From Promicromonospora sukumoe (GTDB lineage Bacteria > Actinomycetota > Actinomycetes > Actinomycetales > Cellulomonadaceae): a DNA stretch of 64,000 nt. A model generated the notes under the pieces. It worked only from the letters and a program-made list of their open reading frames with translations. It had not been told where the DNA came from and did not search any database. Shown here piece after piece: positions 1-64,000 of the stretch. Numbering within the stretch: position 1 is the first letter of the stretch; the number at the start of each line of letters is the position of its first letter. The stretch covers positions 620,001 to 684,000 of the forward strand of contig NZ_JACGWV010000002.1 in assembly GCF_014137995.1 (NCBI RefSeq), given 5' to 3'. The position numbers and the translations under genes are program-made.

Positions 1-70
1 GCGCCCGGTACCCTGCGAGCACAGACCGGAGCACTCGTCCCGGCCCCATCTGACCGAACGGAGATCGCCC

Positions 71-508
71 GTGCCGCGGTTGTCCATTTTCCATGTTGCG
101 ACGGCAGTCACGGTCCTCGCCGGTGGCACTGCCGCCGCCCTGGCGCTGACCGGGGACACGACGACGTCCCTCGCCGTCACCGGCGTGACCCTCGCGCTCG
201 TCGCCGTGGTCCACCTGCTCGCCGACCGTCGAGCGACCAAGGCCGGCCGCGTCGTGCTGGGTGAGATCCGCAGCAGCTTCGGGTCGATCAACGACGACCT
301 GGCCGAGCTCCGCAAGAAGTCCGGCGCCTTCAGCGACGAGCTGGCGCTGCTCAACACCCGGTCCGCCGCCCTGAGCGACAGCCTCTCGGAGACGTCGGAG
401 CGGTCGTGGCGTCAGGTGGACAGCGCCGAGCGGCGGCTCCTCGCCTCCGTCGACGCCGCCCGCCTCGAGGCCGCGAGCACGCGTGCCGAGGCGACCCGGA
501 CCAACTGA
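71..508 (+). CDS. small membrane protein with coiled-coil tail
   Basis: 145-aa protein starting at GTG with a GGAG ribosome-binding site about 8 nt upstream. Two hydrophobic segments (about residues 8-28 and 33-51) are followed by a hydrophilic tail rich in Ala, Glu, Ser and Leu with heptad-like spacing, which should form a cytoplasmic or periplasmic coiled coil. I do not recognise a family. It converges on the glycosyltransferase gene at 611-2992 across a strong shared terminator. Similar small TM plus coiled-coil proteins often sit beside surface-glycan genes, but no function can be given. Confidence 0.7.
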   Translation: MPRLSIFHVATAVTVLAGGTAAALALTGDTTTSLAVTGVTLALVAVVHLLADRRATKAGRVVLGEIRSSFGSINDDLAELRKKSGAFSDELALLNTRSAALSDSLSETSERSWRQVDSAERRLLASVDAARLEAASTRAEATRTN

Positions 509-532
509 GCCGGACGAGCAGAGCAGCAGCAC

Positions 533-579
533 AGAGCCCGAGGGCCCCGGAGCAGAACGCTCCGGGGCCCTCGGGCTCT
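533..579. terminator. bidirectional terminator hairpin
   Basis: Perfect 21-bp inverted repeat (arms 533-553 and 559-579) with a 5-nt loop, GC-rich, lying between the convergent ends of the genes at 71-508 and 611-2992. No U-tract is obvious, as is usual in high-GC actinobacteria. Confidence 0.85.
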
Positions 580-610
580 GTGGTCGCCAGGTAGTGGCCG
601 CCAGGTACCG

Positions 611-2992
611 TCAGCCGGCGCCGACCGGCTGGCGCAGACCCGCGTACCAGGCCTCGAGGCCGGCGGCCTCCACCGCCCGACGACGGTGCAGGTCCTCGGT
701 CACCGCCGGCACCGGGCCCTCGACGAGAGTCCGCGCGAGCTGCTCGGGGCTCTCGTACGGAGCGGCCGGAAGCCCCTCGAACCATGCGGAGGAGGGCACG
801 TGGACGCGCGCGCCGGACGCGAGCCCCTCGGCGACGACCCTGCTCAGCAGGGTCCGGGACCCGGGAGCGACCACGACCAGGTCGCGGGCCGCGGCCAGGA
901 CCACGCCGTCGGCCACCTCGTGCGGGAAGAAGAGCATCGGCCGGTGGGTGACGTCGACCTCGCCCCGGCCGAGCGCCGCCTGGAGCTCGCCGTCGATCAC
1001 GCGGCGGGCGTGGCCGTTGGTCCGCATCCGGACGTCCAGGCCCGCGCCGGCGAGCGCGCGGACCATCGCGGACGCCTCACGCAGCGGCTCCTCGGCCAGC
1101 GTCCCGAGGGCGACCGTGACGACGCCGGGGTGCGAGGCGATCGTGGCTCGCGGTCCGGGCACGAACGCCGTGGGCAGGGACACGCCGGTGATGTTCCGGT
1201 CGACCGCGACGACGTGCTCGGCGTCGACGCCGCGCGGGCTCCAGACGGTCGCTCCCCCGAACGCGCTCTTCGCCGTCCGCTCGATGAAGTCGGCGTCGTA
1301 GGTGGCGAAGGGGGCCCGCGCGACCTGCTCGGGCCGGTCGACGACGACCACGACCTCCGGCGCGCGCAGCCCTGACCGGAGCCTCGGCAGGTAGGACAGC
1401 GCCGTCGGGTCGATGCACACGATGCGCTCCGCCTGGACGTCGTCGTCGTAGGCGAGGCCCTCGACGACGCCCGCGGCGATCATCCGCCGCACCGGCTCGA
1501 TGAAGTGCAGCTTGCGGCGCGGCTCGAGCGAGAAGCCCTCGAGGTGGACGAGCGCGATCCGTCGTGCCGGGTCGGCCGCGGCGAGCATCTCGACCCACTG
1601 CGCGGCGTCGCGCTCGCGGGGCTCGTCGGACCGCCAGTCGCCGAGCACCACCAGGTCGTAGACGGGGTGCGGCCGCTGCGTGATCTCGAACCGCCGCGGC
1701 GTGGGGAACGCGCGCTGCTCGCGCCCGAGGTACGGCGAGGCGCCGCGGCGCAGCTCGTCGTGCCAGGTGAGCATCGCGGAGCGGTAGAGCATGCGCGCCG
1801 GGTGGCGCCAGCCGCTGCGGAACTCGTCCCGCGACAGGGAGCCGGCGCTCATGCGCATGAACTGGAGCGTCGGCTGGAGGTCGATGGTCCGGCCGGGCAG
1901 GGCGGCGTCCAGGCGGAAGTGGAACTCCGTGTCCGCGGCCTTGCGCACGGGGTCGAACGAGCCGAAGTGCGGCCACACCTGCTCGCGGCGGAACATCAGG
2001 GTCGGCGCGACCGCCTGGCGGATCGTGTTCTGCCGGCGGGCGAGCACCAGGTCGTCCGAGAGCTTGACCGCGTTGGTGCGCACGCCGCTGACGAGGCTGT
2101 TCGCCGCGAGGGCCGCGACCGACAGCTCGATCCGTTGCGGGTGGGCCCAGTCGTCGGCGTCCTGGAACGTCACGTAGACGCCCCTGGCCTCGTCGATCGC
2201 CCGGTTGCGCGCCGCGTAGGTGCCGGCGTTCTCGGCCTGGGACAGCACCCGGACGCGCGGGTCGAGCGCCTCCACCTCGCGGTAGACCGGTGCGAACTCA
2301 GGACCCGACTCGTCGTCGATGACGAGGATCTCGAGGTCGCGCCACGTCTGTGCCAGGACGGACCGCACCGAGGTCAGCAGCTCCGCACCGGGGCGGAACG
2401 AGCTGATGATCACGGTGACGAGGTCGCCGCCCGTCGTACCGGCCGGCACGTCGCTCGCCAGCCGGTCGAACGGGCTCGCCTCACCCTCGGGGGGCGTCAG
2501 CCGGATCGGGGCGGCACCACCGAGGATCACCTCGTTGAAGGTGTCGGTCCAGGTCTGCTCGTCCGAGGTCGGGTCGACCGCCGGGTTGGCGAGGTCGATC
2601 CGCAGCATGTCGGCCTGCTGCGGGAGCAGCGAGAGCTTGGGCAGCACCCGCTTGAGGTCGTCGACGCGGCGGCGCTCGACAAGGAGGTGCCCCAGCAGGA
2701 AGGCCTGCTGCGGGCCGACGCTGCGAGATCCGCGGGCAGCGGCCTTGAGCAGCACCTCGAGCGCTTCGTCGAGCTCGTCGTCGTCCCCCGGCGCGACGCC
2801 GATGGCGTGGGCGCGCGCCATCGACCACCGGGACTGCTGGAGCCCCTCGGTCGCGTCACGCATGAGCGCCATCAGGTCCCGGTGGGACTGGGAATCGGTG
2901 CGTCGCGCGATATCCGAGACGATGAAGGCATTCACCCGCATGCGCTGGAGCTCGGCGGCGATCACGGGAAGGTCGGACCGATCGTTCGTCAT
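611..2992 (-). CDS. glycosyltransferase family 2 protein, multidomain
   Basis: 793-aa protein predicted to transfer sugars during cell-surface polysaccharide synthesis. A GT-A domain lies at about residues 190-330, with the family signature VTVIISSFRPG, the nucleotide-binding IDDES stretch, and DADDW as the metal-binding DxD region. The N-terminal 180 residues look helical and repeat-like (TPR-like). The C-terminal 400 residues resemble a second Rossmann-type (GT1/GT4-like) domain. I chose the ATG at 2992 because AGGA lies a few nt upstream; an open frame extends further but lacks a better site. It is divergent from the acyltransferase gene at 3172, with 179 nt between. Donor and acceptor cannot be told from sequence. 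Confidence 0.85.
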   Translation of the reverse strand: MTNDRSDLPVIAAELQRMRVNAFIVSDIARRTDSQSHRDLMALMRDATEGLQQSRWSMARAHAIGVAPGDDDELDEALEVLLKAAARGSRSVGPQQAFLLGHLLVERRRVDDLKRVLPKLSLLPQQADMLRIDLANPAVDPTSDEQTWTDTFNEVILGGAAPIRLTPPEGEASPFDRLASDVPAGTTGGDLVTVIISSFRPGAELLTSVRSVLAQTWRDLEILVIDDESGPEFAPVYREVEALDPRVRVLSQAENAGTYAARNRAIDEARGVYVTFQDADDWAHPQRIELSVAALAANSLVSGVRTNAVKLSDDLVLARRQNTIRQAVAPTLMFRREQVWPHFGSFDPVRKAADTEFHFRLDAALPGRTIDLQPTLQFMRMSAGSLSRDEFRSGWRHPARMLYRSAMLTWHDELRRGASPYLGREQRAFPTPRRFEITQRPHPVYDLVVLGDWRSDEPRERDAAQWVEMLAAADPARRIALVHLEGFSLEPRRKLHFIEPVRRMIAAGVVEGLAYDDDVQAERIVCIDPTALSYLPRLRSGLRAPEVVVVVDRPEQVARAPFATYDADFIERTAKSAFGGATVWSPRGVDAEHVVAVDRNITGVSLPTAFVPGPRATIASHPGVVTVALGTLAEEPLREASAMVRALAGAGLDVRMRTNGHARRVIDGELQAALGRGEVDVTHRPMLFFPHEVADGVVLAAARDLVVVAPGSRTLLSRVVAEGLASGARVHVPSSAWFEGLPAAPYESPEQLARTLVEGPVPAVTEDLHRRRAVEAAGLEAWYAGLRQPVGAG

Positions 2993-3171
2993 GTTCCTGC
3001 TCGGCTCTGGCGGCGCTCGTCCGCGCCGCATCGGCCTGATTGTGGCAGAGCGACGGCCCTGCGACGAACACCTCCCGGGTGAAACCGGGCGGCGCGACGT
3101 GCGCGGGTGGCCGACCGCTCGCTGATAAAGTTTGCGGCCGGGCAGCGTGCCCAACGTTTCCCTGGAGCGAC

Positions 3172-5271
3172 GTGACGACACTTGCAACTTCACCCGCAAC
3201 ACCGCGCGAGGAGCACAAGCCGGCCCGCCAGAGCGGGTTCCGCCCGGACATCGAGGGGCTTCGTGCGGTCGCCATCGGCGCGGTACTGATCTACCACGCG
3301 GGCCTTCCTTTCCTCCCCGGTGGCTTCATCGGCGTCGACATCTTCTTCGTGATCTCCGGCTTCCTCATCACGGGCCTGCTGGTCCGTGAGGTCGAGCGGA
3401 CCGGCCGGGTGTCCCTGACCCAGTTCTACGCCCGCCGCGCGAAGCGCCTGCTGCCCGCGACGGCGCTGGTCCTGACGGCCACGGCGGCCATCGTCTGGTT
3501 CACGAGCTCCGTCACGGAGTGGCGCACCTTCGGCGGCGACATCGTGGCCGCCGCGGCGTACGTCGTGAACTGGCGCCTCGCCGACCGTTCGGTCGACTAC
3601 CTGGCCGAGGGCACGACGGCGTCCCCGGTGCAGCACTTCTGGTCGCTCGCGGTCGAGGAGCAGTTCTACATCGTCTGGCCGCTCCTGCTCGTCCTCGTCA
3701 CGCTCCTGGTACGCCGCACCGGCTTCAAGGTGCGTCCGCTCATGGGGATCGGGCTCGCCGTCATCGTCGTCCCGTCCTTCGTCTGGTCGGTGCTGCTGAC
3801 CAACTCCAACCAGGCCACGGCCTTCTTCGTGACCACCACCCGCCTCTGGGAGCTGGGCATCGGCGCGCTCGTCGCCGTGGGTGCCGGCCTGTGGCCGCGG
3901 CTGCCCGCCGTGGCGACCCGGATCCTCGGCTGGGCGGGTCTCGCCACGCTGGTGGGCGCGGCGCTGCTGCTCGACGGCTCCTACGCGTGGCCGGGCTCCT
4001 GGGCCCTGGTCCCCACCCTGGCGACGGCGGCGATCATCATCGCCGGCGCCGGCAGCAGCCCCTCCACCGTGCAGCGACTGCTCTCCGCGAAGCCGGCGGT
4101 ATGGATCGGCGGGCTGTCCTACTCGCTCTACCTGTGGCACTGGCCGCTGCTCATCGGCTACGAGAACCTCTACGGCACGCCGAGCCCTCTCGAGGGCACG
4201 CTGCTGATGGCGGCGTCGTTCATCCCCGCGTGGCTCTCGCTCAAGCTCGTCGAGAACCCCGTCCGCTTCTCGGGGACCCTCGCCCGGTCCAACCGCACGA
4301 CGCTCTCGGTGGGTGCCAACCTCACCGCCGTCGGCATCCTGGCCGGCCTGGTCGTCATGCTGGCGGTGCCGCAGGGGCCGCCGGCCGGAGCCGGGGACGC
4401 CGAGGGCGCACGGAGCCTGACCGTCACGGACGGCCGGGCGAGCGGGATCGAGAACCCCGACTCCGTCGACTCGATGGTCCCGGGGCCGGTCGACGCCGTC
4501 GACGACGTGCCCGCCGCCTACGGCAAGGACTGCCAGGCGGACCAGGAGGCCACGACCCCGAAGTTCTGCGAGTTCGGTGACCCGGACGGCGAGCGGACGA
4601 TGGTCCTGGCGGGCGACTCGAAGGCGCTGCAGTGGTCGGGCGCGTTCGACGAGCTCGCGCGGCAGGAGGGATGGCGGCTGGTCACCGCGACCAAGTCGTC
4701 CTGCGGCCTGTACGACGTGCTGCGCAACGAGGGCGGCCAGGACTACACGGAGTGCCTGGAGCACAACCGCGCCCTCACGGACGCCCTGATCGAGATGAAG
4801 CCCGACGTCGTGGTGGTCTCGCAGCGTCACGACACCGCGATCGACCCCACCACCGGGGAGACCACCGAGGCGGCGATGACCGACGGGCTCGTGCGGGTCT
4901 GGGACCGGCTGGGGCAGGCGGGCATCCACGTCGTGGCGCTGCTGGACAACCCGTCGCCCGCGAACGTCGAGGTCGGTGACGGCGAGGTCTACAAGTGCGT
5001 GGCCGAGCGGCTCGACCAGCTCTCCGACTGCGCCTTCGGCCGGGCGGACGGCATCGCCGCGAGCGGCACGCCCGCGCTCGTGGCCGCGGCAGAGAAGGTG
5101 CCGGCGGTCGACGTCCTCGACCTGACCGACCTCTTCTGCGACGAGCAGGTCTGCCCGCCGGTGATCGGCGGGGTGCTCGTGTACCGCCAGGGTTCGCACA
5201 TCACGAACACGTACGCGCTCTCGGCGGTGCCGGTGCTGACCGACCGGCTGGTCCCGCTGCTGTCGCGCTAG
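3172..5271 (+). CDS. acyltransferase-3 / SGNH membrane O-acyltransferase
   Basis: 699-aa OafA/YrhL-type integral membrane protein that should move acyl groups across the membrane onto a surface glycan. The N-terminal AT3 domain (about residues 22-400, some ten TM helices) has the R-x10-H motif ending at His42. The C-terminal extracytoplasmic SGNH hydrolase-like domain has GDS with nucleophile Ser483. Its last block reads RQGSH: His676 is present but the position of the usual catalytic Asp, three residues before it, is Gln673. The GTG start at 3172 follows GGAG; the longer frame upstream is not supported. It pairs functionally with the paralogue at 9772-11838, which keeps Asp. Confidence 0.88.
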   Translation: MTTLATSPATPREEHKPARQSGFRPDIEGLRAVAIGAVLIYHAGLPFLPGGFIGVDIFFVISGFLITGLLVREVERTGRVSLTQFYARRAKRLLPATALVLTATAAIVWFTSSVTEWRTFGGDIVAAAAYVVNWRLADRSVDYLAEGTTASPVQHFWSLAVEEQFYIVWPLLLVLVTLLVRRTGFKVRPLMGIGLAVIVVPSFVWSVLLTNSNQATAFFVTTTRLWELGIGALVAVGAGLWPRLPAVATRILGWAGLATLVGAALLLDGSYAWPGSWALVPTLATAAIIIAGAGSSPSTVQRLLSAKPAVWIGGLSYSLYLWHWPLLIGYENLYGTPSPLEGTLLMAASFIPAWLSLKLVENPVRFSGTLARSNRTTLSVGANLTAVGILAGLVVMLAVPQGPPAGAGDAEGARSLTVTDGRASGIENPDSVDSMVPGPVDAVDDVPAAYGKDCQADQEATTPKFCEFGDPDGERTMVLAGDSKALQWSGAFDELARQEGWRLVTATKSSCGLYDVLRNEGGQDYTECLEHNRALTDALIEMKPDVVVVSQRHDTAIDPTTGETTEAAMTDGLVRVWDRLGQAGIHVVALLDNPSPANVEVGDGEVYKCVAERLDQLSDCAFGRADGIAASGTPALVAAAEKVPAVDVLDLTDLFCDEQVCPPVIGGVLVYRQGSHITNTYALSAVPVLTDRLVPLLSR

Positions 5272-5334
5272 CGCGCCGTCGGCCGCACGCCGCGCGCCGC
5301 CGGCCGCACGTCGTCGGCCGGAGCGCCGACCAGA

Positions 5335-5375
5335 AGACCGGCCCGGACCCGAGCACCTCGGGTCCGGGCCGGTCT
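5335..5375. terminator. bidirectional terminator hairpin
   Basis: Perfect 19-bp inverted repeat (5335-5353 and 5357-5375) with a 3-nt loop, between the convergent acyltransferase gene and the Trm112-like gene. It probably ends transcription from both sides. Confidence 0.85.
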
Positions 5376-5392
5376 CGTTCGTCCTGGGTCGT

Positions 5393-5581
5393 TCAGAGCT
5401 CCCGCGCGTCCGACTCCAGCAGCACGGGGATGCCGTCGCGCACCGGATAGGCGAGCGGCCGGTCCGGGTCGGTGGAGTGCAGCTCCGGCTCGCCGCCGGG
5501 CCCCGTCCCGTCCACCAGGACCGCTCCCGTCACGGGGCAGCGCAGGATCTCGCGCACCCACGGTTCCAGCTCGGCGCTCAT
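5393..5581 (-). CDS. Trm112-like small protein
   Basis: 62-aa protein beginning MSAELEPWVREILRCPVTGA and containing the Trm112/YcaR signature (LRCPVTG near the start, then YPVRDGIPVLL). Trm112-family proteins activate methyltransferases or act as small chaperone-like partners; the usual second zinc-ligand pair is not evident here, as in many bacterial members. Its ATG overlaps the manB stop by four bases, so the two are translationally coupled. Genes of this type follow manB/pmmA in many actinobacteria, which supports the call. Confidence 0.85.
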   Translation of the reverse strand: MSAELEPWVREILRCPVTGAVLVDGTGPGGEPELHSTDPDRPLAYPVRDGIPVLLESDAREL

Positions 5582-7065
5582 TCCGTCTCTCCTGTCTCGG
5601 GCAGCCCGGACGCGCCCGGCTCCTCGGTCGCGGCACGCACGAGCGACAGCACGTCGTCGCGCACCTTCTCCATGATGTCGTGGTCGGCGGCCTCGACGTT
5701 GAGCCGCAGCAGGGGCTCCGTGTTGGACGCCCGGAGGTTGAACCACCACTGCGGGTGGCCGTCCCAGTAGGACACCGTGACGCCGTCGAGGGTGTCGACC
5801 TCGATCCCGGGGTACGCGACGCGGTAGGCGTCCAGCACCCGGGCCGTGGCCTCGGCCGCGTCCGGCACCCGCGAGTTGATCTCGCCGGACGCCACGTAGG
5901 GCTCGTACATCTCCGCGACCTCGGACAGCGGGTGCGGCTGGGTGCCGAGGGCCGCGAGCACGTGCAGGGCGGCGAGCATCCCGGTGTCGGCGAAGAAGAA
6001 GTCGCGGAAGTAGTAGTGGGCGCTGTGCTCGCCGCCGAACACGGCCTCGTGCTGCGCCATCTCGGCCTTGATGAACGAGTGCCCCACGCGCGTGCGCACC
6101 GTCCGCGCCCCGGCGGCCGACAGGAGGTCGGGCACGGCACGCGACGTGATGAGGTTGTGGATCACCGTGGGCACGCGCCCGGCGGCCTTCTCCTTCTCGA
6201 CCTCGCGCAGCCCGACGAGCGCGGTGATCGCCGACGGTGACACCGGCACGCCCTTCTCGTCGACCACGAAGCAGCGGTCGGCGTCGCCGTCGAACGCGAG
6301 CCCGATGTCGGCGCCGTTCGCGACGACCGCCGCCTGCAGGTCGATCAGGTTGGCCGGCTCCAGCGGGTTGGCCTCGTGGTTCGGGAACGTGCCGTCCAGC
6401 TCGAAGTACATGGGCACCAGGTCGAGCGGCAGCTCGGTCAGGCCCGTGGCGGTGCCGAGGACGGCGGGCGCCGTCAGGCCCGCCATGCCGTTGCCGGCGT
6501 CCACCACGACCTTGAGCGGCCGGATGCCCGACAGGTCCACCAGGCCCCGCAGGAACTCGGCGTACTCGCCCAGCGACTCCCGGTCGGTCACCTCCCCCGC
6601 GCCGCCGGCCGGCGTGCCCGCGGCGTCGTCGCCGTCCAGGATCGCCTGGGCCGCCTCGCGGATCGCGACCAGGCCCGTGGCCTCGCCGACCGGGCGGGCG
6701 CCCGTCCGGCACAGCTTGATCCCGTTGTAGGCGGCCGGGTTGTGGCTGGCGGTGAACATGGCGCCCGGCAGGCCGAGCGACCCGGAGGCGTGGTACAGCC
6801 CGTCGGTCGAGCAGAGGCCGATCCGGACGACGTCCACGCCCTCCGCCGTCAGGCCGGCGGCGAAGGCGTCCACCAGCTCGGGCCCGGAGTCGCGCATGTC
6901 GCGCCCGACGACGGCGGCCGGGCGGGTGTCACCCGTCGCCTCCGGCAGCACCACCACCCGGGCGAACGCCGCCCCGACGGCCCGCGCCACCTGGGGCGAG
7001 AGCTCCTCGGGTACCAGTCCCCGTACGTCGTACGCCTTGATGATCCTGCTGAGGTCGAGTGCCAC
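5578..7065 (-). CDS. manB: phosphomannomutase / phosphoglucomutase
   Basis: 495-aa alpha-D-phosphohexomutase, converting mannose-6-phosphate to mannose-1-phosphate (possibly also glucose phosphates) for GDP-mannose. All active-site loops are visible: TASHNP with phosphoserine Ser107, the Mg-binding DGDADR at 259-264, the sugar-binding GEHSAH at 345-350, and a C-terminal phosphate loop (RASNTEP). GTG start directly after a TACGCT hexamer with a 6-nt gap, suggesting a leaderless mRNA. Followed by the overlapping Trm112-like gene. Works with manA at 11982. Its first 12 codons closely match those of the neighbouring glycosyltransferase at 7090-9672. Confidence 0.95.
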   Translation of the reverse strand: MALDLSRIIKAYDVRGLVPEELSPQVARAVGAAFARVVVLPEATGDTRPAAVVGRDMRDSGPELVDAFAAGLTAEGVDVVRIGLCSTDGLYHASGSLGLPGAMFTASHNPAAYNGIKLCRTGARPVGEATGLVAIREAAQAILDGDDAAGTPAGGAGEVTDRESLGEYAEFLRGLVDLSGIRPLKVVVDAGNGMAGLTAPAVLGTATGLTELPLDLVPMYFELDGTFPNHEANPLEPANLIDLQAAVVANGADIGLAFDGDADRCFVVDEKGVPVSPSAITALVGLREVEKEKAAGRVPTVIHNLITSRAVPDLLSAAGARTVRTRVGHSFIKAEMAQHEAVFGGEHSAHYYFRDFFFADTGMLAALHVLAALGTQPHPLSEVAEMYEPYVASGEINSRVPDAAEATARVLDAYRVAYPGIEVDTLDGVTVSYWDGHPQWWFNLRASNTEPLLRLNVEAADHDIMEKVRDDVLSLVRAATEEPGASGLPETGETE

Positions 7066-7071
7066 GTCGTC

Positions 7072-7077
7072 AGCGTA
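7072..7077 (-). promoter_or_regulatory. -10 hexamer, leaderless manB promoter
   Basis: TACGCT on the minus strand, 6 nt before the GTG start, inside the 24-nt gap after the upstream gene. No Shine-Dalgarno is present. manB therefore likely has its own leaderless transcript. Confidence 0.6.
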
Positions 7078-7089
7078 CGCGAGCCCGGC

Positions 7090-9672
7090 TCAGGTGCCGG
7101 CGACCGTTCCGGCGCGCTGGGCGAGCACGTCCTCCAGCAGCACCGCGGCGCGCGCGGCGAAGCTGTGCTCCGTCCGGACGTGCTCGGAGAGGGTGCGCAG
7201 CGCCGCCTCGTCGTACCAGGCGTCGCTGCCCTCCGCGAGCAGCGCGTGCAGCTCCTCGGGCGTGGTGAAGGTCGCGAGGCCCCGCTCCGGGAGCACCGGG
7301 CGGAACAGCTCCGCGAGGCCGTGGACGTCGTCGGTCAGCAGGCGGCCCCCGGACGCGAGGATGTCGAAGACGCGGTTCGCGACGAACCCGAGGTCGCGCA
7401 TGTCGGGCCAGTGGTCGTTCAGCGCCCAGGCCGCCGAACGGTAGTAGCGGCGCACGATCTCGTTGGGGACGTACGTGCCGGCGATCACCTCGGGCGGCAG
7501 GAACTTCTCCCAGTGCGCGCCGTAGACGGCGACCGGCGTGCCCGACCGCACCGACTGCACGGCCACGGGCCGGGCCTGGTTCCGGGAGTTGCCCACCAGC
7601 ACGGCCTTGCCGACCACCTCGTCGACGGTCTCGTCGTCGACGTAGAACCGGCTCGGGTCGGTGCACTGGAGCAGCGGCCGCACCGGCAGGCCCCACCGGG
7701 CCGAGACGTCGCGCGGCCAGGTGAGGCTGGCGGCGTACCGCAGGTCGTAGGTGGCGAGCTCGCGGGCCGTGACGTCCTCCGGGTGGCTGATCACCCACAC
7801 GGCGCTCGTCACGTGGGCGGGCACGCGGGCCGGGCGCAGCCCCCGGAGCATCAGCACGACGTCGTCCCGGTACGACGTCTCACGGGCGTCGTTGGGCCCG
7901 TAGTCGACCACGACCCGCTGACCGAGGCCGCGCAGGGCGTCCGCCAGCGAGTGGGCGAAGTGGAAGTCGCCCCACTGGCGCGCGCGGTCGGCGGCCGGCA
8001 TGGCCGTCTTGATCGCCCACCGCAGGGCGGGCGGCGCCTCCCGCACCTCGGCCCGCCCGGGCGCCCCGGGGGCCGAGGGCTCAGGGGCGGAGGGCTCGGG
8101 AGCGGAGAGCCAGAGCGCGCGCGTCCAGGACTTCGCCTTGTCGGGCGCGCTGAGCGCCGTCAGCCCCTGGAAGACCGGGGCGAGGCCGAACGTCCCGAAG
8201 AGGTCCGCGGAGCCCGGCGGCACCTCCCGCCAGGTCGCCCGGAAGGCCGAGAGGTCCTGCTCCGGCTCCGTGGTGTCGTCGAACGCTCCGCCCGCGGAAC
8301 GGGTCACGACCAGGTCGCGGACCACGACGACGGGGCGCTCCTCGTGCGCGGCCAGCCGCTGCGAGAGGTCGACGTCGGCCCACAGCGCGCGGGGCCGGGA
8401 CGGGCCCCGCACGGCCCGGACGGACTCCGTGCGCGCGAGCAGCGGCACCGGTGCGCCCGGGACCGCGAACCACGGCCGCGGCCACGGGACGCTGTCGGGG
8501 TGCACGCCCTTGAGGAACGGCACCGGGTCCTTCCCGTGCGGCGGGTAGACGACGCCGGCGTCCCGGACCAGCAGGGTGCCGCCCAGCACCAGGGGGTGCA
8601 CGACGGCGGCGCCGGACTCCGCGAGGGCCGCCGGCCAGTCGGCGAGCGCGCCCTCCCGGAAGCCCTGCCGCGACGACATCAGCAGCACGTGCTCGCCCCG
8701 GGCCCCGTGCGCCGCCTCGTCGACGACGGAGGAGGTCCCCCGGTCGGCCGGCACCGGCAGGACCCGCACCGCGCACCGGGCGAGCCGGGCCAGGGTCAGG
8801 CCGACGACGGCCCGGCGCCGCTCGCCCGGGACGAGAAGGACGGCGTCGACGGGCTGGCCCTGCGGGGCGTCCTCCGGCCGGGCGGCACCGTCGATCGCGC
8901 GGAGGGTGGAGGTCACGTCGCTCGTGCTGCCGCAGTCCACGACGACGACGGTCACCAGGCCCGGCACGGTGTCGGCCGGGGGCTGGTCCTGCCAGGACGT
9001 CGTCGCGGGCTCGCCGGCCTCGCGCAGCTCCGCGCGCAGGGCCTCGCGCACGTCGGTCAGCGTCAGCCCGGCGCGCAGCCAGCCCGACTCCGGCGCGAGC
9101 GGAAGGGCCACGTCCGGCCCGTTCTCCTCGAGAAAGGCCACCAGCGGACTGCGGCCGGCGTCGGACGGTCCGTCGAGCCCTGCCGGGTCGAAGAGCGGCG
9201 ACGTGACCGACCGCCAGGCGTCCTCGACGCCGTCGAGGTAGGTGATCAGCGGGTCCGTCTCCTCGCGCTCCCACCGGTGGGTCCGGAAGCGCGCCGGGAC
9301 GAAGAGCGGGTGCGGCGACCACCCCGCCCGCCGGCCGCGCGCCAGGTAGTGCTCGACGGCGCGCGCGGGGTCCGGGAACGTGGTGCCCGCCTGGGCCTCG
9401 TACCACTCGACGTCGAAGACACCTGAGCCGAGCACCCGCTCGGCGTCCGACACGTCGGGCTCCGCGGGTCCGGCCTCCGGCTCGGCGGGCCCGGCAGGCT
9501 CGGCGGGCCTGGCAGGCTCTGCATGCCCGGCGGGCTCGGCGGGCCCGGCGGACGACGGCGCCGGTTCGGCGGCCGGACCGGGAACCTCCGTCGCTTCGTC
9601 CTGCCCGCCCCGGGCCTGCCGGCCGCGTCCGTCCACGAGCGCCCTGATGATCTTGCTGGGGTCAAGAGCCAC
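7090..9672 (-). CDS. large glycosyltransferase with N-terminal low-complexity linker
   Basis: 860-aa protein. After MALDPSKIIRAL comes an Ala/Pro/Glu/Gly-rich linker with AEPA and GPAEP repeats (about residues 30-75), then a conserved segment (FDVEWYEAQAG ... HYLARGRRAGWSPHPLF) seen in polysaccharide glycosyltransferases. Residues about 240-520 look like a GT2-type region and the C-terminal 280 residues like a GT1/GT4 Rossmann domain, with VFDILASGG and LTDDVHGLAE near the nucleotide-sugar site. GTG start after TACGCT with a 6-nt gap. Predicted role: surface polysaccharide assembly; substrate unknown. The first 11 codons appear to be copied from manB, or the reverse. Confidence 0.8.
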   Translation of the reverse strand: MALDPSKIIRALVDGRGRQARGGQDEATEVPGPAAEPAPSSAGPAEPAGHAEPARPAEPAGPAEPEAGPAEPDVSDAERVLGSGVFDVEWYEAQAGTTFPDPARAVEHYLARGRRAGWSPHPLFVPARFRTHRWEREETDPLITYLDGVEDAWRSVTSPLFDPAGLDGPSDAGRSPLVAFLEENGPDVALPLAPESGWLRAGLTLTDVREALRAELREAGEPATTSWQDQPPADTVPGLVTVVVVDCGSTSDVTSTLRAIDGAARPEDAPQGQPVDAVLLVPGERRRAVVGLTLARLARCAVRVLPVPADRGTSSVVDEAAHGARGEHVLLMSSRQGFREGALADWPAALAESGAAVVHPLVLGGTLLVRDAGVVYPPHGKDPVPFLKGVHPDSVPWPRPWFAVPGAPVPLLARTESVRAVRGPSRPRALWADVDLSQRLAAHEERPVVVVRDLVVTRSAGGAFDDTTEPEQDLSAFRATWREVPPGSADLFGTFGLAPVFQGLTALSAPDKAKSWTRALWLSAPEPSAPEPSAPGAPGRAEVREAPPALRWAIKTAMPAADRARQWGDFHFAHSLADALRGLGQRVVVDYGPNDARETSYRDDVVLMLRGLRPARVPAHVTSAVWVISHPEDVTARELATYDLRYAASLTWPRDVSARWGLPVRPLLQCTDPSRFYVDDETVDEVVGKAVLVGNSRNQARPVAVQSVRSGTPVAVYGAHWEKFLPPEVIAGTYVPNEIVRRYYRSAAWALNDHWPDMRDLGFVANRVFDILASGGRLLTDDVHGLAELFRPVLPERGLATFTTPEELHALLAEGSDAWYDEAALRTLSEHVRTEHSFAARAAVLLEDVLAQRAGTVAGT

Positions 9673-9678
9673 AGCGAC

Positions 9679-9684
9679 AGCGTA
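9679..9684 (-). promoter_or_regulatory. -10 hexamer, leaderless glycosyltransferase promoter
   Basis: TACGCT on the minus strand, 6 nt before GTG at 9672. The hexamer, the gap and the first 33 coding bases resemble the manB start region. Confidence 0.6.
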
Positions 9685-9771
9685 GCGATCACCGGGCCGC
9701 CTCAGGACCGCCCGGCAGGGGCGCCGGGCGGGGACGGCCGGGTGGCTCCGCGGGCTCCGGCCGGGGCCGGG

Positions 9772-11838
9772 TCAGTCGCCGAGCGCGGCGGCGATGCGGT
9801 CGCCCAGGAACGGCGCCAGGGTCACCAGGTAGGGCCGGGACACGTGGAAGCCGTCCGCGTACACGGGCAGGTACCCGATCACCGGCGGGCAGGTCTCCGG
9901 GCCGCAGAAGTAGTCGGTCATGTCCACGAGGCGCGCGTTCGGGTCCAGCCGCACGGCGGCCGCCGAGCCGTCGTCGCGCAGCACGTCCTCCCGGTCCCGG
10001 GCGCAGACCGTCCCCGCCTCGTCACCGTTCTCCTCGATGCAGGGCACGACCTCCCGCTCGAAGACGTCGGCGTTCTCCTCGAAGATCGGGTTGTCGCGGA
10101 TCGCGACGACCGGCGCCGAGAGGTCGGGGCGCTGGGCCCACGCTTCCGCGAGGCCCGCGCCGAGCGCCTCGGTGCGGTCCTCGTCGCCGACGGCCTGGAC
10201 CGACTGCTTGCTGGAGTGCAGCACCAGGTAACCGTCGTACTCGGGGTGCGAGCGCACGTACTCCTCGAGCTGGCGGTTCCACTCGGTGCACAGGTCGATG
10301 GACTCCTGCACGGACTTGAGCATCGGGCGCGCGTTCCAGTGGCAGCCCGCGCGGCCCGCGACGTCGATCCGCCAGCCGCGCTCCTGCGCGATCCGCTGGT
10401 AGGCCGAGAGCATCTGGTGGCTGTGCGAGTCGCCCGTGGCCAGCAGCGTGCGCGTGTACCCCGTCTCGGGGCCCAGGCTGCACACGCCGAGGCGCACCGG
10501 CCGTTCGCGGTTGGACCAGCAGTCGGCGGCCGATCCGCCCGGGTCGGAGTAGCCCGTGCTGAACGCATCCACGAGCGAGCTCGCGTCCTCGATCTCGCAG
10601 GGGGGCGTGCCGGGGTCCATGGTCGCCGCCCCGATGCAGCCGGCCAGCCGCTCGACCTCCGCCTCCGCCTCCGCCTCGACCGCCGTCTGGTGCGCCGCCA
10701 CCCGGTCGACCGCCACGACGCACAGGAGTGCCGGCACGAGGGCGAGCGCCACGGCCGTGGCCAGGCGGGGCCGGCCGGTGAACCGCCGGGCGGTCACGAC
10801 GGGGCGTTCCACGAACCGGTGGGTCAGCCACGCGAGCGCCGTCGACGTCGCGAAGATCACCACCGCCGCGACCCAGTCCGGCCGCTGCGCGCCGGTGAGG
10901 TGGAGGTAGCCGATGAGCAGGGGCCAGTGCCACAGGTAGAGCGGGAACGAGATGTCGGCGAGGAACCGCAGCGGCGCCACCTCCAGCAGACCGCGCGGGC
11001 CCCACGCGGAGTCCGGTGCGGAGCCGAGGATCACGAGCAGGGCGCCGCCGACCGGCCACAGGGCCCACGGGCCGGGGAACAGGGCCACGCCGTCGAGCAC
11101 GAAGCCGGAGGAGACCACGAGGCCCAGGCCGAGCCAGCCGAGCACCGGGCGCAGTGCCCCGGTCGGCTGGACCCAGCCGAGGAGCAGGGCCAGGGCCGCG
11201 CCGAGGCCGAGCTCCCAGAACCGGGTGCCCGAGTGGAAGTAGGAGAGCGGCTGGTCGACGGCCCCGACGTGGAGCGCGAAGACCTGGGACGCCGCCGTGG
11301 CCAGGACCGTGACGACGGCCAGCGTGGGCCGGAACCACTTGCGCGCGACGACGGCGAGCAGCAGGAGCAGCGCCGGCCAGACGATCATGAACTGGCCCTG
11401 CACCGCCAGCGACCAGAAGTGCTGCAGGGGGCTGGCCGACGGGCCGGCCGCCCCGTACGCGAGCTGGGAGTGGATCATCTCCCAGTTCAGCAGGTAGACC
11501 GCCGAGGCACCGATCTCCCGCAGGGTGCTCTGCCACATCGCCTGCGGCAGGACCAGGACCATGATGGCCGCCGTCGCCGCCAGCACGACGAGCGACGGGG
11601 CCGACAGCCGGGAGAACGTGCGCCCGTAGTACTCGACCAGACGCAGGTCCCCGCGCTCCACGCGGCCGACCAGCGAACGGGTCACGAGGAAGCCGGTGAG
11701 CGCCAGGAAGACGTCGACGCCGCCGGAGACGCGGCCGTTGCCGAACAGGTGGAACAGGACCACGAGGACCAGGGCCAGTCCGCGCAGACCATGGATCTCG
11801 GGGATTCGGCCCGCCCGGGGGACGGCTTCTGAGTGCAC
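9772..11838 (-). CDS. acyltransferase-3 / SGNH membrane O-acyltransferase
   Basis: 688-aa paralogue of the protein at 3172-5271. The AT3 domain (residues about 10-390, about ten TM helices) has the conserved His30 after the first arginine motif. The C-terminal SGNH domain has GDSH with Ser471 and the catalytic dyad in ADGFH (Asp662, His665), so the extracytoplasmic hydrolase/transferase site looks complete. I place the start at GTG 11838, six nt after TACTAT; the open frame continues 28 codons upstream without a ribosome-binding site. Likely O-acylates a surface polymer. Divergent from manA, with 143 nt between. Confidence 0.88.
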   Translation of the reverse strand: MHSEAVPRAGRIPEIHGLRGLALVLVVLFHLFGNGRVSGGVDVFLALTGFLVTRSLVGRVERGDLRLVEYYGRTFSRLSAPSLVVLAATAAIMVLVLPQAMWQSTLREIGASAVYLLNWEMIHSQLAYGAAGPSASPLQHFWSLAVQGQFMIVWPALLLLLAVVARKWFRPTLAVVTVLATAASQVFALHVGAVDQPLSYFHSGTRFWELGLGAALALLLGWVQPTGALRPVLGWLGLGLVVSSGFVLDGVALFPGPWALWPVGGALLVILGSAPDSAWGPRGLLEVAPLRFLADISFPLYLWHWPLLIGYLHLTGAQRPDWVAAVVIFATSTALAWLTHRFVERPVVTARRFTGRPRLATAVALALVPALLCVVAVDRVAAHQTAVEAEAEAEVERLAGCIGAATMDPGTPPCEIEDASSLVDAFSTGYSDPGGSAADCWSNRERPVRLGVCSLGPETGYTRTLLATGDSHSHQMLSAYQRIAQERGWRIDVAGRAGCHWNARPMLKSVQESIDLCTEWNRQLEEYVRSHPEYDGYLVLHSSKQSVQAVGDEDRTEALGAGLAEAWAQRPDLSAPVVAIRDNPIFEENADVFEREVVPCIEENGDEAGTVCARDREDVLRDDGSAAAVRLDPNARLVDMTDYFCGPETCPPVIGYLPVYADGFHVSRPYLVTLAPFLGDRIAAALGD

Positions 11839-11844
11839 CAGCGC

Positions 11845-11850
11845 ATAGTA
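11845..11850 (-). promoter_or_regulatory. -10 hexamer, leaderless acyltransferase promoter
   Basis: TACTAT on the minus strand with a 6-nt gap to GTG at 11838; it fixes the start of the acyltransferase gene. Confidence 0.6.
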
Positions 11851-11969
11851 GGAGCACGGGCTCTTCACCGGAGAACCGGGCGCGTCACCGGGCGCGGCGG
11901 ACGGGGTGAACGCCCGGGGCAAATATCACTTTCGCCCCAACTCTCCCCACCCGTGCACGCCCTCCGGGC

Positions 11970-11975
11970 TATCCT
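11970..11975 (+). promoter_or_regulatory. -10 hexamer, leaderless manA promoter
   Basis: TATCCT with a 6-nt gap to GTG at 11982. There is no Shine-Dalgarno. It faces the divergent acyltransferase promoter at 11845-11850. Confidence 0.65.
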
Positions 11976-11981
11976 GACGCG

Positions 11982-13232
11982 GTGCTTGCCGTTGCCCAGT
12001 TCCACGTGCCCCTGCCGCTGAACAACACGATCCAGCGGTACGACTGGGGGTCCGTCGACGCGATCCCCACCCTGCTCCGCACCGAGCCCGACGGGGAGCC
12101 GCAGGCGGAGATGTGGCTCGGCGCGCACCCCAGCGCGCCGTCCGTCAGCCGGATCACGCACGACGACGACGTCGACCACGTCGCCCTGGACCGGCTGGTC
12201 CGCGAGGCGCCCGTGCAGACGCTCGGCCACCGTGTGGCGGAGCAGTTCGGCCCCCGCCTGCCCTACCTGCTGAAGGTGCTGGCCGCGCGCAAGGCGCTGT
12301 CCCTGCAGGTGCACCCCTCGCCGCGGCAGGCCCGGGAGGGGTTCGCGCGCGAGAACAAGGCCGGGATGGCCCTGACGTCGGGCAAGCGGTCGTTCAAGGA
12401 CGACCAGCACAAGCCCGAGATGATCGTCGCGATCTCACAGTTCGAGGGGCTGGCGGGCTTCCGCACGCCGCGCACCATCCTGGACGTGCTGGAGGGCCTG
12501 GCGGGCGACATGGTCGAGGCGGTCCGCTCGGCGCTGCTGCACGACCGCAGCCACGACGGCATGCGGGACGCGTTCAACCACCTGCTGTCCGCGCGCGCCG
12601 ACGAGGCCTGCGCCGCCGACATCGAGGCGACCCTCGACTCGGTGCGGGCCCGCCTGGCGGCCGGCTCCCCGTTCGAGCGCGCCGACCGTACGGTGGTCGA
12701 CCTGGCGGAGCAGCACCCCGGCGACCCGGGCGCCATCGCGTCCCTCATGCTGAACCGGTTCTCGCTCGAGCCGGGCGAGGCCGCCTTCACGCCCGCGGGC
12801 GTGGTGCACGCCTACCTGTCCGGCGTGGGCATCGAGATCATGGCGAGCTCCGACAACGTGCTGCGCGCGGGCCTGACGACCAAGCTCGTGGACGAGGAGA
12901 ACCTCGTCGCCTGCACCGTGTTCGCGCCGCAGCAGCCGGCCGCCCCCGAGGTGACGACGGCGGGCAGCCGCGGCCAGGTGCACACCTACCGCGTGCCGGT
13001 CACGGAGTTCGCGCTCACGACCGCCGACGTCGACCCGGCCGAGCCCGTGGCGCTGCCGGCCACGGGGCCGCGCATCCTGCTGTGCCTCGACGGCGAGCTG
13101 ACGCTCACGGCGGACCGCTCCGAGGAGGGGCCGCTGCGCCTCACGCAGGGCGAGTCCGTCTTCGTGCCGCACGACGCCGGCAACCTGGAGCTCTCGGGCG
13201 CGGGCCACGCCGCGTGCGCCTGGGTCCCGTAA
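11982..13232 (+). CDS. manA: mannose-6-phosphate isomerase, class I
   Basis: 416-aa type I phosphomannose isomerase interconverting fructose-6-phosphate and mannose-6-phosphate, the entry step to GDP-mannose. Zinc ligands of the family are visible: QVHP after KALSL, HKPEM, and the histidine in TPAGVVHAYLSG; the catalytic arginine is in SSDNVLRAGLTTK. Length is typical. GTG start placed directly after a leaderless promoter. In mycobacteria manA lies in the same cluster as pmmA and DUF3499, but here it is divergent from its neighbours and separated from manB by two large envelope genes. Confidence 0.95.
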   Translation: MLAVAQFHVPLPLNNTIQRYDWGSVDAIPTLLRTEPDGEPQAEMWLGAHPSAPSVSRITHDDDVDHVALDRLVREAPVQTLGHRVAEQFGPRLPYLLKVLAARKALSLQVHPSPRQAREGFARENKAGMALTSGKRSFKDDQHKPEMIVAISQFEGLAGFRTPRTILDVLEGLAGDMVEAVRSALLHDRSHDGMRDAFNHLLSARADEACAADIEATLDSVRARLAAGSPFERADRTVVDLAEQHPGDPGAIASLMLNRFSLEPGEAAFTPAGVVHAYLSGVGIEIMASSDNVLRAGLTTKLVDEENLVACTVFAPQQPAAPEVTTAGSRGQVHTYRVPVTEFALTTADVDPAEPVALPATGPRILLCLDGELTLTADRSEEGPLRLTQGESVFVPHDAGNLELSGAGHAACAWVP

Positions 13233-13241
13233 CCCCCTCAC

Positions 13242-13285
13242 GTGTCAGACGTACAGGTCACGGGAGTGACCTGTACGTCTGACAC
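13242..13285. repeat. palindromic intergenic element, copy 1 (likely terminator)
   Basis: 20-bp perfect arms (13242-13261, 13266-13285) with a 4-nt loop. Each outer arm starts GTGTCAGAC; the variable triplet is GTA. It lies between convergent manA and the DUF3499 gene. It is related to the elements at 28598, 32454 and 49869. Confidence 0.85.
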
Positions 13286-13297
13286 GGAGCAGGCGGG

Positions 13298-13660
13298 TCA
13301 GGCCGAGTTGTCGTCGTCCGCGCGCAGGACGCGCAGGTGGCCGCGGCGCGCCGTCTCGGTCACCGTGGGCGGTTCGGCGGGACGACGACGTCGGCCCGCC
13401 TCGCGCACGGCGTCGGCGAGGGCGGAGAGGTCGTCGGGGCTCGGCCCGGCGTCCTCGAACTCCGGCATGAGGCGGACCACCTCCCAACCGCGCGGCGCGG
13501 TCAGCCGCTCGGCGTGCTCCGCGCACAGGTCGTAGCTGTGGGGCTCGGCCAGGTGCGCCAGCGGACCCAAGACCGCGGTCGAGTCCGCGTACACGTACGT
13601 GAGCGTCACCACAGCCGCATTGGTGCAGGCCGAGCGCGAACACTGTCTCACCGATCTCAC
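13298..13660 (-). CDS. DUF3499 family protein
   Basis: 120-aa protein with an N-terminal putative zinc-binding knuckle (two cysteines in CSRSAC, then YDLCAEH) and a charged tail. The family is almost universal in actinobacteria next to manB/pmmA and a metallopeptidase-family gene (Rv3258c in M. tuberculosis); its function is unknown. The GTG at 13660 is set by a TAGTCT hexamer six nt upstream. Its usual divergent partner, the metallopeptidase-family gene, is here 8 kb away at 21911. Confidence 0.88.
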   Translation of the reverse strand: MRSVRQCSRSACTNAAVVTLTYVYADSTAVLGPLAHLAEPHSYDLCAEHAERLTAPRGWEVVRLMPEFEDAGPSPDDLSALADAVREAGRRRRPAEPPTVTETARRGHLRVLRADDDNSA

Positions 13661-13666
13661 GCGCCG

Positions 13667-13672
13667 AGACTA
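13667..13672 (-). promoter_or_regulatory. -10 hexamer, leaderless DUF3499 promoter
   Basis: TAGTCT on the minus strand with a 6-nt gap to GTG at 13660. No Shine-Dalgarno. Confidence 0.6.
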
Positions 13673-13712
13673 CGCCGCTGACCGGGTAGGACGTGCCGAA
13701 CACGCCGGGCAT

Positions 13713-14753
13713 TCACGGGCGTAACGGCGGTGATCCGGCACCAATTCGCCCGGCGGACCGTGCGAGCAGCAGCCCGGCGCCCGCGAACGCGAGGTCGACC
13801 AGGGTCAGGACCACCCGGCTGACCAGCACCGCGAGCCCCGCGGCCGGGCCCGGGAGCGCCCCGGCGAGCACCGCCGCGAGCACCAGCTCACGCACGCCCG
13901 CACCCGCGGGCGCGACGACGAACAAGAACCCCGCGGTCCACGCCAGCGCCCAGCCGCCCGTCGCCAGCGCGAACGTCCGGGGTGTCAGCGGCAGGCCCAG
14001 CGCCCCGCACAGCACCCAGAGCTGGAGCCCCGCGACCAGCCAGCCAGCCACCGACCACGCGGCGGCACGGCCCAGGCCGCCCCAGGTGGTCGGGTGCTCC
14101 AGGGCGCCGCGCCGCGCGGCGCGCAGGGCCAGGCCGACCAGCCGGTTCAGCACGGGCGGCGCGAGGACGAGCACCACCACCGGCGCCGCCCACACCACCC
14201 AGGACCACGCGCCGAGCGCGCCCGCGGAGACGAACGGCAGCGCCACCGCGCCCACCGCCGCGCCCGAGGCCACCGAGACCGCGACGGCCACCAGCATCGC
14301 GGCCGCCGACCGGCTGCGCGGCACGCGGTGCCCCGCGCCCACCTCGGCGGCGGCCACGACGTTCCACACCCCGCCCGGCACGTACTTGCCGAGCTGGCTG
14401 ATGCCGAACACCGCGACGGCGGCGCGCAGCGGCAGCGACGAGCCCAGGTCCGCGAGGACGGCCCGCCACGCCAGCAGGGTGCACCACACGTAGAGCACGC
14501 CGAGCACGACGACGAGTGTCACCTCGGCCGCGGACAGCCCGGCCGCGGCCCGGAGCAGCGCCTCGCGGTTGCCGAGCACGTACCAGAGCGCCAGCCCGAG
14601 CGCGACGGTGAGAAAGCCCCACCGGACCCACGGCGAGCGGAGCAGCGCGAGCGCGGCGGGCACGAGCCGGCCCCGGGCGCCGTCGTCGCCGGGACCGGGG
14701 CCGCCGGACGACGGCGCGTCGGGCCGCGCAGTCGCTCCGGGCGGGACGGTCAC
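13713..14753 (-). CDS. lysylphosphatidylglycerol-synthase-TM / flippase-like protein
   Basis: 346-aa integral membrane protein of the UPF0104/LPG-synthase TM type (about eight TM helices after a Pro/Gly-rich N-terminus of about 35 residues). The typical ISQLGKYVPGGVWNV segment and the C-terminal APAGAGVREL segment are present. Related proteins are proposed to move lipid-linked sugars or remodel lipids. Last gene of a three-gene operon: its GTG overlaps the stop of the GT4 gene by four bases. Context suggests transport or modification of a polyprenyl-linked glycan. Confidence 0.85.
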   Translation of the reverse strand: MTVPPGATARPDAPSSGGPGPGDDGARGRLVPAALALLRSPWVRWGFLTVALGLALWYVLGNREALLRAAAGLSAAEVTLVVVLGVLYVWCTLLAWRAVLADLGSSLPLRAAVAVFGISQLGKYVPGGVWNVVAAAEVGAGHRVPRSRSAAAMLVAVAVSVASGAAVGAVALPFVSAGALGAWSWVVWAAPVVVLVLAPPVLNRLVGLALRAARRGALEHPTTWGGLGRAAAWSVAGWLVAGLQLWVLCGALGLPLTPRTFALATGGWALAWTAGFLFVVAPAGAGVRELVLAAVLAGALPGPAAGLAVLVSRVVLTLVDLAFAGAGLLLARSAGRIGAGSPPLRP

Positions 14754-15847
14754 AGCGCGTCCCGCCGGCGCAGCTCCGCCACGAGCGGCTCGGCGACCAC
14801 CTGGGGCCGGATGCGGTCGCGGCCGCGCGCTGCCCGCGCCCGGGCCGCCGCCAGCGCCGCGGGGTCGCCGAGCCGGACGAGCTCGGCCGCGAGCGCCGCG
14901 GCGTCGGCCACGGGGACCAGCTCGACGTGCTCGCCGAGCGCGCGGCGCTGCGGCGGGGTGTCCGAGGTGACGACGACGCAGCCGGCCGCGAGCCCCTGGT
15001 AGACCTTGTTCGGCACCACGCGCAGGCCCTTCGGGGTGTCGCCGAAGATGCCGAGGCAGACGTCGTGCGCGGCGACCAGGGCGGGCAGCTCTCCGGGCTC
15101 GACCCAGTCGTGCCAGGTGACGCCGGGTGTCGCGGCCAGCACCTCGCGGGCGCGCGGCAGGTCCTGGCCGGTGCCGACCATCGTGACGCGCAGGGGCGCG
15201 CGCGCGGCGACGGCGTCGCGCAGGGCGGCGGCGAGGACCGGGGCGCCCTGGAGCGGGGTGAAGAGGCCGAAGAAGACGACGGACAGGCTTCCTTCGCCGG
15301 TCGAGCTTGTCGAGACCGGCGGGGTCCGCCACTCGTCCGGGGCGCCGACCAGGACGACGACGCCCTTGTCCGGGTCGGGCAGCATCCGCCGGTGCTCGTC
15401 GGTGTCGGTCACCACGACGTCGGCGCAGGCGACGGCGAGCCGGTCCAGGCTGGTGAGCAGCCGGACGCGCAGGCCGGCGGCGCCGCGGTCGGCGGCCGTG
15501 TCCCCGGCGAAGACGAGGTGGTCGAGCACGACGACGGAGCGGGGGTACAGCAGGCGCGCGAGGAGCACGTCGAAGTGGCCGAGGTACCCGACGAGGACCG
15601 CCGCCGGCCGCCCTTCCGCGCGCCGGTGCCGCACCGCGTCGCTCACGAGCGCGGCCCAGCACCGCAGCAGCCGGGCCGCGAGGGCCGGCAGCCGCCACGG
15701 CTGCTGGAGCATCCGGACGCGCTCGGCGGTGGAGAACCCGAGGGGCCGGTTCAGCTCGGTGACCTTGACCCCGTGGGCGCGCAGCCCGGCGACCAGGACG
15801 GCGGTGCGGGGGTGCCGTGCGGCGTCGTAGGTGCCGAAGGTGATCAC
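14750..15847 (-). CDS. GT4-type glycosyltransferase
   Basis: 365-aa glycosyltransferase with two Rossmann domains. The C-terminal GT4 signature is visible: GLFTPLQGAPVLAAAL, then GDTPKGLRVVPNKVYQGLAAG with the EX7E-like loop degraded, and late SDTPP. Predicted to add a sugar from a nucleotide donor at the cytoplasmic face. GTG start overlapping the GT2 stop by four bases, and its own stop overlapping the next start by four. A dispersed repeat (15296-15320) lies in the coding sequence in frame and encodes the STSST run between the two domains. Confidence 0.85.
   Translation of the reverse strand: MITFGTYDAARHPRTAVLVAGLRAHGVKVTELNRPLGFSTAERVRMLQQPWRLPALAARLLRCWAALVSDAVRHRRAEGRPAAVLVGYLGHFDVLLARLLYPRSVVVLDHLVFAGDTAADRGAAGLRVRLLTSLDRLAVACADVVVTDTDEHRRMLPDPDKGVVVLVGAPDEWRTPPVSTSSTGEGSLSVVFFGLFTPLQGAPVLAAALRDAVAARAPLRVTMVGTGQDLPRAREVLAATPGVTWHDWVEPGELPALVAAHDVCLGIFGDTPKGLRVVPNKVYQGLAAGCVVVTSDTPPQRRALGEHVELVPVADAAALAAELVRLGDPAALAAARARAARGRDRIRPQVVAEPLVAELRRRDAL
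15296..15320. repeat. dispersed GGTCGAGCTTGTCGAGACC element, copy 1
   Basis: 25-bp element with palindromic ends, inside the GT4 gene and in frame. The same core occurs at 60021-60068 and 62170-62215, and a relative at 33047-33083. Confidence 0.8.
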
Positions 15848-16932
15848 TGCACGGCCGCCGGGACGTCCGCGAGGCCGGGCTCGGCGGGCCGGGCCTGGGC
15901 GGCCGCGGGCTGCGCCGTGCGGGCCGCGGTCCCGGGCAGGTGGCCCGACGCCGGACGGCCGCCCGCGCCGTCCACCGCAGCAGGCCCCGTCGTCGTGCCG
16001 TACTGCACCTCCTTGAGGCGCTCCAGCGTCTCCTCGAGCAGCACCCGGTTGGTGCGCTGGAGGTCGGCGAGCACGAGCAGGGCGAAGCTGAGCAGCGCGC
16101 CGACCAGCGACGTCGCCCCGAGCACGATCGACTGGAGGTGCTGCCCCGCGGTCCCGGTGGCGAGCAGCACCGCGTACCGGCCGAACGGCAGCACGGCCCC
16201 GAGCGCGAACAGCAGCCCGAGCGTGACGAACACGGTGTGCGGCCGGAACATGACGTAGGACCGGCTGATCGCCTGCCCCGACTTGGCGATGTGCTGCCAC
16301 ATGCTCGAGAAGAGCCGGGACTCCCGGGTCTTCGGGTTGGTCGTGACCGGCACGCTCACGATCCGCATGCGCTTGTGCCCGGCCTGGATGATCGTCTCCA
16401 TGCAGTAGCTGAACTGCGTGACGACGTTCAGCCGCAGCAGCGCCCCGCGGGAGTAGGCGCGGAACCCGCTCGCGGCGTCGGGCAGGTCGGTGCCGGCGGC
16501 GAAGTTCACCACCGCGCTGCCGACCTGCTGCAGCAGCTTCTTCAGCGGGGAGAAGTGCTCGATGGTGGCGGTCTGCCGGTCCGCTATGACGATGTCGGCG
16601 TCGCCCAGCACCACGGGCATGACCAGGTCGCCGATGCGGTCCTGCGGGTACTGGTTGTCGCCGTCGGTGTTCACGACCACGTCCGCGCCGTGCCGCAGCG
16701 CGTAGTCCACGCCGTCGCGGAACGACCGGGCCAGGCCCATGTTCCGCGTGTGGCGCACGATGTGGCGCACGCCGAGGCGGCGCGCGACCTCCACGGTGCG
16801 GTCCGTGGACCCGTCGTCGATGACCAGGATCTCGATCTCGTCGACCCCCGGGATGCTGCGGGGGATCGTGGCGAGCACGTCAGGAAGGGTCTCTTCCTCG
16901 TTCAAGCAGGGAATCTGCACGAACAGCTTCAT
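15844..16932 (-). CDS. polyprenyl-phosphate-type glycosyltransferase 2
   Basis: 362-aa GT2 with a DPM1/GtrB-like GT-A domain (residues 1-225): FVQIPCLNEEETL, VIDDGSTD, and NTDGDNQYP as the metal site. About three TM helices follow (about 235-310), then an Ala/Pro-rich tail. Such enzymes charge a polyprenyl phosphate with one sugar for use outside the cell. First gene of the overlapping operon; ATG at 16932, with a GAAGG site about 9 nt upstream. It would supply lipid-linked sugar to membrane GT-C enzymes such as the DUF2142 proteins next door (inference). Confidence 0.88.
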   Translation of the reverse strand: MKLFVQIPCLNEEETLPDVLATIPRSIPGVDEIEILVIDDGSTDRTVEVARRLGVRHIVRHTRNMGLARSFRDGVDYALRHGADVVVNTDGDNQYPQDRIGDLVMPVVLGDADIVIADRQTATIEHFSPLKKLLQQVGSAVVNFAAGTDLPDAASGFRAYSRGALLRLNVVTQFSYCMETIIQAGHKRMRIVSVPVTTNPKTRESRLFSSMWQHIAKSGQAISRSYVMFRPHTVFVTLGLLFALGAVLPFGRYAVLLATGTAGQHLQSIVLGATSLVGALLSFALLVLADLQRTNRVLLEETLERLKEVQYGTTTGPAAVDGAGGRPASGHLPGTAARTAQPAAAQARPAEPGLADVPAAVQ

Positions 16933-17086
16933 GGCCCTGTGCCTTCGATGAGCAGTGTCCGGAGGAGCAGTGACTGGCTTCACGAGCGTAGGAGCGGTAC
17001 ATGACCAGGGCGTGAACACTGCGTTCCCAGAAATGACTGTTACCGGGCCGTGACCGGGGCGCCCGGTCGGGGCAACCTGCCGTGGC

Positions 17087-17092
17087 TACCCT
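17087..17092 (+). promoter_or_regulatory. -10 hexamer, leaderless DUF2142 promoter
   Basis: TACCCT with a 6-nt gap to GTG at 17099; no Shine-Dalgarno. Confidence 0.6.
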
Positions 17093-17098
17093 GCACGC

Positions 17099-18757
17099 GT
17101 GTCCCGACCCCGCGCGGTCCCCGTCGTCGTGTGGCTGATCGTGCTGCTGCACCTGGCCGTCATGCTCGGCCAGACCGCCGTCTTCCCCAACGTCCGCTCC
17201 CCCGACGAGCGCCAGCACGTGGACCTGATCCTCCAGGTACGCCAGGGCGACGCGTGGCCCTGGCCCGGCCCGGGCACCGCGTACGTCACGCAGGGCGTGA
17301 CGGCGGGCGGGTTCGTCGACGCCGACAGCCTCGACGGGCCGCAGCACCTGGCGGACCGCGACGACGTGCCGCCGCGCGGCGAACGGCCGTCGTACCTCGA
17401 CGCGGGCGGCCCGGCGACGATGACGGCGGAAGGGCCCGACGGCGTGGCCCCCGTCTTCAACCAGCTCGTGCAGCACCCGCCGCTCTACTACCTGATGGGC
17501 GCGGGCGTCGTCAGCCTGCTGCCCGGGTGGCAGGACGCGCCGCTGGACCAGGTCTGGCTGCTCCTGCGCTGGTGGAACGCGCTGCTCGCCCTGCCGCTGC
17601 CGCTGCTCCTGTTCGCGACGGCCCGGCGGCTGCGGCTCCCGGAGCCCCTCCCGGTGGCGGCGGCCCTGGCCCCGCTCGCGGTCCCCGAGCTGACGCACCT
17701 GGAGTCCGCGGTCAACAACGACAACCTGCTCGTGGTCCTCGGGGCGTGCGCCACGTTGCTCGTCACCCGGGTCCTGACCGGCGACCTCGGCCGCCGCACG
17801 GCCCTCCTGCTCGGGCTGGTCTCGACGCTCGCACTGCTGACCAAGGGCTTCGCGCTGATGTTCCCCGCCTGGATCCTCCTGGCCTACCTCGTGGCCGGCT
17901 GGCGACACCGCGAGCGCCTCCGATCCGCCGTGACATCGCTGCTGGTGGTCGCCGTCACCACGGTGCCGGGCGTCGCGTGGTGGGTGCGCAACGTGGTGGT
18001 CCACGGGATGCTGCAGCCGCACGGCACGCACGCCACCCCGCCCGACCTCACCCCGGTCTTCGGCTGGTCCGACGGCGGCCACGTCTGGCTCGGGCGGTTC
18101 GCCGAGCGGATGGTCACGCTCTTCTTCGTCCAGGACCACGCCGCCGCGCGGGCTCACGACGTGTCGTGGTGGATGGCCCGCGTCGCGCTCGTCCTGGTCC
18201 TCGCGGGGCTGACCACCGCTCTGGTGCGGCGCCCGGTACCGCGGCTCACCGCGCTCGTGCTCCTGTTCCCCGTCCCGGCCCTGGCCGGGATCGTCGCCCG
18301 CGGCTCGTGGGAGCAGTTCGCCGCGTTCGGTGACGTCGGTGCCGCGCAGCAGGGCCGCTACCTCTACACGGGCCTGGTCGGCCTACTGGTCATCGCGCTC
18401 GCCGGCGCCGCCGTGCTGCGGCCCGCATGGCGGCGGGCGGCGCCGCTGGTGGTGCTGGTGCTCGCCGGCGGCATGCACCTGGCCTACCAGCACGACGTGT
18501 GGCGCCTGTACTGGTGGCCCGCGGACGGCGGCGGCCTCGGCGCGTTCGGCCGGGCCGTGGCCGCCGTCGGCCACTGGTACCCGTTCCCCGCCGCCGTCCT
18601 CGTGGCGGTGGTCGCCGCGGGGCTGGCGCTCGCGCTCGCCGTGGGGGTCTGGTGCGCTCGGACCGCCGTCGGCCCGACGCCGCCCGGCCCCGGCACCGGG
18701 CCCGGGCGTGCCGCAGGGACCCCCGGGGCCGCGACCGACCCCGTGGTCGCGGCATGA
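17099..18757 (+). CDS. DUF2142-type polytopic membrane protein
   Basis: 552-aa membrane protein, about 12 TM helices, with the acidic loop SPDERQHVD after TM1 and the QHPPLYY motif before TM2, both typical of DUF2142/GT-C-like glycosyltransferases that take polyprenyl-linked sugars. First of three relatives in this island (also 18754-20241 and 20085-21725). The next start codon overlaps its stop by four bases (ATGA). Divergent from the GT2 operon. Product and acceptor unknown. Confidence 0.82.
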   Translation: MSRPRAVPVVVWLIVLLHLAVMLGQTAVFPNVRSPDERQHVDLILQVRQGDAWPWPGPGTAYVTQGVTAGGFVDADSLDGPQHLADRDDVPPRGERPSYLDAGGPATMTAEGPDGVAPVFNQLVQHPPLYYLMGAGVVSLLPGWQDAPLDQVWLLLRWWNALLALPLPLLLFATARRLRLPEPLPVAAALAPLAVPELTHLESAVNNDNLLVVLGACATLLVTRVLTGDLGRRTALLLGLVSTLALLTKGFALMFPAWILLAYLVAGWRHRERLRSAVTSLLVVAVTTVPGVAWWVRNVVVHGMLQPHGTHATPPDLTPVFGWSDGGHVWLGRFAERMVTLFFVQDHAAARAHDVSWWMARVALVLVLAGLTTALVRRPVPRLTALVLLFPVPALAGIVARGSWEQFAAFGDVGAAQQGRYLYTGLVGLLVIALAGAAVLRPAWRRAAPLVVLVLAGGMHLAYQHDVWRLYWWPADGGGLGAFGRAVAAVGHWYPFPAAVLVAVVAAGLALALAVGVWCARTAVGPTPPGPGTGPGRAAGTPGAATDPVVAA

Positions 18758-20241
18758 GCCGGGCGCACTCGGGCATCGCACGGACCGAACGCCTGGCGGT
18801 CCTGGCCGCGGTGCTCTCCGGGATGCTCCTGGCCCTGACCGTCGCGCTCGCCGACGCCCCGTACGCGACCGGCGACGAGCCCCCGCACGTCGACTACGCC
18901 TACCAGGTGTGGCACGGCGAGCTGCCCGTCTTCGAGGACGGGCTGGAGCTGCGGCCCGACGGCGCCTGGCTCGCCCCCGTGCAGTGGACCGCCCAGCACC
19001 CGCCGCTGTACTACCTGCTCATCGCCCCGCTGGTAGGACCGCTGGCCGACGCCGGGCACCCGGTCGCCGCCGTCTACGCGGCCCGCGGCGTGAACGTGCT
19101 GCTCAGCGGGGTCTTCGTGCTCGCCGCCTGGTCGAGCGCGCGCCGGCTGACCCGGCCGGGCAGCGCGCTGCCCCCGCTCGTCGCGTTCCTCGCGGGGGCC
19201 ATGCCCGCCGCCGCGCACGTGGGCGGCGGCGCCTACAACGACCTGCTGGCGGCGACGGGCGTCACCGTCCTGTTCGGGCTGGCCGCGACCGCGGTCCGGC
19301 GCGGGCTCGACGCCCGGCTGATCACCTTGCTGTCGCTGGTCGCGGCGGCGTGCGCGCTGACCCGGCTGTCCGCCGCGCTGATCGCCGCCGTGGTCGCGGC
19401 CTTCGCCCTGGCCGCCGGGGCCGTCCGGGCCGCGCAGAGCCGGGGCCGGTGGGCGCACGTCGGCGCGCTCGCGCTGGCCGGGCCCGGCGCGGTGCTCGCC
19501 ACCAGCGGCTGGTTCTACCTGCGCAACCTGGAGCTGACCGGCACGGTCACCGGTTCGCACTTCGACTGGGCACTGGCGAACCAGAACCGGCAGGAGCGAT
19601 CCGTCGTAGCGGTGCTCGCCGACCCCGAGACCTGGGCCCGCCTGCCCGACCTGTTCTGGTGGGCCGGGCGGCTGCCCCCGAGCACGCCGCTCACGAGCAG
19701 CACGCTCGTCGTCACGGCCGTGCTGCTCGTGTGGACGCCCCTGGTGATCGCGCTGGTCGTGGCGCTCCGCCGGCGCGGCAAGCAGGGTGAGCGCCGGCTG
19801 CCGGACGACGAGCCGGGCGCCCTGCCGGTCGACCGGCTGCTGCTGCGCGCCCTGCCTGTCGTCGCCGTCGTGGTCTCGGTGACGGTTCAGGTCACGTACG
19901 CCGCGAGCAGCGGCGGCGTCTACCCGCGGTACCTGCTGGTCGTGTCGCTCCCGCTGTGCCTCGCGATCGCGGCGGGCCTGGCCGCGCGGCCCCGGCTGCT
20001 CGTCCCGGCGTGGACCGCGCTGACCCTGCTCGACCTCGCGGTGTGGCTCGCCGTCGAGCTGGCCGCGCCCGCGCCGCCCGGCTACTACGCGGAGCTGCCG
20101 CTGCCGGCCGCCGCCGTCGGCGCGGTCGCGGCGGCCGCCGTCGGGGTGTCGGCGGCGCTCGCGCTGCGGGCGAACCGGGCAGCGGCCACCACCGCCGCGA
20201 TCCAGACCAGCACGACGACCGCGCCGGCCACGACGAGCTGA
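18754..20241 (+). CDS. DUF2142-like polytopic membrane protein
   Basis: 495-aa relative of the preceding protein with TGDEPPHVDYAYQ and QHPPLYY, about 10-12 TM helices, and a Thr/Ala-rich C-terminal tail. Co-translated with the upstream gene by an ATGA overlap. Its last 157 nt overlap the 3' end of the convergent gene at 20085-21725, so the final TM helix and tail are encoded opposite another protein's C-terminus. Likely a GT-C-fold glycosyltransferase; inferred from the motif only. Confidence 0.8.
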   Translation: MSRAHSGIARTERLAVLAAVLSGMLLALTVALADAPYATGDEPPHVDYAYQVWHGELPVFEDGLELRPDGAWLAPVQWTAQHPPLYYLLIAPLVGPLADAGHPVAAVYAARGVNVLLSGVFVLAAWSSARRLTRPGSALPPLVAFLAGAMPAAAHVGGGAYNDLLAATGVTVLFGLAATAVRRGLDARLITLLSLVAAACALTRLSAALIAAVVAAFALAAGAVRAAQSRGRWAHVGALALAGPGAVLATSGWFYLRNLELTGTVTGSHFDWALANQNRQERSVVAVLADPETWARLPDLFWWAGRLPPSTPLTSSTLVVTAVLLVWTPLVIALVVALRRRGKQGERRLPDDEPGALPVDRLLLRALPVVAVVVSVTVQVTYAASSGGVYPRYLLVVSLPLCLAIAAGLAARPRLLVPAWTALTLLDLAVWLAVELAAPAPPGYYAELPLPAAAVGAVAAAAVGVSAALALRANRAAATTAAIQTSTTTAPATTS

Positions 20242-21725
20242 GGTCCGGTCAACGGGCTCCACCCGGCCCAGCGGGCCGCGGCGTCGGCGGGCGACTCGCC
20301 GGGGCCCTGGTAGAAGCCCCAGAACCCGTAGGCGAGGCCGCTCGCCGAGGCCAGGCCCGCCGCGACGAGAACCCACGGCGTCGCGCGGCGCAGGCGCGGC
20401 CCGAGCAGGACGAGCAGGCCCACCGCGGTCCCGGCGCTCAGCGCGAGGAGGCCGGCGAACAGGTACCGGCCCTGGACCGCGGAGATCCAGCCGTGCGCGG
20501 CGTAGTCGGGCCAGGCGTTGACCAGCACGCCGCACCACAGCGCCACCGGCTGGAGCAGGAGCACTGCGGTGGCCCGGCGTGCGGGACCGCGCAGCACGGC
20601 CAGCGCGCACAGGAGCGCGACGACCACGGCGGCGGTCCAGAAGACGGCGTCGGGCAGGCGGAGCTCCAGCCAGCCGAAGTTGCCGAAGAACGACCGGGTC
20701 AGGCTGGTGACGACGGTGCGCAGGAAGTACCAGAGTCCTTGCGGCTCCGCGTCGTCCAGGAACCGGTCCGGGATGCCCACCGGCTGCACCGTGCCCAGCA
20801 CCAGCAGGTTGCGCAGCCACCACCAGCCGCCGACGGCGAACGCCGCGCCGCCCGCCACGAGCACGCCGGCCACCCGGCGGCCACGCGGGCCGGACGCCAT
20901 CAGGTAGGCGGCCACGACCACCGGCAGCGCGAACGCGGCCATCACCTTGGTGAGCAGCCCGACCCCCACCACCGCGCCGAGCGCGGCCGCCGTGCGCAGT
21001 CGCACGTCGCCCGTGAGCACGCGGACGCAGAGGTACGCGGTCGCCGCCCCGCTGAGCGTGACGAGCGCGTCGTTGGTGACACTGCCCAGGATGTGCCCGA
21101 CCTGCGGCACGAACAGCGTGAACGACGCCGCCACGAGCGCCGCCGGCCGCGACCTCGCCAGCCGCCGCACGGACGCGGCGGCGAGCAACGGCAGGGGCAG
21201 CACCAGGACGACGTCGAACAGACGCAGCGCGAGGAGCTGGTGGTCCCACCGCGCCTCGGCCAGCCCCGTGACTCGCAGCACCCCGGCGGCCACCGCGTAG
21301 TATAGGGGCGGGTGCTGCGTCATCTGGTCCACGGCCTCGGGGTCGAGGTGCCGCGTGCTGGTCCCGGGCGGGATCGGGTCGGCCAGGGCGTTCCGGTCCG
21401 ACACCGTGCCGCGGTCGGCGCCCGGGGTGGGCGCGACGTCGACGAACGCGGGGACGTCGGCACGGTCCAGGTGCCGCCCGGGGACGTCGGTCGCGAGCGC
21501 GGCCTGGTCCCGTGCCTCGTCGACCGCGGGGCCCACCAGCGCCTCGCCGGCCGGTGGCCAGCCCCCGCCGTACGCGAGGCGGAGCACGCTGTTGACGTGC
21601 TGCGGCTCGTCAGGGGCCCGGAACGCCGGGGTCAGCACCGCCCAGAGCCCGCCGACCAGGGTGACGAGCGCGGTGACCAGCGCCAGGGCTCTGCGGTACG
21701 CAACTTCGCGGGGATCGTCACGCAC
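20085..21725 (-). CDS. DUF2142-type polytopic membrane protein
   Basis: 546-aa membrane protein of the same family: APDEPQHVNSVLR after TM1 and MTQHPPLYYAVAAG before TM2, about 12 TM helices, C-terminus rich in Ala/Thr/Ser. The GTG at 21725 follows TATCCT by six nt, which discards the long upstream open frame. Its 3' end runs 157 nt into the convergent gene at 18754-20241. Three family members together suggest a multi-sugar surface glycan. Confidence 0.82.
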   Translation of the reverse strand: MRDDPREVAYRRALALVTALVTLVGGLWAVLTPAFRAPDEPQHVNSVLRLAYGGGWPPAGEALVGPAVDEARDQAALATDVPGRHLDRADVPAFVDVAPTPGADRGTVSDRNALADPIPPGTSTRHLDPEAVDQMTQHPPLYYAVAAGVLRVTGLAEARWDHQLLALRLFDVVLVLPLPLLAAASVRRLARSRPAALVAASFTLFVPQVGHILGSVTNDALVTLSGAATAYLCVRVLTGDVRLRTAAALGAVVGVGLLTKVMAAFALPVVVAAYLMASGPRGRRVAGVLVAGGAAFAVGGWWWLRNLLVLGTVQPVGIPDRFLDDAEPQGLWYFLRTVVTSLTRSFFGNFGWLELRLPDAVFWTAAVVVALLCALAVLRGPARRATAVLLLQPVALWCGVLVNAWPDYAAHGWISAVQGRYLFAGLLALSAGTAVGLLVLLGPRLRRATPWVLVAAGLASASGLAYGFWGFYQGPGESPADAAARWAGWSPLTGPQLVVAGAVVVLVWIAAVVAAARFARSASAADTPTAAAATAPTAAAGSGSSA

Positions 21726-21731
21726 GCCCTC

Positions 21732-21737
21732 AGGATA
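21732..21737 (-). promoter_or_regulatory. -10 hexamer, leaderless DUF2142 promoter
   Basis: TATCCT on the minus strand, 6 nt before GTG at 21725. Confidence 0.62.
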
Positions 21738-21756
21738 GGGGTGCCCTGTCGAGATC

Positions 21757-21810
21757 GGTCGGTTGCGTTGAGATCGGTCGGTCGGTGGACCGATCTCAAC
21801 GCAACCGACC
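21757..21810. repeat. 23-bp perfect inverted repeat between divergent genes
   Basis: Arms 21757-21779 and 21788-21810 with an 8-nt spacer; GATCGGTCGGT occurs more than once in the left arm. It lies between divergent promoters, about 20 nt upstream of the -10 for 20085-21725, so it is more likely an operator or structural element than a terminator. Confidence 0.75.
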
Positions 21811-21898
21811 GAAGTCGCGCCCCTGGAGCACCACCTTGGAGCACCATTCAGGCGCGCGACCCGGGCGTCAGGTGACAGATCGCGGCCCCGATCCGACG

Positions 21899-21904
21899 TA
21901 TCGT
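21899..21904 (+). promoter_or_regulatory. -10 hexamer, leaderless metallopeptidase-family promoter
   Basis: TATCGT, 6 nt before GTG at 21911. Confidence 0.55.
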
Positions 21905-21910
21905 CAGTAG

Positions 21911-22558
21911 GTGCCTCCGTTTTCTCCTCGCGGCCGGAACCGGCGCTCGGGCCGTGGCTCCGGCCCGGCCGGCAGCTCGTCCAGCGGCTCCTCCGGCAAC
22001 GGTTCCACCCCCGGCAACGGCTCGACCTCGGGCAACGGCTCCACGGGCAGCTCGTCCGGCTCCGCCAAGGCCTCCCAGTCCGACCTGCTCCGGCTCGCGG
22101 CCGCCCGCCCCGGGGCGCCCGGCGAGGCCTCCGCGCAGGAGGCCGGGCCCCGGCGCCGGGACCGGCGCGGCCGTGGCCTCCGCGGCCCGATGCTCCCGCC
22201 CGGCGCCCCCGCGCACCGCACGCGCGCCCAGCGGTTCGACGACCTCGTGCTCGACGTCGTCGAGGACCTCGACCGCACCTGGGCCACGCACCTGCGCGGC
22301 ACCGAGTTCGCCGTGGAGGACGTGCCGCCGTCGGACCCCGCGCCGTGGGAGGACGGCGGCGTGCTGCTCGGGCGGTTCTTCCCCGCCGAGGCCGGGCGTC
22401 CCGGTCGCGTGGTCGTCTACCGCCGCCCCGTCGAGGTGCGGGCCGTCGACCTGGAGGACCTCGCCGACCTGGTGCGCGACGTCGTCGTCGAGCAGGTGGC
22501 GCACCTGCTGGCCCGCACGCCGGAGGAGATCGACCCGAACTTCGGCGAGCGCTCCTAG
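21911..22558 (+). CDS. metallopeptidase-family (zincin-like) protein
   Basis: 215-aa protein. The first 90 residues are disordered (Arg, Ser, Gly, Pro; SGNGSTPGNGST repeats); the rest matches the actinobacterial metallopeptidase family found beside DUF3499 (Rv3259-like): YRRPVEVRA, then LADLVRDVVVEQVAHLL. The position of the HExxH zinc motif reads VEQVAH, so the first His is missing and peptidase activity is doubtful. Family assignment rests on the C-terminal half and on gene neighbourhood. Start set by a leaderless promoter. Confidence 0.7.
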   Translation: MPPFSPRGRNRRSGRGSGPAGSSSSGSSGNGSTPGNGSTSGNGSTGSSSGSAKASQSDLLRLAAARPGAPGEASAQEAGPRRRDRRGRGLRGPMLPPGAPAHRTRAQRFDDLVLDVVEDLDRTWATHLRGTEFAVEDVPPSDPAPWEDGGVLLGRFFPAEAGRPGRVVVYRRPVEVRAVDLEDLADLVRDVVVEQVAHLLARTPEEIDPNFGERS

Positions 22559-22603
22559 CCCGGCCCCGGGCAGCCCGCGTGGCGCGGCCGGCCCGCCCGG
22601 TCC

Positions 22604-24220
22604 TCAGCCCGCCGCGTCGACCCGCCGCACGCGCACGTCGCCGTCCGCGGCGAGCGGCGGCGTCGGCGCGAGCACCGAGAACAGCGTCGTGTCGTCGGAC
22701 TCGGCCAGGCGCACCGACCACACCACCCCGGGGGTGTCGGCGGGCTGCTCGGCGACCACGGCCACGGCGTCGCCGAGCGCGTGCAGCTCGGCCCAGCCCA
22801 CCTCGACGGTCCGTCCCGCGGGCACGTCGACCTGGTGCGTCCAGGCCTCGGCGCCGTCGGGCCCGACGCCGCGCAGCGTCACCTCGGTGCTGCCGGTCGC
22901 GTCGTCGATCCGGTCGGGGTCACGGTCGTCGGGCAGGGCGGCCAGCGTCACGCCCCAGGAGACGTGCTCCGGGACCGCGACGGCGCCGTCGGCCGAGGCG
23001 CCCGACGGGCCGACGGCCTGCCCGGTGAGCCAGGCCCGGTCGTACGGGTCCTCGGTGACCACGGCGTCGCGCGCGGCGCTGCCCTTGCGGTCCACGGCGG
23101 CACCGGCCACGACCGGCACGTCGGCGTCGACCACCACGGTGTAGGTGCCCTCGGGCAGGCCGCCCAGCGACAGGGTCGTCACCGCGCCCGGTTCGAGCGG
23201 CAGCTCCTCGCCGCCACGCAGCCGGACTGGGCCGTCGGGGCCGAGCACCGCGAGCCGGGCCGTGCCCGCGCGGTCCCCGGGCGCCAGCACGTCGAGCCGT
23301 GGCGCGTGGGCGTCGTCCACCGTCTCGCCGGTGCTGACCACGCCCGACACCGCCGTCGTGCGCCCCGGCGCGCCGCCGCCCACGACGAGGTCGGCCCCCG
23401 CGGGGACCAGCCCGTCGATCCGGTGGTGCTGCACGTAGGCGCCCACGCGGCCGCCCTCGGCGGTGACGTGCAGCGTGAGACGGCTCTGGTCGGGGGCGAC
23501 GGCCTCCAGCATGGTGACCACCTGCTCACCCGCCGGCACGACGACGAGCGACTGGCTCCCGAGCACGACCGGACCGGAGGCACCCCAGGCCTGCAGGGTC
23601 ACGGTGGCCGGCGTGCGGCCCGGGTTCTGCAGCACCAGGCGGCCGCTCGACCCGACCGAGGTGCTGCCGCCCACCAGCCAGTGCTCGACGGCGGGCTCGG
23701 CACACGGCCCCGCGACCAGACCGCGCAGGTCGCCCTCGGTGGTCACGGACGCCACGGTCCCGGCCGCATAGGTCGCGCCGCCCGGGGTCAGGCGCAGCGC
23801 GCGTGCGTCGGGCGGCGCGCCCGTGCGCACCGCGGCGTCGGCGCCCTGGTCCAGCGGCCCGGTGAGGTCGGCCCCCTGCTCCCCGCCGAGCGTCGTGACC
23901 AGGGGCTCCTCGCCCTCGGCCCCGTCGAGCACGGCCGTCGTCAGCGACGTGGTCGTCCCGACCGGGGCGGCGCTGAACGCGTCGTCCCCGGCGTCGGGCT
24001 GCTCCAGCCGGGCGGGCGCGGGGCAGACGAGCCCCGTCTCGGCGGCGGCGACGGGCACCACGCGGGCATCGTCGACCGCGGGGGCGTCCTGCCCGGCGGC
24101 GCCCGGTGTCAGCGTGCCCGTCGTGGCGAGGGCCACGACGGCCCCGGCGCACAGCAGGCCACCCACCGCGGCCGCTGCCCGCCTCAGGGCGGTCGGGACC
24201 GTGCGGTTCTTGCGCTTCAT
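22604..24220 (-). CDS. DUF5719 family secreted/anchored protein
   Basis: 538-aa protein with an N-terminal signal/anchor (KRKNRT then a hydrophobic stretch at about residues 13-35) and a beta-rich, Gly/Ala/Val-rich extracellular part of repeated modules (TLQAWGASGPVVLGSQSLVVVPAG-like segments). DUF5719 proteins follow the giant GT2 in many actinobacteria; function unknown. ATG at 24220 with AGGAGG upstream, overlapping the GT2 stop by four bases, so the two are coupled. Probably acts with that glycosyltransferase at the cell surface. Confidence 0.82.
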   Translation of the reverse strand: MKRKNRTVPTALRRAAAAVGGLLCAGAVVALATTGTLTPGAAGQDAPAVDDARVVPVAAAETGLVCPAPARLEQPDAGDDAFSAAPVGTTTSLTTAVLDGAEGEEPLVTTLGGEQGADLTGPLDQGADAAVRTGAPPDARALRLTPGGATYAAGTVASVTTEGDLRGLVAGPCAEPAVEHWLVGGSTSVGSSGRLVLQNPGRTPATVTLQAWGASGPVVLGSQSLVVVPAGEQVVTMLEAVAPDQSRLTLHVTAEGGRVGAYVQHHRIDGLVPAGADLVVGGGAPGRTTAVSGVVSTGETVDDAHAPRLDVLAPGDRAGTARLAVLGPDGPVRLRGGEELPLEPGAVTTLSLGGLPEGTYTVVVDADVPVVAGAAVDRKGSAARDAVVTEDPYDRAWLTGQAVGPSGASADGAVAVPEHVSWGVTLAALPDDRDPDRIDDATGSTEVTLRGVGPDGAEAWTHQVDVPAGRTVEVGWAELHALGDAVAVVAEQPADTPGVVWSVRLAESDDTTLFSVLAPTPPLAADGDVRVRRVDAAG

Positions 24221-27200
24221 CGACCCCTCCTGCGTCCCACCGGCAGAGCCAGCAGGGCGAAGACCACCAGCGTGAACGTCGTGAGCACGAGCCAGGCCGT
24301 GCGGTGCGGTGCGTCGTACCGGACCACGAGGTGCCCGGCGTCGGGCCCGAGCTCGAAGGCCTGCAGGCCGGCGGACTCCTCCGCCTCGACCGGCTCCAGC
24401 CGCTGCCCGTCCAGGGACGCGTGCCAGCCCCGGCCCGCGGACTCCGCGAGCACGACCGTGCGATCGTCGGTCCCGGCCTCGACGTCGGTGTGGACGGCCG
24501 TGCCGCCCGACGGCAGCACCTGGCGCGTCGCGCCGTCCTCCTCGATCCGCGCCCAGCCGGGCGCCGGCTCCTCGGTGGGCGCCACGCGCCACACCGAGAC
24601 GGCCTGCCCCTCGGTCACGCGGCTCATGCCGGGCACCATGTCGAGCGTGGCCACCAGGTCGCCGACGGCGGGGCCGGGGTCCGTACCTGGCGCCGTGCCC
24701 GACTCCTCGAAGCTGGCACCCGAGCGGACCTGCACCGCCCCGATCCCGAGGTCGGCGAGCTGCTGCGGCACCCCCTCGGTCGTGCCGGACGTCAGCGCGG
24801 CCACGACCACGTCGAGCGTGGCGGCCGGGTCGGTCGCCGGGTCCCCGACCCGTTCGTCAGGGGTTACCGCGGCGGCCCGCGCCGCGACGGCGGCGTCGGC
24901 GAGCTGGGAGCCGTCGGCGCGGAGCAGCGCGTACCGCACCGCGCCGTCGTCGGCGAAGCCCGCCTCGAGCACCCGGGCCTGCCGGGGCGGCGCCTGCATC
25001 TGCTGCCCGACGGCGGGCACCACCGGGTCCGTCGTCACGTGCAGCATCCCGGCGCGGGCGCCGCTCGTCACGCCACCGGAGGCGGTCAGCCACGCGGCCG
25101 CCTGCGTGGCGGGGAGCAGCACCGCAACCACCGTCAGCCCGACGACGGCGACCCGGCGGGTCCCGCCCAGGAAGCCGCGAAGTTCCGCGCCGTGCCCGGT
25201 GAGCACACCCGCGCCGGCCACGGCCGCGGCGCCGAGGCCGAGCAGCAGGAGCGACAGCCCGGGGCCGGCCCACCGGCCCTGATCCTGCGCGAGCACGGCC
25301 ACGGCGAGGCCCGCCGCGGCGACCAGCCAGCCGACCAGGGACGTCGCCGGCACACGCCGCGCGGCGCCCGCGACGTCCTTGCGGCCGATCCCGGCCAGCG
25401 CACCCACGAGCCCGACGACCGCCAGCACCAGGACCAGCGCGCCGAGCACCCACGGGGCCGCCGCGACCACGGCACCGGCCGCGGTGAGCAGGGGGCCGCC
25501 GTCGGGCACGTCGAACCAGGCGGCGGGCGCGGCCGGCAGGCCGAGCAGCAGCTCCAGCCCGGAGGCGGTGCCGGGAGCCGGGACGCCCGAGCCGGCGAGC
25601 GGCTCGGCGGTCAGGAGGCCCAGGTCGCGGTCGCGCAGCACGGTCCACCAGAGCGGGGCGCCGACCACGAGGGCGGGCACCAGCGCGAGCGCCAGGTGCA
25701 CGCGGCGGTACGGGGCAACGAGCATCGCGCCGGCCAGCACCAGGACGGCGGCGGGCAGCAGCACGGGCGCACCCGCGACGACGCAGGCCAGCAGCAGGCC
25801 GCCCGCACCGGCCGCGCCGAGCGAGCCGGCGCTCGGGCGGGTAACGCGGGCGGCAGCGTGCGGGGCGATGGCAGGCGAGGCCGCGCCGTCCGGGGCGTCC
25901 GCCGGGTCGTCGGCGGGCGTGACCTGGTCGACGGCCTGGGCCCCGACCGCGCGGACCAGCGCGACGGCGGTCCAGGGCAGCAGCGCGTGCGCCACGACAC
26001 CACCGAGCAGGCCGCCGTCGAGAGCGCCGAGGAACGCGGGGGCGACCGTCCAGGCGGACGCGGCCAACGCCCGCAACCACACCGAGCGCGTCACCGTGCC
26101 CGCTGCGGCCCACGCGCCGACGGCGGCCAGCGGCAGCGCCAGCAGCAGCAGCGCGTTCACCGCGTGCTGCAGGGTGCCGCCCGCCAGGACCGACAGCCCG
26201 GACAGGACGAGGAGAAGGGGGTCGGCCGGAGCGGCCGTGCCGAGCCCGTCGCGCACCCAGCCGGACGTCGCCGCCGACCACGCGGTCGCCGTCGTGCCGC
26301 CGGCCGGCAGCAGGGCCCCGCCGACCAGCCGTCCGCCCGACGCGAGCGCGCCCAGCCCGGGGCCGAACAGCGCCGCCGCCAGGCCCACGGCCGCGACCAC
26401 GACGACGGCGAGCGCCGAACGCCGCCGCACCGCCAGGACCTGCAGCTCCGCCTGCTCCAGCTCGGACGGCGCGGCGTCGACGCGGTGGGCCTCGCTGCGC
26501 GCGAGCCGCTTGTCACGGCGTTCCGTGGCGACCTCGCGCCAGGTGCCCAGCAGCGGCCGGAGCACGCTGCGTGGCACGGTCGAGGTGCGCGCGGCGCGTC
26601 GTCGGGCACGCAGGAGCGGGCCCAGGCGGAACACGGCCCACAGGGGCGCGACCAGCTCGTCGCGGGCACGGTCGGGGTGCTTCATCGCGAGCCGGTAGCC
26701 CGCGGCGAACGGCGCCCACACCACCATCCCGAGCATCGCGAAGGGCAGGGCCCACGGCGCGACGGACGTGAGGCGCAGGTAGAGCTGGCTTCGGCGACAG
26801 GCGCCCGCGGAGCCGGGAGCGTGCAGGGCGACCTGGGCGTGCCGCACCACGGCGTCCGGCACCACGACGACGCGGTGCCCCGCCAGCCGCACGCGGCGGC
26901 AGAAGTCGGTCGAGTCGCCGAACGGCCCGTACGCCGGGTCGGTGCCGCCCACCTCGCGCCACACCGCCACGCGCACCAGCGCGCCCGCCAGCCCGACGGC
27001 GAGGACGTCCTCGCGCGAGTCGTGCTGCCCCTGGTCGATCTCGGTGTCGTCGATGCCCGTCATGCGCCGGCCGAGCGGCGACACGGTGTGCCCCACCTCG
27101 ACGAGCACACCCCGGTCGGACGTGTCCGGGTCGAGCGGCAGGCCGTCCGGGCCCGTCTCCCAGCGCCGCTGCTTCGCGCCGGCCACCGCCACCACGTTCG

Positions 27201-27648
27201 AGTGCTCGACCGCGCGGGTCAGCGCGGCCAGCGCACCCGGCGCGGGGGCCGAGTCGTCGTGCAGGAACCAGAACCAGCCGTGCTCCGGGGCACCGGTCGC
27301 GGCGAGCGCGGCATGGATCGCGTCACCGAAGGTACGGGCGCCCGCGCCGGCCACGTAGCGGGCGCCGCCGAGCTGCAGGTCCTGGTGGCCCGACGTCGCC
27401 GGGGCGGTGTCGACGTCGACCACCACCACGTCGTCCGGGGTGCGGGACTGGGCCCGCAGCGCGGCCAGGGTCGCGGCGAGGTAGGGGCTGCTGCCGCGCG
27501 TGACCACGACGGCGGTCACCGTGACCGCCACGGGCGGATGCACGGAGGGCTGGGCCGGGACCTTGGCCCACACCGGTCCCGCCGGGCCCGCGTCGGGGCC
27601 TCGGTCCGGGCTGGGGGCCGACAGGCTGTCGGTACGTGGAGCGCTCAT
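24217..27648 (-). CDS. giant membrane-bound GT2 glycosyltransferase
   Basis: About 1143 aa. The N-terminal GT-A domain (about residues 35-330) has VTAVVVTRGSSPYLAATL, VVVDVDTA and FLHDDSAP as the metal site, then a late acceptor-binding segment (GDSTDFCRRVRLAGH). The remaining 800 residues hold about 12-14 TM helices and a C-terminal extracytoplasmic domain before a last TM helix and RRRGR tail. The family lies between whiB2 and DUF5719 in many actinobacteria. Start uncertain: ATG 27648 has GGAG four nt upstream; ATG 27663 lies six nt after TAGACG, a poorer -10. Likely builds or exports an envelope polysaccharide. Confidence 0.85.
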   Translation of the reverse strand: MSAPRTDSLSAPSPDRGPDAGPAGPVWAKVPAQPSVHPPVAVTVTAVVVTRGSSPYLAATLAALRAQSRTPDDVVVVDVDTAPATSGHQDLQLGGARYVAGAGARTFGDAIHAALAATGAPEHGWFWFLHDDSAPAPGALAALTRAVEHSNVVAVAGAKQRRWETGPDGLPLDPDTSDRGVLVEVGHTVSPLGRRMTGIDDTEIDQGQHDSREDVLAVGLAGALVRVAVWREVGGTDPAYGPFGDSTDFCRRVRLAGHRVVVVPDAVVRHAQVALHAPGSAGACRRSQLYLRLTSVAPWALPFAMLGMVVWAPFAAGYRLAMKHPDRARDELVAPLWAVFRLGPLLRARRRAARTSTVPRSVLRPLLGTWREVATERRDKRLARSEAHRVDAAPSELEQAELQVLAVRRRSALAVVVVAAVGLAAALFGPGLGALASGGRLVGGALLPAGGTTATAWSAATSGWVRDGLGTAAPADPLLLVLSGLSVLAGGTLQHAVNALLLLALPLAAVGAWAAAGTVTRSVWLRALAASAWTVAPAFLGALDGGLLGGVVAHALLPWTAVALVRAVGAQAVDQVTPADDPADAPDGAASPAIAPHAAARVTRPSAGSLGAAGAGGLLLACVVAGAPVLLPAAVLVLAGAMLVAPYRRVHLALALVPALVVGAPLWWTVLRDRDLGLLTAEPLAGSGVPAPGTASGLELLLGLPAAPAAWFDVPDGGPLLTAAGAVVAAAPWVLGALVLVLAVVGLVGALAGIGRKDVAGAARRVPATSLVGWLVAAAGLAVAVLAQDQGRWAGPGLSLLLLGLGAAAVAGAGVLTGHGAELRGFLGGTRRVAVVGLTVVAVLLPATQAAAWLTASGGVTSGARAGMLHVTTDPVVPAVGQQMQAPPRQARVLEAGFADDGAVRYALLRADGSQLADAAVAARAAAVTPDERVGDPATDPAATLDVVVAALTSGTTEGVPQQLADLGIGAVQVRSGASFEESGTAPGTDPGPAVGDLVATLDMVPGMSRVTEGQAVSVWRVAPTEEPAPGWARIEEDGATRQVLPSGGTAVHTDVEAGTDDRTVVLAESAGRGWHASLDGQRLEPVEAEESAGLQAFELGPDAGHLVVRYDAPHRTAWLVLTTFTLVVFALLALPVGRRRGR

Positions 27649-27859
27649 CTCGCTCCACATCATGCGGCGCGTCTACGCCGACACGCCGCAGACGCGCCGG
27701 GGAGCAGTGAACGGTGCGCTGGTTGCGCACCCCTCCCGGAGCGGCTCTCGGGGCGACGTCAAGACGCTCACACTCTGCTTTTCTGCCGTCTGAGCCTGCG
27801 GCTTCGCTCCGGGCGAGATGCCTCGTTCCTCGGCCCTCACCCTGCGCTACGCCTCCGGC

Positions 27860-28201
27860 TCAGACGGCGCGACGCTTGAGCTTGCGGCGCTCCCGCTCCG
27901 AGAGTCCACCCCAGATGCCGAACCGTTCGTCGTTCTCAAGCGCGTAGTCCAGGCACTCGGCGCGGACCTCGCAGCCCGAGCAGACCTTCTTGGCCTCGCG
28001 TGTGGACCCGCCCTTCTCCGGGAAGAAGGCCTCCGGGTCGGTCTGCGCGCACAGGGCGCGCTCCTGCCACCCGAGCAGGGAGTCGTCCGGCTCGTTCAGC
28101 ACATACAGCTCGCCGAAGAGCGGGAGGACCGGTGCGACCGGCGCCACCTCGCTCTCGGCGTCAGTCGGGAACTCCACGTCCGATTCCAGCATGTTCCACA
28201 T
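27860..28201 (-). CDS. whiB2: WhiB-family transcription factor WhiB2/WhmD
   Basis: 113-aa iron-sulfur regulator. Four cluster cysteines (Cys51, Cys74, Cys77, Cys83), the GIWGG turn at 95-99 and a basic KLKRR tail for DNA contact. The acidic N-terminal extension and place next to the GT2-DUF5719 genes match WhiB2 (WhmD in mycobacteria, WhiB in Streptomyces), which controls septation and division with a partner WhiA. I chose ATG 28201 because GGAGGGG lies six nt upstream; the ATG five codons earlier sits on that same site. A candidate promoter lies about 140 nt upstream. Confidence 0.93.
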   Translation of the reverse strand: MWNMLESDVEFPTDAESEVAPVAPVLPLFGELYVLNEPDDSLLGWQERALCAQTDPEAFFPEKGGSTREAKKVCSGCEVRAECLDYALENDERFGIWGGLSERERRKLKRRAV

Positions 28202-28341
28202 GACGTGCCCCTCCATGCCGTGTCCGTGCCCCGAGGCCTGACCGGTAGATCGTGCTGATCGACCGGCCCATCAAGCCTGACCGGCAAGACCTGCAGTTTC
28301 AGGCCCCGTTGCGTATTCGCTACGAAAACTGCATACATGGA

Positions 28342-28370
28342 ATTACACGCGTGTCGCCTGGAGTCGTCAA
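28342..28370 (-). promoter_or_regulatory. candidate sigma-70-type promoter for whiB2
   Basis: On the minus strand TTGACG (28365-28370), 17-nt spacer, TGTAAT (28342-28347): one mismatch to each consensus hexamer. It would give a 5' leader of about 130 nt before ATG 28201. Confidence 0.45.
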
Positions 28371-28597
28371 GCGGAAATGTGCTATCGCCCACGGGTTCCA
28401 CGGGTAATTCACGAGTCCTTCCGCAGGTCGTGGCGCACGTCTCACTCCCAGGTCGCTTTTCCTGGTCACGAAACCACCGGCGCGGCGACACGCCGGAGCG
28501 CACTTCCGCCGACCTACGGCACAAAGGCCCGCGAAGAGCAGACCCAAGCACCAGAGAACGTCCGGGCGGCCCATTCGGTTCCTCCGCCCGCCACCCC

Positions 28598-28645
28598 ACG
28601 TGTCAGACGTACAGGTCCCCCGGGTGACCTGTACGTCTGACACGT
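28598..28645. repeat. palindromic intergenic element, copy 2
   Basis: 20-bp arms (28598-28617, 28626-28645), 8-nt loop, outer sequence ACGTGTCAGAC, variable triplet GTA. Unlike the other three copies it lies between divergent genes, 37 nt upstream of the -10 at 28682. Confidence 0.85.
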
Positions 28646-28681
28646 ACGGGGTACGCACCGCGTACGCGCGGACTTCCCACC

Positions 28682-28687
28682 TAGGCT
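28682..28687 (+). promoter_or_regulatory. -10 hexamer, leaderless TIGR03089 promoter
   Basis: TAGGCT, 7 nt before ATG at 28695. Confidence 0.6.
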
Positions 28688-28694
28688 GGGCCGC

Positions 28695-29429
28695 ATGCAG
28701 ATCGCGCTCCCCGGCTCGGGCCCCGTGCCCGACGTCGCGACCCTCCTCGCCCGTCTCGCCGCCGACGGCGGCCGCCCGCGCCTGACCTGGTACGGCGACG
28801 ACGGCGAGCGGGTCGAGCTCTCCGGCGCCGTCCTGGCCAACTGGGCCAGCAAGACGGTCAACCTGCTCGTCGAGGAGTTCGACGCGGCCCCGGGCACCAC
28901 CGTCGTCGTCGACCTGCCCGTGCACTGGCGCACCGCCGTGTGGGCGCTGGCCGCCTGGCGGACGGGCGCGACGGTCGCCCTGCCCGACGCCGCCGTGGCC
29001 GGACCGGACGTCGTCGTCACGGACACCCCGGAGCGGTGGGCCGACGGCGGGGCGGACCTCGTCGTCGTCTCGCTGCCCGCGCTGGCCCGGCGGTACGACG
29101 GCGACCTGCCGGCGGGCGCCATCGACGCCGCGTCGGCCGTGATGACGTACGGCGACGTGATCGGCTGGGTGCCCGAGGTGGACCCGAACCAGGACGCGCT
29201 GGTGACCGCCGCGGGCGCCGTCGGGCACAAGGGACTGGTCCCGGAGCCCGGCGACGGTACGCGCGTGCTGGTCGACGGGCGTGGCCCCGTCGCCGACGTG
29301 CTGCGCGACCTGCTCGGCACCTGGGCCGGCGGCGGCTCGGTGGTCCTCACCTCCGCCGCGACGGCCGCGGCCCTGGAGGCCGACGACGCCCGCCTCGAGC
29401 GCCTGCGCGGCAGCGAACGCATCGTCTGA
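28695..29429 (+). CDS. TIGR03089 family protein
   Basis: 244-aa protein resembling a short, catalytically incomplete N-terminal part of an acyl-CoA/AMP-binding enzyme (TWYGDDGERVELSGAVLANW, then VVVDLPVHWRTAVWALAAWRTGA). The family is confined to actinobacteria and lies beside LCP genes (Rv3268 next to Rv3267). No function is established. ATG start with a leaderless promoter; the LCP gene follows after 93 nt. Confidence 0.88.
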   Translation: MQIALPGSGPVPDVATLLARLAADGGRPRLTWYGDDGERVELSGAVLANWASKTVNLLVEEFDAAPGTTVVVDLPVHWRTAVWALAAWRTGATVALPDAAVAGPDVVVTDTPERWADGGADLVVVSLPALARRYDGDLPAGAIDAASAVMTYGDVIGWVPEVDPNQDALVTAAGAVGHKGLVPEPGDGTRVLVDGRGPVADVLRDLLGTWAGGGSVVLTSAATAAALEADDARLERLRGSERIV

Positions 29430-29508
29430 GCCGCTCGGGCCAAGGCTTCTCCACGAACCCTCTACGGTCCGCCCCCGGGCGATGCGCCGCCGTGCAACAT
29501 GCAGTCTC

Positions 29509-29514
29509 TAGGAT
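29509..29514 (+). promoter_or_regulatory. -10 hexamer before first LCP gene
   Basis: TAGGAT, 8 nt before GTG at 29523. It overlaps the first codons of the longer frame (ATG 29499), which has no ribosome-binding site, and so favours the later GTG. Confidence 0.5.
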
Positions 29515-29522
29515 CGGTGACC

Positions 29523-30842
29523 GTGACATTTCCTGACTTCAGCGCCTCAGGTGCGACGAACCCCTCCCGGGGGCCGTCCCATGCCCGGACGCTGAGACAG
29601 CTGGGCGGCGGCGCCCGCGTGATCGCCATGACGCTGGTCGCGGTGCTCTCGCTGGCCGTCGCGGGCGGGGCCGCAGCCGTCACCCAGCTCACCGGGAACA
29701 TCGAGACGGCCGACATGGCGGCCCTCGGGACGAACCGGCCCAAGCAGGTGCTGCCGAAGGACCCGAACGCGGGCACGCCGCTGAACATCGTGGTCATGGG
29801 CAGCGACTCGCGCAGCGGCGACAACGACGCGCTGGCGGGCGGCGGCGAGATGGGCGCCCGCTCGGACACGACCGTCGTCATGCACATCTCGGGCGACCGG
29901 TCGCGGATCGAGATGATCTCGATCCCCCGCGACTCGACGGTCGACATCCCGAGCTGCACCACGACCGACGACACTACGACGGCCGAGCTGTACGGCACCA
30001 AGTTCAACGCCGCGTTCTCCCAGGGCGTGCAGGCCGGTGGTGAGGTCGCCGACGGCGCCCTGTGCGCCGTCAAGACCATCGAGGAGCTCACCGGCGTCTA
30101 CATGGACGGCTTCATCGTCGTGGACTTCGCCGGCTTCTCCGCGATGGTCGACGCCGTGGGCGGCGTCGAGGTGTGCGTCGAGGAGGAGATCTACTCCGCC
30201 GACGCGAACCACCTCTCGCTCGCGCCCGGCATCCACACCCTCAAGGGGCAGAAGGCCCTCGACTACGCCCGGGCCCGCAAGGGTGACGGGCTCGGCGACG
30301 GTTCCGACCTGGGCCGCATCGGCCGGCAGCAGGAGGTCATGGCCTCCCTCGCCCGCACGGTGATGAGCCAGGAGGTGCTGACCAACCCGTCCAAGACGCT
30401 CAAGTTCCTCAAGGCGGTCACCGGATCGCTCACCATGAACGAGGAGCTCGCCAGCATCGACGGACTCGCCGGGTTGGCCTACTCCCTGCGCAACGTGCGG
30501 CCTGACACGATCACGTTCATGACCGTCCCCAACGAGTACGACCCGAACAACGCGGCTAACGTCGTATGGACGGACGACGCCGTGACGCTGTGGGACGACG
30601 TCAAGAACGACAGGCCGCTCGGCGGCGACCCGGACGACCCGGCGGCGGACCCCTCGGCGTCCGCCTCGGCGGACGGGACGACGTCGGGCGAGAAGGACGC
30701 GGGGACCGAGGCCGGGACCGGCACGGGAGCCGACAAGGGCGGCAAGGGTTCCGAGAGCGAGCCCACGCCGACCTCGACCGAGATCAAGCAGGCTGGTGAA
30801 GAGGCCTTCACCGGCGCCGACACCACCAAGGTCTGCGGCTGA
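29523..30842 (+). CDS. LCP (LytR-CpsA-Psr) family glycan ligase
   Basis: About 439 aa. One TM helix (about residues 30-52) anchors an extracytoplasmic LCP domain (about 80-330) with the acidic/arginine pyrophosphate-binding residues: MGSDSRSGDND, ISIPRDSTVD, and the late RARKGD...RIGRQQEVM. LCP proteins move polyprenyl-linked glycans onto peptidoglycan. A Gly/Ala/Ser/Thr-rich tail (about 360-420) ends VCG. Corresponds in position to Rv3267. Four nt before the next LCP gene, so probably co-transcribed. An upstream ATG at 29499 is an alternative start. Confidence 0.9.
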   Translation: MTFPDFSASGATNPSRGPSHARTLRQLGGGARVIAMTLVAVLSLAVAGGAAAVTQLTGNIETADMAALGTNRPKQVLPKDPNAGTPLNIVVMGSDSRSGDNDALAGGGEMGARSDTTVVMHISGDRSRIEMISIPRDSTVDIPSCTTTDDTTTAELYGTKFNAAFSQGVQAGGEVADGALCAVKTIEELTGVYMDGFIVVDFAGFSAMVDAVGGVEVCVEEEIYSADANHLSLAPGIHTLKGQKALDYARARKGDGLGDGSDLGRIGRQQEVMASLARTVMSQEVLTNPSKTLKFLKAVTGSLTMNEELASIDGLAGLAYSLRNVRPDTITFMTVPNEYDPNNAANVVWTDDAVTLWDDVKNDRPLGGDPDDPAADPSASASADGTTSGEKDAGTEAGTGTGADKGGKGSESEPTPTSTEIKQAGEEAFTGADTTKVCG

Positions 30843-30846
30843 GCCC

Positions 30847-32433
30847 ATGTCAGATCCCAGAACGTCGAACCGTTCGGCCCCGCAGGCCGACGACGACGTC
30901 ACGCGTGTCCGGATACCGCCCAGCTTCACGCCCCAGGGCGCGAGCGGGCGCCCGGGCGCGGACGACGCCATCCCGGTCGGCGACACGGGCGAGCGCCCGC
31001 GCACCGTGCCGGACGCGTCGAGCAGCAAGCAGCAGGGCGGACCCGCGAATGCGGAGACGCCCGGCGTCGGGGTTCCCGGCGTCGGTGGCGCCCACCGCAT
31101 CGGACGGCCGGAAGGCTCCGACGAAGCGCGCTACGAACCACGTATCCGTAGACAGTCTTCTCGGGAGGTACCGGTGTCCGGCGATCGCAGGGGAAACACT
31201 CCCCCGCCTGTTCCACCACGTAGGTCGGGCATGCCCGCGCGCAGCGAGTCCGCCGGACAGGTGCCGCGCTCGATCCCGCCGCGCCAGGCGCCCCAGGGCG
31301 GCGGCCAGCCGCCGCAGGCCATCCCGCCGGGCCGTCCGGTCCGGGCGAGCGCCCAGCCCGTGCGCCCGACGCCGGTCCGCAGCGCCCCGCGCCCCGCGGC
31401 CGGCGGCAACGGACGCGGCGGCAGCTACCCCGCCGGTGCCCTCGCCTCGGGCGGGCGCGGCGGCCGGGGCGGCGGCAACATCCGCATCCGCAAGGGCCGC
31501 GTGGCCGGCGTCATCGCCGTGCTGGTGCTCCTGGCGATCCTCGCGTGGCCCATCGGGCTGCTGATCTGGGCCAACGGCAAGATCCAGCACGTCGAGGCGC
31601 TGTCCGACGCGAAGAACACGCCGGGCACCACCTACCTGCTCGCCGGCTCGGACGCCCGCGGCAGCGGCGGCATCAACGACTCCACGAGCGGTGCCCGGAC
31701 GGACACGATCATGCTGCTGCACAAGCCGCGGTCGGGCCCGGTGGCGCTCATCTCGATCCCGCGTGACACCTTCGCGCAGATGCCTGACGGCTCGGGTGGC
31801 AACAAGATCAACGCCGCCTACTCCTACGGCGGCGCGCCGATGCTGGTCCAGACCGTGGAGCAGCTCAGCGGTCTGACCGTCGACCACTACGTCGAGGTGG
31901 GCTTCGGCGGCGTCGAGGGTGTCGTGGACGCCGTCGGCGGCGTGCGGCTGTGCTACCCCGAAAACGTGCACGACGTGAAGTCGAAGCTCAAGTGGAAGAA
32001 GGGCTGCCACGTCGCGGACGGCAAGACCGCACTCGCCTTCTCCCGCATGCGCTACGCCGACCCGACGGGCGACATCGGCCGCGCGCAGCGTCAGCAGCAG
32101 GTCATCGGGCAGATCGGCCAGAAGGTCGCCGACCCCGCCGTCCTGCTCAACCCGGTCAGCCAGGTCGGCCTCGCCGACGCCGGGCTCTCGGCCCTGGTGA
32201 CCGACACCGACACCGGCATCATCGACATCGCCCAGCTCGGGCTGGCGTTCCGGTCCGCGAACGGCAAGGACGGCGTGACCGGCACCCCGCCGATCGCGTC
32301 GATCAACTACCGGACGCCGTCGGGCGCCTCGGCGGTGCTGCTGGACGAGAACCAGACCGGCGAGTTCTGGACCAAGATCCGCGACGGCGAGTACCCGGCC
32401 GGCGAGAAGATCGGCGGCATGCCGGGCTCCTGA
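30847..32433 (+). CDS. LCP family glycan ligase with long cytoplasmic N-terminus
   Basis: 528 aa as read from ATG 30847. Residues 1-215 are disordered and rich in Pro, Arg, Gly and Ser (PPRRSG, RPVRASAQPVRPTPVRS); one TM helix at about 222-243; LCP domain about 260-500 with AGSDARGSGGIND, ISIPRDTFAQ and SRMRYADPTGDIGRAQRQQQV. Same ligase role as the preceding gene. An internal GTG at 31174 has an excellent GGGAGG site and a locally AT-richer upstream stretch, so a shorter protein of 419 aa may be made instead or as well. Converges on purE across a palindrome. Confidence 0.88.
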   Translation: MSDPRTSNRSAPQADDDVTRVRIPPSFTPQGASGRPGADDAIPVGDTGERPRTVPDASSSKQQGGPANAETPGVGVPGVGGAHRIGRPEGSDEARYEPRIRRQSSREVPVSGDRRGNTPPPVPPRRSGMPARSESAGQVPRSIPPRQAPQGGGQPPQAIPPGRPVRASAQPVRPTPVRSAPRPAAGGNGRGGSYPAGALASGGRGGRGGGNIRIRKGRVAGVIAVLVLLAILAWPIGLLIWANGKIQHVEALSDAKNTPGTTYLLAGSDARGSGGINDSTSGARTDTIMLLHKPRSGPVALISIPRDTFAQMPDGSGGNKINAAYSYGGAPMLVQTVEQLSGLTVDHYVEVGFGGVEGVVDAVGGVRLCYPENVHDVKSKLKWKKGCHVADGKTALAFSRMRYADPTGDIGRAQRQQQVIGQIGQKVADPAVLLNPVSQVGLADAGLSALVTDTDTGIIDIAQLGLAFRSANGKDGVTGTPPIASINYRTPSGASAVLLDENQTGEFWTKIRDGEYPAGEKIGGMPGS

Positions 32434-32453
32434 CCCGCCCGCTTCCCGCTACG

Positions 32454-32495
32454 TGTCAGACGCCCAGGTCCCTCGAGGGACCTGGGCGTCTGACA
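32454..32495. repeat. palindromic intergenic element, copy 3 (likely terminator)
   Basis: 42-bp perfect palindrome (arms 32454-32474, 32475-32495) starting TGTCAGAC, variable triplet GCC. Between convergent LCP and purE genes. Confidence 0.85.
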
Positions 32496-32509
32496 TGTCA
32501 GGAGGCGGG

Positions 32510-33019
32510 TCAGAGCTGGGCGCGGAGCTTCTCGCCCTTGGCGTGCGCGATCTCGCTCAGCTCGGCCGCGAACGCCTCCAGGCGCTCCCGCAGCGCAGCG
32601 GCGTCCGCGCCCTCGCCCGAGGCGAGGATGCGCGCCGCGAGCAGGCCCGCGTTCCGCGCCCCGCCGATCGACACCGTGGCGACCGGGATGCCCGCCGGCA
32701 TCTGCACGATGGACAGCAGCGAGTCCATGCCGTCCAGGTACTTCAGGGGCACCGGCACGCCGATCACGGGGAGCGGCGTCACCGACGCCAGCATGCCGGG
32801 CAGGTGTGCGGCACCGCCCGCGCCCGCGATGATCGCGCGCAGGCCACGGCCCGCGGCCTGCCGCCCGTAGTCGATCATCTCGGTGGGCATACGGTGGGCG
32901 GAGACGACGTCGACCTCGACGGGCACGCCGAACTCGCCCAGGACCTCGGCCGCCGCCTGCATGACGGGCCAGTCGGAGTCCGACCCCATCACGATGCCGA
33001 CCTGCGGGTTGGTGCTCAT
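32510..33019 (-). CDS. purE: N5-carboxyaminoimidazole ribonucleotide mutase
   Basis: 169-aa class I PurE, converting N5-CAIR to CAIR in purine synthesis. [20 protein letters not shown] with the catalytic His, [11 protein letters not shown] and the GIPVATV segment are all present; length is standard. ATG at 33019 overlaps the purK stop by four bases. In M. tuberculosis purE/purK (Rv3275c/76c) lie close to the same LCP gene. Confidence 0.97.
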
Positions 33020-34299
33020 GCGTTCGCCTCTTCCTCGGTGGTGGTCGGGTCCTGAGCCTGTCGAAGGGCGACAGGCTCGACCCGCGCGAGAGCCTCGCCG
33101 CGCAGCAGCGCCGCCGCCGCGACGGCCCGCCGCCGCACCTCGCCCAGGTCGTCGCCGCTCACGTTCACGTGACCCAGCTTGCGGCCCGGGCGGATGCCCT
33201 TGCCGTACAGGTTGACGCGCGCCTCGGGGAACGCGGCCAGCACGTCGGGCAGCGCGTCGGTGAGCTCGTCCAGCGTGGAGCCCAGCACGTTCGCCATGAC
33301 GGTCCAGGCGGCCGTCGGCTCGGCGGCGCCCAGCGGCAGGTCCAGGACGGCGCGCAGGTGCTGCTCGAACTGGCTGGTCACGGCGCCGTCGATGGTCCAG
33401 TGGCCGCTGTTGTGGGGGCGCATCGCGAGCTCGTTGACGAGCACCGTCGGTGTGCCGTCCGGGCCGGGCACCTCGAACAGCTCGACGGCCAGCACGCCGG
33501 TCACGTCCAGCCCCTCGGCCACGGTCGCCGCGATCTCGCGCGCCTGGGCGTCCAGGTCGGCGGACAGGCCCGGTGCCGGGGCGATCACCTCGGAGCAGAC
33601 GCCGTCGCGCTGGATCGACTCCACGACGGGCCACGGGCGCACCTCGCCCGACGGCCGCCGGGCCACCAGCGCCGCCAGCTCGCGCGTGAACGGCACCTTC
33701 TCCTCGACCAGGAGCTGCGGGCCGCCGTCGGCCACGGCCGCGAACCAGTCGGCGACGTCGTCGGGGGACGTGACCACGCGCACGCCCTTGCCGTCGTAAC
33801 CACCCCGGGAGGTCTTGACGACGGCGCTGCCGCCCACCTCGTCGAGGAAGGCCGCCAGGGCGGCCCGCCCCTCCTCGGGGGACGACGCGGGAAGCGGCGC
33901 CCAGCGGGGGCACGGCACGCCGAGCTCCGTGAGCCGCTGCCGCATCACGATCTTGTCCTGCGCCTGCACCAGGGCGTGCGGACCCGGCCGCACGGGCGTG
34001 CCGTGCTCGATCAGGTCCGTGAGCAGCGCGTTGGGCACGTGCTCGTGCTCGAACGTCAGCACCGACGCGGCGCGGTCGCCGTCGGGCGCGATGAGCGAGC
34101 GGATCGCGGCCTCGTCGGACGCGACGCCCACCGGGGCGTCGGTGACGACCTGGGCCGCGGACGACGCCGGGTCCTCCACCAGGACGCGGAGCCGGATACC
34201 CAGCTCTCCGGCCGCCGGGGCCATCATGCGGGCGAGCTGCCCACCTCCGACGACGGCGACGACGGGCGGTCCGGGCTGACGGGAATCTGTTGCGCTCAC
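33016..34299 (-). CDS. purK: N5-carboxyaminoimidazole ribonucleotide synthase
   Basis: 427-aa ATP-grasp enzyme that carboxylates AIR using ATP and bicarbonate. [21 protein letters not shown] in the ATP-grasp domain, and [18 protein letters not shown] are diagnostic. The last about 25 residues are encoded partly by a dispersed palindromic repeat (33047-33083) and look unconserved. GTG start at 34299 after TAGGCT, eight nt upstream; that hexamer contains the stop codon of the upstream kinase gene. Coupled to purE. Confidence 0.95.
33047..33083. repeat. dispersed GAGCCTGTCG palindrome inside purK
   Basis: 10-bp perfect arms (33054-33063, 33069-33078) around a 5-nt loop within a slightly longer near-palindrome. 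It encodes the unusual [11 protein letters not shown] run at the PurK C-terminus. Confidence 0.75.
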
Positions 34300-34307
34300 G
34301 TCGGTGA

Positions 34308-34313
34308 AGCCTA
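34308..34313 (-). promoter_or_regulatory. -10 hexamer for purK overlapping upstream stop codon
   Basis: TAGGCT on the minus strand; its TAG is the stop of the histidine-kinase gene. Gap to GTG at 34299 is 8 nt. Confidence 0.5.
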
Positions 34314-35666
34314 CCGGCGGCCGCGGACCTTCTTCTGCCCGAGGGTGGAGATCTTCGACCCGACCGGGAGCACCTGGTGCGGGTCGAGGGTCTTCGGCAC
34401 GCCCGAGAGGAACACCGAGAACACCGGCGGGGTGCGCTGCGTGAGCTGCAGGTTGCCGCCGTCGGCCGCGACGAGGTCGCGCGCCAGGGCGAGGCCCAGG
34501 CCCGTCCCCGCGCCGGACGTGACGCCGCGCTCGAAGATCTTGCCCTGCATGTCCTCGGGCACACCCTCGCCCTCGTCCGTGACCTCGACGGCCATGGCAC
34601 CGCGTTGGCCCTCGCGGATGCGCAGCGTCGTGGTGCCGCCGCCGTGCTTGAGCGAGTTCTCCAGCAGCGTGGACAGCACCTGGGCGAGCGCACCCGGCGT
34701 CGCCAGCACGCGGGCGCCGCCCGAGTCCTCGACGTTCAGGTGCCGGCCGGCCCGCTCGAACGACTCCCGCCATTCCTCCTCCTGCTGGAGGAAGACGACG
34801 GCGACGTCCACGGACTCCGTGGTGCCGCCCTGCGCGCGCCGGGAGCGGGCGAGCAGGTCGTCGACCACGCCGACCAGGCGTTCCACCTGTTCGAGCGAGA
34901 TCCGGGCCTCCTCCTGCACCTCGGGCTCGCTGGAGGTGAGCGTGATCTCCTCCAGGCGCATCGTCAGCGCGGTGAGCGGCGTGCGGAGCTGGTGCGAGGC
35001 GTCGGACGTGAACTGCCGTTCCACCGCGAGCCGCGCCGCGAGCCGGTCCGAGCTGCGGGCCAGCTCGGCCGCCACGAGGTCGATCTCCTCCACCCCGGAG
35101 GGATCGAGCCGTGGACGCACCTGTCCCGCGCCGAGCTGTTCGGCCGAGGCAGCGAGGTACACGAAGGGCTGTGCCAGCCGGTTCGCCTGCCAGGCCGCCG
35201 TCACGGCGCCCGCGGCGAACGCGCCGACGCTGCCGAACACGACGAGCACCACGACGTTGATCGCCTTGATGTACGCCGGCCAGGCCGAGACGGAGACCAC
35301 CACGCCCATGACGGGCTGCTCCTCGGACGTCAGCCCGCGGTCGATGGTGGCGCCGGCCACGGGCTCGCCCGAGACGAGCTGCTCGCCGTTCGGCTGGTTG
35401 ACCGTCACGAAGGCGACGATGTCGTTGCCCTGCGGCTGGACGGCGCGGTCGACGACCGACTGGTCGACGAAGCCGGCCTCGGCGGCCGAGCGGTTGCGCT
35501 CGTAGGAGTTGACGGAAGAAGCCAGGAGGTCCTGCGCCCGGGTCTCGACCCGCTGGACCTCCTGGCCGTAGATGTACCGGGCCCCGAAGATCGCGAGCGG
35601 GATGCCCAGGAGCAGGACCGCGACCGCAACCGCGGCGATCGTCGCCTGCAGTACGCGGGCGCGCAT
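34311..35666 (-). CDS. OmpR-partner sensor histidine kinase
   Basis: 451-aa membrane kinase. TM1 at about residues 8-30, a periplasmic sensor of about 100 residues, TM2 about 133-155, HAMP-like linker, HisKA with His225 in [10 protein letters not shown], HATPase_c with [20 protein letters not shown] and GTGLGLAL. Pairs with the response regulator four nt upstream. The same kinase-regulator-purK order occurs in other Micrococcales. Signal unknown. Confidence 0.9.
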
Positions 35667-35670
35667 CTGG

Positions 35671-36354
<684 letters not shown>

Positions 36355-36360
36355 TTCGCC

Positions 36361-36366
36361 ATCGTA
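36361..36366 (-). promoter_or_regulatory. -10 hexamer, leaderless response-regulator promoter
   Basis: TACGAT on the minus strand, 6 nt before ATG at 36354. Confidence 0.62.
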
Positions 36367-36494
36367 GGGCATAACCGACGCTCTGGCGCTACCCGGTCAC
36401 GCCTCTTGACAGGCGTCGTACCGAATCCTTTCGGCTGATACCGCCATGGCGCAAGTGCTACCACGGTATGACGCGCCGGCGCAACGGTTCCACC

Positions 36495-36500
36495 TACTCT
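36495..36500 (+). promoter_or_regulatory. -10 hexamer, leaderless kinase promoter
   Basis: TACTCT, 7 nt before ATG at 36508. Confidence 0.58.
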
Positions 36501-36507
36501 GACCTGC

Positions 36508-38169
36508 ATGGGTTGGTACGAACGGTGGGCAGGTTGGTCCGAGCGGTACCGGTTCGTGATGGACCTCGTCATCACGGCGCTGGCCGTGGTCGTCGTGGCC
36601 GTCACGGCGGGCGACAGCGCCCCCTACTACCTCTCCTCCACCAAGGCCGCCCTGATCTCCGCCGCGGTGGTCGCGCCGCTCGCCTGGTGCCGCACCCGGC
36701 CGGTCGCCTCGTGCGTCGCCGTCTTCGTGGCGTGCATGGTGCAGCTCGTCGTCTTCCACGTGCCGGTGCTGATGCCCGCCGACCTGGCCGTGCTGGTGTC
36801 GATGTACTGCGTCACCGTCTACGGGCCCCGCTGGGCGTACCTGATGGCGTGCGGGATGGCCGTGGTCGGCCCGCTGGTCGTGGGCGCGACCATGTGGTTC
36901 CAGATGCAGGGGTCGGACTACGGGCCGGACCTCGGCCCGACCGCGGGCACGGTCGTGGTGATCGTGATGTTCCTGGCCTGCGCCTTCGCGTTCGGCCTGG
37001 TCCGCCGGTCACGGCGGTCGATGCTCGTCGCCATGCGCGACCGTGCCGAGCGGCTGGAGATCGAGCGCGACCAGCAGGCCCAGATCTCCACGGCCGCCGA
37101 GCGGTCCCGGATCGCGCGCGAGATGCACGACATCGTGGCGCACTCCCTGTCGGTGGTCATCGCGCAGGCCGACGGCGGCCGGTACGCCGCGGCAGCGAAC
37201 CCCGCCGCCGCCGAGCGGGCCCTCGGCACCATCGCCGAGACCGGACGCGCCGCGCTGGCCGACATGCGCCGCCTGCTGGGCGTGCTGCGGGAGGGTCCGG
37301 ACCGGAGCACGACGCCGTTGGGCCTGGTCGCGCCCGACCACCCGGCCCGCGCGCTCCCGGCCCGGGGAGCCGCGGCCGGGGCTGCCGGTACGGCCGGCCC
37401 GGCGCACGGCACCGGCGGTCCCGGCGGCGCCCGTCCCGCGACGCCGCCCGCCGCCGCTCCCCTGCGGCCCCAGCCCGACGTCACCGACCTGCGTGATCTC
37501 GTGGACCAGGCCCGCGACGACGGCCTGCGCGTCTCCTGGGCCCGGGTGGGCGTGGAGCGGCGGCTGCCGCCCGGCGTCGGGCTCACGCTGTTCCGCGTGT
37601 GCCAGGAGGCCCTGACCAACGTGCGCAAGCACGCGGGGCCCCGGCCCGCCGTCACCCTGCTGCTGCGCTGGGGCGAGGAGGAGGTGGAGCTGCGCGTGGA
37701 CGACGACGGCCGCGGCCTGGCGGCCGACGGCTCCCCCGGCCCCGCCGAGGCGGCGCCCGCGGCGGGCTTCGGCCTGCTGGGGATGCGCGAGCGCGCCGAG
37801 ATGTTCGGCGGGACGCTCACCGCCGGGCCGCGGCGCGGCGGCGGGTTCTCGGTCCGGTTCGTCGTGCCGATCCCGCGGGCCGCGGACCGGCCGCCCGCCG
37901 GCGCCTTCGCGGACCCCGAGGGCCTCGCCGAACCGGCCGGGCCCGTGGACGCCGTCGGCCCTACGGAGGCAGCCGAACCCACTGAGCCCACCGAGCCCGC
38001 GGAGCCCACTGAGCCCGCCGAGCCCGCTGTACCCCCCGCGTCCTCCGGGACCGGCGACGAGCCCGCGCGGGCCGCTGCCCGCACGACCGGGCGCAGCATC
38101 TCCGAACGCCGCACCACTGAACGCAGCACCACCGAACCGAGCACCACGACCGAGGAGAACGATGACTGA
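36508..38169 (+). CDS. NarL-type sensor histidine kinase (HisKA_3)
   Basis: 553 aa. Four to five TM helices in the first 165 residues with almost no extracellular loop (intramembrane-sensing type), HisKA_3 dimerisation domain with His207 in REMHDIVAHSL, a Pro/Ala/Gly-rich insert (about 280-315), and HATPase_c with ALTNVRKHAG, DDDGRG and GFGLLGMRERAE. The C-terminal 90 residues are low complexity, including EPTEP/EPAEP repeats encoded by near-identical hexamers at about 37970-38030. Coding end overlaps the regulator gene by eight bases. DesK/LiaS-like in architecture. Confidence 0.9.
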   Translation: MGWYERWAGWSERYRFVMDLVITALAVVVVAVTAGDSAPYYLSSTKAALISAAVVAPLAWCRTRPVASCVAVFVACMVQLVVFHVPVLMPADLAVLVSMYCVTVYGPRWAYLMACGMAVVGPLVVGATMWFQMQGSDYGPDLGPTAGTVVVIVMFLACAFAFGLVRRSRRSMLVAMRDRAERLEIERDQQAQISTAAERSRIAREMHDIVAHSLSVVIAQADGGRYAAAANPAAAERALGTIAETGRAALADMRRLLGVLREGPDRSTTPLGLVAPDHPARALPARGAAAGAAGTAGPAHGTGGPGGARPATPPAAAPLRPQPDVTDLRDLVDQARDDGLRVSWARVGVERRLPPGVGLTLFRVCQEALTNVRKHAGPRPAVTLLLRWGEEEVELRVDDDGRGLAADGSPGPAEAAPAAGFGLLGMRERAEMFGGTLTAGPRRGGGFSVRFVVPIPRAADRPPAGAFADPEGLAEPAGPVDAVGPTEAAEPTEPTEPAEPTEPAEPAVPPASSGTGDEPARAAARTTGRSISERRTTERSTTEPSTTTEENDD

Positions 38170-38857
38170 GGCCCTCGACGCGCCCGTACGGGTCGCGCTG
38201 GTCGACGACCAGCCGCTGGTCCGCGCCGGGCTGCGGATGGTGATCGACTCCCAGCCCGACCTACAGGTGGTGGTCGAGGCCGACGACGGCCGCGACGCCC
38301 TGCGCCGGCTCGCCGCCACGGTGTCCGACGTCGTGCTGATGGACGTGCGCATGCCCGGGATGGACGGCCTGACCGCGACCCGGGCGCTGCTGGGCGACGG
38401 CGGCGTCGCGGCGGGCGACCCGCGCGTCGTCGTGCTGACGACGTTCGACCTGGACGAGTACGTGCTGGACGCGATCCGCGCGGGCGCCAGCGGGTTCCTG
38501 CTCAAGGACGCCCAGCCGGAGGAGCTGCTCACGGCGATCCGCACCGTGCACCAGGGCGACGCGGTGATCGCGCCGTCGTCCACGCGGCGGCTGATGGAGC
38601 GCCTGGTCACGGCGCTGCCGCCCGAGGAGGCGGCGGGGCCGCAGGAGGCGCTGGCCGGCCTCACGGGCCGCGAGCGCGAGGTCCTGGTGCTCATGGCGCG
38701 CGGGCGGTCCAACACGGAGATCGCGTCCGACCTGTTCGTCGCCGAGGCGACCGTCAAGACGCACGTGGGCCGCATCCTCGCGAAGCTCGACGCGCGCGAC
38801 CGGGTCCAGGCCGTGGTGACGGCGTACGAGACGGGCCTCGTCCGCCCGGGCTCCTGA
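38162..38857 (+). CDS. NarL/LuxR-type response regulator
   Basis: 231-aa regulator with receiver domain (Asp15-Asp16 acidic pair, phosphoacceptor Asp61, Lys in LLKDA) and a LuxR helix-turn-helix at about 165-225 (LTGREREVLVLMARGRSNTEIA, ATVKTHVGRIL). Overlaps the kinase gene. Converges on the ABC-exporter genes, which are plausible targets because such pairs often control a neighbouring MacB/FtsX-type exporter. Confidence 0.93.
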   Translation: MTEALDAPVRVALVDDQPLVRAGLRMVIDSQPDLQVVVEADDGRDALRRLAATVSDVVLMDVRMPGMDGLTATRALLGDGGVAAGDPRVVVLTTFDLDEYVLDAIRAGASGFLLKDAQPEELLTAIRTVHQGDAVIAPSSTRRLMERLVTALPPEEAAGPQEALAGLTGREREVLVLMARGRSNTEIASDLFVAEATVKTHVGRILAKLDARDRVQAVVTAYETGLVRPGS

Positions 38858-38864
38858 CCCGCTC

Positions 38865-38925
38865 GCTGAGTGCTGGGTATTTGCGCTTCCGCGGCCGTTC
38901 CGGGCGCAATTACCCAGCACTCAGC
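38865..38925. terminator. 22-bp inverted repeat between convergent genes
   Basis: Arms 38865-38886 and 38904-38925 pair with a single mismatch across a 17-nt loop. It has an AT-richer middle (GGGTATTTGCGC) and separates the regulator gene from the convergent permease gene. Confidence 0.8.
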
Positions 38926-38949
38926 GGCGGCTCGGTGGCTGGTCGGTGG

Positions 38950-41658
38950 CTACTCGGTGGCTAGGGCTGCCACCGGCCTGATCCGGACGGCGGCCCGTGC
39001 GGGCACGACCGAGGCGACCAGCCCGGCCACGAGGGCGACGCCGAGCACGGCGGCGACGTCGGGCCACGGGACCACGAGCGGCACGGTGCCGAGGGTGGAC
39101 AGGGCCGTGGTGGCACCGGCCCAGCCGTACAAGAGGCCGAGCAGCACGCCGAGCACGGCGCCGACGCCCGCGATGACCATGCCCTCGACGGCGAGCGTGG
39201 CCCGGAGCTGGCCGCGCGAGAGCCCGATGGCGCGCAGCATGGCGTTCTCGCGGGTGCGGTCGATGACGGACAGGGACAGGGTGTTGGCGACGCCGATCAG
39301 GGCGATGAGCACGGCGACGGCGAGCAGGCCGACGACGATCGCGAGGATCACGTCGATGATCTGCTGGTAGGCGGACCGCTGGACGACGATCCCGGCGATC
39401 CCGACGGTCTCCCCGGTCGTCGAGACCGCGTCCTGCACGGCGGTGACGACGTCGGCGGCGTCGTGCTCGTCGTCGACGCCCGCCCACAGCTCTCCGGCCG
39501 GGTGGTCGGGGGCGAGGGCGTCGAGGTCGTGCGGGGTGAGGTAGGCGCGGTCGGACCGGGAGCCGCTGTGCACGACGTCGAGCGTGAGGTCGCCGCCGGG
39601 GCCGGTGAGCTCGACGGTGTCTGCGCCCTCCAGGCCGTACAACCGGGCCGCCCGCTCCGGGACCACGAGGGTGCCGGGGCGCAGCAGGTCGGCGTCGGCG
39701 GGCGTGTTCGCCACGGCGCGCAGGTCGGCCGGGTCGACGACGGCGACCTGCACGGGGCGGCCGCCGTCGGCCCGCTCGGCCGACAGGTTGGTCACCGGGA
39801 CCACGGCGCCCAGCCCGTCGACGTCGGCCAGCGCCTCGGTGACGACGGCGGGCACGGCGGCCGGTGCGCCGTCCCGGTCGAGCGTGGTGCCGGTGAGCTG
39901 GAGGTCGACGGGGAAGCGGGCGTCGAGCTCGTCGTCGAGGGCGGCGCGGGCGCTGGCGGCGCCCGTCGTCATCATGGACACGAGGGTGACGCCGATGAGC
40001 AGCGCGGTCGACGTCGCGGCGGTGCGGCGGGGGTTGCGCAGCGCGTTGGCCGAGGCCAGGCGGGCGGCCGGTCCGCCGGCGCCCACGAGGCGCCCGAACC
40101 CGGCGGCGACCCGCGGCAGCCAGAAGACCGACCCGACGATGACGCCGGCGAGCGAGACCGAGCCGCCGAGGACGGTCGCGAAGAGGCCGACGTCGACTCT
40201 GCCGTCCATGCCGAGCGCCACGCCCGCACCCAGCAGCACCAGCCCGCCGAGGGTCGCGAGGGCCGCGAGCACGCCCCGGCCGCGCCCGGTGCCGTGGCGG
40301 CCGGGTGCGTCGGACGGGCGCAGGGCCGCCAGCGGGGCGACGCGCGACGCCGCCCGCGCGGGGGCGAGCGCGGCGGCCAGCGTCACCAGCAGGCCGACGC
40401 CGAGCGGGCCGAGCACCACGGGCAGGCTCAGGGGGACGGACCGCGGCAGCGTGACGCCGAGGTCGAAGTTCGGCGCGACCAGGAGCCCGGCCTGCACGAG
40501 CAGGGACCCGACGACGATCCCGCCCGCCGACGCGACGGTGCCCAGGACCGCCGCCTCCAGCAGGACGCCGCGGTAGACCTGACCCGTGCCCGCGCCGACG
40601 CAGCGCAGCAGCGCGAGGGTGTGCGACCGCTGGGCGACCAGCACCTGGAACGTGTTGGCGATGACGAGGCCCGCGACCACCAGGGACACCGCGGCCAGGG
40701 CCAGGACGAACACGAGGTAGACGATGTTCTGGCCGTCCGAGATCGCCGAGACGACGTCCTGGGCGTACTCCCGCGGCGTGGTCACGCCCGTGGCGGACGG
40801 GACCGCGGCGGCGAGGGCGTCCCGCGCCGCCGCGACGGCGGCCGGGTCACCGGGGTGGTCGAGGGCGACGACGAGGGTCCGCATGCCGGCGGGACCGGCC
40901 GTGTTCGTGCCGTCGGCGGCATCGGCCTTCTTGCCGTCGGCAGCGTCGGCCTTCTTGCGGCCAGCGCCGTCGGCGCTCCCGGCGTCGGCCTTCCCGCCGT
41001 CGGCCGGGACGGAGGCGAGCCGGTCCCGCAGGGCCTTCGGGGTGACGACGGCGACGCCGCCGCCCGCCGCGTACGCGCCCCGCGGGTCGTCGACCACGCC
41101 GGACACCGTGAGCCGCTCGACGGCCTGCCGGCCGCCGAAGCACTCGGCGCCGTTCTTGTCGACGGCGGGGCGCTCCCCCTGGATGCAGCGCGTCGAGGTG
41201 ATCGTGTCGCCCACGCCGACGCCGAACAGCTCGGCGGCGTCGGCGGGAAGGGCGATGCGGTCGGGCCGGTCCGGCCACGCGCCGTCGGCCAGGACCAGCG
41301 GCGAGAGCCGCGGGTCGGACGGGGCGCCCACCAGAGACTGGTAGACCGCCCGCCCGCCGTGGACGAGCTCCGCGTACGCGCCCTGGAACCCGTCCGCGGC
41401 GGCGACGCCGTCGACGTCCCGCACCGCGTCGACGTCCGCCGCCGTCATGGTGCCCTCGCGGTCGAAGACCACGAGGTCGGCGTCGGCGTACTGCGCGGCC
41501 ACCTGGTCGTACGTGGTGCGGGTGATGACGGTGCCCGCCTGGAGCGTCGCCGCCACGAACGCGGTGCTGATGACGACGGCGAGGCCCGCCGCGGCGAGCC
41601 GGCCGACGCTGCGCCGCATCTGGACGAGGGTGAGCCGGAGGGTGGGGCTGGTCAGCAC
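38950..41658 (-). CDS. ABC transporter permease, FtsX/MacB type (copy 2)
   Basis: 902-aa permease with an N-terminal TM helix, a large extracytoplasmic domain, and two FtsX blocks (about 285-420 and 770-895) each with three to four TM helices. It is a full-length paralogue of the protein at 41764-44382 (shared LTLxQMRRSxGRLAAAG and TTYDQVAAxYADADLVV at the start, RPVAALATE at the end). A Lys/Ala/Asp repeat (KKADAADG, about 232-250) is unique to this copy. GTG at 41658 lies inside the last codons of a 16-codon minicistron, suggesting translational coupling. Uses presumably the single ATPase at 44379-45212. Confidence 0.88.
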   Translation of the reverse strand: MLTSPTLRLTLVQMRRSVGRLAAAGLAVVISTAFVAATLQAGTVITRTTYDQVAAQYADADLVVFDREGTMTAADVDAVRDVDGVAAADGFQGAYAELVHGGRAVYQSLVGAPSDPRLSPLVLADGAWPDRPDRIALPADAAELFGVGVGDTITSTRCIQGERPAVDKNGAECFGGRQAVERLTVSGVVDDPRGAYAAGGGVAVVTPKALRDRLASVPADGGKADAGSADGAGRKKADAADGKKADAADGTNTAGPAGMRTLVVALDHPGDPAAVAAARDALAAAVPSATGVTTPREYAQDVVSAISDGQNIVYLVFVLALAAVSLVVAGLVIANTFQVLVAQRSHTLALLRCVGAGTGQVYRGVLLEAAVLGTVASAGGIVVGSLLVQAGLLVAPNFDLGVTLPRSVPLSLPVVLGPLGVGLLVTLAAALAPARAASRVAPLAALRPSDAPGRHGTGRGRGVLAALATLGGLVLLGAGVALGMDGRVDVGLFATVLGGSVSLAGVIVGSVFWLPRVAAGFGRLVGAGGPAARLASANALRNPRRTAATSTALLIGVTLVSMMTTGAASARAALDDELDARFPVDLQLTGTTLDRDGAPAAVPAVVTEALADVDGLGAVVPVTNLSAERADGGRPVQVAVVDPADLRAVANTPADADLLRPGTLVVPERAARLYGLEGADTVELTGPGGDLTLDVVHSGSRSDRAYLTPHDLDALAPDHPAGELWAGVDDEHDAADVVTAVQDAVSTTGETVGIAGIVVQRSAYQQIIDVILAIVVGLLAVAVLIALIGVANTLSLSVIDRTRENAMLRAIGLSRGQLRATLAVEGMVIAGVGAVLGVLLGLLYGWAGATTALSTLGTVPLVVPWPDVAAVLGVALVAGLVASVVPARAAVRIRPVAALATE

Positions 41659-41702
41659 GCGGAAGCCGAACGGTCCGCCGGTACGTGCACGTTGGTGTCC
41701 AC
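41652..41702 (-). pseudogene. remnant 5' end of a second ABC ATPase gene (16 codons)
   Basis: With its GGGAG ribosome site it reads VDTNVHVPADRSASAC then TGA. The first 31 bases match the start of the ATPase gene at 45212 at 28 positions, and the upstream GAG-rich site is similar too. The reading stops just inside the permease start. It looks like a relic of an ATPase-permease duplication in which the rest of the ATPase was lost, now possibly acting as a coupling leader peptide. Confidence 0.75.
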
Positions 41703-41763
41703 GAGATCTCTCCCTCGAGTCGTTGCGGCTGCTGCGTGCTGACCTGCGCCCTACCTGTTCCTC

Positions 41764-44382
41764 CTACTCGGTCGCGAGCGCCGCGACGGGGCGCGTGCGC
41801 ACGGCGGCCCGCGCCGGCACGACCGAGGCGACCAGACCGGCGACCAGGGCGACGGCGAGGACGATCGCGATCTCGACCCACGGGACCGCGAGCGGCACGG
41901 TGCCCACCATGGACAGGGCCGAGGCCGCGCCCGCCCAGCCGTACACGAGGCCTAGCAGGATCCCGAGGACCGCGCCGACGCCGGCGATCAGCATGCCCTC
42001 GACGGCGAGCGTGGCCCGCAGCTGCCCGGTGGACAGCCCGATCGCGCGGAGCATCGCGTTCTCGCGGGTACGTTCGACGACGGACAGCGAGAGGGTGTTC
42101 GCCACGCCGATGAGCGCGATGATCACGGCCACCGCGAGCAGGCCGACGACGATCCCCAGGACGACGTCGATCACCTCCTCGTAGGCCTCCCGCTCGACGA
42201 CCGCGCCCGTCACGTCCACGGCCTCCCCGGTCACGGAGACGGCGTCCTGCACGGCGGCGACGGCGTCCGCCGGGTCCTGGCCCTCGGCGACGCTGCCCCA
42301 CAGGGTGTTCGCGGCCACGTCCTGGTTGAAGGCGGCCAGGTCGAGCGGGGTCAGGTAGGCGGAAGAGGCACGCAGGTCGGTGCGGACGACGTCCAGGGTC
42401 ACCTCGCCGGCCGGTCCGGTCAGCGTGAGGCTGTCCTGGCCCTCCAGGCCGTAGCTCTCGGCGACCCGGTCGGGCAGGAGCAACGTGCCGCGCTCCAGCG
42501 ACGCGACGTCGCCCGGGGTGTTCAGCACCTCCCGCAGCTGCTCGGGCTCCGCGGCGGTGACCGGGACCACCGACTCGACGCCCCCGCCCACGGTCGCGGT
42601 GGACGTGGTCACCTCGGCCACGGCGCGCAGGTCGCCGACGCCGCGCACGGCGTCGGTCACGGAGCCCGGCAGGGCGACCAGGTCGCCCGCCGCGCCGTAC
42701 GACGTCGAGGAGACCTGGAGGTCCACGGGGTACAGCGCGTCGAGCTCCTCGTCCATGGCGAGCCGGGCGCTGGCGGCGCCCGTGGTCATCATGGAGACGA
42801 GCGTGACGCCGATGAGCAGGGCGGTCGCCGTCGCCGCGGTACGACGCGGGTTGCGCTGCGTGTTCGCTGCCGCGAGACGGGCGGAGGGGCCGGCCGAGCC
42901 GATCATGCGGCCGATACCGGCGGCGACCTTGGGCAGCCAGAAGACGGCACCGATCACCACGCCCACCAGTGACACGCAGCCACCGGCCACGGCGGCCAGC
43001 ACGCCGATGTCCGCCTTGTCGGTCATGCCCAGGTAGACCCCGCCGGCCATGACGGCGAGCCCGCCGAAGGTGGCGAGCCCGGCCAGGACGGCACGGGCGC
43101 GGCCGGCACCGCGCAGCGTCGGCGCGTCGGAAGGCCGCAGGGCGGCGAGCGGAGCCACGCGGGAGGCCGCACGGGCCGGGGCGAGCGCGGCGGCGAGCGT
43201 CACCAGCACGCCGACGGCGAGCGGGAGGAGCACGACGGGCGCGCTCACGGCGATGGTCGTGGGGAGCTGGACCCCGAGGCCGAAGGCCGGCGCCACCAGC
43301 AGGCCACCCTGCACGAGCAGGGAGCCGAGGAGCACGCCCGCCACCGAGGCGAGGAGGCCGAGGACGGCGGCCTCGAGCAGGACGCTGCGGTAGATCTGGC
43401 CGGTGTCCGCGCCGACGGCGCGGAGCAGGGCGAGGGTCCGCGACCGCTGCGCGACGAGCACCTGGAAGGTGTTGGCGATGACGAGGCCCGCGACGACGAG
43501 CGCCACGGCGGCGAAGCCCAGGACGAACACCAGGAAGATGATGTTCTGGCCGCCCGTGAGGCCTGCCACGACCTCCTCGGCGTACTCCTGCGTGGTCACG
43601 ACGCCGGTGGCCGCCGGAACCGCCTCGGCGAGCGCGTCCCGGACCGCGTCGACCGCGGCCGGGTCGCCGGGCTGGTCGAGAGCCACGACGATCTCCTGGA
43701 GCTCTTCCGGCTGACCGGGCTCCCGGTCGTCGGCGAGCCACTGGGCCATGGTCTCCGGGGCGACGACGGCCATGCCGCCGGCGAGCGCGAAGGCCTGGTT
43801 CGGGTCGTCCACCAACCCCGAGATTTTCAGCTTCTCGTCGACGTCCTGACCGTCGTAGTAGCTGGTGCCGTCGGCCGCGACGGTGGGCTCGTCGTCCATC
43901 ACCCAGCGGCTGGCGGAGACGGTGTCCCCCACGCCGAGGTCGAACCGCTCGGCGACGTCCGCCGGGAGGGCGATGCTGTCGGCCCCTTCCGGCCACGCCC
44001 CGTCCGTCAGGGCCAGCGGGGAGAGCCGGGGGTCGGAGGCCTGCGGGACGATCGACTGGTAGATCGTCTTGCCGCCGTGGTTGAGCGCAACATAGGTGCT
44101 CAGGGACCCGTCGGCCGCCGCGACACCGTCGGTGGCCCGTACGGCCTCGACGTCGTCCGGCGTCAGGGCGTAGGAGTCGTCGGACACCACGAGGTCGGCG
44201 TCGGCGTACCGGGCGGCGACCTGGTCGTAGGTGGTGCTCGTGATGATGTTGCCGACCAGGAGCGTGGCCGCGACGAACGCGGTGCCGATGGCAATCGCGA
44301 CACCGGCGGCGGCGAGGCGGCCGGTGCTGCGGCGCATCTGCCCCAGGGTGAGGCGCGCTGTGGGGAAAGAAGCGGACATCAC
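41764..44382 (-). CDS. ABC transporter permease, FtsX/MacB type (copy 1)
   Basis: 872-aa permease, same layout as the paralogue downstream: TM1, large extracytoplasmic domain, two FtsX domains (about 260-395 and 735-865). Directly downstream of its ATPase with overlapping stop and start; either GTG 44382 or ATG 44379 may initiate. Likely exports or extracts a peptide or lipid from the envelope, possibly in antimicrobial resistance (inference from family). Confidence 0.9.
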   Translation of the reverse strand: MMSASFPTARLTLGQMRRSTGRLAAAGVAIAIGTAFVAATLLVGNIITSTTYDQVAARYADADLVVSDDSYALTPDDVEAVRATDGVAAADGSLSTYVALNHGGKTIYQSIVPQASDPRLSPLALTDGAWPEGADSIALPADVAERFDLGVGDTVSASRWVMDDEPTVAADGTSYYDGQDVDEKLKISGLVDDPNQAFALAGGMAVVAPETMAQWLADDREPGQPEELQEIVVALDQPGDPAAVDAVRDALAEAVPAATGVVTTQEYAEEVVAGLTGGQNIIFLVFVLGFAAVALVVAGLVIANTFQVLVAQRSRTLALLRAVGADTGQIYRSVLLEAAVLGLLASVAGVLLGSLLVQGGLLVAPAFGLGVQLPTTIAVSAPVVLLPLAVGVLVTLAAALAPARAASRVAPLAALRPSDAPTLRGAGRARAVLAGLATFGGLAVMAGGVYLGMTDKADIGVLAAVAGGCVSLVGVVIGAVFWLPKVAAGIGRMIGSAGPSARLAAANTQRNPRRTAATATALLIGVTLVSMMTTGAASARLAMDEELDALYPVDLQVSSTSYGAAGDLVALPGSVTDAVRGVGDLRAVAEVTTSTATVGGGVESVVPVTAAEPEQLREVLNTPGDVASLERGTLLLPDRVAESYGLEGQDSLTLTGPAGEVTLDVVRTDLRASSAYLTPLDLAAFNQDVAANTLWGSVAEGQDPADAVAAVQDAVSVTGEAVDVTGAVVEREAYEEVIDVVLGIVVGLLAVAVIIALIGVANTLSLSVVERTRENAMLRAIGLSTGQLRATLAVEGMLIAGVGAVLGILLGLVYGWAGAASALSMVGTVPLAVPWVEIAIVLAVALVAGLVASVVPARAAVRTRPVAALATE

Positions 44383-45212
44383 GCACCCGCCCCGGACACG
44401 GCGCCGGTGATTCCGGTGGTGACGGCGGGTTCGAGGGTGCGCAGGGCGTCCAGACCGGCCATCGCGGACTCCGGCGTCGGATCGCTGATGTCGCCCGCGA
44501 TGCGGCCGTCCGCGATGAGGACCACCCGGTCCGCGTAGGCGGCGGCCGACGGGTCGTGGGTGACCATGATGATCGTGCGGCCCAGCTCCCGCACCGAACG
44601 GCGCAGGAAGGACAGGACCTCGGCGCCGGAGCGCGAGTCGAGGTTGCCGGTCGGTTCGTCCGCGAACACGACGTCGGGCTGCGCGATCAGCGCACGCGCG
44701 ATCGCGACCCGCTGCTGCTGCCCACCGGAGAGCTCACCCGGACGGTGCGTGAGACGGCCGGTCAGGCCCAGGGTCTCCACCAGGGTGTCCAGCCACGCCT
44801 TGTCCAGGGTGGCACCGGCCAGCTCGACGGGCAGGGTGATGTTCTGCTCCGCGGTGAACATCGGCAGCAGGTTGAACTGCTGGAACACGAACCCGATCCG
44901 GTCGCGACGCAGCTTCGTCAGGGACTTGTCGTTCAGGCCCGTGATCTCGGTCTGGCCGAGGAACGCCTGACCGCTGGTCGCGGAGTCCAGACCCGCGAGC
45001 AGGTGCATCAGGGTCGACTTGCCCGAACCGGACGGGCCCATGATCGCGGTGAACTTGCCCTGCTCGAAGTCGACGTCCACGCCGTCCAGGGCGCGCACGA
45101 TCGCCTCACCCTTGCCGTACGTCTTGGTCAGGTTCCGGGCCCGTACGGCACGGGCGGCGCTGTCCGGGCCGGGGGCGGGCTGGTCCGCCGGGACGTACAC
45201 GGTGGTGTCCAC
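44379..45212 (-). CDS. ABC transporter ATP-binding protein, LolD/MacB type
   Basis: 277-aa ATPase. Walker A GPSGSGKST, Q-loop VFQQFNLLP, signature LSGGQQQRVAIARAL, Walker B VVFADEPTGNLD and switch His in MVTHD are all intact. C-terminal 45 residues are an extension. GTG start at 45212 with GAGGAG six nt upstream. Heads the exporter operon. Confidence 0.95.
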   Translation of the reverse strand: MDTTVYVPADQPAPGPDSAARAVRARNLTKTYGKGEAIVRALDGVDVDFEQGKFTAIMGPSGSGKSTLMHLLAGLDSATSGQAFLGQTEITGLNDKSLTKLRRDRIGFVFQQFNLLPMFTAEQNITLPVELAGATLDKAWLDTLVETLGLTGRLTHRPGELSGGQQQRVAIARALIAQPDVVFADEPTGNLDSRSGAEVLSFLRRSVRELGRTIIMVTHDPSAAAYADRVVLIADGRIAGDISDPTPESAMAGLDALRTLEPAVTTGITGAVSGAGA

Positions 45213-45593
45213 GAGAATCTCCTCGGTTGTGACGCTTGGTAGGGCGCTGCTGGGTCGTGCGGGCGGGCCGCCGGTGGTGGCTCGCACCGGGCGATGCCTG
45301 CGGGAAGGTTTCCCGTCTGCGGCCCGGAAGTGGTCCGGCCTTCCCGGGGAGACCCCGGTTCGGCCGGCATCAACGAACCTACGGAGCCGGGGGCGGTCAC
45401 GGCATCGGGCGTCGGCCTGATCCTTCCCTGGTCTCGTCATCCCTTGGTCGTACGTCTGGTCAGCCCCGGGTAGGGGCAGTCCCCCAGGGGTTGTGCCCCA
45501 GGGAGCGCGACGCCGGGCCTGTGGAAACTGGGTTTGTGCACAGAAGCCCTGGTCACAGCCCCGGAGGTGCCCGACGGCGGTGAGGCTGGGGGC
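45213..45593. other. divergent intergenic region, no gene seen
   Basis: 381 nt between the ATPase and the EccC-like gene. I see no credible coding sequence. A TAGGTT hexamer on the minus strand (45376-45381) could be the -10 for the exporter operon, with a long leader; there is no good -35. Short G/C inverted repeats around 45475-45510 are weak. Confidence 0.5.
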
Positions 45594-48500
45594 ATGACCA
45601 CCACCCCGACGTCCGACGGCGCCGTGCGCGTGACCCTGCACCCCGGCGAGGACCTCCTGCTGCGGCAGGGCGCCCGCCTGGGCGCCCTGCGCGCACCCCT
45701 CGCGGCGCTCGTCCGCCGGCCAGAGCTGCGGTGGGCGCGGCTCACCGCCGACGGCGCCGCCCTGGGCGACGACCAGGTGGTCGGCGTGCGGCCCCTGCTG
45801 CCCGGGGTGGTGCTGCGGGCGGGGAGGCCTGGTTCCAACGGGGACGGGGCGGACGGCGGGGAGGGCGATGGTGGGGCGGGTGGCGGGGACCCGACCCGTG
45901 CCGGGCCCGGCGCCGGTCTCGCCGGGCGCTGGCTGGTGGTCCGGGTGGCCGGTCCCGCCGCCGGGACGGTCGTCGGTGCCGGCGGTGCGTGGGCCGCGCT
46001 CCGGACGTGGGTTCGGCTGCGGCACGGCGGGCGCCTCGTGATCCGCCGGTCGCGGGGCCCGGCGACCTGGCTCGGGCCCGGGCCCGCGGCCGCGCCGGGC
46101 GGGCTCTCGTGGCCGCTCGTGCTGCTCCCGGCCGTCGCTTCGCTGGTGCTCGCGGCGGCCCTGCGGCAGCCCGTGCTGGCGGTGTTCGCACTGGTCGGCC
46201 TGGCTGTCGCCGCTCCACAGCTCCGTGCGGCGCGGCAGCGAACGGTGCCGCGCGACGGCACCCGGGGCACCGTGCGAAAGCTCCCCGGTCCCGCGCACCT
46301 CCTCGCCTTCGCGTACGCCGCGTCCCACGTCTCGACGGGCGCGTGGGCGGCGGCGCGGGAGGCATGGTCCGCGGACAAGGCCGGTGGTGGGCCCGGTTCC
46401 GGCGCGGCTCCCCGGGGGCCGGCGCCCGGGCCTGGCGCGCCGTGGGCCGCCCTTCTGCGGGACGGTTGCGTCGCCGTGCTCGGCCCCGGTGACCTGGCCC
46501 GGTCCGTCGCCCGCGCGCTCGTCGCCGGGCCGGCCGCGCGGGGTGCGGCGGTCCGGGTCGCCGACGACGCCCCGGGCTGGTCCTGGCTGCGCTGGCTGCC
46601 CGGGGGCGGGCCGACGGTGCTGGTCGTGGACGGGCTGCCGGACGGGGGCAGGGCAGCGGTCGGCGACGTCGTGCCCTCCGGTCCCGGGGCGCCCGGCGCA
46701 GTTGCGGCGACTGCCGGACCCGTACCGCCCGCCCTCGTGATGTCCGTCGGGACCGTGCCGCCCGGCTGCCGCTCCGTCGTGCGGGTGCTCGACGCACGCC
46801 GGGTCCGGATCACCGCGCCGGACGGCGCCGCGCGGGTCGTCCCGCTGGTCGGCGTCACTGCCGAGTGGGCCGAGCACCTGGCCCGGCTGCTCGCGGGCGG
46901 GGCCTGGCTCGGCCGGACGGCCGCGGCGCTCGGCGGACCCTCAGGCACCGGCGACGATCTCGTCGGCCGCGGCTCGGGCGGGATGCTCGGCGGCGCTGCC
47001 CGGACCGGAGGGCCCGTGGCGCGCCCGGACGACCCCCGGCTGCCGGCCACGGTGTCCCTGACCAGGGCACACGGCCTCGACGAGGTGCCCGGGCCGGACC
47101 TGGTCGCCGCCCGCTGGTCGGGCGCCGAGGGCTGGGCCGTGCCGCTCGGCATCGGCGCGGACGGCGGGCCCGTGCTCCTGGACCTGGTCCGGGACGGCCC
47201 GCACCTGCTCGTCGCGGGCACCACGGGTTCGGGCAAGTCCGAGCTGCTGCAGACGCTCGTGCTCGGGCTGGCGCTGACCCGGTCCCCCACCGACCTCGCT
47301 CTCGTGCTCGTCGACTTCAAGGGCGGCGCGAGCCTCGGCGTGTGCGGACGGCTGCCGCACGTCGTCGGCCAGGTCACCGACCTCGAACCCGGGCTGGCCG
47401 CGCGGGCGCTCAGTGGGCTGCGCGCGGAGCTACGGCGCCGGGAGCGGGTCCTCGCCGACCACGACGTGGCGGACGTCGTCGCGCTCGCGCCCGGTGTGCT
47501 CCCCCGGCTGGTGGTCGTGATCGACGAGTTCCGCGCCCTGGCCGACGACCTGCCCGCGTTCCTGCCCGCACTCCTCCGCGTCGCGGCGCAGGGGCGGTCG
47601 CTTGGTGTGCACCTGGTGCTCGCGACCCAGCGGCCGGGCGGTGCCGTCGGCCCCGACCTGCGAGCCAATGTCAGCGCGCGGGTCGCGCTGCGGGTGACCG
47701 ACCCCCTGGAGTCCCGCGACGTCGTCGACGACCCCGCCGCCGCGTACCTCCCCCGCACGGCCCCGGGCCGGGCCGTGCTCCGGATCGGGTCGGCGCCGCC
47801 CGCGGTGCTGCAGTGCGCGCACGCCACGGCGGCGCCCGAGGCCCGCACGCCCCTGGTGCGCCGGGCCCCGGCCCGGGCTGTCGGCCGTGCGTCAGCCCTG
47901 GTCATCGCGGTACCGGCCGACGCGGTACGGAGCCCCGCGAAGGCAGACGCCGCCAGCCGGGATAGCGCAGGGCCCGACGTCGCCACCCTGGTCGTCGACG
48001 CCACTCGCCACGCCGCGCAGGCGCTGGGGCACCGGCCGGCCGAACCGCCCTGGCTGCCCCCGCTCCCCCGGTCGGCCGGGGTCGCCTGCCTCCCGCCGCG
48101 CGCCCGCCGGGACCGGGCCGGCCTCGCGCTCGCGCTGGGCGATGACCCGGACCGGCAGCGCCGCACGACCGTCACCTGGCGGCCGGAAGACGGCCACCTC
48201 GCCGTCGTCGGGCAGGCCCGCTCGGGGCGCACCACCGCACTGGTCACCCTCGGTCTGGCCGCGCTGCGGCAGGGGTGGACGGTCCACGGGTTCGCGCGCG
48301 ACGCCGCAGGTCTCGCCGCGCTGGCGCACCATCCCGCCTACGGGGGCACCCACCGCCCGGACGACGCCGGGGCATTCGCCCACCTGCTGCCCGACGCCGT
48401 CGACAACGGCAACGGGACAGGTACCGGCACCGGCACGCCCCGGCCCGTCACGCCCGGGACCAGCACGCCCGACGTCGACCGCACCCTCGTGCTCGTCGAC

Positions 48501-48869
48501 GGCATCGAGGACGCGCGCGGCGCGCTGCCGGCCGCGGCCCTGCGGTCGGGGATCGCCTTCGCGGTGACGGCCGACGGCCCGTCGGTCGGCGGCCTCGCGG
48601 CACGGTTCGGGCCGCGTCTGGTGCTGCTGGGCACCGACCGCGCGTCCGACGTCGTGCTCGGCGCCCCGGTCCGGCTCGCGGGCGCGGGCGGACCGCCGGG
48701 ACGGGCCGCGTGGTGCGGCCGGGGCGAACCGGCGCTGTGCCAGGTCCTGGACCCCGGCAGGCTGGAACCAGACGGGATAGGACCGGACCAACGCGAACCG
48801 GAACGAACCGGGGCTCTCAGTCCTCCGAGCGGGTCCCCGACGTCGCCGCGACGACGGAGGGCGTCATGA
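45594..48869 (+). CDS. EccC/EssC-like FtsK-SpoIIIE ATPase (orphan)
   Basis: 1091 aa. An N-terminal small domain (about 1-80, FHA/ubiquitin-like in context), then two TM helices around 175-205 with GPATWLGPGPAAA before them. ATPase 1 has Walker A GTTGSGKS at 542-549 and Walker B VVVIDEF at 640-646, plus ATQRPGG. A second ATPase-like domain (about 830-1060) has GQARSGRTT at 873-881, where Arg879 replaces the Walker lysine, so it is likely non-catalytic. This layout matches type VII secretion motors. No WXG100, EccB/D/E or mycosin gene is in the window. ATG 45594 follows a GGGGG run. Confidence 0.8.
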   Translation: MTTTPTSDGAVRVTLHPGEDLLLRQGARLGALRAPLAALVRRPELRWARLTADGAALGDDQVVGVRPLLPGVVLRAGRPGSNGDGADGGEGDGGAGGGDPTRAGPGAGLAGRWLVVRVAGPAAGTVVGAGGAWAALRTWVRLRHGGRLVIRRSRGPATWLGPGPAAAPGGLSWPLVLLPAVASLVLAAALRQPVLAVFALVGLAVAAPQLRAARQRTVPRDGTRGTVRKLPGPAHLLAFAYAASHVSTGAWAAAREAWSADKAGGGPGSGAAPRGPAPGPGAPWAALLRDGCVAVLGPGDLARSVARALVAGPAARGAAVRVADDAPGWSWLRWLPGGGPTVLVVDGLPDGGRAAVGDVVPSGPGAPGAVAATAGPVPPALVMSVGTVPPGCRSVVRVLDARRVRITAPDGAARVVPLVGVTAEWAEHLARLLAGGAWLGRTAAALGGPSGTGDDLVGRGSGGMLGGAARTGGPVARPDDPRLPATVSLTRAHGLDEVPGPDLVAARWSGAEGWAVPLGIGADGGPVLLDLVRDGPHLLVAGTTGSGKSELLQTLVLGLALTRSPTDLALVLVDFKGGASLGVCGRLPHVVGQVTDLEPGLAARALSGLRAELRRRERVLADHDVADVVALAPGVLPRLVVVIDEFRALADDLPAFLPALLRVAAQGRSLGVHLVLATQRPGGAVGPDLRANVSARVALRVTDPLESRDVVDDPAAAYLPRTAPGRAVLRIGSAPPAVLQCAHATAAPEARTPLVRRAPARAVGRASALVIAVPADAVRSPAKADAASRDSAGPDVATLVVDATRHAAQALGHRPAEPPWLPPLPRSAGVACLPPRARRDRAGLALALGDDPDRQRRTTVTWRPEDGHLAVVGQARSGRTTALVTLGLAALRQGWTVHGFARDAAGLAALAHHPAYGGTHRPDDAGAFAHLLPDAVDNGNGTGTGTGTPRPVTPGTSTPDVDRTLVLVDGIEDARGALPAAALRSGIAFAVTADGPSVGGLAARFGPRLVLLGTDRASDVVLGAPVRLAGAGGPPGRAAWCGRGEPALCQVLDPGRLEPDGIGPDQREPERTGALSPPSGSPTSPRRRRAS

Positions 48870-49239
48870 GCAGCACGCCGACGGCGACCGCGACCACGAG
48901 GGCCACCCACCCGAGCACGACGGCGAGCCCGCCGCCGCTGCCGACCGCCGCGATCGACCCGATGATCTGAAAGAGCTGCCAGGTCACGACGGGTCCGCGG
49001 CCGGATCGGCGACCTGCGAGAAGTGCCCGGCAGCTCACCACGAGAACCCAGGCAACTCCCAGCAGGAAGAGAACCAGAAAGAGACTCACGCCTAGTGACG
49101 AGGAACCGCCCGTAAGGAGTTCACCAAGTAACACCACGGCGAAAGCAACGAGGCCGATCACCTCAGCCATGACGCCGATCACGAGGGCACGAAGAAACGC
49201 CGGGACACGGGGCGCGAAAAAGGCTTCCAGTACTGGCAC
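48817..49239 (-). CDS. four-helix integral membrane protein, unknown
   Basis: 140 aa with four hydrophobic helices (about 16-38, 46-66, 88-105, 108-125) and a Thr/Ser-rich tail. Not recognised. GTG 49239 is preceded by TATCCT at eight nt. Its last 53 nt overlap the 3' end of the convergent EccC-like gene. Could be an accessory to that gene, but nothing shows it. Confidence 0.65.
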   Translation of the reverse strand: MPVLEAFFAPRVPAFLRALVIGVMAEVIGLVAFAVVLLGELLTGGSSSLGVSLFLVLFLLGVAWVLVVSCRALLAGRRSGRGPVVTWQLFQIIGSIAAVGSGGGLAVVLGWVALVVAVAVGVLLMTPSVVAATSGTRSED

Positions 49240-49247
49240 GACGGACT

Positions 49248-49253
49248 AGGATA
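49248..49253 (-). promoter_or_regulatory. -10 hexamer before membrane-protein gene
   Basis: TATCCT on the minus strand, 8 nt before GTG at 49239. Confidence 0.5.
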
Positions 49254-49337
49254 CTGGTGACAGGGGTATTCACAATAGTGTGACGGATACCTCAGGGTTC
49301 ACGGCTGAGAAACTTCGCCGTAACCCCTTGTGCGAGC

Positions 49338-49355
49338 GTTCACGAGCGTGTGAAC
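49338..49355. promoter_or_regulatory. candidate operator upstream of whiB1
   Basis: GTTCAC-N6-GTGAAC palindrome immediately before a TAGACG hexamer (49357-49362), about 170 nt upstream of whiB1. The half-site order is the inverse of a CRP site. Low certainty. Confidence 0.3.
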
Positions 49356-49526
49356 CTAGACGCAGCAATCCCACACACCCCCGAACACACCCCCGTCGGT
49401 CGCCGCCTGGCGCACAGGGATCGGAAAACGATCCACAACCAGACCTGCGCGCCCCAGACGCACGACGACGATGCTCCCTAGTGGCGAGCCGGACGGTGGG
49501 AAGTTCCTTCCAAGGAGTACGTGACC

Positions 49527-49775
49527 ATGGACTGGCGCCACCGCGCAGCATGCCTCGAAGAAGACCCCGAGCTGTTCTTCCCCATCGGCAATACGGGCCC
49601 CGCCCTGTTGCAGATAGAGGAGGCCAAGGCCGTGTGCCGTCGCTGCGACGTAGTCGACACCTGCCTCAAGTGGGCAATCGAGTCCGGCCAGGATGCCGGC
49701 GTCTGGGGCGGCATGAGCGAGGACGAGCGCCGTGCGCTCAAGCGCCGCACCGCGCGCGCTCGTCGCGCCGGCTGA
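49527..49775 (+). CDS. whiB1: WhiB-family transcription factor WhiB1
   Basis: 82-aa iron-sulfur, NO-sensitive regulator: cysteines 9, 37, 40 and 46 bind the 4Fe-4S cluster; GVWGG at 58-62; basic ALKRRTARARR tail. The very short N-terminus (MDWRHRAACLEEDPELFFP) is diagnostic for WhiB1. ATG 49527 chosen over GTG 49521 because AAGGAG is nine nt from ATG but only three from GTG. A hairpin terminator follows. Convergent with pdtaS, the same arrangement as Rv3219/Rv3220c. Confidence 0.95.
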   Translation: MDWRHRAACLEEDPELFFPIGNTGPALLQIEEAKAVCRRCDVVDTCLKWAIESGQDAGVWGGMSEDERRALKRRTARARRAG

Positions 49776-49812
49776 CCGACAGCAGCACAGCACCACCCAG
49801 CACCACATTCTC

Positions 49813-49859
49813 CGCGAGCCACGCCTGAGCACACCCCCTCCGCCCAGGCGTGGCTCGCG
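49813..49859 (+). terminator. whiB1 terminator hairpin
   Basis: 15-bp perfect arms (49813-49827, 49845-49859) with a 17-nt pyrimidine-rich loop, 38 nt after the whiB1 stop. Confidence 0.75.
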
Positions 49860-49868
49860 TCGTTATCC

Positions 49869-49916
49869 ACGTGTCAGACCCACAGGTCACCCGGGTGACC
49901 TGTGGGTCTGACACGT
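49869..49916. repeat. palindromic intergenic element, copy 4 (likely terminator)
   Basis: 48-bp perfect palindrome (arms 49869-49892, 49893-49916), outer ACGTGTCAGAC, variable triplet CCA. Between convergent whiB1 and pdtaS. Confidence 0.88.
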
Positions 49917-49931
49917 CAGCGGCCTGACGCG

Positions 49932-51422
49932 TCAGGAGCGGGCCGGCTCCGCGACCCGCAGCACGAGCTGCAGCACCACCTCGGTGCCGCCGCCCTCGCG
50001 CGCCGACCACTCGATGGTCCCGCCGAGCTCGTTGGTGACCAGCGTGCGCACGATCTGCGTGCCCAGGCCGCTGCCGGGCCCGCGCCCGCCGGCGCCGCCG
50101 TTCTCGGGCAGCCCCACGCCGTCGTCGGCCACGACCACCCGCAGGTCGGAGTTCTCGCGCTCCACGGCGATCTCGACCGTGCCCACGGAACGCCCCACGA
50201 ACCCGTGCTCCACGGCGTTGGTGACCAGCTCCGTGAGCACGAGCGCGAGCGGCGTCGCGTCCTGCGCGGGCACCATCCCGAACGAGCCGGTGCGCACGGT
50301 CCGCACGGAGGTGTCCGCCGACGCGACGTCGGCCGTCAGGCGCAGCGCCCTGCCCACCATGTCGTCGAGCTCGACCTGCTCGTCGAGGGTCTGCGAGAGG
50401 CTCTCGTGCACCAGCGCGATGGTCGACACGCGCCGCATGGCCTCCTCGAGCGCCTCCTTGGCCGCCGGCACGTCCATGCGCCGGGCCTGGAGCCGGAGCA
50501 GCGCGGCCACGGTCTGCAGGTTGTTCTTCACGCGGTGGTGGATCTCACGGATCGTCGCGTCCTTGGTGATCAGCTCGCGCTCGCGCCGCCGCAGCTCGGA
50601 CACGTCGCGGCACAGCAGCACGGCGCCGATGCGCTGACCGCGGTCGGTCAGCGGCATGGCCCGCAACGACAGCGACACCCCGTGCGCCTCGATGTCCGTG
50701 CGCCACGGCGCGCGCCCCATCACCACGAGCGGCAGGGACTCGTCCACGGGCTGGAGCTGTTCCACCATGTCGGCCGTCACCTCGACGAGGGACTGCCCCA
50801 CGAGCGGCCCGATCACGCCGAGCCGGTGGAAGCACGACAGCGCGTTCGGGCTGGCGTACAGCACCTCGCCCTCGGAGTTGAGGCGGATCAGGCCGTCGCC
50901 CACGCGCGGCGCGCCGCGGCGGGAGCCGGTCGCGGCGTTCGGCAGGGGGAACTCACCCCGGGGGATCATCGCGACGAGGTCGTCGGCCGCCTCGACGTAG
51001 TTGAGCTCCAGCCGCGAGGGCGTGCGGCCCGACCCGAGGTTGGTCTGCCGCGCGATCACCGCGACCGCCGTGTCCTTGTGGACGACGGGGATCGCCTCCT
51101 CCCGCACCGCGTACGCGCCGAACCAGCGCGGCTCGCGGGCGCGCTGCGCCTTCGCCTCGGCCATCGCCTTGGCGAGCTGCGGGCGCTGCCCCTCCGGCGC
51201 GAACGAGCCGACGATGTCGTCGTAGTGCACGGTCGCGCCCGTCGAGGGCCGGCACTGCGCGATGGCGACGAACCGCCCGTCGTCGGTCGGCAGCCACAGC
51301 ACGAGGTCCGCGAACGCGAGGTCCGAGACCACCTGCCAGTCGCCGACCAGGAGATGCAGCCACTCCACGTCGGCCGGCTCGAGGTCGGCGTGCTCAAGGA
51401 TCAGGTCACTCATGGCGGACAC
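49932..51422 (-). CDS. pdtaS: PdtaS-type sensor histidine kinase
   Basis: 496-aa cytosolic kinase: GAF-like domain (about 20-155), PAS (about 175-280), HisKA_2 with phosphorylatable His in IREIHHRVKNN (295-296), and HATPase_c with ALVLTELVTNAVEHGF, DDGVGLPE and GLGTQIVRTLV. PdtaS phosphorylates the RNA-binding antiterminator PdtaR in mycobacteria; no PdtaR is in the window. GTG 51422 lies six nt after TAGGCT. Location next to whiB1 matches M. tuberculosis. Confidence 0.92.
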   Translation of the reverse strand: MSAMSDLILEHADLEPADVEWLHLLVGDWQVVSDLAFADLVLWLPTDDGRFVAIAQCRPSTGATVHYDDIVGSFAPEGQRPQLAKAMAEAKAQRAREPRWFGAYAVREEAIPVVHKDTAVAVIARQTNLGSGRTPSRLELNYVEAADDLVAMIPRGEFPLPNAATGSRRGAPRVGDGLIRLNSEGEVLYASPNALSCFHRLGVIGPLVGQSLVEVTADMVEQLQPVDESLPLVVMGRAPWRTDIEAHGVSLSLRAMPLTDRGQRIGAVLLCRDVSELRRRERELITKDATIREIHHRVKNNLQTVAALLRLQARRMDVPAAKEALEEAMRRVSTIALVHESLSQTLDEQVELDDMVGRALRLTADVASADTSVRTVRTGSFGMVPAQDATPLALVLTELVTNAVEHGFVGRSVGTVEIAVERENSDLRVVVADDGVGLPENGGAGGRGPGSGLGTQIVRTLVTNELGGTIEWSAREGGGTEVVLQLVLRVAEPARS

Positions 51423-51428
51423 GCGCCC

Positions 51429-51434
51429 AGCCTA
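51429..51434 (-). promoter_or_regulatory. -10 hexamer, leaderless pdtaS promoter
   Basis: TAGGCT on the minus strand with a 6-nt gap to GTG at 51422. Confidence 0.65.
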
Positions 51435-51546
51435 TGTCGGAACCGCTTCGAGGCCCGCTGGGGCGCGGCGCACAGATCGGATGCCGGCAACGCGTCGGTT
51501 AGAGTTCCACCACCGGCATGCCCCGTCGGCGCGAGGAGGAGAGCCC

Positions 51547-52071
51547 GTGCACCTGACAGTGGACCTGACGTTCCCCGCAGACATCGACGACGTCTCCGCG
51601 ATGCTCGCCGACGAGTCGTTCGTGCGGTGGCGGGCCCAGCGCTCCACCGGATCGGTGAACGGCGTGGTCGAGCAGGCCGACGTCACGGGGACCGCGGTCA
51701 CCGGGTTCACCGTGGTGGTCCGCCGCACCCTGCCGACCGACATCATCCCCGTGCAGGCACGCCCGTTCGTGGGCGCCCACCTGGAGATCCGCCAGGCCGA
51801 GGCCTGGGAGGCGGCGTCCGAGGGCCGCCGCACCGGCACGGTGGCGGTCGAGATCCTGGGCGCACCCGTCCGGGTCACGGCCACGGCGGCCCTGACGGCC
51901 CTGCCCGACGGCGGTACGCGCCTCACCTACGCGGGCGACGTCCGGGCGACGGTGCCCCTGTTCGGCACCGTGATCGAGGAGGCGGCGGTCAGCGCGGTAC
52001 GCACCACGCTGGAGACCGAGGCCGAGGCGGGGCGCGACTGGCTCGCCGGCAAGCGCACGGGTACGGCCTGA
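51547..52071 (+). CDS. DUF2505 family protein
   Basis: 174-aa protein of the SRPBCC/START-like DUF2505 family, seen in actinobacteria: LTVDLTFPADIDDVSAMLAD..FVRWR at the start and GDVRATVPLFGTVIEEAAV near the end. Probably binds a small hydrophobic ligand; function unknown. GTG 51547 has GGAGGAG six nt upstream; a TAGAGT hexamer at 51500-51505 could be its -10. Confidence 0.85.
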   Translation: MHLTVDLTFPADIDDVSAMLADESFVRWRAQRSTGSVNGVVEQADVTGTAVTGFTVVVRRTLPTDIIPVQARPFVGAHLEIRQAEAWEAASEGRRTGTVAVEILGAPVRVTATAALTALPDGGTRLTYAGDVRATVPLFGTVIEEAAVSAVRTTLETEAEAGRDWLAGKRTGTA

Positions 52072-52314
52072 GCCGTCCCGCACGGGACTTCCCCTGATGG
52101 GGATGCCCCTGCCAGGATGCCCTTGCGGATCGCGCCGGACGGTGCGCCCCGCTCAGATCCTGACAAGTATTTTCCCTTCCAGGCACGACTGCGGCATTTC
52201 AGACATCGTTTCTCAATTGGTACTTTACGTTCGTTCCATCTCGCACCTTCTGGAACAGCGAGGTGCTAGAACCCTGAGCGAACATTCGTGTCGGATGTGG
52301 GCGAGTTTGTGCTC

Positions 52315-52328
52315 TGATATCGCTTTCA
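52315..52328 (+). promoter_or_regulatory. LacI-family operator-like site
   Basis: TGATATCGCTTTCA differs at two positions from the generic LacI-family palindrome TGAAAGCGCTTTCA. It lies 35 nt before the first binding-protein gene. A weak TTCAGA-N17-TACTTT promoter lies at 52198-52226. Confidence 0.45.
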
Positions 52329-52363
52329 CGCATCGACACGCGTACCGAACACGAGGAGTACCA

Positions 52364-53710
52364 GTGCCCAGCAAAAACGGACCGGACCGTCGCCGGACCG
52401 TCGCCTCCCACCGCGCCGGCGTCGCCGCGCTCGCGGTCTTCGTCCTGCCCCTCACCGGATGTGGCTCGCTCCTGGGCGAGGACTCCGCGGGCTCGGGCGG
52501 CGGCGACGACGGCCCGATCACCCTCACCGTGTCCACGTTCAACGACTTCGGCTACACGGACGAGCTGCTCGCCCGGTACACCGAGGAGAACCCGAACGTG
52601 ACGGTGGAGCACATCGTGGCACCGACCTCCGACGAGGCGCGCCTGCAGATGCTCAAGGCGTTCACCACGGGTGACGGCTCGGAGCTCGCCGACGTGGTCG
52701 CGGCCGAGGTCGACTGGCTCCCGGAGCTCATGGAGCACTCGGACCTCTTCGAGGACCTGACCGACCCCGAGGTCACGAAGCGCTGGGTGGACTGGAAGGT
52801 CGCGCAGGCCACGACGTCGGACGGCGAGCTGCTCGGCTACGGCACCGACATCGGCCCCGAGGCCATCTGTTACCGCGCCGACCTGTTCGAGCAGGCGGGC
52901 CTGCCGAGCGACCGCGACGCGGTCGCCGAGCTGCTCGGCGGCAAGGACGCCACGTGGGAGCGCTACTTCGAGGTGGGCCGCCAGTTCACGGCGCAGTCCG
53001 ACTCCGCGTGGTTCGACGGCACGACCGGCATGTTCCAGGGCATGGTCAACCAGCTGCCCGCCGCGTTCGAGGACCCGGCGACGCAGAAGCCGACCGACCT
53101 GTCGATCAACAACGACGTCCGGGCGATCTACGACCAGATCACGGACGGCATCGACGACGGTCTCTCCGCCGGCCTGGAGCAGTGGACCCCGCAGTGGACC
53201 GCCGGCTTCCAGGACAACTCGTTCGCCACGATGCTCTGCCCCGGCTGGATGATGGGGCCGATCGAGTCCTACTCGGAGGGCGTGCAGGGCTGGGACGTCG
53301 CCAACGTCTTCCCCGGTGGCGGTGGCAACTGGGGCGGCTCGTTCCTCGCCGTCCCGTCCGCCGGCCAGCACACGCAGGAGGCGAAGAAGCTCGCCGCCTG
53401 GCTGACCGCTCCCGAGCAGCAGACCGAGGCCTTCACGACCGCCGGTGCGTTCCCGTCGCAGCTCGAGGCGCAGGACTCCGACGCCGTGCAGGGCTACGTG
53501 AACCCGTTCTTCAACAACGCCCCGGTGGGCAAGATCTTCACCGCCCGGGCCCAGTCGATCGACGGCGCACCGCACAAGGGCCCGTACTACTTCGCGATCC
53601 GCGACGAGGTCAACAACGCGCTGGCCGCCGTCGACGCCGGGACGAACAGCCCGGAGATCGCGTGGAACCAGGCGGTCCAGACCGTCGGAGGCTTCCGCAT
53701 CAAGCAGTGA
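52364..53710 (+). CDS. sugar ABC transporter substrate-binding lipoprotein (copy 1)
   Basis: 448-aa lipoprotein: signal peptide, lipobox LPLTGC with lipid-anchored Cys33, a Gly/Asp/Ser linker, then a family-1 solute-binding fold (ITLTVSTFNDFGYTDEL, GTDIGPEAICYRADLF, VFPGGGGNWGGSFLAVP). By eye it is a close paralogue of the gene at 53903, implying tandem duplication. GTG 52364 follows GAGGAG. It ends in its own terminator-like hairpin, so it may be transcribed apart from the permease operon. Probably binds cello- or other beta-oligosaccharides. Confidence 0.88.
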   Translation: MPSKNGPDRRRTVASHRAGVAALAVFVLPLTGCGSLLGEDSAGSGGGDDGPITLTVSTFNDFGYTDELLARYTEENPNVTVEHIVAPTSDEARLQMLKAFTTGDGSELADVVAAEVDWLPELMEHSDLFEDLTDPEVTKRWVDWKVAQATTSDGELLGYGTDIGPEAICYRADLFEQAGLPSDRDAVAELLGGKDATWERYFEVGRQFTAQSDSAWFDGTTGMFQGMVNQLPAAFEDPATQKPTDLSINNDVRAIYDQITDGIDDGLSAGLEQWTPQWTAGFQDNSFATMLCPGWMMGPIESYSEGVQGWDVANVFPGGGGNWGGSFLAVPSAGQHTQEAKKLAAWLTAPEQQTEAFTTAGAFPSQLEAQDSDAVQGYVNPFFNNAPVGKIFTARAQSIDGAPHKGPYYFAIRDEVNNALAAVDAGTNSPEIAWNQAVQTVGGFRIKQ

Positions 53711-53713
53711 CCC

Positions 53714-53760
53714 GGTCCGGCTTCGCCCCCTGCCCGCCTTGACACGGCAGGGCCCGGACC
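53714..53760 (+). terminator. terminator-like hairpin after copy 1 binding protein
   Basis: GGTCCGG/CCGGACC (53714-53720, 53754-53760) plus CCCTGCC/GGCAGGG (53728-53734, 53746-53752) stack into one stem with a bulge on the left side. Confidence 0.6.
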
Positions 53761-53777
53761 GCAACGATCAGGTCGCG

Positions 53778-53791
53778 TGGTAGCGCTCCCA
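53778..53791. promoter_or_regulatory. CebR-type operator 1
   Basis: TGGTAGCGCTCCCA: one mismatch to the 14-bp CebR box TGGGAGCGCTCCCA known from Streptomyces. Confidence 0.8.
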
Positions 53792-53802
53792 CACCCCAGA
53801 TG

Positions 53803-53816
53803 TGGGAGCGCTTCCA
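53803..53816. promoter_or_regulatory. CebR-type operator 2
   Basis: TGGGAGCGCTTCCA: one mismatch to the CebR box, centred 25 bp after operator 1. The two sites also form a 12-bp inverted repeat with each other. Confidence 0.82.
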
Positions 53817-53902
53817 GCGCCGGTACGCAGATGTGCCCGTCCGGCACGAGACCGCGACCAGCATGACCCGTAGGACCAGACCGCACGACAAGGGAGTCCC
53901 CA

Positions 53903-55228
53903 GTGCTCAGCAGTACCCGATCCACGCGGCGCACCGCCGCCCGTACCCTCCAGGCGTCGGCCGGCGTGGCCGCCATCGCCCTCGCGCTGACCGCCTGTGG
54001 CGGCGGCGACGGATCCGACGAAGGATCCTCCGAGGACGGCCCGATCACCCTGAAGGTCGCGACGTTCAACGACTTCGGCTACACGGACGAGATGCTCGCC
54101 GCGTACACCGAGGAGCACCCGAACGTCACCGTGGAGCACGTCAAGGCCGCCACGACCGACGACGCGCGCAGCAACATGACCACGAAGCTCGCCGCCGGCG
54201 GCGAGGGCCTGGCCGACATCGAGGCCATCGAGGTCGACTGGCTCCCCGAGCTGTCGCAGTACCCCGACCTGTTCACCGACCTGGCCGACCCCGAGCTCGA
54301 CGGTCGCTGGGTGGACTGGAAGGTCCAGCAGGCCACCACGGCCGAGGGCAAGGTCATCGGCTACGGCACCGACATCGGCCCCGAGGCCATCTGCTACCGC
54401 GCCGACCTGTTCGAGGAGGCCGGCCTGCCGACCGACCGCGAGGAGGTCGCCGAGCTGCTCGGTGGCGACGGCTCCACGTGGGAGGACTACTTCGCCGCGG
54501 GCCGTGACTTCGTCAAGGAGTCGGACGCCGCCTGGTACGACAGCTCCGCGGGCACCTTCCAGGGCATGATCAACCAGCTGCCCGCCGCGTTCGAGGACCC
54601 GGAGACGGGCGAGGCCAAGGACCTCGGCGACAACGCCGACGTCAAGGCCATCTACGACGAGATCGTCGGCTCGGTGGACGACGACCTGTCGGCCGGCCTG
54701 GAGCAGTGGGGCGACGACTGGGTCGCCGGCTTCCAGAACGACGCCTTCGCGACGATGCTCTGCCCGGCCTGGATGACCGGCCCGATCGAGCAGAACTCCG
54801 GCGGCATCGAGGGCTGGGACGTCGCTGACGTCTTCCCCGGTGGCGGCGGTAACTGGGGCGGTTCGTTCCTGACCGTCCCCGCCTCGGGCGCGAACACCGA
54901 GGCCGCCAAGGAGCTCGCCGCGTGGCTGACCGCCCCGGAGCAGCAGACCAAGGCGTTCGAGACGTCGGGTACCTTCCCGTCGCAGATCGAGGCGCAGGAC
55001 TCCGAGGCCGTCCAGGGCTTCACCAACGAGTTCTTCAACGACGCCCCGGTGGGCCAGATCTTCTCCACCCGCGCGCAGGCGATCGAGGGCGCGCCGTACA
55101 AGGGCGCCCACTACTTCGCCATCCGTGACGAGGTGACCAACGCGCTCAACCGCGTCGACATCACCAAGTCGCAGGACGCCGAGGAGTCCTGGGACGAGGC
55201 CGTCGAGAAGGCCGCTGCCCTCGGCTGA
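53903..55228 (+). CDS. cebE: cello-oligosaccharide-type ABC substrate-binding lipoprotein
   Basis: 441-aa lipoprotein, signal peptide with RSTRR n-region and lipobox LALTAC (Cys32), acidic linker, then the solute-binding fold (KVATFNDFGYTDEM, GTDIGPEAICYRADLF, VFPGGGGNWGGSFLTVP). Named after CebE because two CebR-type operators precede it and permeases, a GH1 enzyme and a LacI regulator follow. GTG 53903 with GGGAG. A stem-loop separates it from the permeases, which would let it be made in excess. Confidence 0.88.
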   Translation: MLSSTRSTRRTAARTLQASAGVAAIALALTACGGGDGSDEGSSEDGPITLKVATFNDFGYTDEMLAAYTEEHPNVTVEHVKAATTDDARSNMTTKLAAGGEGLADIEAIEVDWLPELSQYPDLFTDLADPELDGRWVDWKVQQATTAEGKVIGYGTDIGPEAICYRADLFEEAGLPTDREEVAELLGGDGSTWEDYFAAGRDFVKESDAAWYDSSAGTFQGMINQLPAAFEDPETGEAKDLGDNADVKAIYDEIVGSVDDDLSAGLEQWGDDWVAGFQNDAFATMLCPAWMTGPIEQNSGGIEGWDVADVFPGGGGNWGGSFLTVPASGANTEAAKELAAWLTAPEQQTKAFETSGTFPSQIEAQDSEAVQGFTNEFFNDAPVGQIFSTRAQAIEGAPYKGAHYFAIRDEVTNALNRVDITKSQDAEESWDEAVEKAAALG

Positions 55229-55300
55229 GCCTGAACCCGGGCAGCGCCCGGACCCAGGGCTGACCCTGGACCCAGGCGGAGCCTGAGCTCCGACCGCGAC

Positions 55301-55348
55301 CGGTGGCCGGTGCTCGTCGAGAACCACTTTCGACGGGCCCGGCCACCG
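55301..55348 (+). terminator. intercistronic stem-loop after cebE
   Basis: 10-bp arms (55301-55310, 55339-55348) enclosing a second stem (55315-55320 with 55330-55335). It lies in the 193-nt gap before the permease genes and may stabilise cebE mRNA or partly stop transcription. Confidence 0.65.
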
Positions 55349-55421
55349 CTTGCGCCACGCGGGCGTCGCACCGAAGCGACGACACGACGATGACCCAGCG
55401 GAAGATGAAGCGGAAGATGAC

Positions 55422-56438
55422 ATGGCTGTCCTGACACCTCAACGATCGGCACCGGGGTCCGGTGCACCAGAGCGCGAGTCGCGCAGACTCGGTTTCTCCC
55501 AGCGGCTCGGCCGCTGGGACGTGAAGCTCTCCCCGTACCTCTACATCTCGCCGTTCTTCATCCTCTTCGCGGTGACCGGCCTGTTCCCCCTCGCGTACAC
55601 CGCCTACGTGTCGGTGCACGACTGGAGCCTGCTGGGCGGCCAGGGCGAGTTCGTCGGCCTGCAGAACTTCTCGGACGTGCTGGCCCAGCCCACGTTCTGG
55701 AAGTCGCTGGGCAACACGCTGTCGATCTTCGTGCTGTCCTCGGTGCCCCAGGTGATCATCGCGATCACCATCGCGGCCCTACTGGACCAGAACCTGCGCT
55801 CGGCGACGTTCTGGCGCATGGGCGTGCTGATCCCCTACGTGGTCGCCCCCGTCGCCGTGTCGATGATCTTCGGCCGCCTCTTCGCCGACCAGTACGGCCT
55901 GATCAACTCGATGCTCGGCGTCATCGGCATGGACCCGATCGCGTGGCACGGTGACCGGCTCGCCAGCCACGTCGCCATCGCGAGCATCGTCAACTACCGC
56001 TGGGTCGGCTACAACGCGCTGATCTTCCTCGCGGCCATGCAGGCCGTCCCGCGCGAGCTCTACGAGGCCGCCGTGATCGACGGCGCCGGCCGCGTGCGCC
56101 AGTTCTTCTCCATCACCGTGCCGCAGATCCGCGCCACGATCATCTTCGTGGTCATCACCTCGACCATCGGCGGCCTGCAGATCTTCGACGAGGTCCGCAT
56201 GTTCGACGCGACCGGCCTCGGCGGGCCGGACCGCAACTGGATGACCACCGTCCTGTACCTGTACGACGTCGCGTGGGGCAACCAGCACAGCCTCGGCCGG
56301 GCCTCGGCCGTGGCCTGGATGCTGTTCCTGCTGATCGTCCTGATCGGCTTCGTGAACTTCCTGATCACGCGCCAGATCTCGACGTCGGGAGCGGCGAAGA
56401 AGTCGAAGCGCAAGAGCAACACCAGGGGGAACGCATGA
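55422..56438 (+). CDS. cebF: sugar ABC transporter permease
   Basis: 338-aa MalF-type permease with six TM helices and the EAA loop ELYEAAVIDGAGRVRQFFSITVP that contacts the ATPase. ATG 55422 has GGAAG five nt upstream. Its stop overlaps the cebG start by four bases. No ATPase gene lies in the locus, so a shared MsiK-type ATPase encoded elsewhere is expected. Confidence 0.93.
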   Translation: MAVLTPQRSAPGSGAPERESRRLGFSQRLGRWDVKLSPYLYISPFFILFAVTGLFPLAYTAYVSVHDWSLLGGQGEFVGLQNFSDVLAQPTFWKSLGNTLSIFVLSSVPQVIIAITIAALLDQNLRSATFWRMGVLIPYVVAPVAVSMIFGRLFADQYGLINSMLGVIGMDPIAWHGDRLASHVAIASIVNYRWVGYNALIFLAAMQAVPRELYEAAVIDGAGRVRQFFSITVPQIRATIIFVVITSTIGGLQIFDEVRMFDATGLGGPDRNWMTTVLYLYDVAWGNQHSLGRASAVAWMLFLLIVLIGFVNFLITRQISTSGAAKKSKRKSNTRGNA

Positions 56439-57352
56439 GCTCCGTCGCCGTCACCGCCCAGACCGCCGGCGAGGGCGCGGCCCGCGCCGCCGCCCGCAAG
56501 CGGGACCGCAAGGCCTCCGGCAGCGCCACCCGCCGGGCCGGCTGGGTCGTCTACGCCGCCCTCGGCGTCGTGCTCCTGATCTCGGTCTTCCCGCTGTACT
56601 ACACGCTGCTGCTCGGCTCGTCCGACCCGGTCGAGATCTCGCGCAACCCCGTGCCGCAGTGGCTTCCCGACCTGTCGCTGTTCACCCAGTTCCAGACGGT
56701 CATCGAGTCGACCCAGATCAACTTCTGGAAGGCACTGGCCAACTCGCTGATCATCGCCGTCGTCGTCTCGGCCGCCGTCGTCCTGTTCTCGACGCTCGCC
56801 GGCTACTCGTTCGCGAAGCTGCGCTTCCGCGGCCGCGGGCCGCTGCTCGTGTTCGTCATCGCGACGATGGCCGTGCCGACCCAGCTCGGCGTGATCCCGA
56901 TGTACATCCTGATGTCGGACCTCGACTGGATCGGCAAGCTCCAGGCCGTCATCGTCCCGGCGCTGGTCACGGCGTTCGGCGTGTTCTGGATGACGCAGTA
57001 CCTGTCGGAGTCGCTGCCCTACGAGCTGATCGAGGCCGCCCGCGTGGACGGTGCCTCGATGATCCGCACGTTCTGGAGCATCGCGCTGCCCGCGGCCCGT
57101 CCGGCCGCGGCCATGCTCGGCCTGTTCACGTTCGTCCAGCAGTGGACCAACTTCTTCTGGCCGTCGATCGTGCTCAACTCGAGCAACCCGACACTCCCGC
57201 TCGTCGTAAAGTCGCTGCAGTCGAACTACTTCGTGGACTACTCGTTGGTCATGGGCGGTGTGTTCCTCGTGACGCTCCCCCTGCTGGTGATCTTCGCCTT
57301 CGTCGGCAAGCAGCTCGTCGCAGGCATCATGCAGGGAGCCGTGAAGGGATGA
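56435..57352 (+). CDS. cebG: sugar ABC transporter permease
   Basis: 305-aa MalG-type permease, Arg/Lys-rich N-terminus, six TM helices, EAA loop ELIEAARVDGASMIRTFWSIALP. Overlaps cebF upstream and the glucosidase gene downstream by four bases each. Confidence 0.93.
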   Translation: MSSVAVTAQTAGEGAARAAARKRDRKASGSATRRAGWVVYAALGVVLLISVFPLYYTLLLGSSDPVEISRNPVPQWLPDLSLFTQFQTVIESTQINFWKALANSLIIAVVVSAAVVLFSTLAGYSFAKLRFRGRGPLLVFVIATMAVPTQLGVIPMYILMSDLDWIGKLQAVIVPALVTAFGVFWMTQYLSESLPYELIEAARVDGASMIRTFWSIALPAARPAAAMLGLFTFVQQWTNFFWPSIVLNSSNPTLPLVVKSLQSNYFVDYSLVMGGVFLVTLPLLVIFAFVGKQLVAGIMQGAVKG

Positions 57353-58956
57353 CCCAGATGACCCGCGAGCTCACGCAGAGCTTCAAGACCGACCCGACGG
57401 CGCGCCGCGTGCCCGCCCCCGGGATCGCGCTGCCGTTCACGCCGTCGACGCCGCGCACCGCGCCGTCGGCCAACGCGACCGGGAGCGTCGCGTTCCCGGA
57501 CGGCTTCCTCTGGGGCGCGGCGACCGCCGCCTACCAGGTGGAGGGCGCCGCCCACGAGGACGGCCGCGAGGACTCCGTCTGGGACGTGTTCGCCAAGGTG
57601 CCCGGCGCCGTCCTGAACCAGGAGGACGGCGAGGTCGCCTGCGACCAGTACCACCGCTACCCCGCCGACGTCGCACTCATGAAGGACCTCGGCATCAAGG
57701 CGTACCGGTTCTCGACGTCGTGGTCCCGGGTGGTCCCCGGCGGTCGCGAGGTCAACCCGGCCGGCCTGGCCTACTACGACCGGCTCGTGGACGAGCTGCT
57801 GGGCGCCGGCATCCTGCCGTGGCTCACGCTCTACCACTGGGACCTGCCGCAGGCGATCGAGGCCGAGTCCAACGGCTGGGTCAACCGCGACACCGCGTAC
57901 CGGTTCCGCGACTACGCCGTGACCATGCACGAGGCCATCGGCGACCGCGTCGACGTGTGGACCACGCTCAACGAGCCGTGGTGCGCCGCCTTCCTGGGCT
58001 ACACGGGCGGCCAGCACGCGCCGGGCCGGCAGTCCCGCGAGGACGGCCTGGCCGCCGCGCACCACCTCTCGCTCGCCCACGGCCTGGCCGTGCAGGCGCT
58101 CCGCGAGCGGGCACCGGACGCGAACCTCGGCATCACGCTGAACTTCGAGGTCGAGGACCCGCTGAACCCGGACGACCCCGCCGACGTCGACGCCGCGCGC
58201 CGGCTCGACGGCGGGTTCACCCGGATCTTCGCCGACCCGATCCTGCGCGGCGCCTACCCGCAGGACGTGCTGGACGACGTGCGCGAGTACGGCCTGGAGA
58301 AGCACATCCAGGACGGCGACCTCGAGATCATCTCGACGCCCATCGACTCGCTCGGCGTGAACTACTACCACGGCAACGCCGTGGCGGCGGTGCCGGCCGA
58401 GCACCCGCTGGACGGCGGCGCCCCGGTGTCCCGTCCGTCGTCGTCCCCCTTCCCGGCGGGCGACGGCGCGTACACGCACCCGCGCGGGCTGCCCGTGACG
58501 GACCAGAGCTGGGAGGTGCAGCCGGAGGGCCTCACCCGCCTGCTGCTGCGCCTGCAGCAGGACTACACGGGTCCGCGCGGCATCGCGCTCTACATCACGG
58601 AGAACGGCAGCGCGTACGACGACGTCGCCGGGCCCGACGGGTTCGTGGACGACCAGGACCGCCTCGGTTTCATCGACGTGCACCTGCGTGCCGTCAAGGA
58701 CGCGATCGACGAGGGCGTGGACGTGCGCGGGTACTTCGGCTGGTCGCTGCTCGACAACTACGAGTGGGCGTGGGGCTACGGCAAGCGCTTCGGTCTCGTG
58801 CGCGTCGACTACGAGACGCAGGAGCGTACGGTCAAGGCATCGGGCCGCTGGTACGGTCAGGTCGCACGGGCCAACGCCGTTCCGGAGCGATCGGCGACGC
58901 CCGCGTCGTACCCGGCCGACGACGACGGCGGAGACAAGGCGGTTCGCAAGGCGTGA
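57349..58956 (+). CDS. bglC: GH1 beta-glucosidase
   Basis: 535-aa family 1 glycoside hydrolase, cytoplasmic (no signal peptide), cleaving imported cellobiose or similar beta-glucosides to glucose. Acid/base Glu209 in TLNEPW, nucleophile Glu418 in YITENGS, FLWGAATAAYQVEG at the start of the barrel and GYFGWSLLDNYEWAWGYGKRFGL near the end. About 40 extra N-terminal residues. ATG 57349 overlaps the cebG stop; ATG 57358 has better spacing to GAAGGG and may be used. Confidence 0.95.
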   Translation: MTQMTRELTQSFKTDPTARRVPAPGIALPFTPSTPRTAPSANATGSVAFPDGFLWGAATAAYQVEGAAHEDGREDSVWDVFAKVPGAVLNQEDGEVACDQYHRYPADVALMKDLGIKAYRFSTSWSRVVPGGREVNPAGLAYYDRLVDELLGAGILPWLTLYHWDLPQAIEAESNGWVNRDTAYRFRDYAVTMHEAIGDRVDVWTTLNEPWCAAFLGYTGGQHAPGRQSREDGLAAAHHLSLAHGLAVQALRERAPDANLGITLNFEVEDPLNPDDPADVDAARRLDGGFTRIFADPILRGAYPQDVLDDVREYGLEKHIQDGDLEIISTPIDSLGVNYYHGNAVAAVPAEHPLDGGAPVSRPSSSPFPAGDGAYTHPRGLPVTDQSWEVQPEGLTRLLLRLQQDYTGPRGIALYITENGSAYDDVAGPDGFVDDQDRLGFIDVHLRAVKDAIDEGVDVRGYFGWSLLDNYEWAWGYGKRFGLVRVDYETQERTVKASGRWYGQVARANAVPERSATPASYPADDDGGDKAVRKA

Positions 58957-59978
58957 CGACCTCAGGCCCACCCACCCTCGATGACGTGGCTCAGGCGGCC
59001 GGGGTGTCCCGGTCGACGGCGTCGCGTGCCATCAACGGCGGCCTGCGAGTCTCCCCCGAGGCACAGGCGGCGGTCGACGACGCCGTCGCCAGCCTCGGGT
59101 ACGCACCGAACCGCGCCGCCCGGTCGCTCGTGACCCGGCGGACCGACTCGATCGCCCTCGTGGTGCCCGAGCCGGACCAGCGCATACTGACCGACCCCTT
59201 CCTCTCCGGCACCCTCGCGGGTGTCAGCGAGGGCCTGGCCGGGACGGACCTCCAGCTCGTCCTCCTGCTCGCCCGCCCGGGCGAGCAGCGGGGACGGGTG
59301 GGCCGCTACCTGCGCAGCGGCCACGTCGACGGCGTCATCGTGGCCTCCCACCACAAGGGCGACCAGCTCGAGACGGAGCTCGGGCCGGCGGCGCTGCCGG
59401 CGGTCTTCGTCGGGCGGCTGTTCGAGCCCGACCCGTACTTCTCGCGCGGCCTGCGCTACGTCGACGTCGACAACGTCACCGGCGGGCGCATCGCGACCCA
59501 GCGGATGATCGACCGCGGCCGGCGGCGCATCGGCACCATCACCGGACCGCTCGACATGCCCGCCGGCGTGGACCGGATGACGGGCTGGCGGGACGCACTG
59601 CGCGACGCCGGGCTGCCCGACGACGCGATGGTCGAGGGCGACTTCACCGTCGCCGGGGCGCTGGTCGCGGCAGCGCGGCTCCTGGACCAGCACCCGGACC
59701 TCGACGGGATCTTCGCGGCGTCGGACCTCATGGCGGAGGCCACGCTGCGCGTGCTCGCCGAGCGCGGCCGGTCCGTGCCGGGCGACGTCTCGGTGGTCGG
59801 GTTCGACGACCTCGGCATCGCCGAGACCACGTCACCCCGGCTGACGACCGTGCACAACCCGGTCGTGCAGATGGTCGGCGCGGCGACGAGCATGCTCGTG
59901 GACCTGGTCGCGGGCCGCCCGGTCCGCGACGAGCGCCGCGTCTTCGCCCCCCGCCTGGTAGAGGGCGAGTCCGCCTAG
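58953..59978 (+). CDS. cebR: LacI-family repressor of the ceb operon
   Basis: 341 aa: helix-turn-helix TLDDVAQAAGVSRSTASRAING plus the hinge RAARSLVTRRT, then a periplasmic-binding-protein-like sensor domain with VGFDDLGIAETTSPRLTTV. Expected to bind the operators at 53778 and 53803 and be released by cellobiose, as CebR in Streptomyces. GTG overlaps the bglC stop by four bases, so the repressor is the last gene of the operon it controls. Confidence 0.9.
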   Translation: MTTSGPPTLDDVAQAAGVSRSTASRAINGGLRVSPEAQAAVDDAVASLGYAPNRAARSLVTRRTDSIALVVPEPDQRILTDPFLSGTLAGVSEGLAGTDLQLVLLLARPGEQRGRVGRYLRSGHVDGVIVASHHKGDQLETELGPAALPAVFVGRLFEPDPYFSRGLRYVDVDNVTGGRIATQRMIDRGRRRIGTITGPLDMPAGVDRMTGWRDALRDAGLPDDAMVEGDFTVAGALVAAARLLDQHPDLDGIFAASDLMAEATLRVLAERGRSVPGDVSVVGFDDLGIAETTSPRLTTVHNPVVQMVGAATSMLVDLVAGRPVRDERRVFAPRLVEGESA

Positions 59979-59980
59979 TC

Positions 59981-60068
59981 CCGCTGGTCGAGCCCAACCG
60001 CTGGTCGAGCTTGCCTCACCGCTGGTCGAGCTTGTCGAGACCTGACCAGGTCTCGACAAGCTCGACCA
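59981..60068. repeat. triple CCGCTGGTCGAGC repeat ending in a 22-bp hairpin
   Basis: Three copies of CCGCTGGTCGAGC (59981-59993, 59998-60010, 60019-60031; the last with A for C at its first base), the last forming perfect 22-bp arms (60023-60044, 60047-60068). It lies between convergent cebR and putA and can act as terminator. Same family as 15296 and 62170. Confidence 0.85.
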
Positions 60069-60077
60069 ACGAGGGGG

Positions 60078-63000
60078 TCAGGCCGTGCGCTGGTGGCCGT
60101 AGCGGTGCATCGTGCGGCTCACCGCCTGCTCGCGGAGCATCGTGAGCAGCTCGCGGCGGCCGCTCGCCAGGACCGGCCCGTCCAGCACCGTCACCGAGCC
60201 GAGGCGGCTCGCGGCGGCGTCGCGCAGCCCGGGCGCCTCGCCCACCACGCGGATGCGGCCGGTCACCAGGCCGTCGGCGACGGACTCGGCGAACGCCTCG
60301 TCCGTGCTCTCCTGCCCGACGACGGTCACGTCGACCCCCGCCCGGGCAGCGGCGGCCAGCACGCGCTGCACCTCGACGTCGGCCGCGCCGGCGCCGACCC
60401 GGACCGTGAGGCCCGGGACCGCCCGGTAGCGGAACACGTTCGACTCGACGCCGAGCGCCGAGGGGTCGTGCTCCCCGGAGAACTCGGTGAGCCACGCGCG
60501 GGCGTCGTCGGCCCGGGCCCAGGCGAGCCAGCCCGCCGGGTCCTCGGTGCGCGACGGCACGTCGGGCGCGTCGGCCCAGCGGCCGAGCTGCGCCACGTAG
60601 TTGGGGCCGCCGGCCTTGGCGCCGGAGCCGACCACGGAGGCCTTCCAGCCGCCGAACGACTGGCGCTGCACGATGGCGCCGGTGATGTGCCGGTTCACGT
60701 ACGCGTTGCCGACCTCGACGCGGTCGAGCCAGTGCTCCACCTCGGCGTCGTCCAGCGAGTGGATGCCTCCGGTCAAGCCGAACGAGACGGCGTTCTGCAG
60801 GTCGAGCGCCTCGTCCAGGGTGCGCGCCGTCATGATGCCCAGCACCGGGCCGAAGGCCTCGGTGAGGTGGAAGAACGAGCCGGGGCGGACGCCGTCGCGC
60901 ACGCCGGGCGTCCACAGGCGGCCCTTGCCGAGACCCGCTTCCTGCGCCACGGCGTCGAGGCGGCGCGGCCGCACGAGCCAGCTCTCGCCCTGCTCCAGCG
61001 TGGTCAGGGCGCGCAGCAGCTTGCCTCCGGCGGGCTCGGTGAGCGGGCCCATCACGGTGGCGAGGTCGGTCGCGGGGCCGACGGCGAGCGACGCCACGGC
61101 GTCGACCAGCTGCCGCCGGAACCGCTCCCCGGTCGCGGTGCGGGGGTCGCCCACCGAGCCGACGAGGATGACGAGTGACGCCGCGGAGCACTTCTGCCCC
61201 GCGTGCCCGAACGCCGAGCGGACGACGTCCGCGACCGCGAGGTCGAGGTCGGCCGACGGCGTCACGACGATAGCGTTCTTGCCCGACGTCTCCGCGAGCA
61301 CGGGCAGGTCGGGACGCCAGGAGGCGAACATCTCCGCGGTCTCGATCGCGCCGGTCAGGATCACGCGGGACACGCCGTCGTGCGTCACGAGGCGGCGGCC
61401 GAGGTCGCCGTCGGGTACGCGGACGAACTGCGCGACGTCGCGGGCGATGGCCGGGTCCAGCCCGATCTCGGGCGCCACCTCGTCGAGCGCCGCGTGCACG
61501 GCCTCGACGGCGATCTCCAGGCAGCGCGGCGTGGGCGGCGCGGGCTTGGCGATGACGGACGAGCCGGAGGCCAGGCCGGCGAGCACGCCGCCGATCGGGA
61601 TCGCGACGGGGAAGTTCCACGGCGGCGTGACCAGCGTGACGCCGTCGGGCGTGTAGCGGGCGCCCGGCCAGGCCTCCGACGCCGGGTCGAGGGCCTCGGC
61701 CGCCTGCGCGTAGTACGCGGCGAAGTCCACGGCCTCGCTGACCTCGGGGTCCGCCTCCGCGACCGTCTTGCCTGCCTCGTGGACCATGGCGGCGACCAGG
61801 TCGGTGCGCGCGGCCTCCAGGTGCTGGGCCGCGGCGCGCAGCACGCGGCCGCGGTCCGCCGGCGCGACCTTGGCCCAGGCCGTGCCGGCCCGGCGGGCGA
61901 GCGCGACGACGTCGTCCACCTGGGCGGACGTCGCGAGCGGCTCGGCGAGCGCCGGCACGTAGCCGGACCGCGTGCTGGTGACCTGCTGGGCCCAGGTGCG
62001 GTGGGCCTCGACGGCGGGGTCGGTGTCGGCGGCGTTGTGGAACGCGCCGGTCACCTGCGCGGGCGCGGGGCGCGGGCGGCGGCGCGGGGCGACGTCGTCG
62101 GGCGCGTAGTGCACGCCCAGCTCGACGGACGCGCGGAACGCGGCCTCCTGGCGGTCCATGGCGGAGCCACCGCTGGTCGAGCTTGTCGAGACCTGGGTTT
62201 CGACAGGCTCAACCCGCGAAGGCGCGAACGCCGCGTGCAGGAAGTTCTGCTCCGTCGCGTTCTCCTCCAGGCGGCGCACCAGGTACGAGATGGCGACGTC
62301 GAAGTCCTCGTCGCGCACGACCGGGGTGTAGAGCACCACGTGGCCGTGGTCCTTGGCGACCTCGTCGCGGACGGCGGCGGCCTCGGCGGGCGCCATGCCC
62401 TGGAGCATCTCGATGTCGAGCGCCTCGGAGACGCCGCGCGCCCGGCCGAGCAGGATCGCGAGCGCCACGTGGAACAGGTTGTGCGACGCGGCGCCGATGC
62501 GGACGGCGTGCGCGCGCTCGGGGCGCAGGGCGTGGTCGAGCATGCGCACGTAGTTGGCGTCGACGTCGGGCTTGGTGGCGTAGGGCGCCTGCGCCCAGTC
62601 GTGCAGGGTGGCCTCGACGTGCTCCATCGCGAGGTTCGCGCCCTTGACGATGCGCACCTTGATCCGCGCCCCGCCGTTCGCGACGCGCTTGGCGGCGAAC
62701 TCGGTGAGGCCGTCCAGTGCGCCCAGGGCGTCGGGCAGGTAGGCCTGGAGCACGATGCCGGCCTCCAGGTCGCGGAACTCGTCGCGGCCCAGGATGTCGG
62801 TGAACACCGCGGTCGTCAGGGCGAGGTCGCGGTACTCCTCCATGTCGAGGTTGAGGAAGACGCCGTGGTCGCGCGCGGAGCGGTACAGCGGCAGGAGCTG
62901 CTCGACGACGCGGTCGCGGGAGCCGTCGAGGTCCCAGGTGACGAGCTGTGCGGCGACGCTGGAGACCTTGACGGACACGTAGTCGACGTCGGGGCGCTCC

Positions 63001-63644
63001 ACGAGGGCGACGGTGCGGGCCAGGCGGGCGGCGGCCTCGTCCTTGCCGAGCACGGCCTCGCCCAGCAGGTTCACGTTGAGGGTGTAGCCCTCGGCGCGGG
63101 TGCGGGCGAGGTGCGCGGTGAGGCCGTTGCCGGCGTCGGCCACGAGGTGGCCCACGAGCTGGCGGAGGCGGGCGCGCGCGGCGGGCACCACGATGCCCGG
63201 CAGGACGGGGGCGGTCAGGGCGCCGGCGCGGAACAGCGCCCGGTCGCTCGCGCTGAGGAACGTGGCGCTGCCGGCCTTCTTGCCGAGCCGGGCCAGGGCC
63301 TTGGCGGCGATCTGGGTGTCCTGGGGGCGGGCGACGTCGTCCACGAAGCCGACGGCGAGCTCGAGGCCCGCGGGGTCGGAGACGAGCTGGCCGAGGGCGG
63401 CGGAGGCGCGGGCGACGGCCTTGTCGGTCTTCGACGCGGCCGGGCCGGCGGTGCCGGCGTCTGCTCCCGTGGCGGTGCCGATCCAGGTCCGGGCGAGGGC
63501 TACGGCGTCCTCGACGAGGGTGTCGGCGGCGGGCTTCGCGGGCGGCTCGGTCGGGGCCGGCGGCGTCGCGCTGTCCGGTGCGCCTGCGTCCCCGGTCGGG
63601 GCTTCGGCGGTGTCGGCGCTCCCGCGCCGGGCAGAGGTCTTCAT
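60078..63644 (-). CDS. putA: bifunctional proline dehydrogenase / glutamate-semialdehyde dehydrogenase
   Basis: 1188-aa fusion that oxidises proline to glutamate. Proline dehydrogenase barrel (about 60-480: YVSVKVSS, FLNLDMEEYRDL, YLPDALGALDGL, KVRIVKGANLAMEH), then aldehyde dehydrogenase (about 560-1010) with Glu785 in AETSGKN and catalytic Cys819 in GQKCS, then a C-terminal extra domain of about 170 residues. No ribbon-helix-helix repressor domain. A dispersed repeat encodes the linker SRVEPVETQVSTSSTSGG. ATG 63644 starts the protein; an upstream GTG is possible and the ribosome site is weak. Confidence 0.93.
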   Translation of the reverse strand: MKTSARRGSADTAEAPTGDAGAPDSATPPAPTEPPAKPAADTLVEDAVALARTWIGTATGADAGTAGPAASKTDKAVARASAALGQLVSDPAGLELAVGFVDDVARPQDTQIAAKALARLGKKAGSATFLSASDRALFRAGALTAPVLPGIVVPAARARLRQLVGHLVADAGNGLTAHLARTRAEGYTLNVNLLGEAVLGKDEAAARLARTVALVERPDVDYVSVKVSSVAAQLVTWDLDGSRDRVVEQLLPLYRSARDHGVFLNLDMEEYRDLALTTAVFTDILGRDEFRDLEAGIVLQAYLPDALGALDGLTEFAAKRVANGGARIKVRIVKGANLAMEHVEATLHDWAQAPYATKPDVDANYVRMLDHALRPERAHAVRIGAASHNLFHVALAILLGRARGVSEALDIEMLQGMAPAEAAAVRDEVAKDHGHVVLYTPVVRDEDFDVAISYLVRRLEENATEQNFLHAAFAPSRVEPVETQVSTSSTSGGSAMDRQEAAFRASVELGVHYAPDDVAPRRRPRPAPAQVTGAFHNAADTDPAVEAHRTWAQQVTSTRSGYVPALAEPLATSAQVDDVVALARRAGTAWAKVAPADRGRVLRAAAQHLEAARTDLVAAMVHEAGKTVAEADPEVSEAVDFAAYYAQAAEALDPASEAWPGARYTPDGVTLVTPPWNFPVAIPIGGVLAGLASGSSVIAKPAPPTPRCLEIAVEAVHAALDEVAPEIGLDPAIARDVAQFVRVPDGDLGRRLVTHDGVSRVILTGAIETAEMFASWRPDLPVLAETSGKNAIVVTPSADLDLAVADVVRSAFGHAGQKCSAASLVILVGSVGDPRTATGERFRRQLVDAVASLAVGPATDLATVMGPLTEPAGGKLLRALTTLEQGESWLVRPRRLDAVAQEAGLGKGRLWTPGVRDGVRPGSFFHLTEAFGPVLGIMTARTLDEALDLQNAVSFGLTGGIHSLDDAEVEHWLDRVEVGNAYVNRHITGAIVQRQSFGGWKASVVGSGAKAGGPNYVAQLGRWADAPDVPSRTEDPAGWLAWARADDARAWLTEFSGEHDPSALGVESNVFRYRAVPGLTVRVGAGAADVEVQRVLAAAARAGVDVTVVGQESTDEAFAESVADGLVTGRIRVVGEAPGLRDAAASRLGSVTVLDGPVLASGRRELLTMLREQAVSRTMHRYGHQRTA
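62170..62215. repeat. dispersed repeat inserted in putA linker
   Basis: Carries CCGCTGGTCGAGCTTGTCG followed by GGTTTCGACAGGCTCAACC. It keeps the reading frame and falls between the two catalytic domains. Confidence 0.8.
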
Positions 63645-63762
63645 GACACCAGGGTGCACCCCGTGCGGCTCGCGTGTATTGGCAGGATCACTCGCGAACG
63701 GCACCGGTTTCGGCCAAGAGCCTGCGCGGACGGGCGCCGCCGCCGCGTAGCATCGGGACCCG

Positions 63763-64000
63763 ATGAGCAACCCGCCGAACGGCGCCGCTCGGCCCGAGGC
63801 GCGGGCCCTGCTGGACGCCCTGCACCCCGCCATGGTCGCCCTCATGGACGAGCTGTCCGGCGTCATGTTCTGCGCCAAGGACGCCGACGGCCGGTACGTG
63901 CTCGTGAACCAGGTGTTCGTGGGGCGCACGCGGGAGCGGTCGCGGCGCGACGTGATCGGCAAGCGGGCCGTCGACCTGTTCGTCCCCGAGCTCGCCGAGC
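63763..64000 (+). CDS. PAS-domain protein, N-terminal part (cut by window end)
   Basis: 79 codons are visible. After a short leader comes a PAS core (MDELSGVMFCAKDADGRYVLVNQVFVGRTR, then VIGKRAVDLFVPELAE). Many such proteins continue into an AraC-type or other DNA-binding domain and regulate the adjacent proline genes, but the rest is outside the window. ATG 63763 lies nine nt after TAGCAT. Divergent from putA. Confidence 0.7.
   Translation, partial: MSNPPNGAARPEARALLDALHPAMVALMDELSGVMFCAKDADGRYVLVNQVFVGRTRERSRRDVIGKRAVDLFVPELAE

What the first reader, a model, noticed from the sequence alone, without database searches (positions are those of the whole stretch)
13242..49916. Four intergenic palindromes with fixed ends and covarying middle
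Elements at 13242, 28598, 32454 and 49869 all start (A)CGTGTCAGAC and contain CAGGTC, but the triplet between is GTA, GTA, GCC or CCA, and the opposite arm always changes to match. Paired change in both arms shows that the stem itself is kept. Three copies separate convergent genes; one lies in front of a leaderless promoter. This fits a dispersed family of bidirectional terminators, or a mobile palindrome family, with an unusually constant sequence.
Basis: seen in the sequence. Interest (0 to 1): 0.75.

Follow-up and report, generated by a model that had tools for sequence, protein, structure and literature searches.

The report
Jumping DNA hairpins at gene ends
The four repeats are copies of a short, near-perfect DNA palindrome that has spread through one soil-bacterium genus, sits mostly just behind genes and sometimes inside them without breaking the reading frame, and is one of about ten such families in that genome, by a way of moving that is still unknown.

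Summary
The unit is a 48-bp palindrome, ACGTGTCAGAC-NNN-CAGGTC-N8-GACCTG-NNN-GTCTGACACGT, with about 190 copies in this Promicromonospora genome. The inner triplet matches in both arms in 49 of 58 copies read (17 expected). The half-motif is found in 12 of 13 genomes of the genus and as 4 single hits in 187 others of the family.

Copies come and go: at 17 places comparable between species, 18 of 72 comparisons keep the element; elsewhere the place holds nothing or another palindrome. Four of 58 copies lie inside three genes, all in frame; orthologues without the insert exist. Of 43 copies beside a gene 3' end, 40 lie within 30 nt of it (4.4 expected). About ten other families share this habit.

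So this is a REP/RPE-like mobile palindrome family. It probably acts as a two-way 3'-end RNA hairpin, but it has no U-tract. No target duplication, Y1 transposase or reverse transcriptase was found. How it spreads, and why several families share a 19-nt unit, is open.

The parts
13240..13287 (.). F palindrome, triplet GTA/GTA, between convergent genes (phosphomannose isomerase-like 12006-13232 + and a predicted gene 13298-13612 -)
   Evidence: F also in G008 at this slot, other palindromes in 6 and none in 2 of the 9 alignable sister genomes
28598..28645 (.). F palindrome, triplet GTA/GTA, divergent region between a WhiB-like gene (27860-28201 -) and a + strand gene starting at 28695
   Evidence: F found in none of 10 sister comparisons
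32451..32498 (.). F palindrome, triplet GCC/GCC, between convergent LytR-CpsA-Psr-like gene (31231-32433 +) and purE-like gene (32510-33019 -)
   Evidence: same element with compensated pair changes in G008 and G010, and in G004; other palindromes in 7 and none in 1 of 8 further genomes
49869..49916 (.). F palindrome, triplet CCA/CCA, 15 nt from the stop codon of a PdtaS-like kinase gene (49932-51422 -)
   Evidence: absent in the 3 sister genomes that could be aligned
49813..49859 (+). older hairpin just before the fourth F element; in three sister genomes it is followed by a T-rich tail, here not
   Evidence: read from the aligned segments and; one case, judged by eye

Best explanation
The four elements belong to a mobile, non-coding palindrome family (here called F, 48 bp) of the genus Promicromonospora that works like REP/BIME and Rickettsia palindromic (RPE) elements. 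Shown: near-perfect palindrome of nearly fixed length, about 190 copies, gain and loss between species, in-frame presence inside genes whose relatives lack it, strong placement just behind stop codons, and use of the same slots by other palindrome families. Inferred: copies insert as whole units by an unidentified machinery; those in tolerated places survive; behind a stop codon the transcribed hairpin gives mRNAs a stable 3' end from either side (U-less termination, or a stop for exonucleases after Rho termination), so some slots stay occupied while the occupying family turns over.
For: 191/188 half-motifs, control 0; 12 of 13 genus genomes, 4 single hits in 187 other genomes of the family. 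At 17 own F copies with alignable flanks, 18 of 72 sister comparisons keep F and 54 do not. Four of 58 copies are in frame in three genes; short-loop orthologues exist for the Fpg/Nei-like gene (G001, G006, G007), for the third gene (G010, G006) and for the FolP-like gene (20 of 79 homologues with an empty loop). 40 of 43 copies beside a gene 3' end are within 30 nt of it, 4.4 +/- 2.0 expected, at most 13 in 2000 random placements; 22 of 22 tandem copies are nearer the upstream stop. Triplets equal in 49 of 58; 14 double changes that stay paired in 306 orthologous pair cells.
Against: No target-site duplication, no parent transposon seen in the 26% of the genome read, no Y1 transposase, no reverse transcriptase, so mobility is inferred from comparison, not from a known mechanism; loss could explain part of the presence/absence pattern. 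No U-tract. The direction test for RNA pairing is too small (5 mismatches fit the transcribed strand, 1 does not, 11 fit neither). The two slots in the window supply 20 of the 25 cells behind the statement that F slots stay occupied. One genus genome (G001) has no half-motif, so the family is dispensable.
Confidence: 0.72

Rival explanations
1. Purely selfish palindromes without a 3'-end function. They survive behind genes and in protein loops because insertion there does little harm, and arm-to-arm template switching in replication, not selection, keeps the stem perfect.
For: The same protein loop takes inserts of several kinds; copy number varies from 0 to 191 in the genus; no U-tract; 8-nt centre not coupled between arms (22 of 58 equal, 17.5 expected).
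Against: Tolerance alone does not easily give 22 of 22 tandem copies with a median of 15 nt behind the upstream stop and 112 nt before the next start. Convergent slots empty here are nearly always empty elsewhere (18 of 19 cells) while F slots are mostly filled (21 of 25 cells, 20 of them from two slots).
Confidence: 0.3
2. Ordinary bidirectional intrinsic terminators that arose in place, look alike because of shared constraints, and do not move.
For: Placement just behind stop codons, excess between convergent genes (21 observed, 12.7 expected), stable hairpin.
Against: 48-bp sequence identity across unrelated places; species-by-species presence/absence; copies in frame inside genes; no U-tract.
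Confidence: 0.04
3. A MITE: a transposon of the DDE type reduced to its two terminal inverted repeats, moved in trans.
For: Inverted repeats, high copy number, gain and loss.
Against: No target-site duplication in 57 copies (392 offset/length tests, largest z 2.37, 0 near-perfect repeats); no longer element with the same ends among the 25 partnerless octamers in 1.66 Mb plus the window; long inserts at three slots of sister genomes looked like ordinary genes by eye.
Confidence: 0.12
4. A DNA signal: a binding site for a chromosome-organising protein or a DNA-uptake sequence, with TGTCAGAC as core.
For: TGTCAGAC and CAGGTC are almost invariant in 76 copies; 7 copies carry extra TGTCAGAC units exactly 19 nt outside.
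Against: Solitary cores are not enriched: 25 partnerless octamers, 11 of them such outer units, against 27 (trinucleotide) to 46 (dinucleotide) expected. Family nearly missing in several species. 3'-end placement is not expected for a general DNA signal.
Confidence: 0.1

Closest known systems
REP/BIME palindromes, GTAG and CGTC superfamilies (PMC3733652; abstract, three sections and part of the discussion read)
   Same: Short dispersed palindromes, many copies, several families per genome, mostly behind genes (that paper: under 20 bp from 3' ends between convergent genes), some inside genes including DNA-repair genes; CGTC repeats likewise lack a known transposase
   Different: F has a stem of about 20 pairs with no unpaired GTAG or CGTC tag, is a single symmetric unit, and no Y1 transposase exists in the genus; the words actinobacteri- and Streptomyces do not occur in that paper's main text
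Rickettsia palindromic elements (RPE; known to me from passages in PMC3733652 and from memory, original papers not read)
   Same: Palindrome present in frame inside unrelated protein genes
   Different: F is 48 bp and mostly intergenic; sequence relation not tested
Miniature inverted-repeat transposable elements (recalled; review PMC10969869 seen only in a listing)
   Same: Inverted repeats, high copy, non-coding
   Different: No target-site duplication and no parent transposon found
U-less highly structured transcript ends of Streptomyces clavuligerus (PMC8269248, abstract and one results section read)
   Same: Strong hairpin at transcript ends without a U-tract; 353 of 535 highly structured ends there lack it
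   Different: Not presented as dispersed repeats in the parts read; for F no transcript ends are known
Stem-loop repeat families at gene 3' ends (PMC1590033, passages only)
   Same: Repeat families of hairpins near the 3' end of genes
   Different: Other species and other sequences

Membership tests
REP of the GTAG/RAYT kind | High-copy dispersed palindromes, mainly intergenic and behind genes | tested here: met
REP of the GTAG/RAYT kind | Unpaired GTAG tag at one end | tested here: not met
   the consensus of 57 copies holds no GTAG end; ends are paired ACG/CGT
REP of the GTAG/RAYT kind | RAYT (Y1 transposase) in the genome | tested here: not met
   PF01797: 0 of 13 genus genomes; found in 5 of 14 control genomes
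REP of the CGTC kind | Unpaired CGTC/TGTC tag, 8-9 bp stem, 4-5 nt loop, CCA-like tail (as given in PMC3733652) | tested here: not met
   F has about 20 pairs and paired ends
Rickettsia palindromic elements | Palindrome in frame inside protein genes, missing in orthologues | tested here: met
   4 of 58 copies in three genes; orthologues without it
Rickettsia palindromic elements | Sequence relation to RPE | not tested
   no RPE sequence was compared
MITE | Terminal inverted repeats | tested here: met
   the element is one inverted repeat
MITE | Target-site duplication | tested here: not met
   57 copies
MITE | Longer autonomous element with the same ends | tested here: inconclusive
   none seen among partnerless octamers in about 26% of the genome
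Intrinsic terminator | Stable hairpin just behind genes | tested here: met
Intrinsic terminator | U-tract after the hairpin | tested here: not met
   0 of 22 tandem copies with T4; T 16.4% against 16.6%
Intrinsic terminator | Stops transcription | not testable with these tools
   needs 3'-end mapping
DNA uptake sequence | Solitary core strongly over-represented | tested here: not met
   25 partnerless octamers against 27-46 expected

The most novel reading that the evidence does not exclude
Promicromonospora carries a community of about ten palindrome families that share one architecture (constant outer core, arm units repeated at about 19 nt in several families, placement behind genes, tolerance inside genes) and are moved by one still unknown machinery that is neither a Y1 transposase nor a reverse transcriptase. 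The 3'-end hairpins of the genome are largely supplied and replaced by this traffic: slots are kept, families turn over.
Probability: 0.35. Interest if true: 0.8.

Novelty: new variant of a known kind. Interest (0 to 1): 0.6.

Why it matters
GTAG-type REPs are tied to RAYT transposases and, with CGTC REPs, were found mostly in Proteobacteria (PMC3733652). Here a dense set of families sits in an actinomycete genus in which no such enzyme was found. In the stretch examined 76 of 192 convergent junctions carry a clustered palindrome, and species differ slot by slot. That makes two questions testable: how palindromes without a known transposase spread, and whether transcript-end hairpins are supplied by mobile DNA. 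The in-gene copies, with decayed versions in relatives, also give a series showing how such DNA turns into ordinary protein loop.

Tried and rejected
Rfam: no family at gathering threshold in the window. RAYT/IS200-type transposase: 0 of 13 genomes. Reverse transcriptase RVT_1: 0 of 13. Target-site duplication: none. Uptake-sequence idea: no excess of solitary cores. A DNA query from C1:1.0 Mb found good matches in G004 only, not in G008 or G010, so it gave no synteny. Long inserts at three slots of sister genomes were looked at as possible parent transposons; by eye the proteins looked like ordinary genes (not searched). Direction test of G-U against A-C mismatches: too few. A consensus scan for U-tract terminators in 44500-51500 found none at the F element. 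Literature: nine searches; none of the listed titles or abstract starts described these palindromes in Promicromonospora or relatives. That covers only the held open-access library, those terms and the rows listed.

Limits: gene calls are from my own codon-usage caller, not an annotation; contexts can be wrong for short genes (for example the stretch of about 1 kb before 49813). Only 1.66 Mb of contig 1 plus the window (26% of the genome) was read; copy number elsewhere rests on the half-motif count. One of the 12 palindrome clusters of 3 or more looks like low-complexity sequence, so I speak of about ten families. Sister slots were scored by an inverted-repeat score, and F below 32 of 48 identities counted as not F, so some 'not F' cells may be decayed F (for example G004 at C1:1604605). 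FolP insert classes are regex labels for 79 of the 120 listed proteins; some rows labelled 'other' are visibly decayed F (P0009, P0019). The link of the VEPVET-like inserts to another palindrome family is my own translation, not a tool result.
Full report
WHAT IS THERE. Fifty-seven copies show a 48-bp unit, ACGTGTCAGAC-NNN-CAGGTC-N8-GACCTG-NNN-GTCTGACACGT; beyond the outer ACG/CGT the flanks look like background. I call it F. The genome is a Promicromonospora: the nine nearest named relatives of the window's PurK are all of that genus (the own record may be left out there). Half-motifs: 191 forward, 188 reverse, 0 for the reversed control pattern.

SPREAD. Of 13 genus genomes (this one included) 12 have the half-motif, with 1 to 191 forward hits; next highest are G008 (73) and G010 (64), and G001 has none. 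In 200 genomes of the family, the 187 of other genera gave 4 single hits, and the reversed control 1. A second family (CGTTGAGTGCKGGNTNTT) is abundant here (65/55) and in G003 (41/36), where F is nearly absent (3/0); it is rare in G011 (4/6), absent in G006 and gave 1 hit in the 57 genomes of other genera. So families rise and fall independently.

NOT ALONE. In 1.6 Mb, 332 strong inverted repeats were found; 292 of 982 intergenic regions of 20 bp or more hold at least one. 176 of the 332 fall into 12 sequence clusters of 3 or more members, F being the largest (46); ten clusters have 8 or more members. 76 of 192 convergent regions carry a clustered palindrome. Unclustered hairpins have a similar 3'-end habit: 63% within 30 nt of a 3' end, against 65% for the clustered ones, so the habit is not special to repeats. 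Three other clusters have a copy each in the window, at 21755, 38864 and 60020.

POSITION. Of 52 copies in the first 1.6 Mb plus the window, 21 are convergent (12.7 expected at random), 22 tandem (24.1), 6 divergent (12.2) and 3 genic. Of the 43 next to a gene 3' end, 40 lie within 30 nt of it; random placement in the same intergenic space gives 4.4 +/- 2.0, at most 13 in 2000 trials. In tandem pairs all 22 are nearer the upstream stop (median 15 nt against 112 nt). No T4 run follows in any of the 22, and downstream T is 16.4% against 16.6% intergenic (all). The RNA fold averages -40.7 kcal/mol, range -48.3 to -23.9.

GAIN AND LOSS. At 17 F copies whose flanks align in sister genomes, 18 of 72 comparisons carry F and 54 do not (segments). 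At the purE slot of the window F is present in G004, G008 and G010; of 8 other alignable genomes 7 have a different palindrome and 1 none. At the 13240 slot F is in G008; six genomes have other palindromes and two none. Of 39 convergent slots looked at, those that could be aligned gave: where this genome has F, sister slots hold F 7, other palindrome 14, none 4; where it has another palindrome, 13 palindrome, 16 none; where it has none, 1 palindrome, 18 none. So slots tend to stay filled or empty while the family changes. The cells are not independent: 20 of the 25 F cells come from the two window slots, and the species are related.

INSIDE GENES. Four of 58 copies lie in three protein genes: two in an Fpg/Nei-like glycosylase (C1:508127-509206, Pfam H2TH), one in a dihydropteroate synthase-like gene (C1:220320-221327, Pfam Pterin_bind) and one in a gene with a weak, below-cutoff match to aceric acid hydrolase (L204:16259-19339). 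All four read in the same frame, giving (D/P)VSDxQVxxxTCxSDT. That frame is free of stops in 45 of 58 copies; the other two have stops in 29 and 58 of 58. The first glycosylase loop is short in G001, G006 and G007 and holds decayed F-like peptide in G002, G004, G005 and perhaps G012. In the third gene G010 and G006 lack the insert and G008 has it. In FolP the insert falls where the solved chain 2vp8 (dihydropteroate synthase 2) has gaps. Among the 79 FolP homologues aligned (of 120 listed), 13 carry F-like peptides, 5 a VEPVET-like peptide, 20 an empty loop and 41 other or decayed inserts. Several other clusters also give k-mer groups inside well-scored predicted genes (for example 4 groups of the CGTTGAGTGC family); these were not inspected.

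PAIRING. In 76 elements (58 own, 18 from sister genomes) stem positions 4-11 and 15-20 are nearly invariant; positions 12-14 vary and covary. Triplets are equal in both arms in 49 of 58 own copies (17.2 expected); the centre shows little coupling (22 against 17.5). In 18 orthologous comparisons (306 pair cells, pairs 4-20): 257 unchanged, 14 double changes still paired, 2 double unpaired, 33 single, 8 of these restoring a pair. With about 0.11 changes per base, independence would give 3 to 4 double changes (my arithmetic; rows are not independent). This supports keeping of the stem but does not separate selection from arm-to-arm copying. The RNA direction test is too small: in tandem copies 5 wobble-type mismatches fit the transcribed strand, 1 the other, and 11 are neither.

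HOW IT MIGHT MOVE. No target duplication in 57 copies; no Y1 transposase and no reverse transcriptase in 13 genomes by Pfam search. Seven F copies carry one or more extra TGTCAGAC units exactly 19 nt outside: 11 of the 25 partnerless octamers. Two other clusters show a 19-nt period in their arms (9 of 30 and 13 of 16 arms), one shows 16 nt (6 of 6), others 18 or 22 in few arms (5 of 42, 5 of 52). I cannot explain this; it hints at a common machinery.

WHAT IT MOST LIKELY DOES. Mobile palindromes of the REP/RPE type, kept where a hairpin behind a stop codon is harmless or useful, and then acting as a two-way 3'-end hairpin. In S. clavuligerus 353 of 535 highly structured transcript ends lack a U-tract (PMC8269248), so its absence does not exclude this. 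At 49813-49859 an older hairpin has a T-rich tail in three sister genomes but not here, and F sits just behind it: suggestive of replacement, one case only.

NOVELTY. Placement behind genes, several families per genome and in-gene copies are known for REPs (PMC3733652). What I did not find described: this sequence family, an actinomycete host without RAYT, the long paired ends, the slot-wise turnover of families between sister species, and the 19-nt unit (searches listed under Tried and rejected). Filed as a new variant of a known kind, not as a GTAG or CGTC REP or a MITE, because defining features were tested and not met.

Noticed in passing
L035 (C1:86310-86408), L037 (C1:129797-129876), L106 (C1:1506139-1506218) and four more copies: Extra TGTCAGAC units exactly 19 nt outside 7 F copies; two other palindrome clusters show the same 19-nt period in their arms.
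   Followed up: partly
window 21755-21812, 38864-38926, 60020-60071: Single copies of three other dispersed palindrome families of this genome.
   Followed up: partly
FolP-like proteins P0001-P0079: One loop of this protein holds different in-frame inserts in different species, from empty to F-like and VEPVET-like, with intermediates that look decayed.
   Followed up: partly
G000 contig 1, about 1.70-2.85 Mb: Forward F half-motifs look sparser here than in the first 1.7 Mb, judging from the capped list.
   Followed up: no
L239-L240 (G009), slots homologous to window 13240 and 32451: Both junctions in G009 hold a short non-palindromic stretch TTGGTTGTGGGCG, which resembles one arm of a palindrome seen in G006 at the first slot.
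   Followed up: no
window 49813-49859: Conserved hairpin with T-rich tail in three sister genomes whose tail is degraded here, next to the F element.
   Followed up: partly
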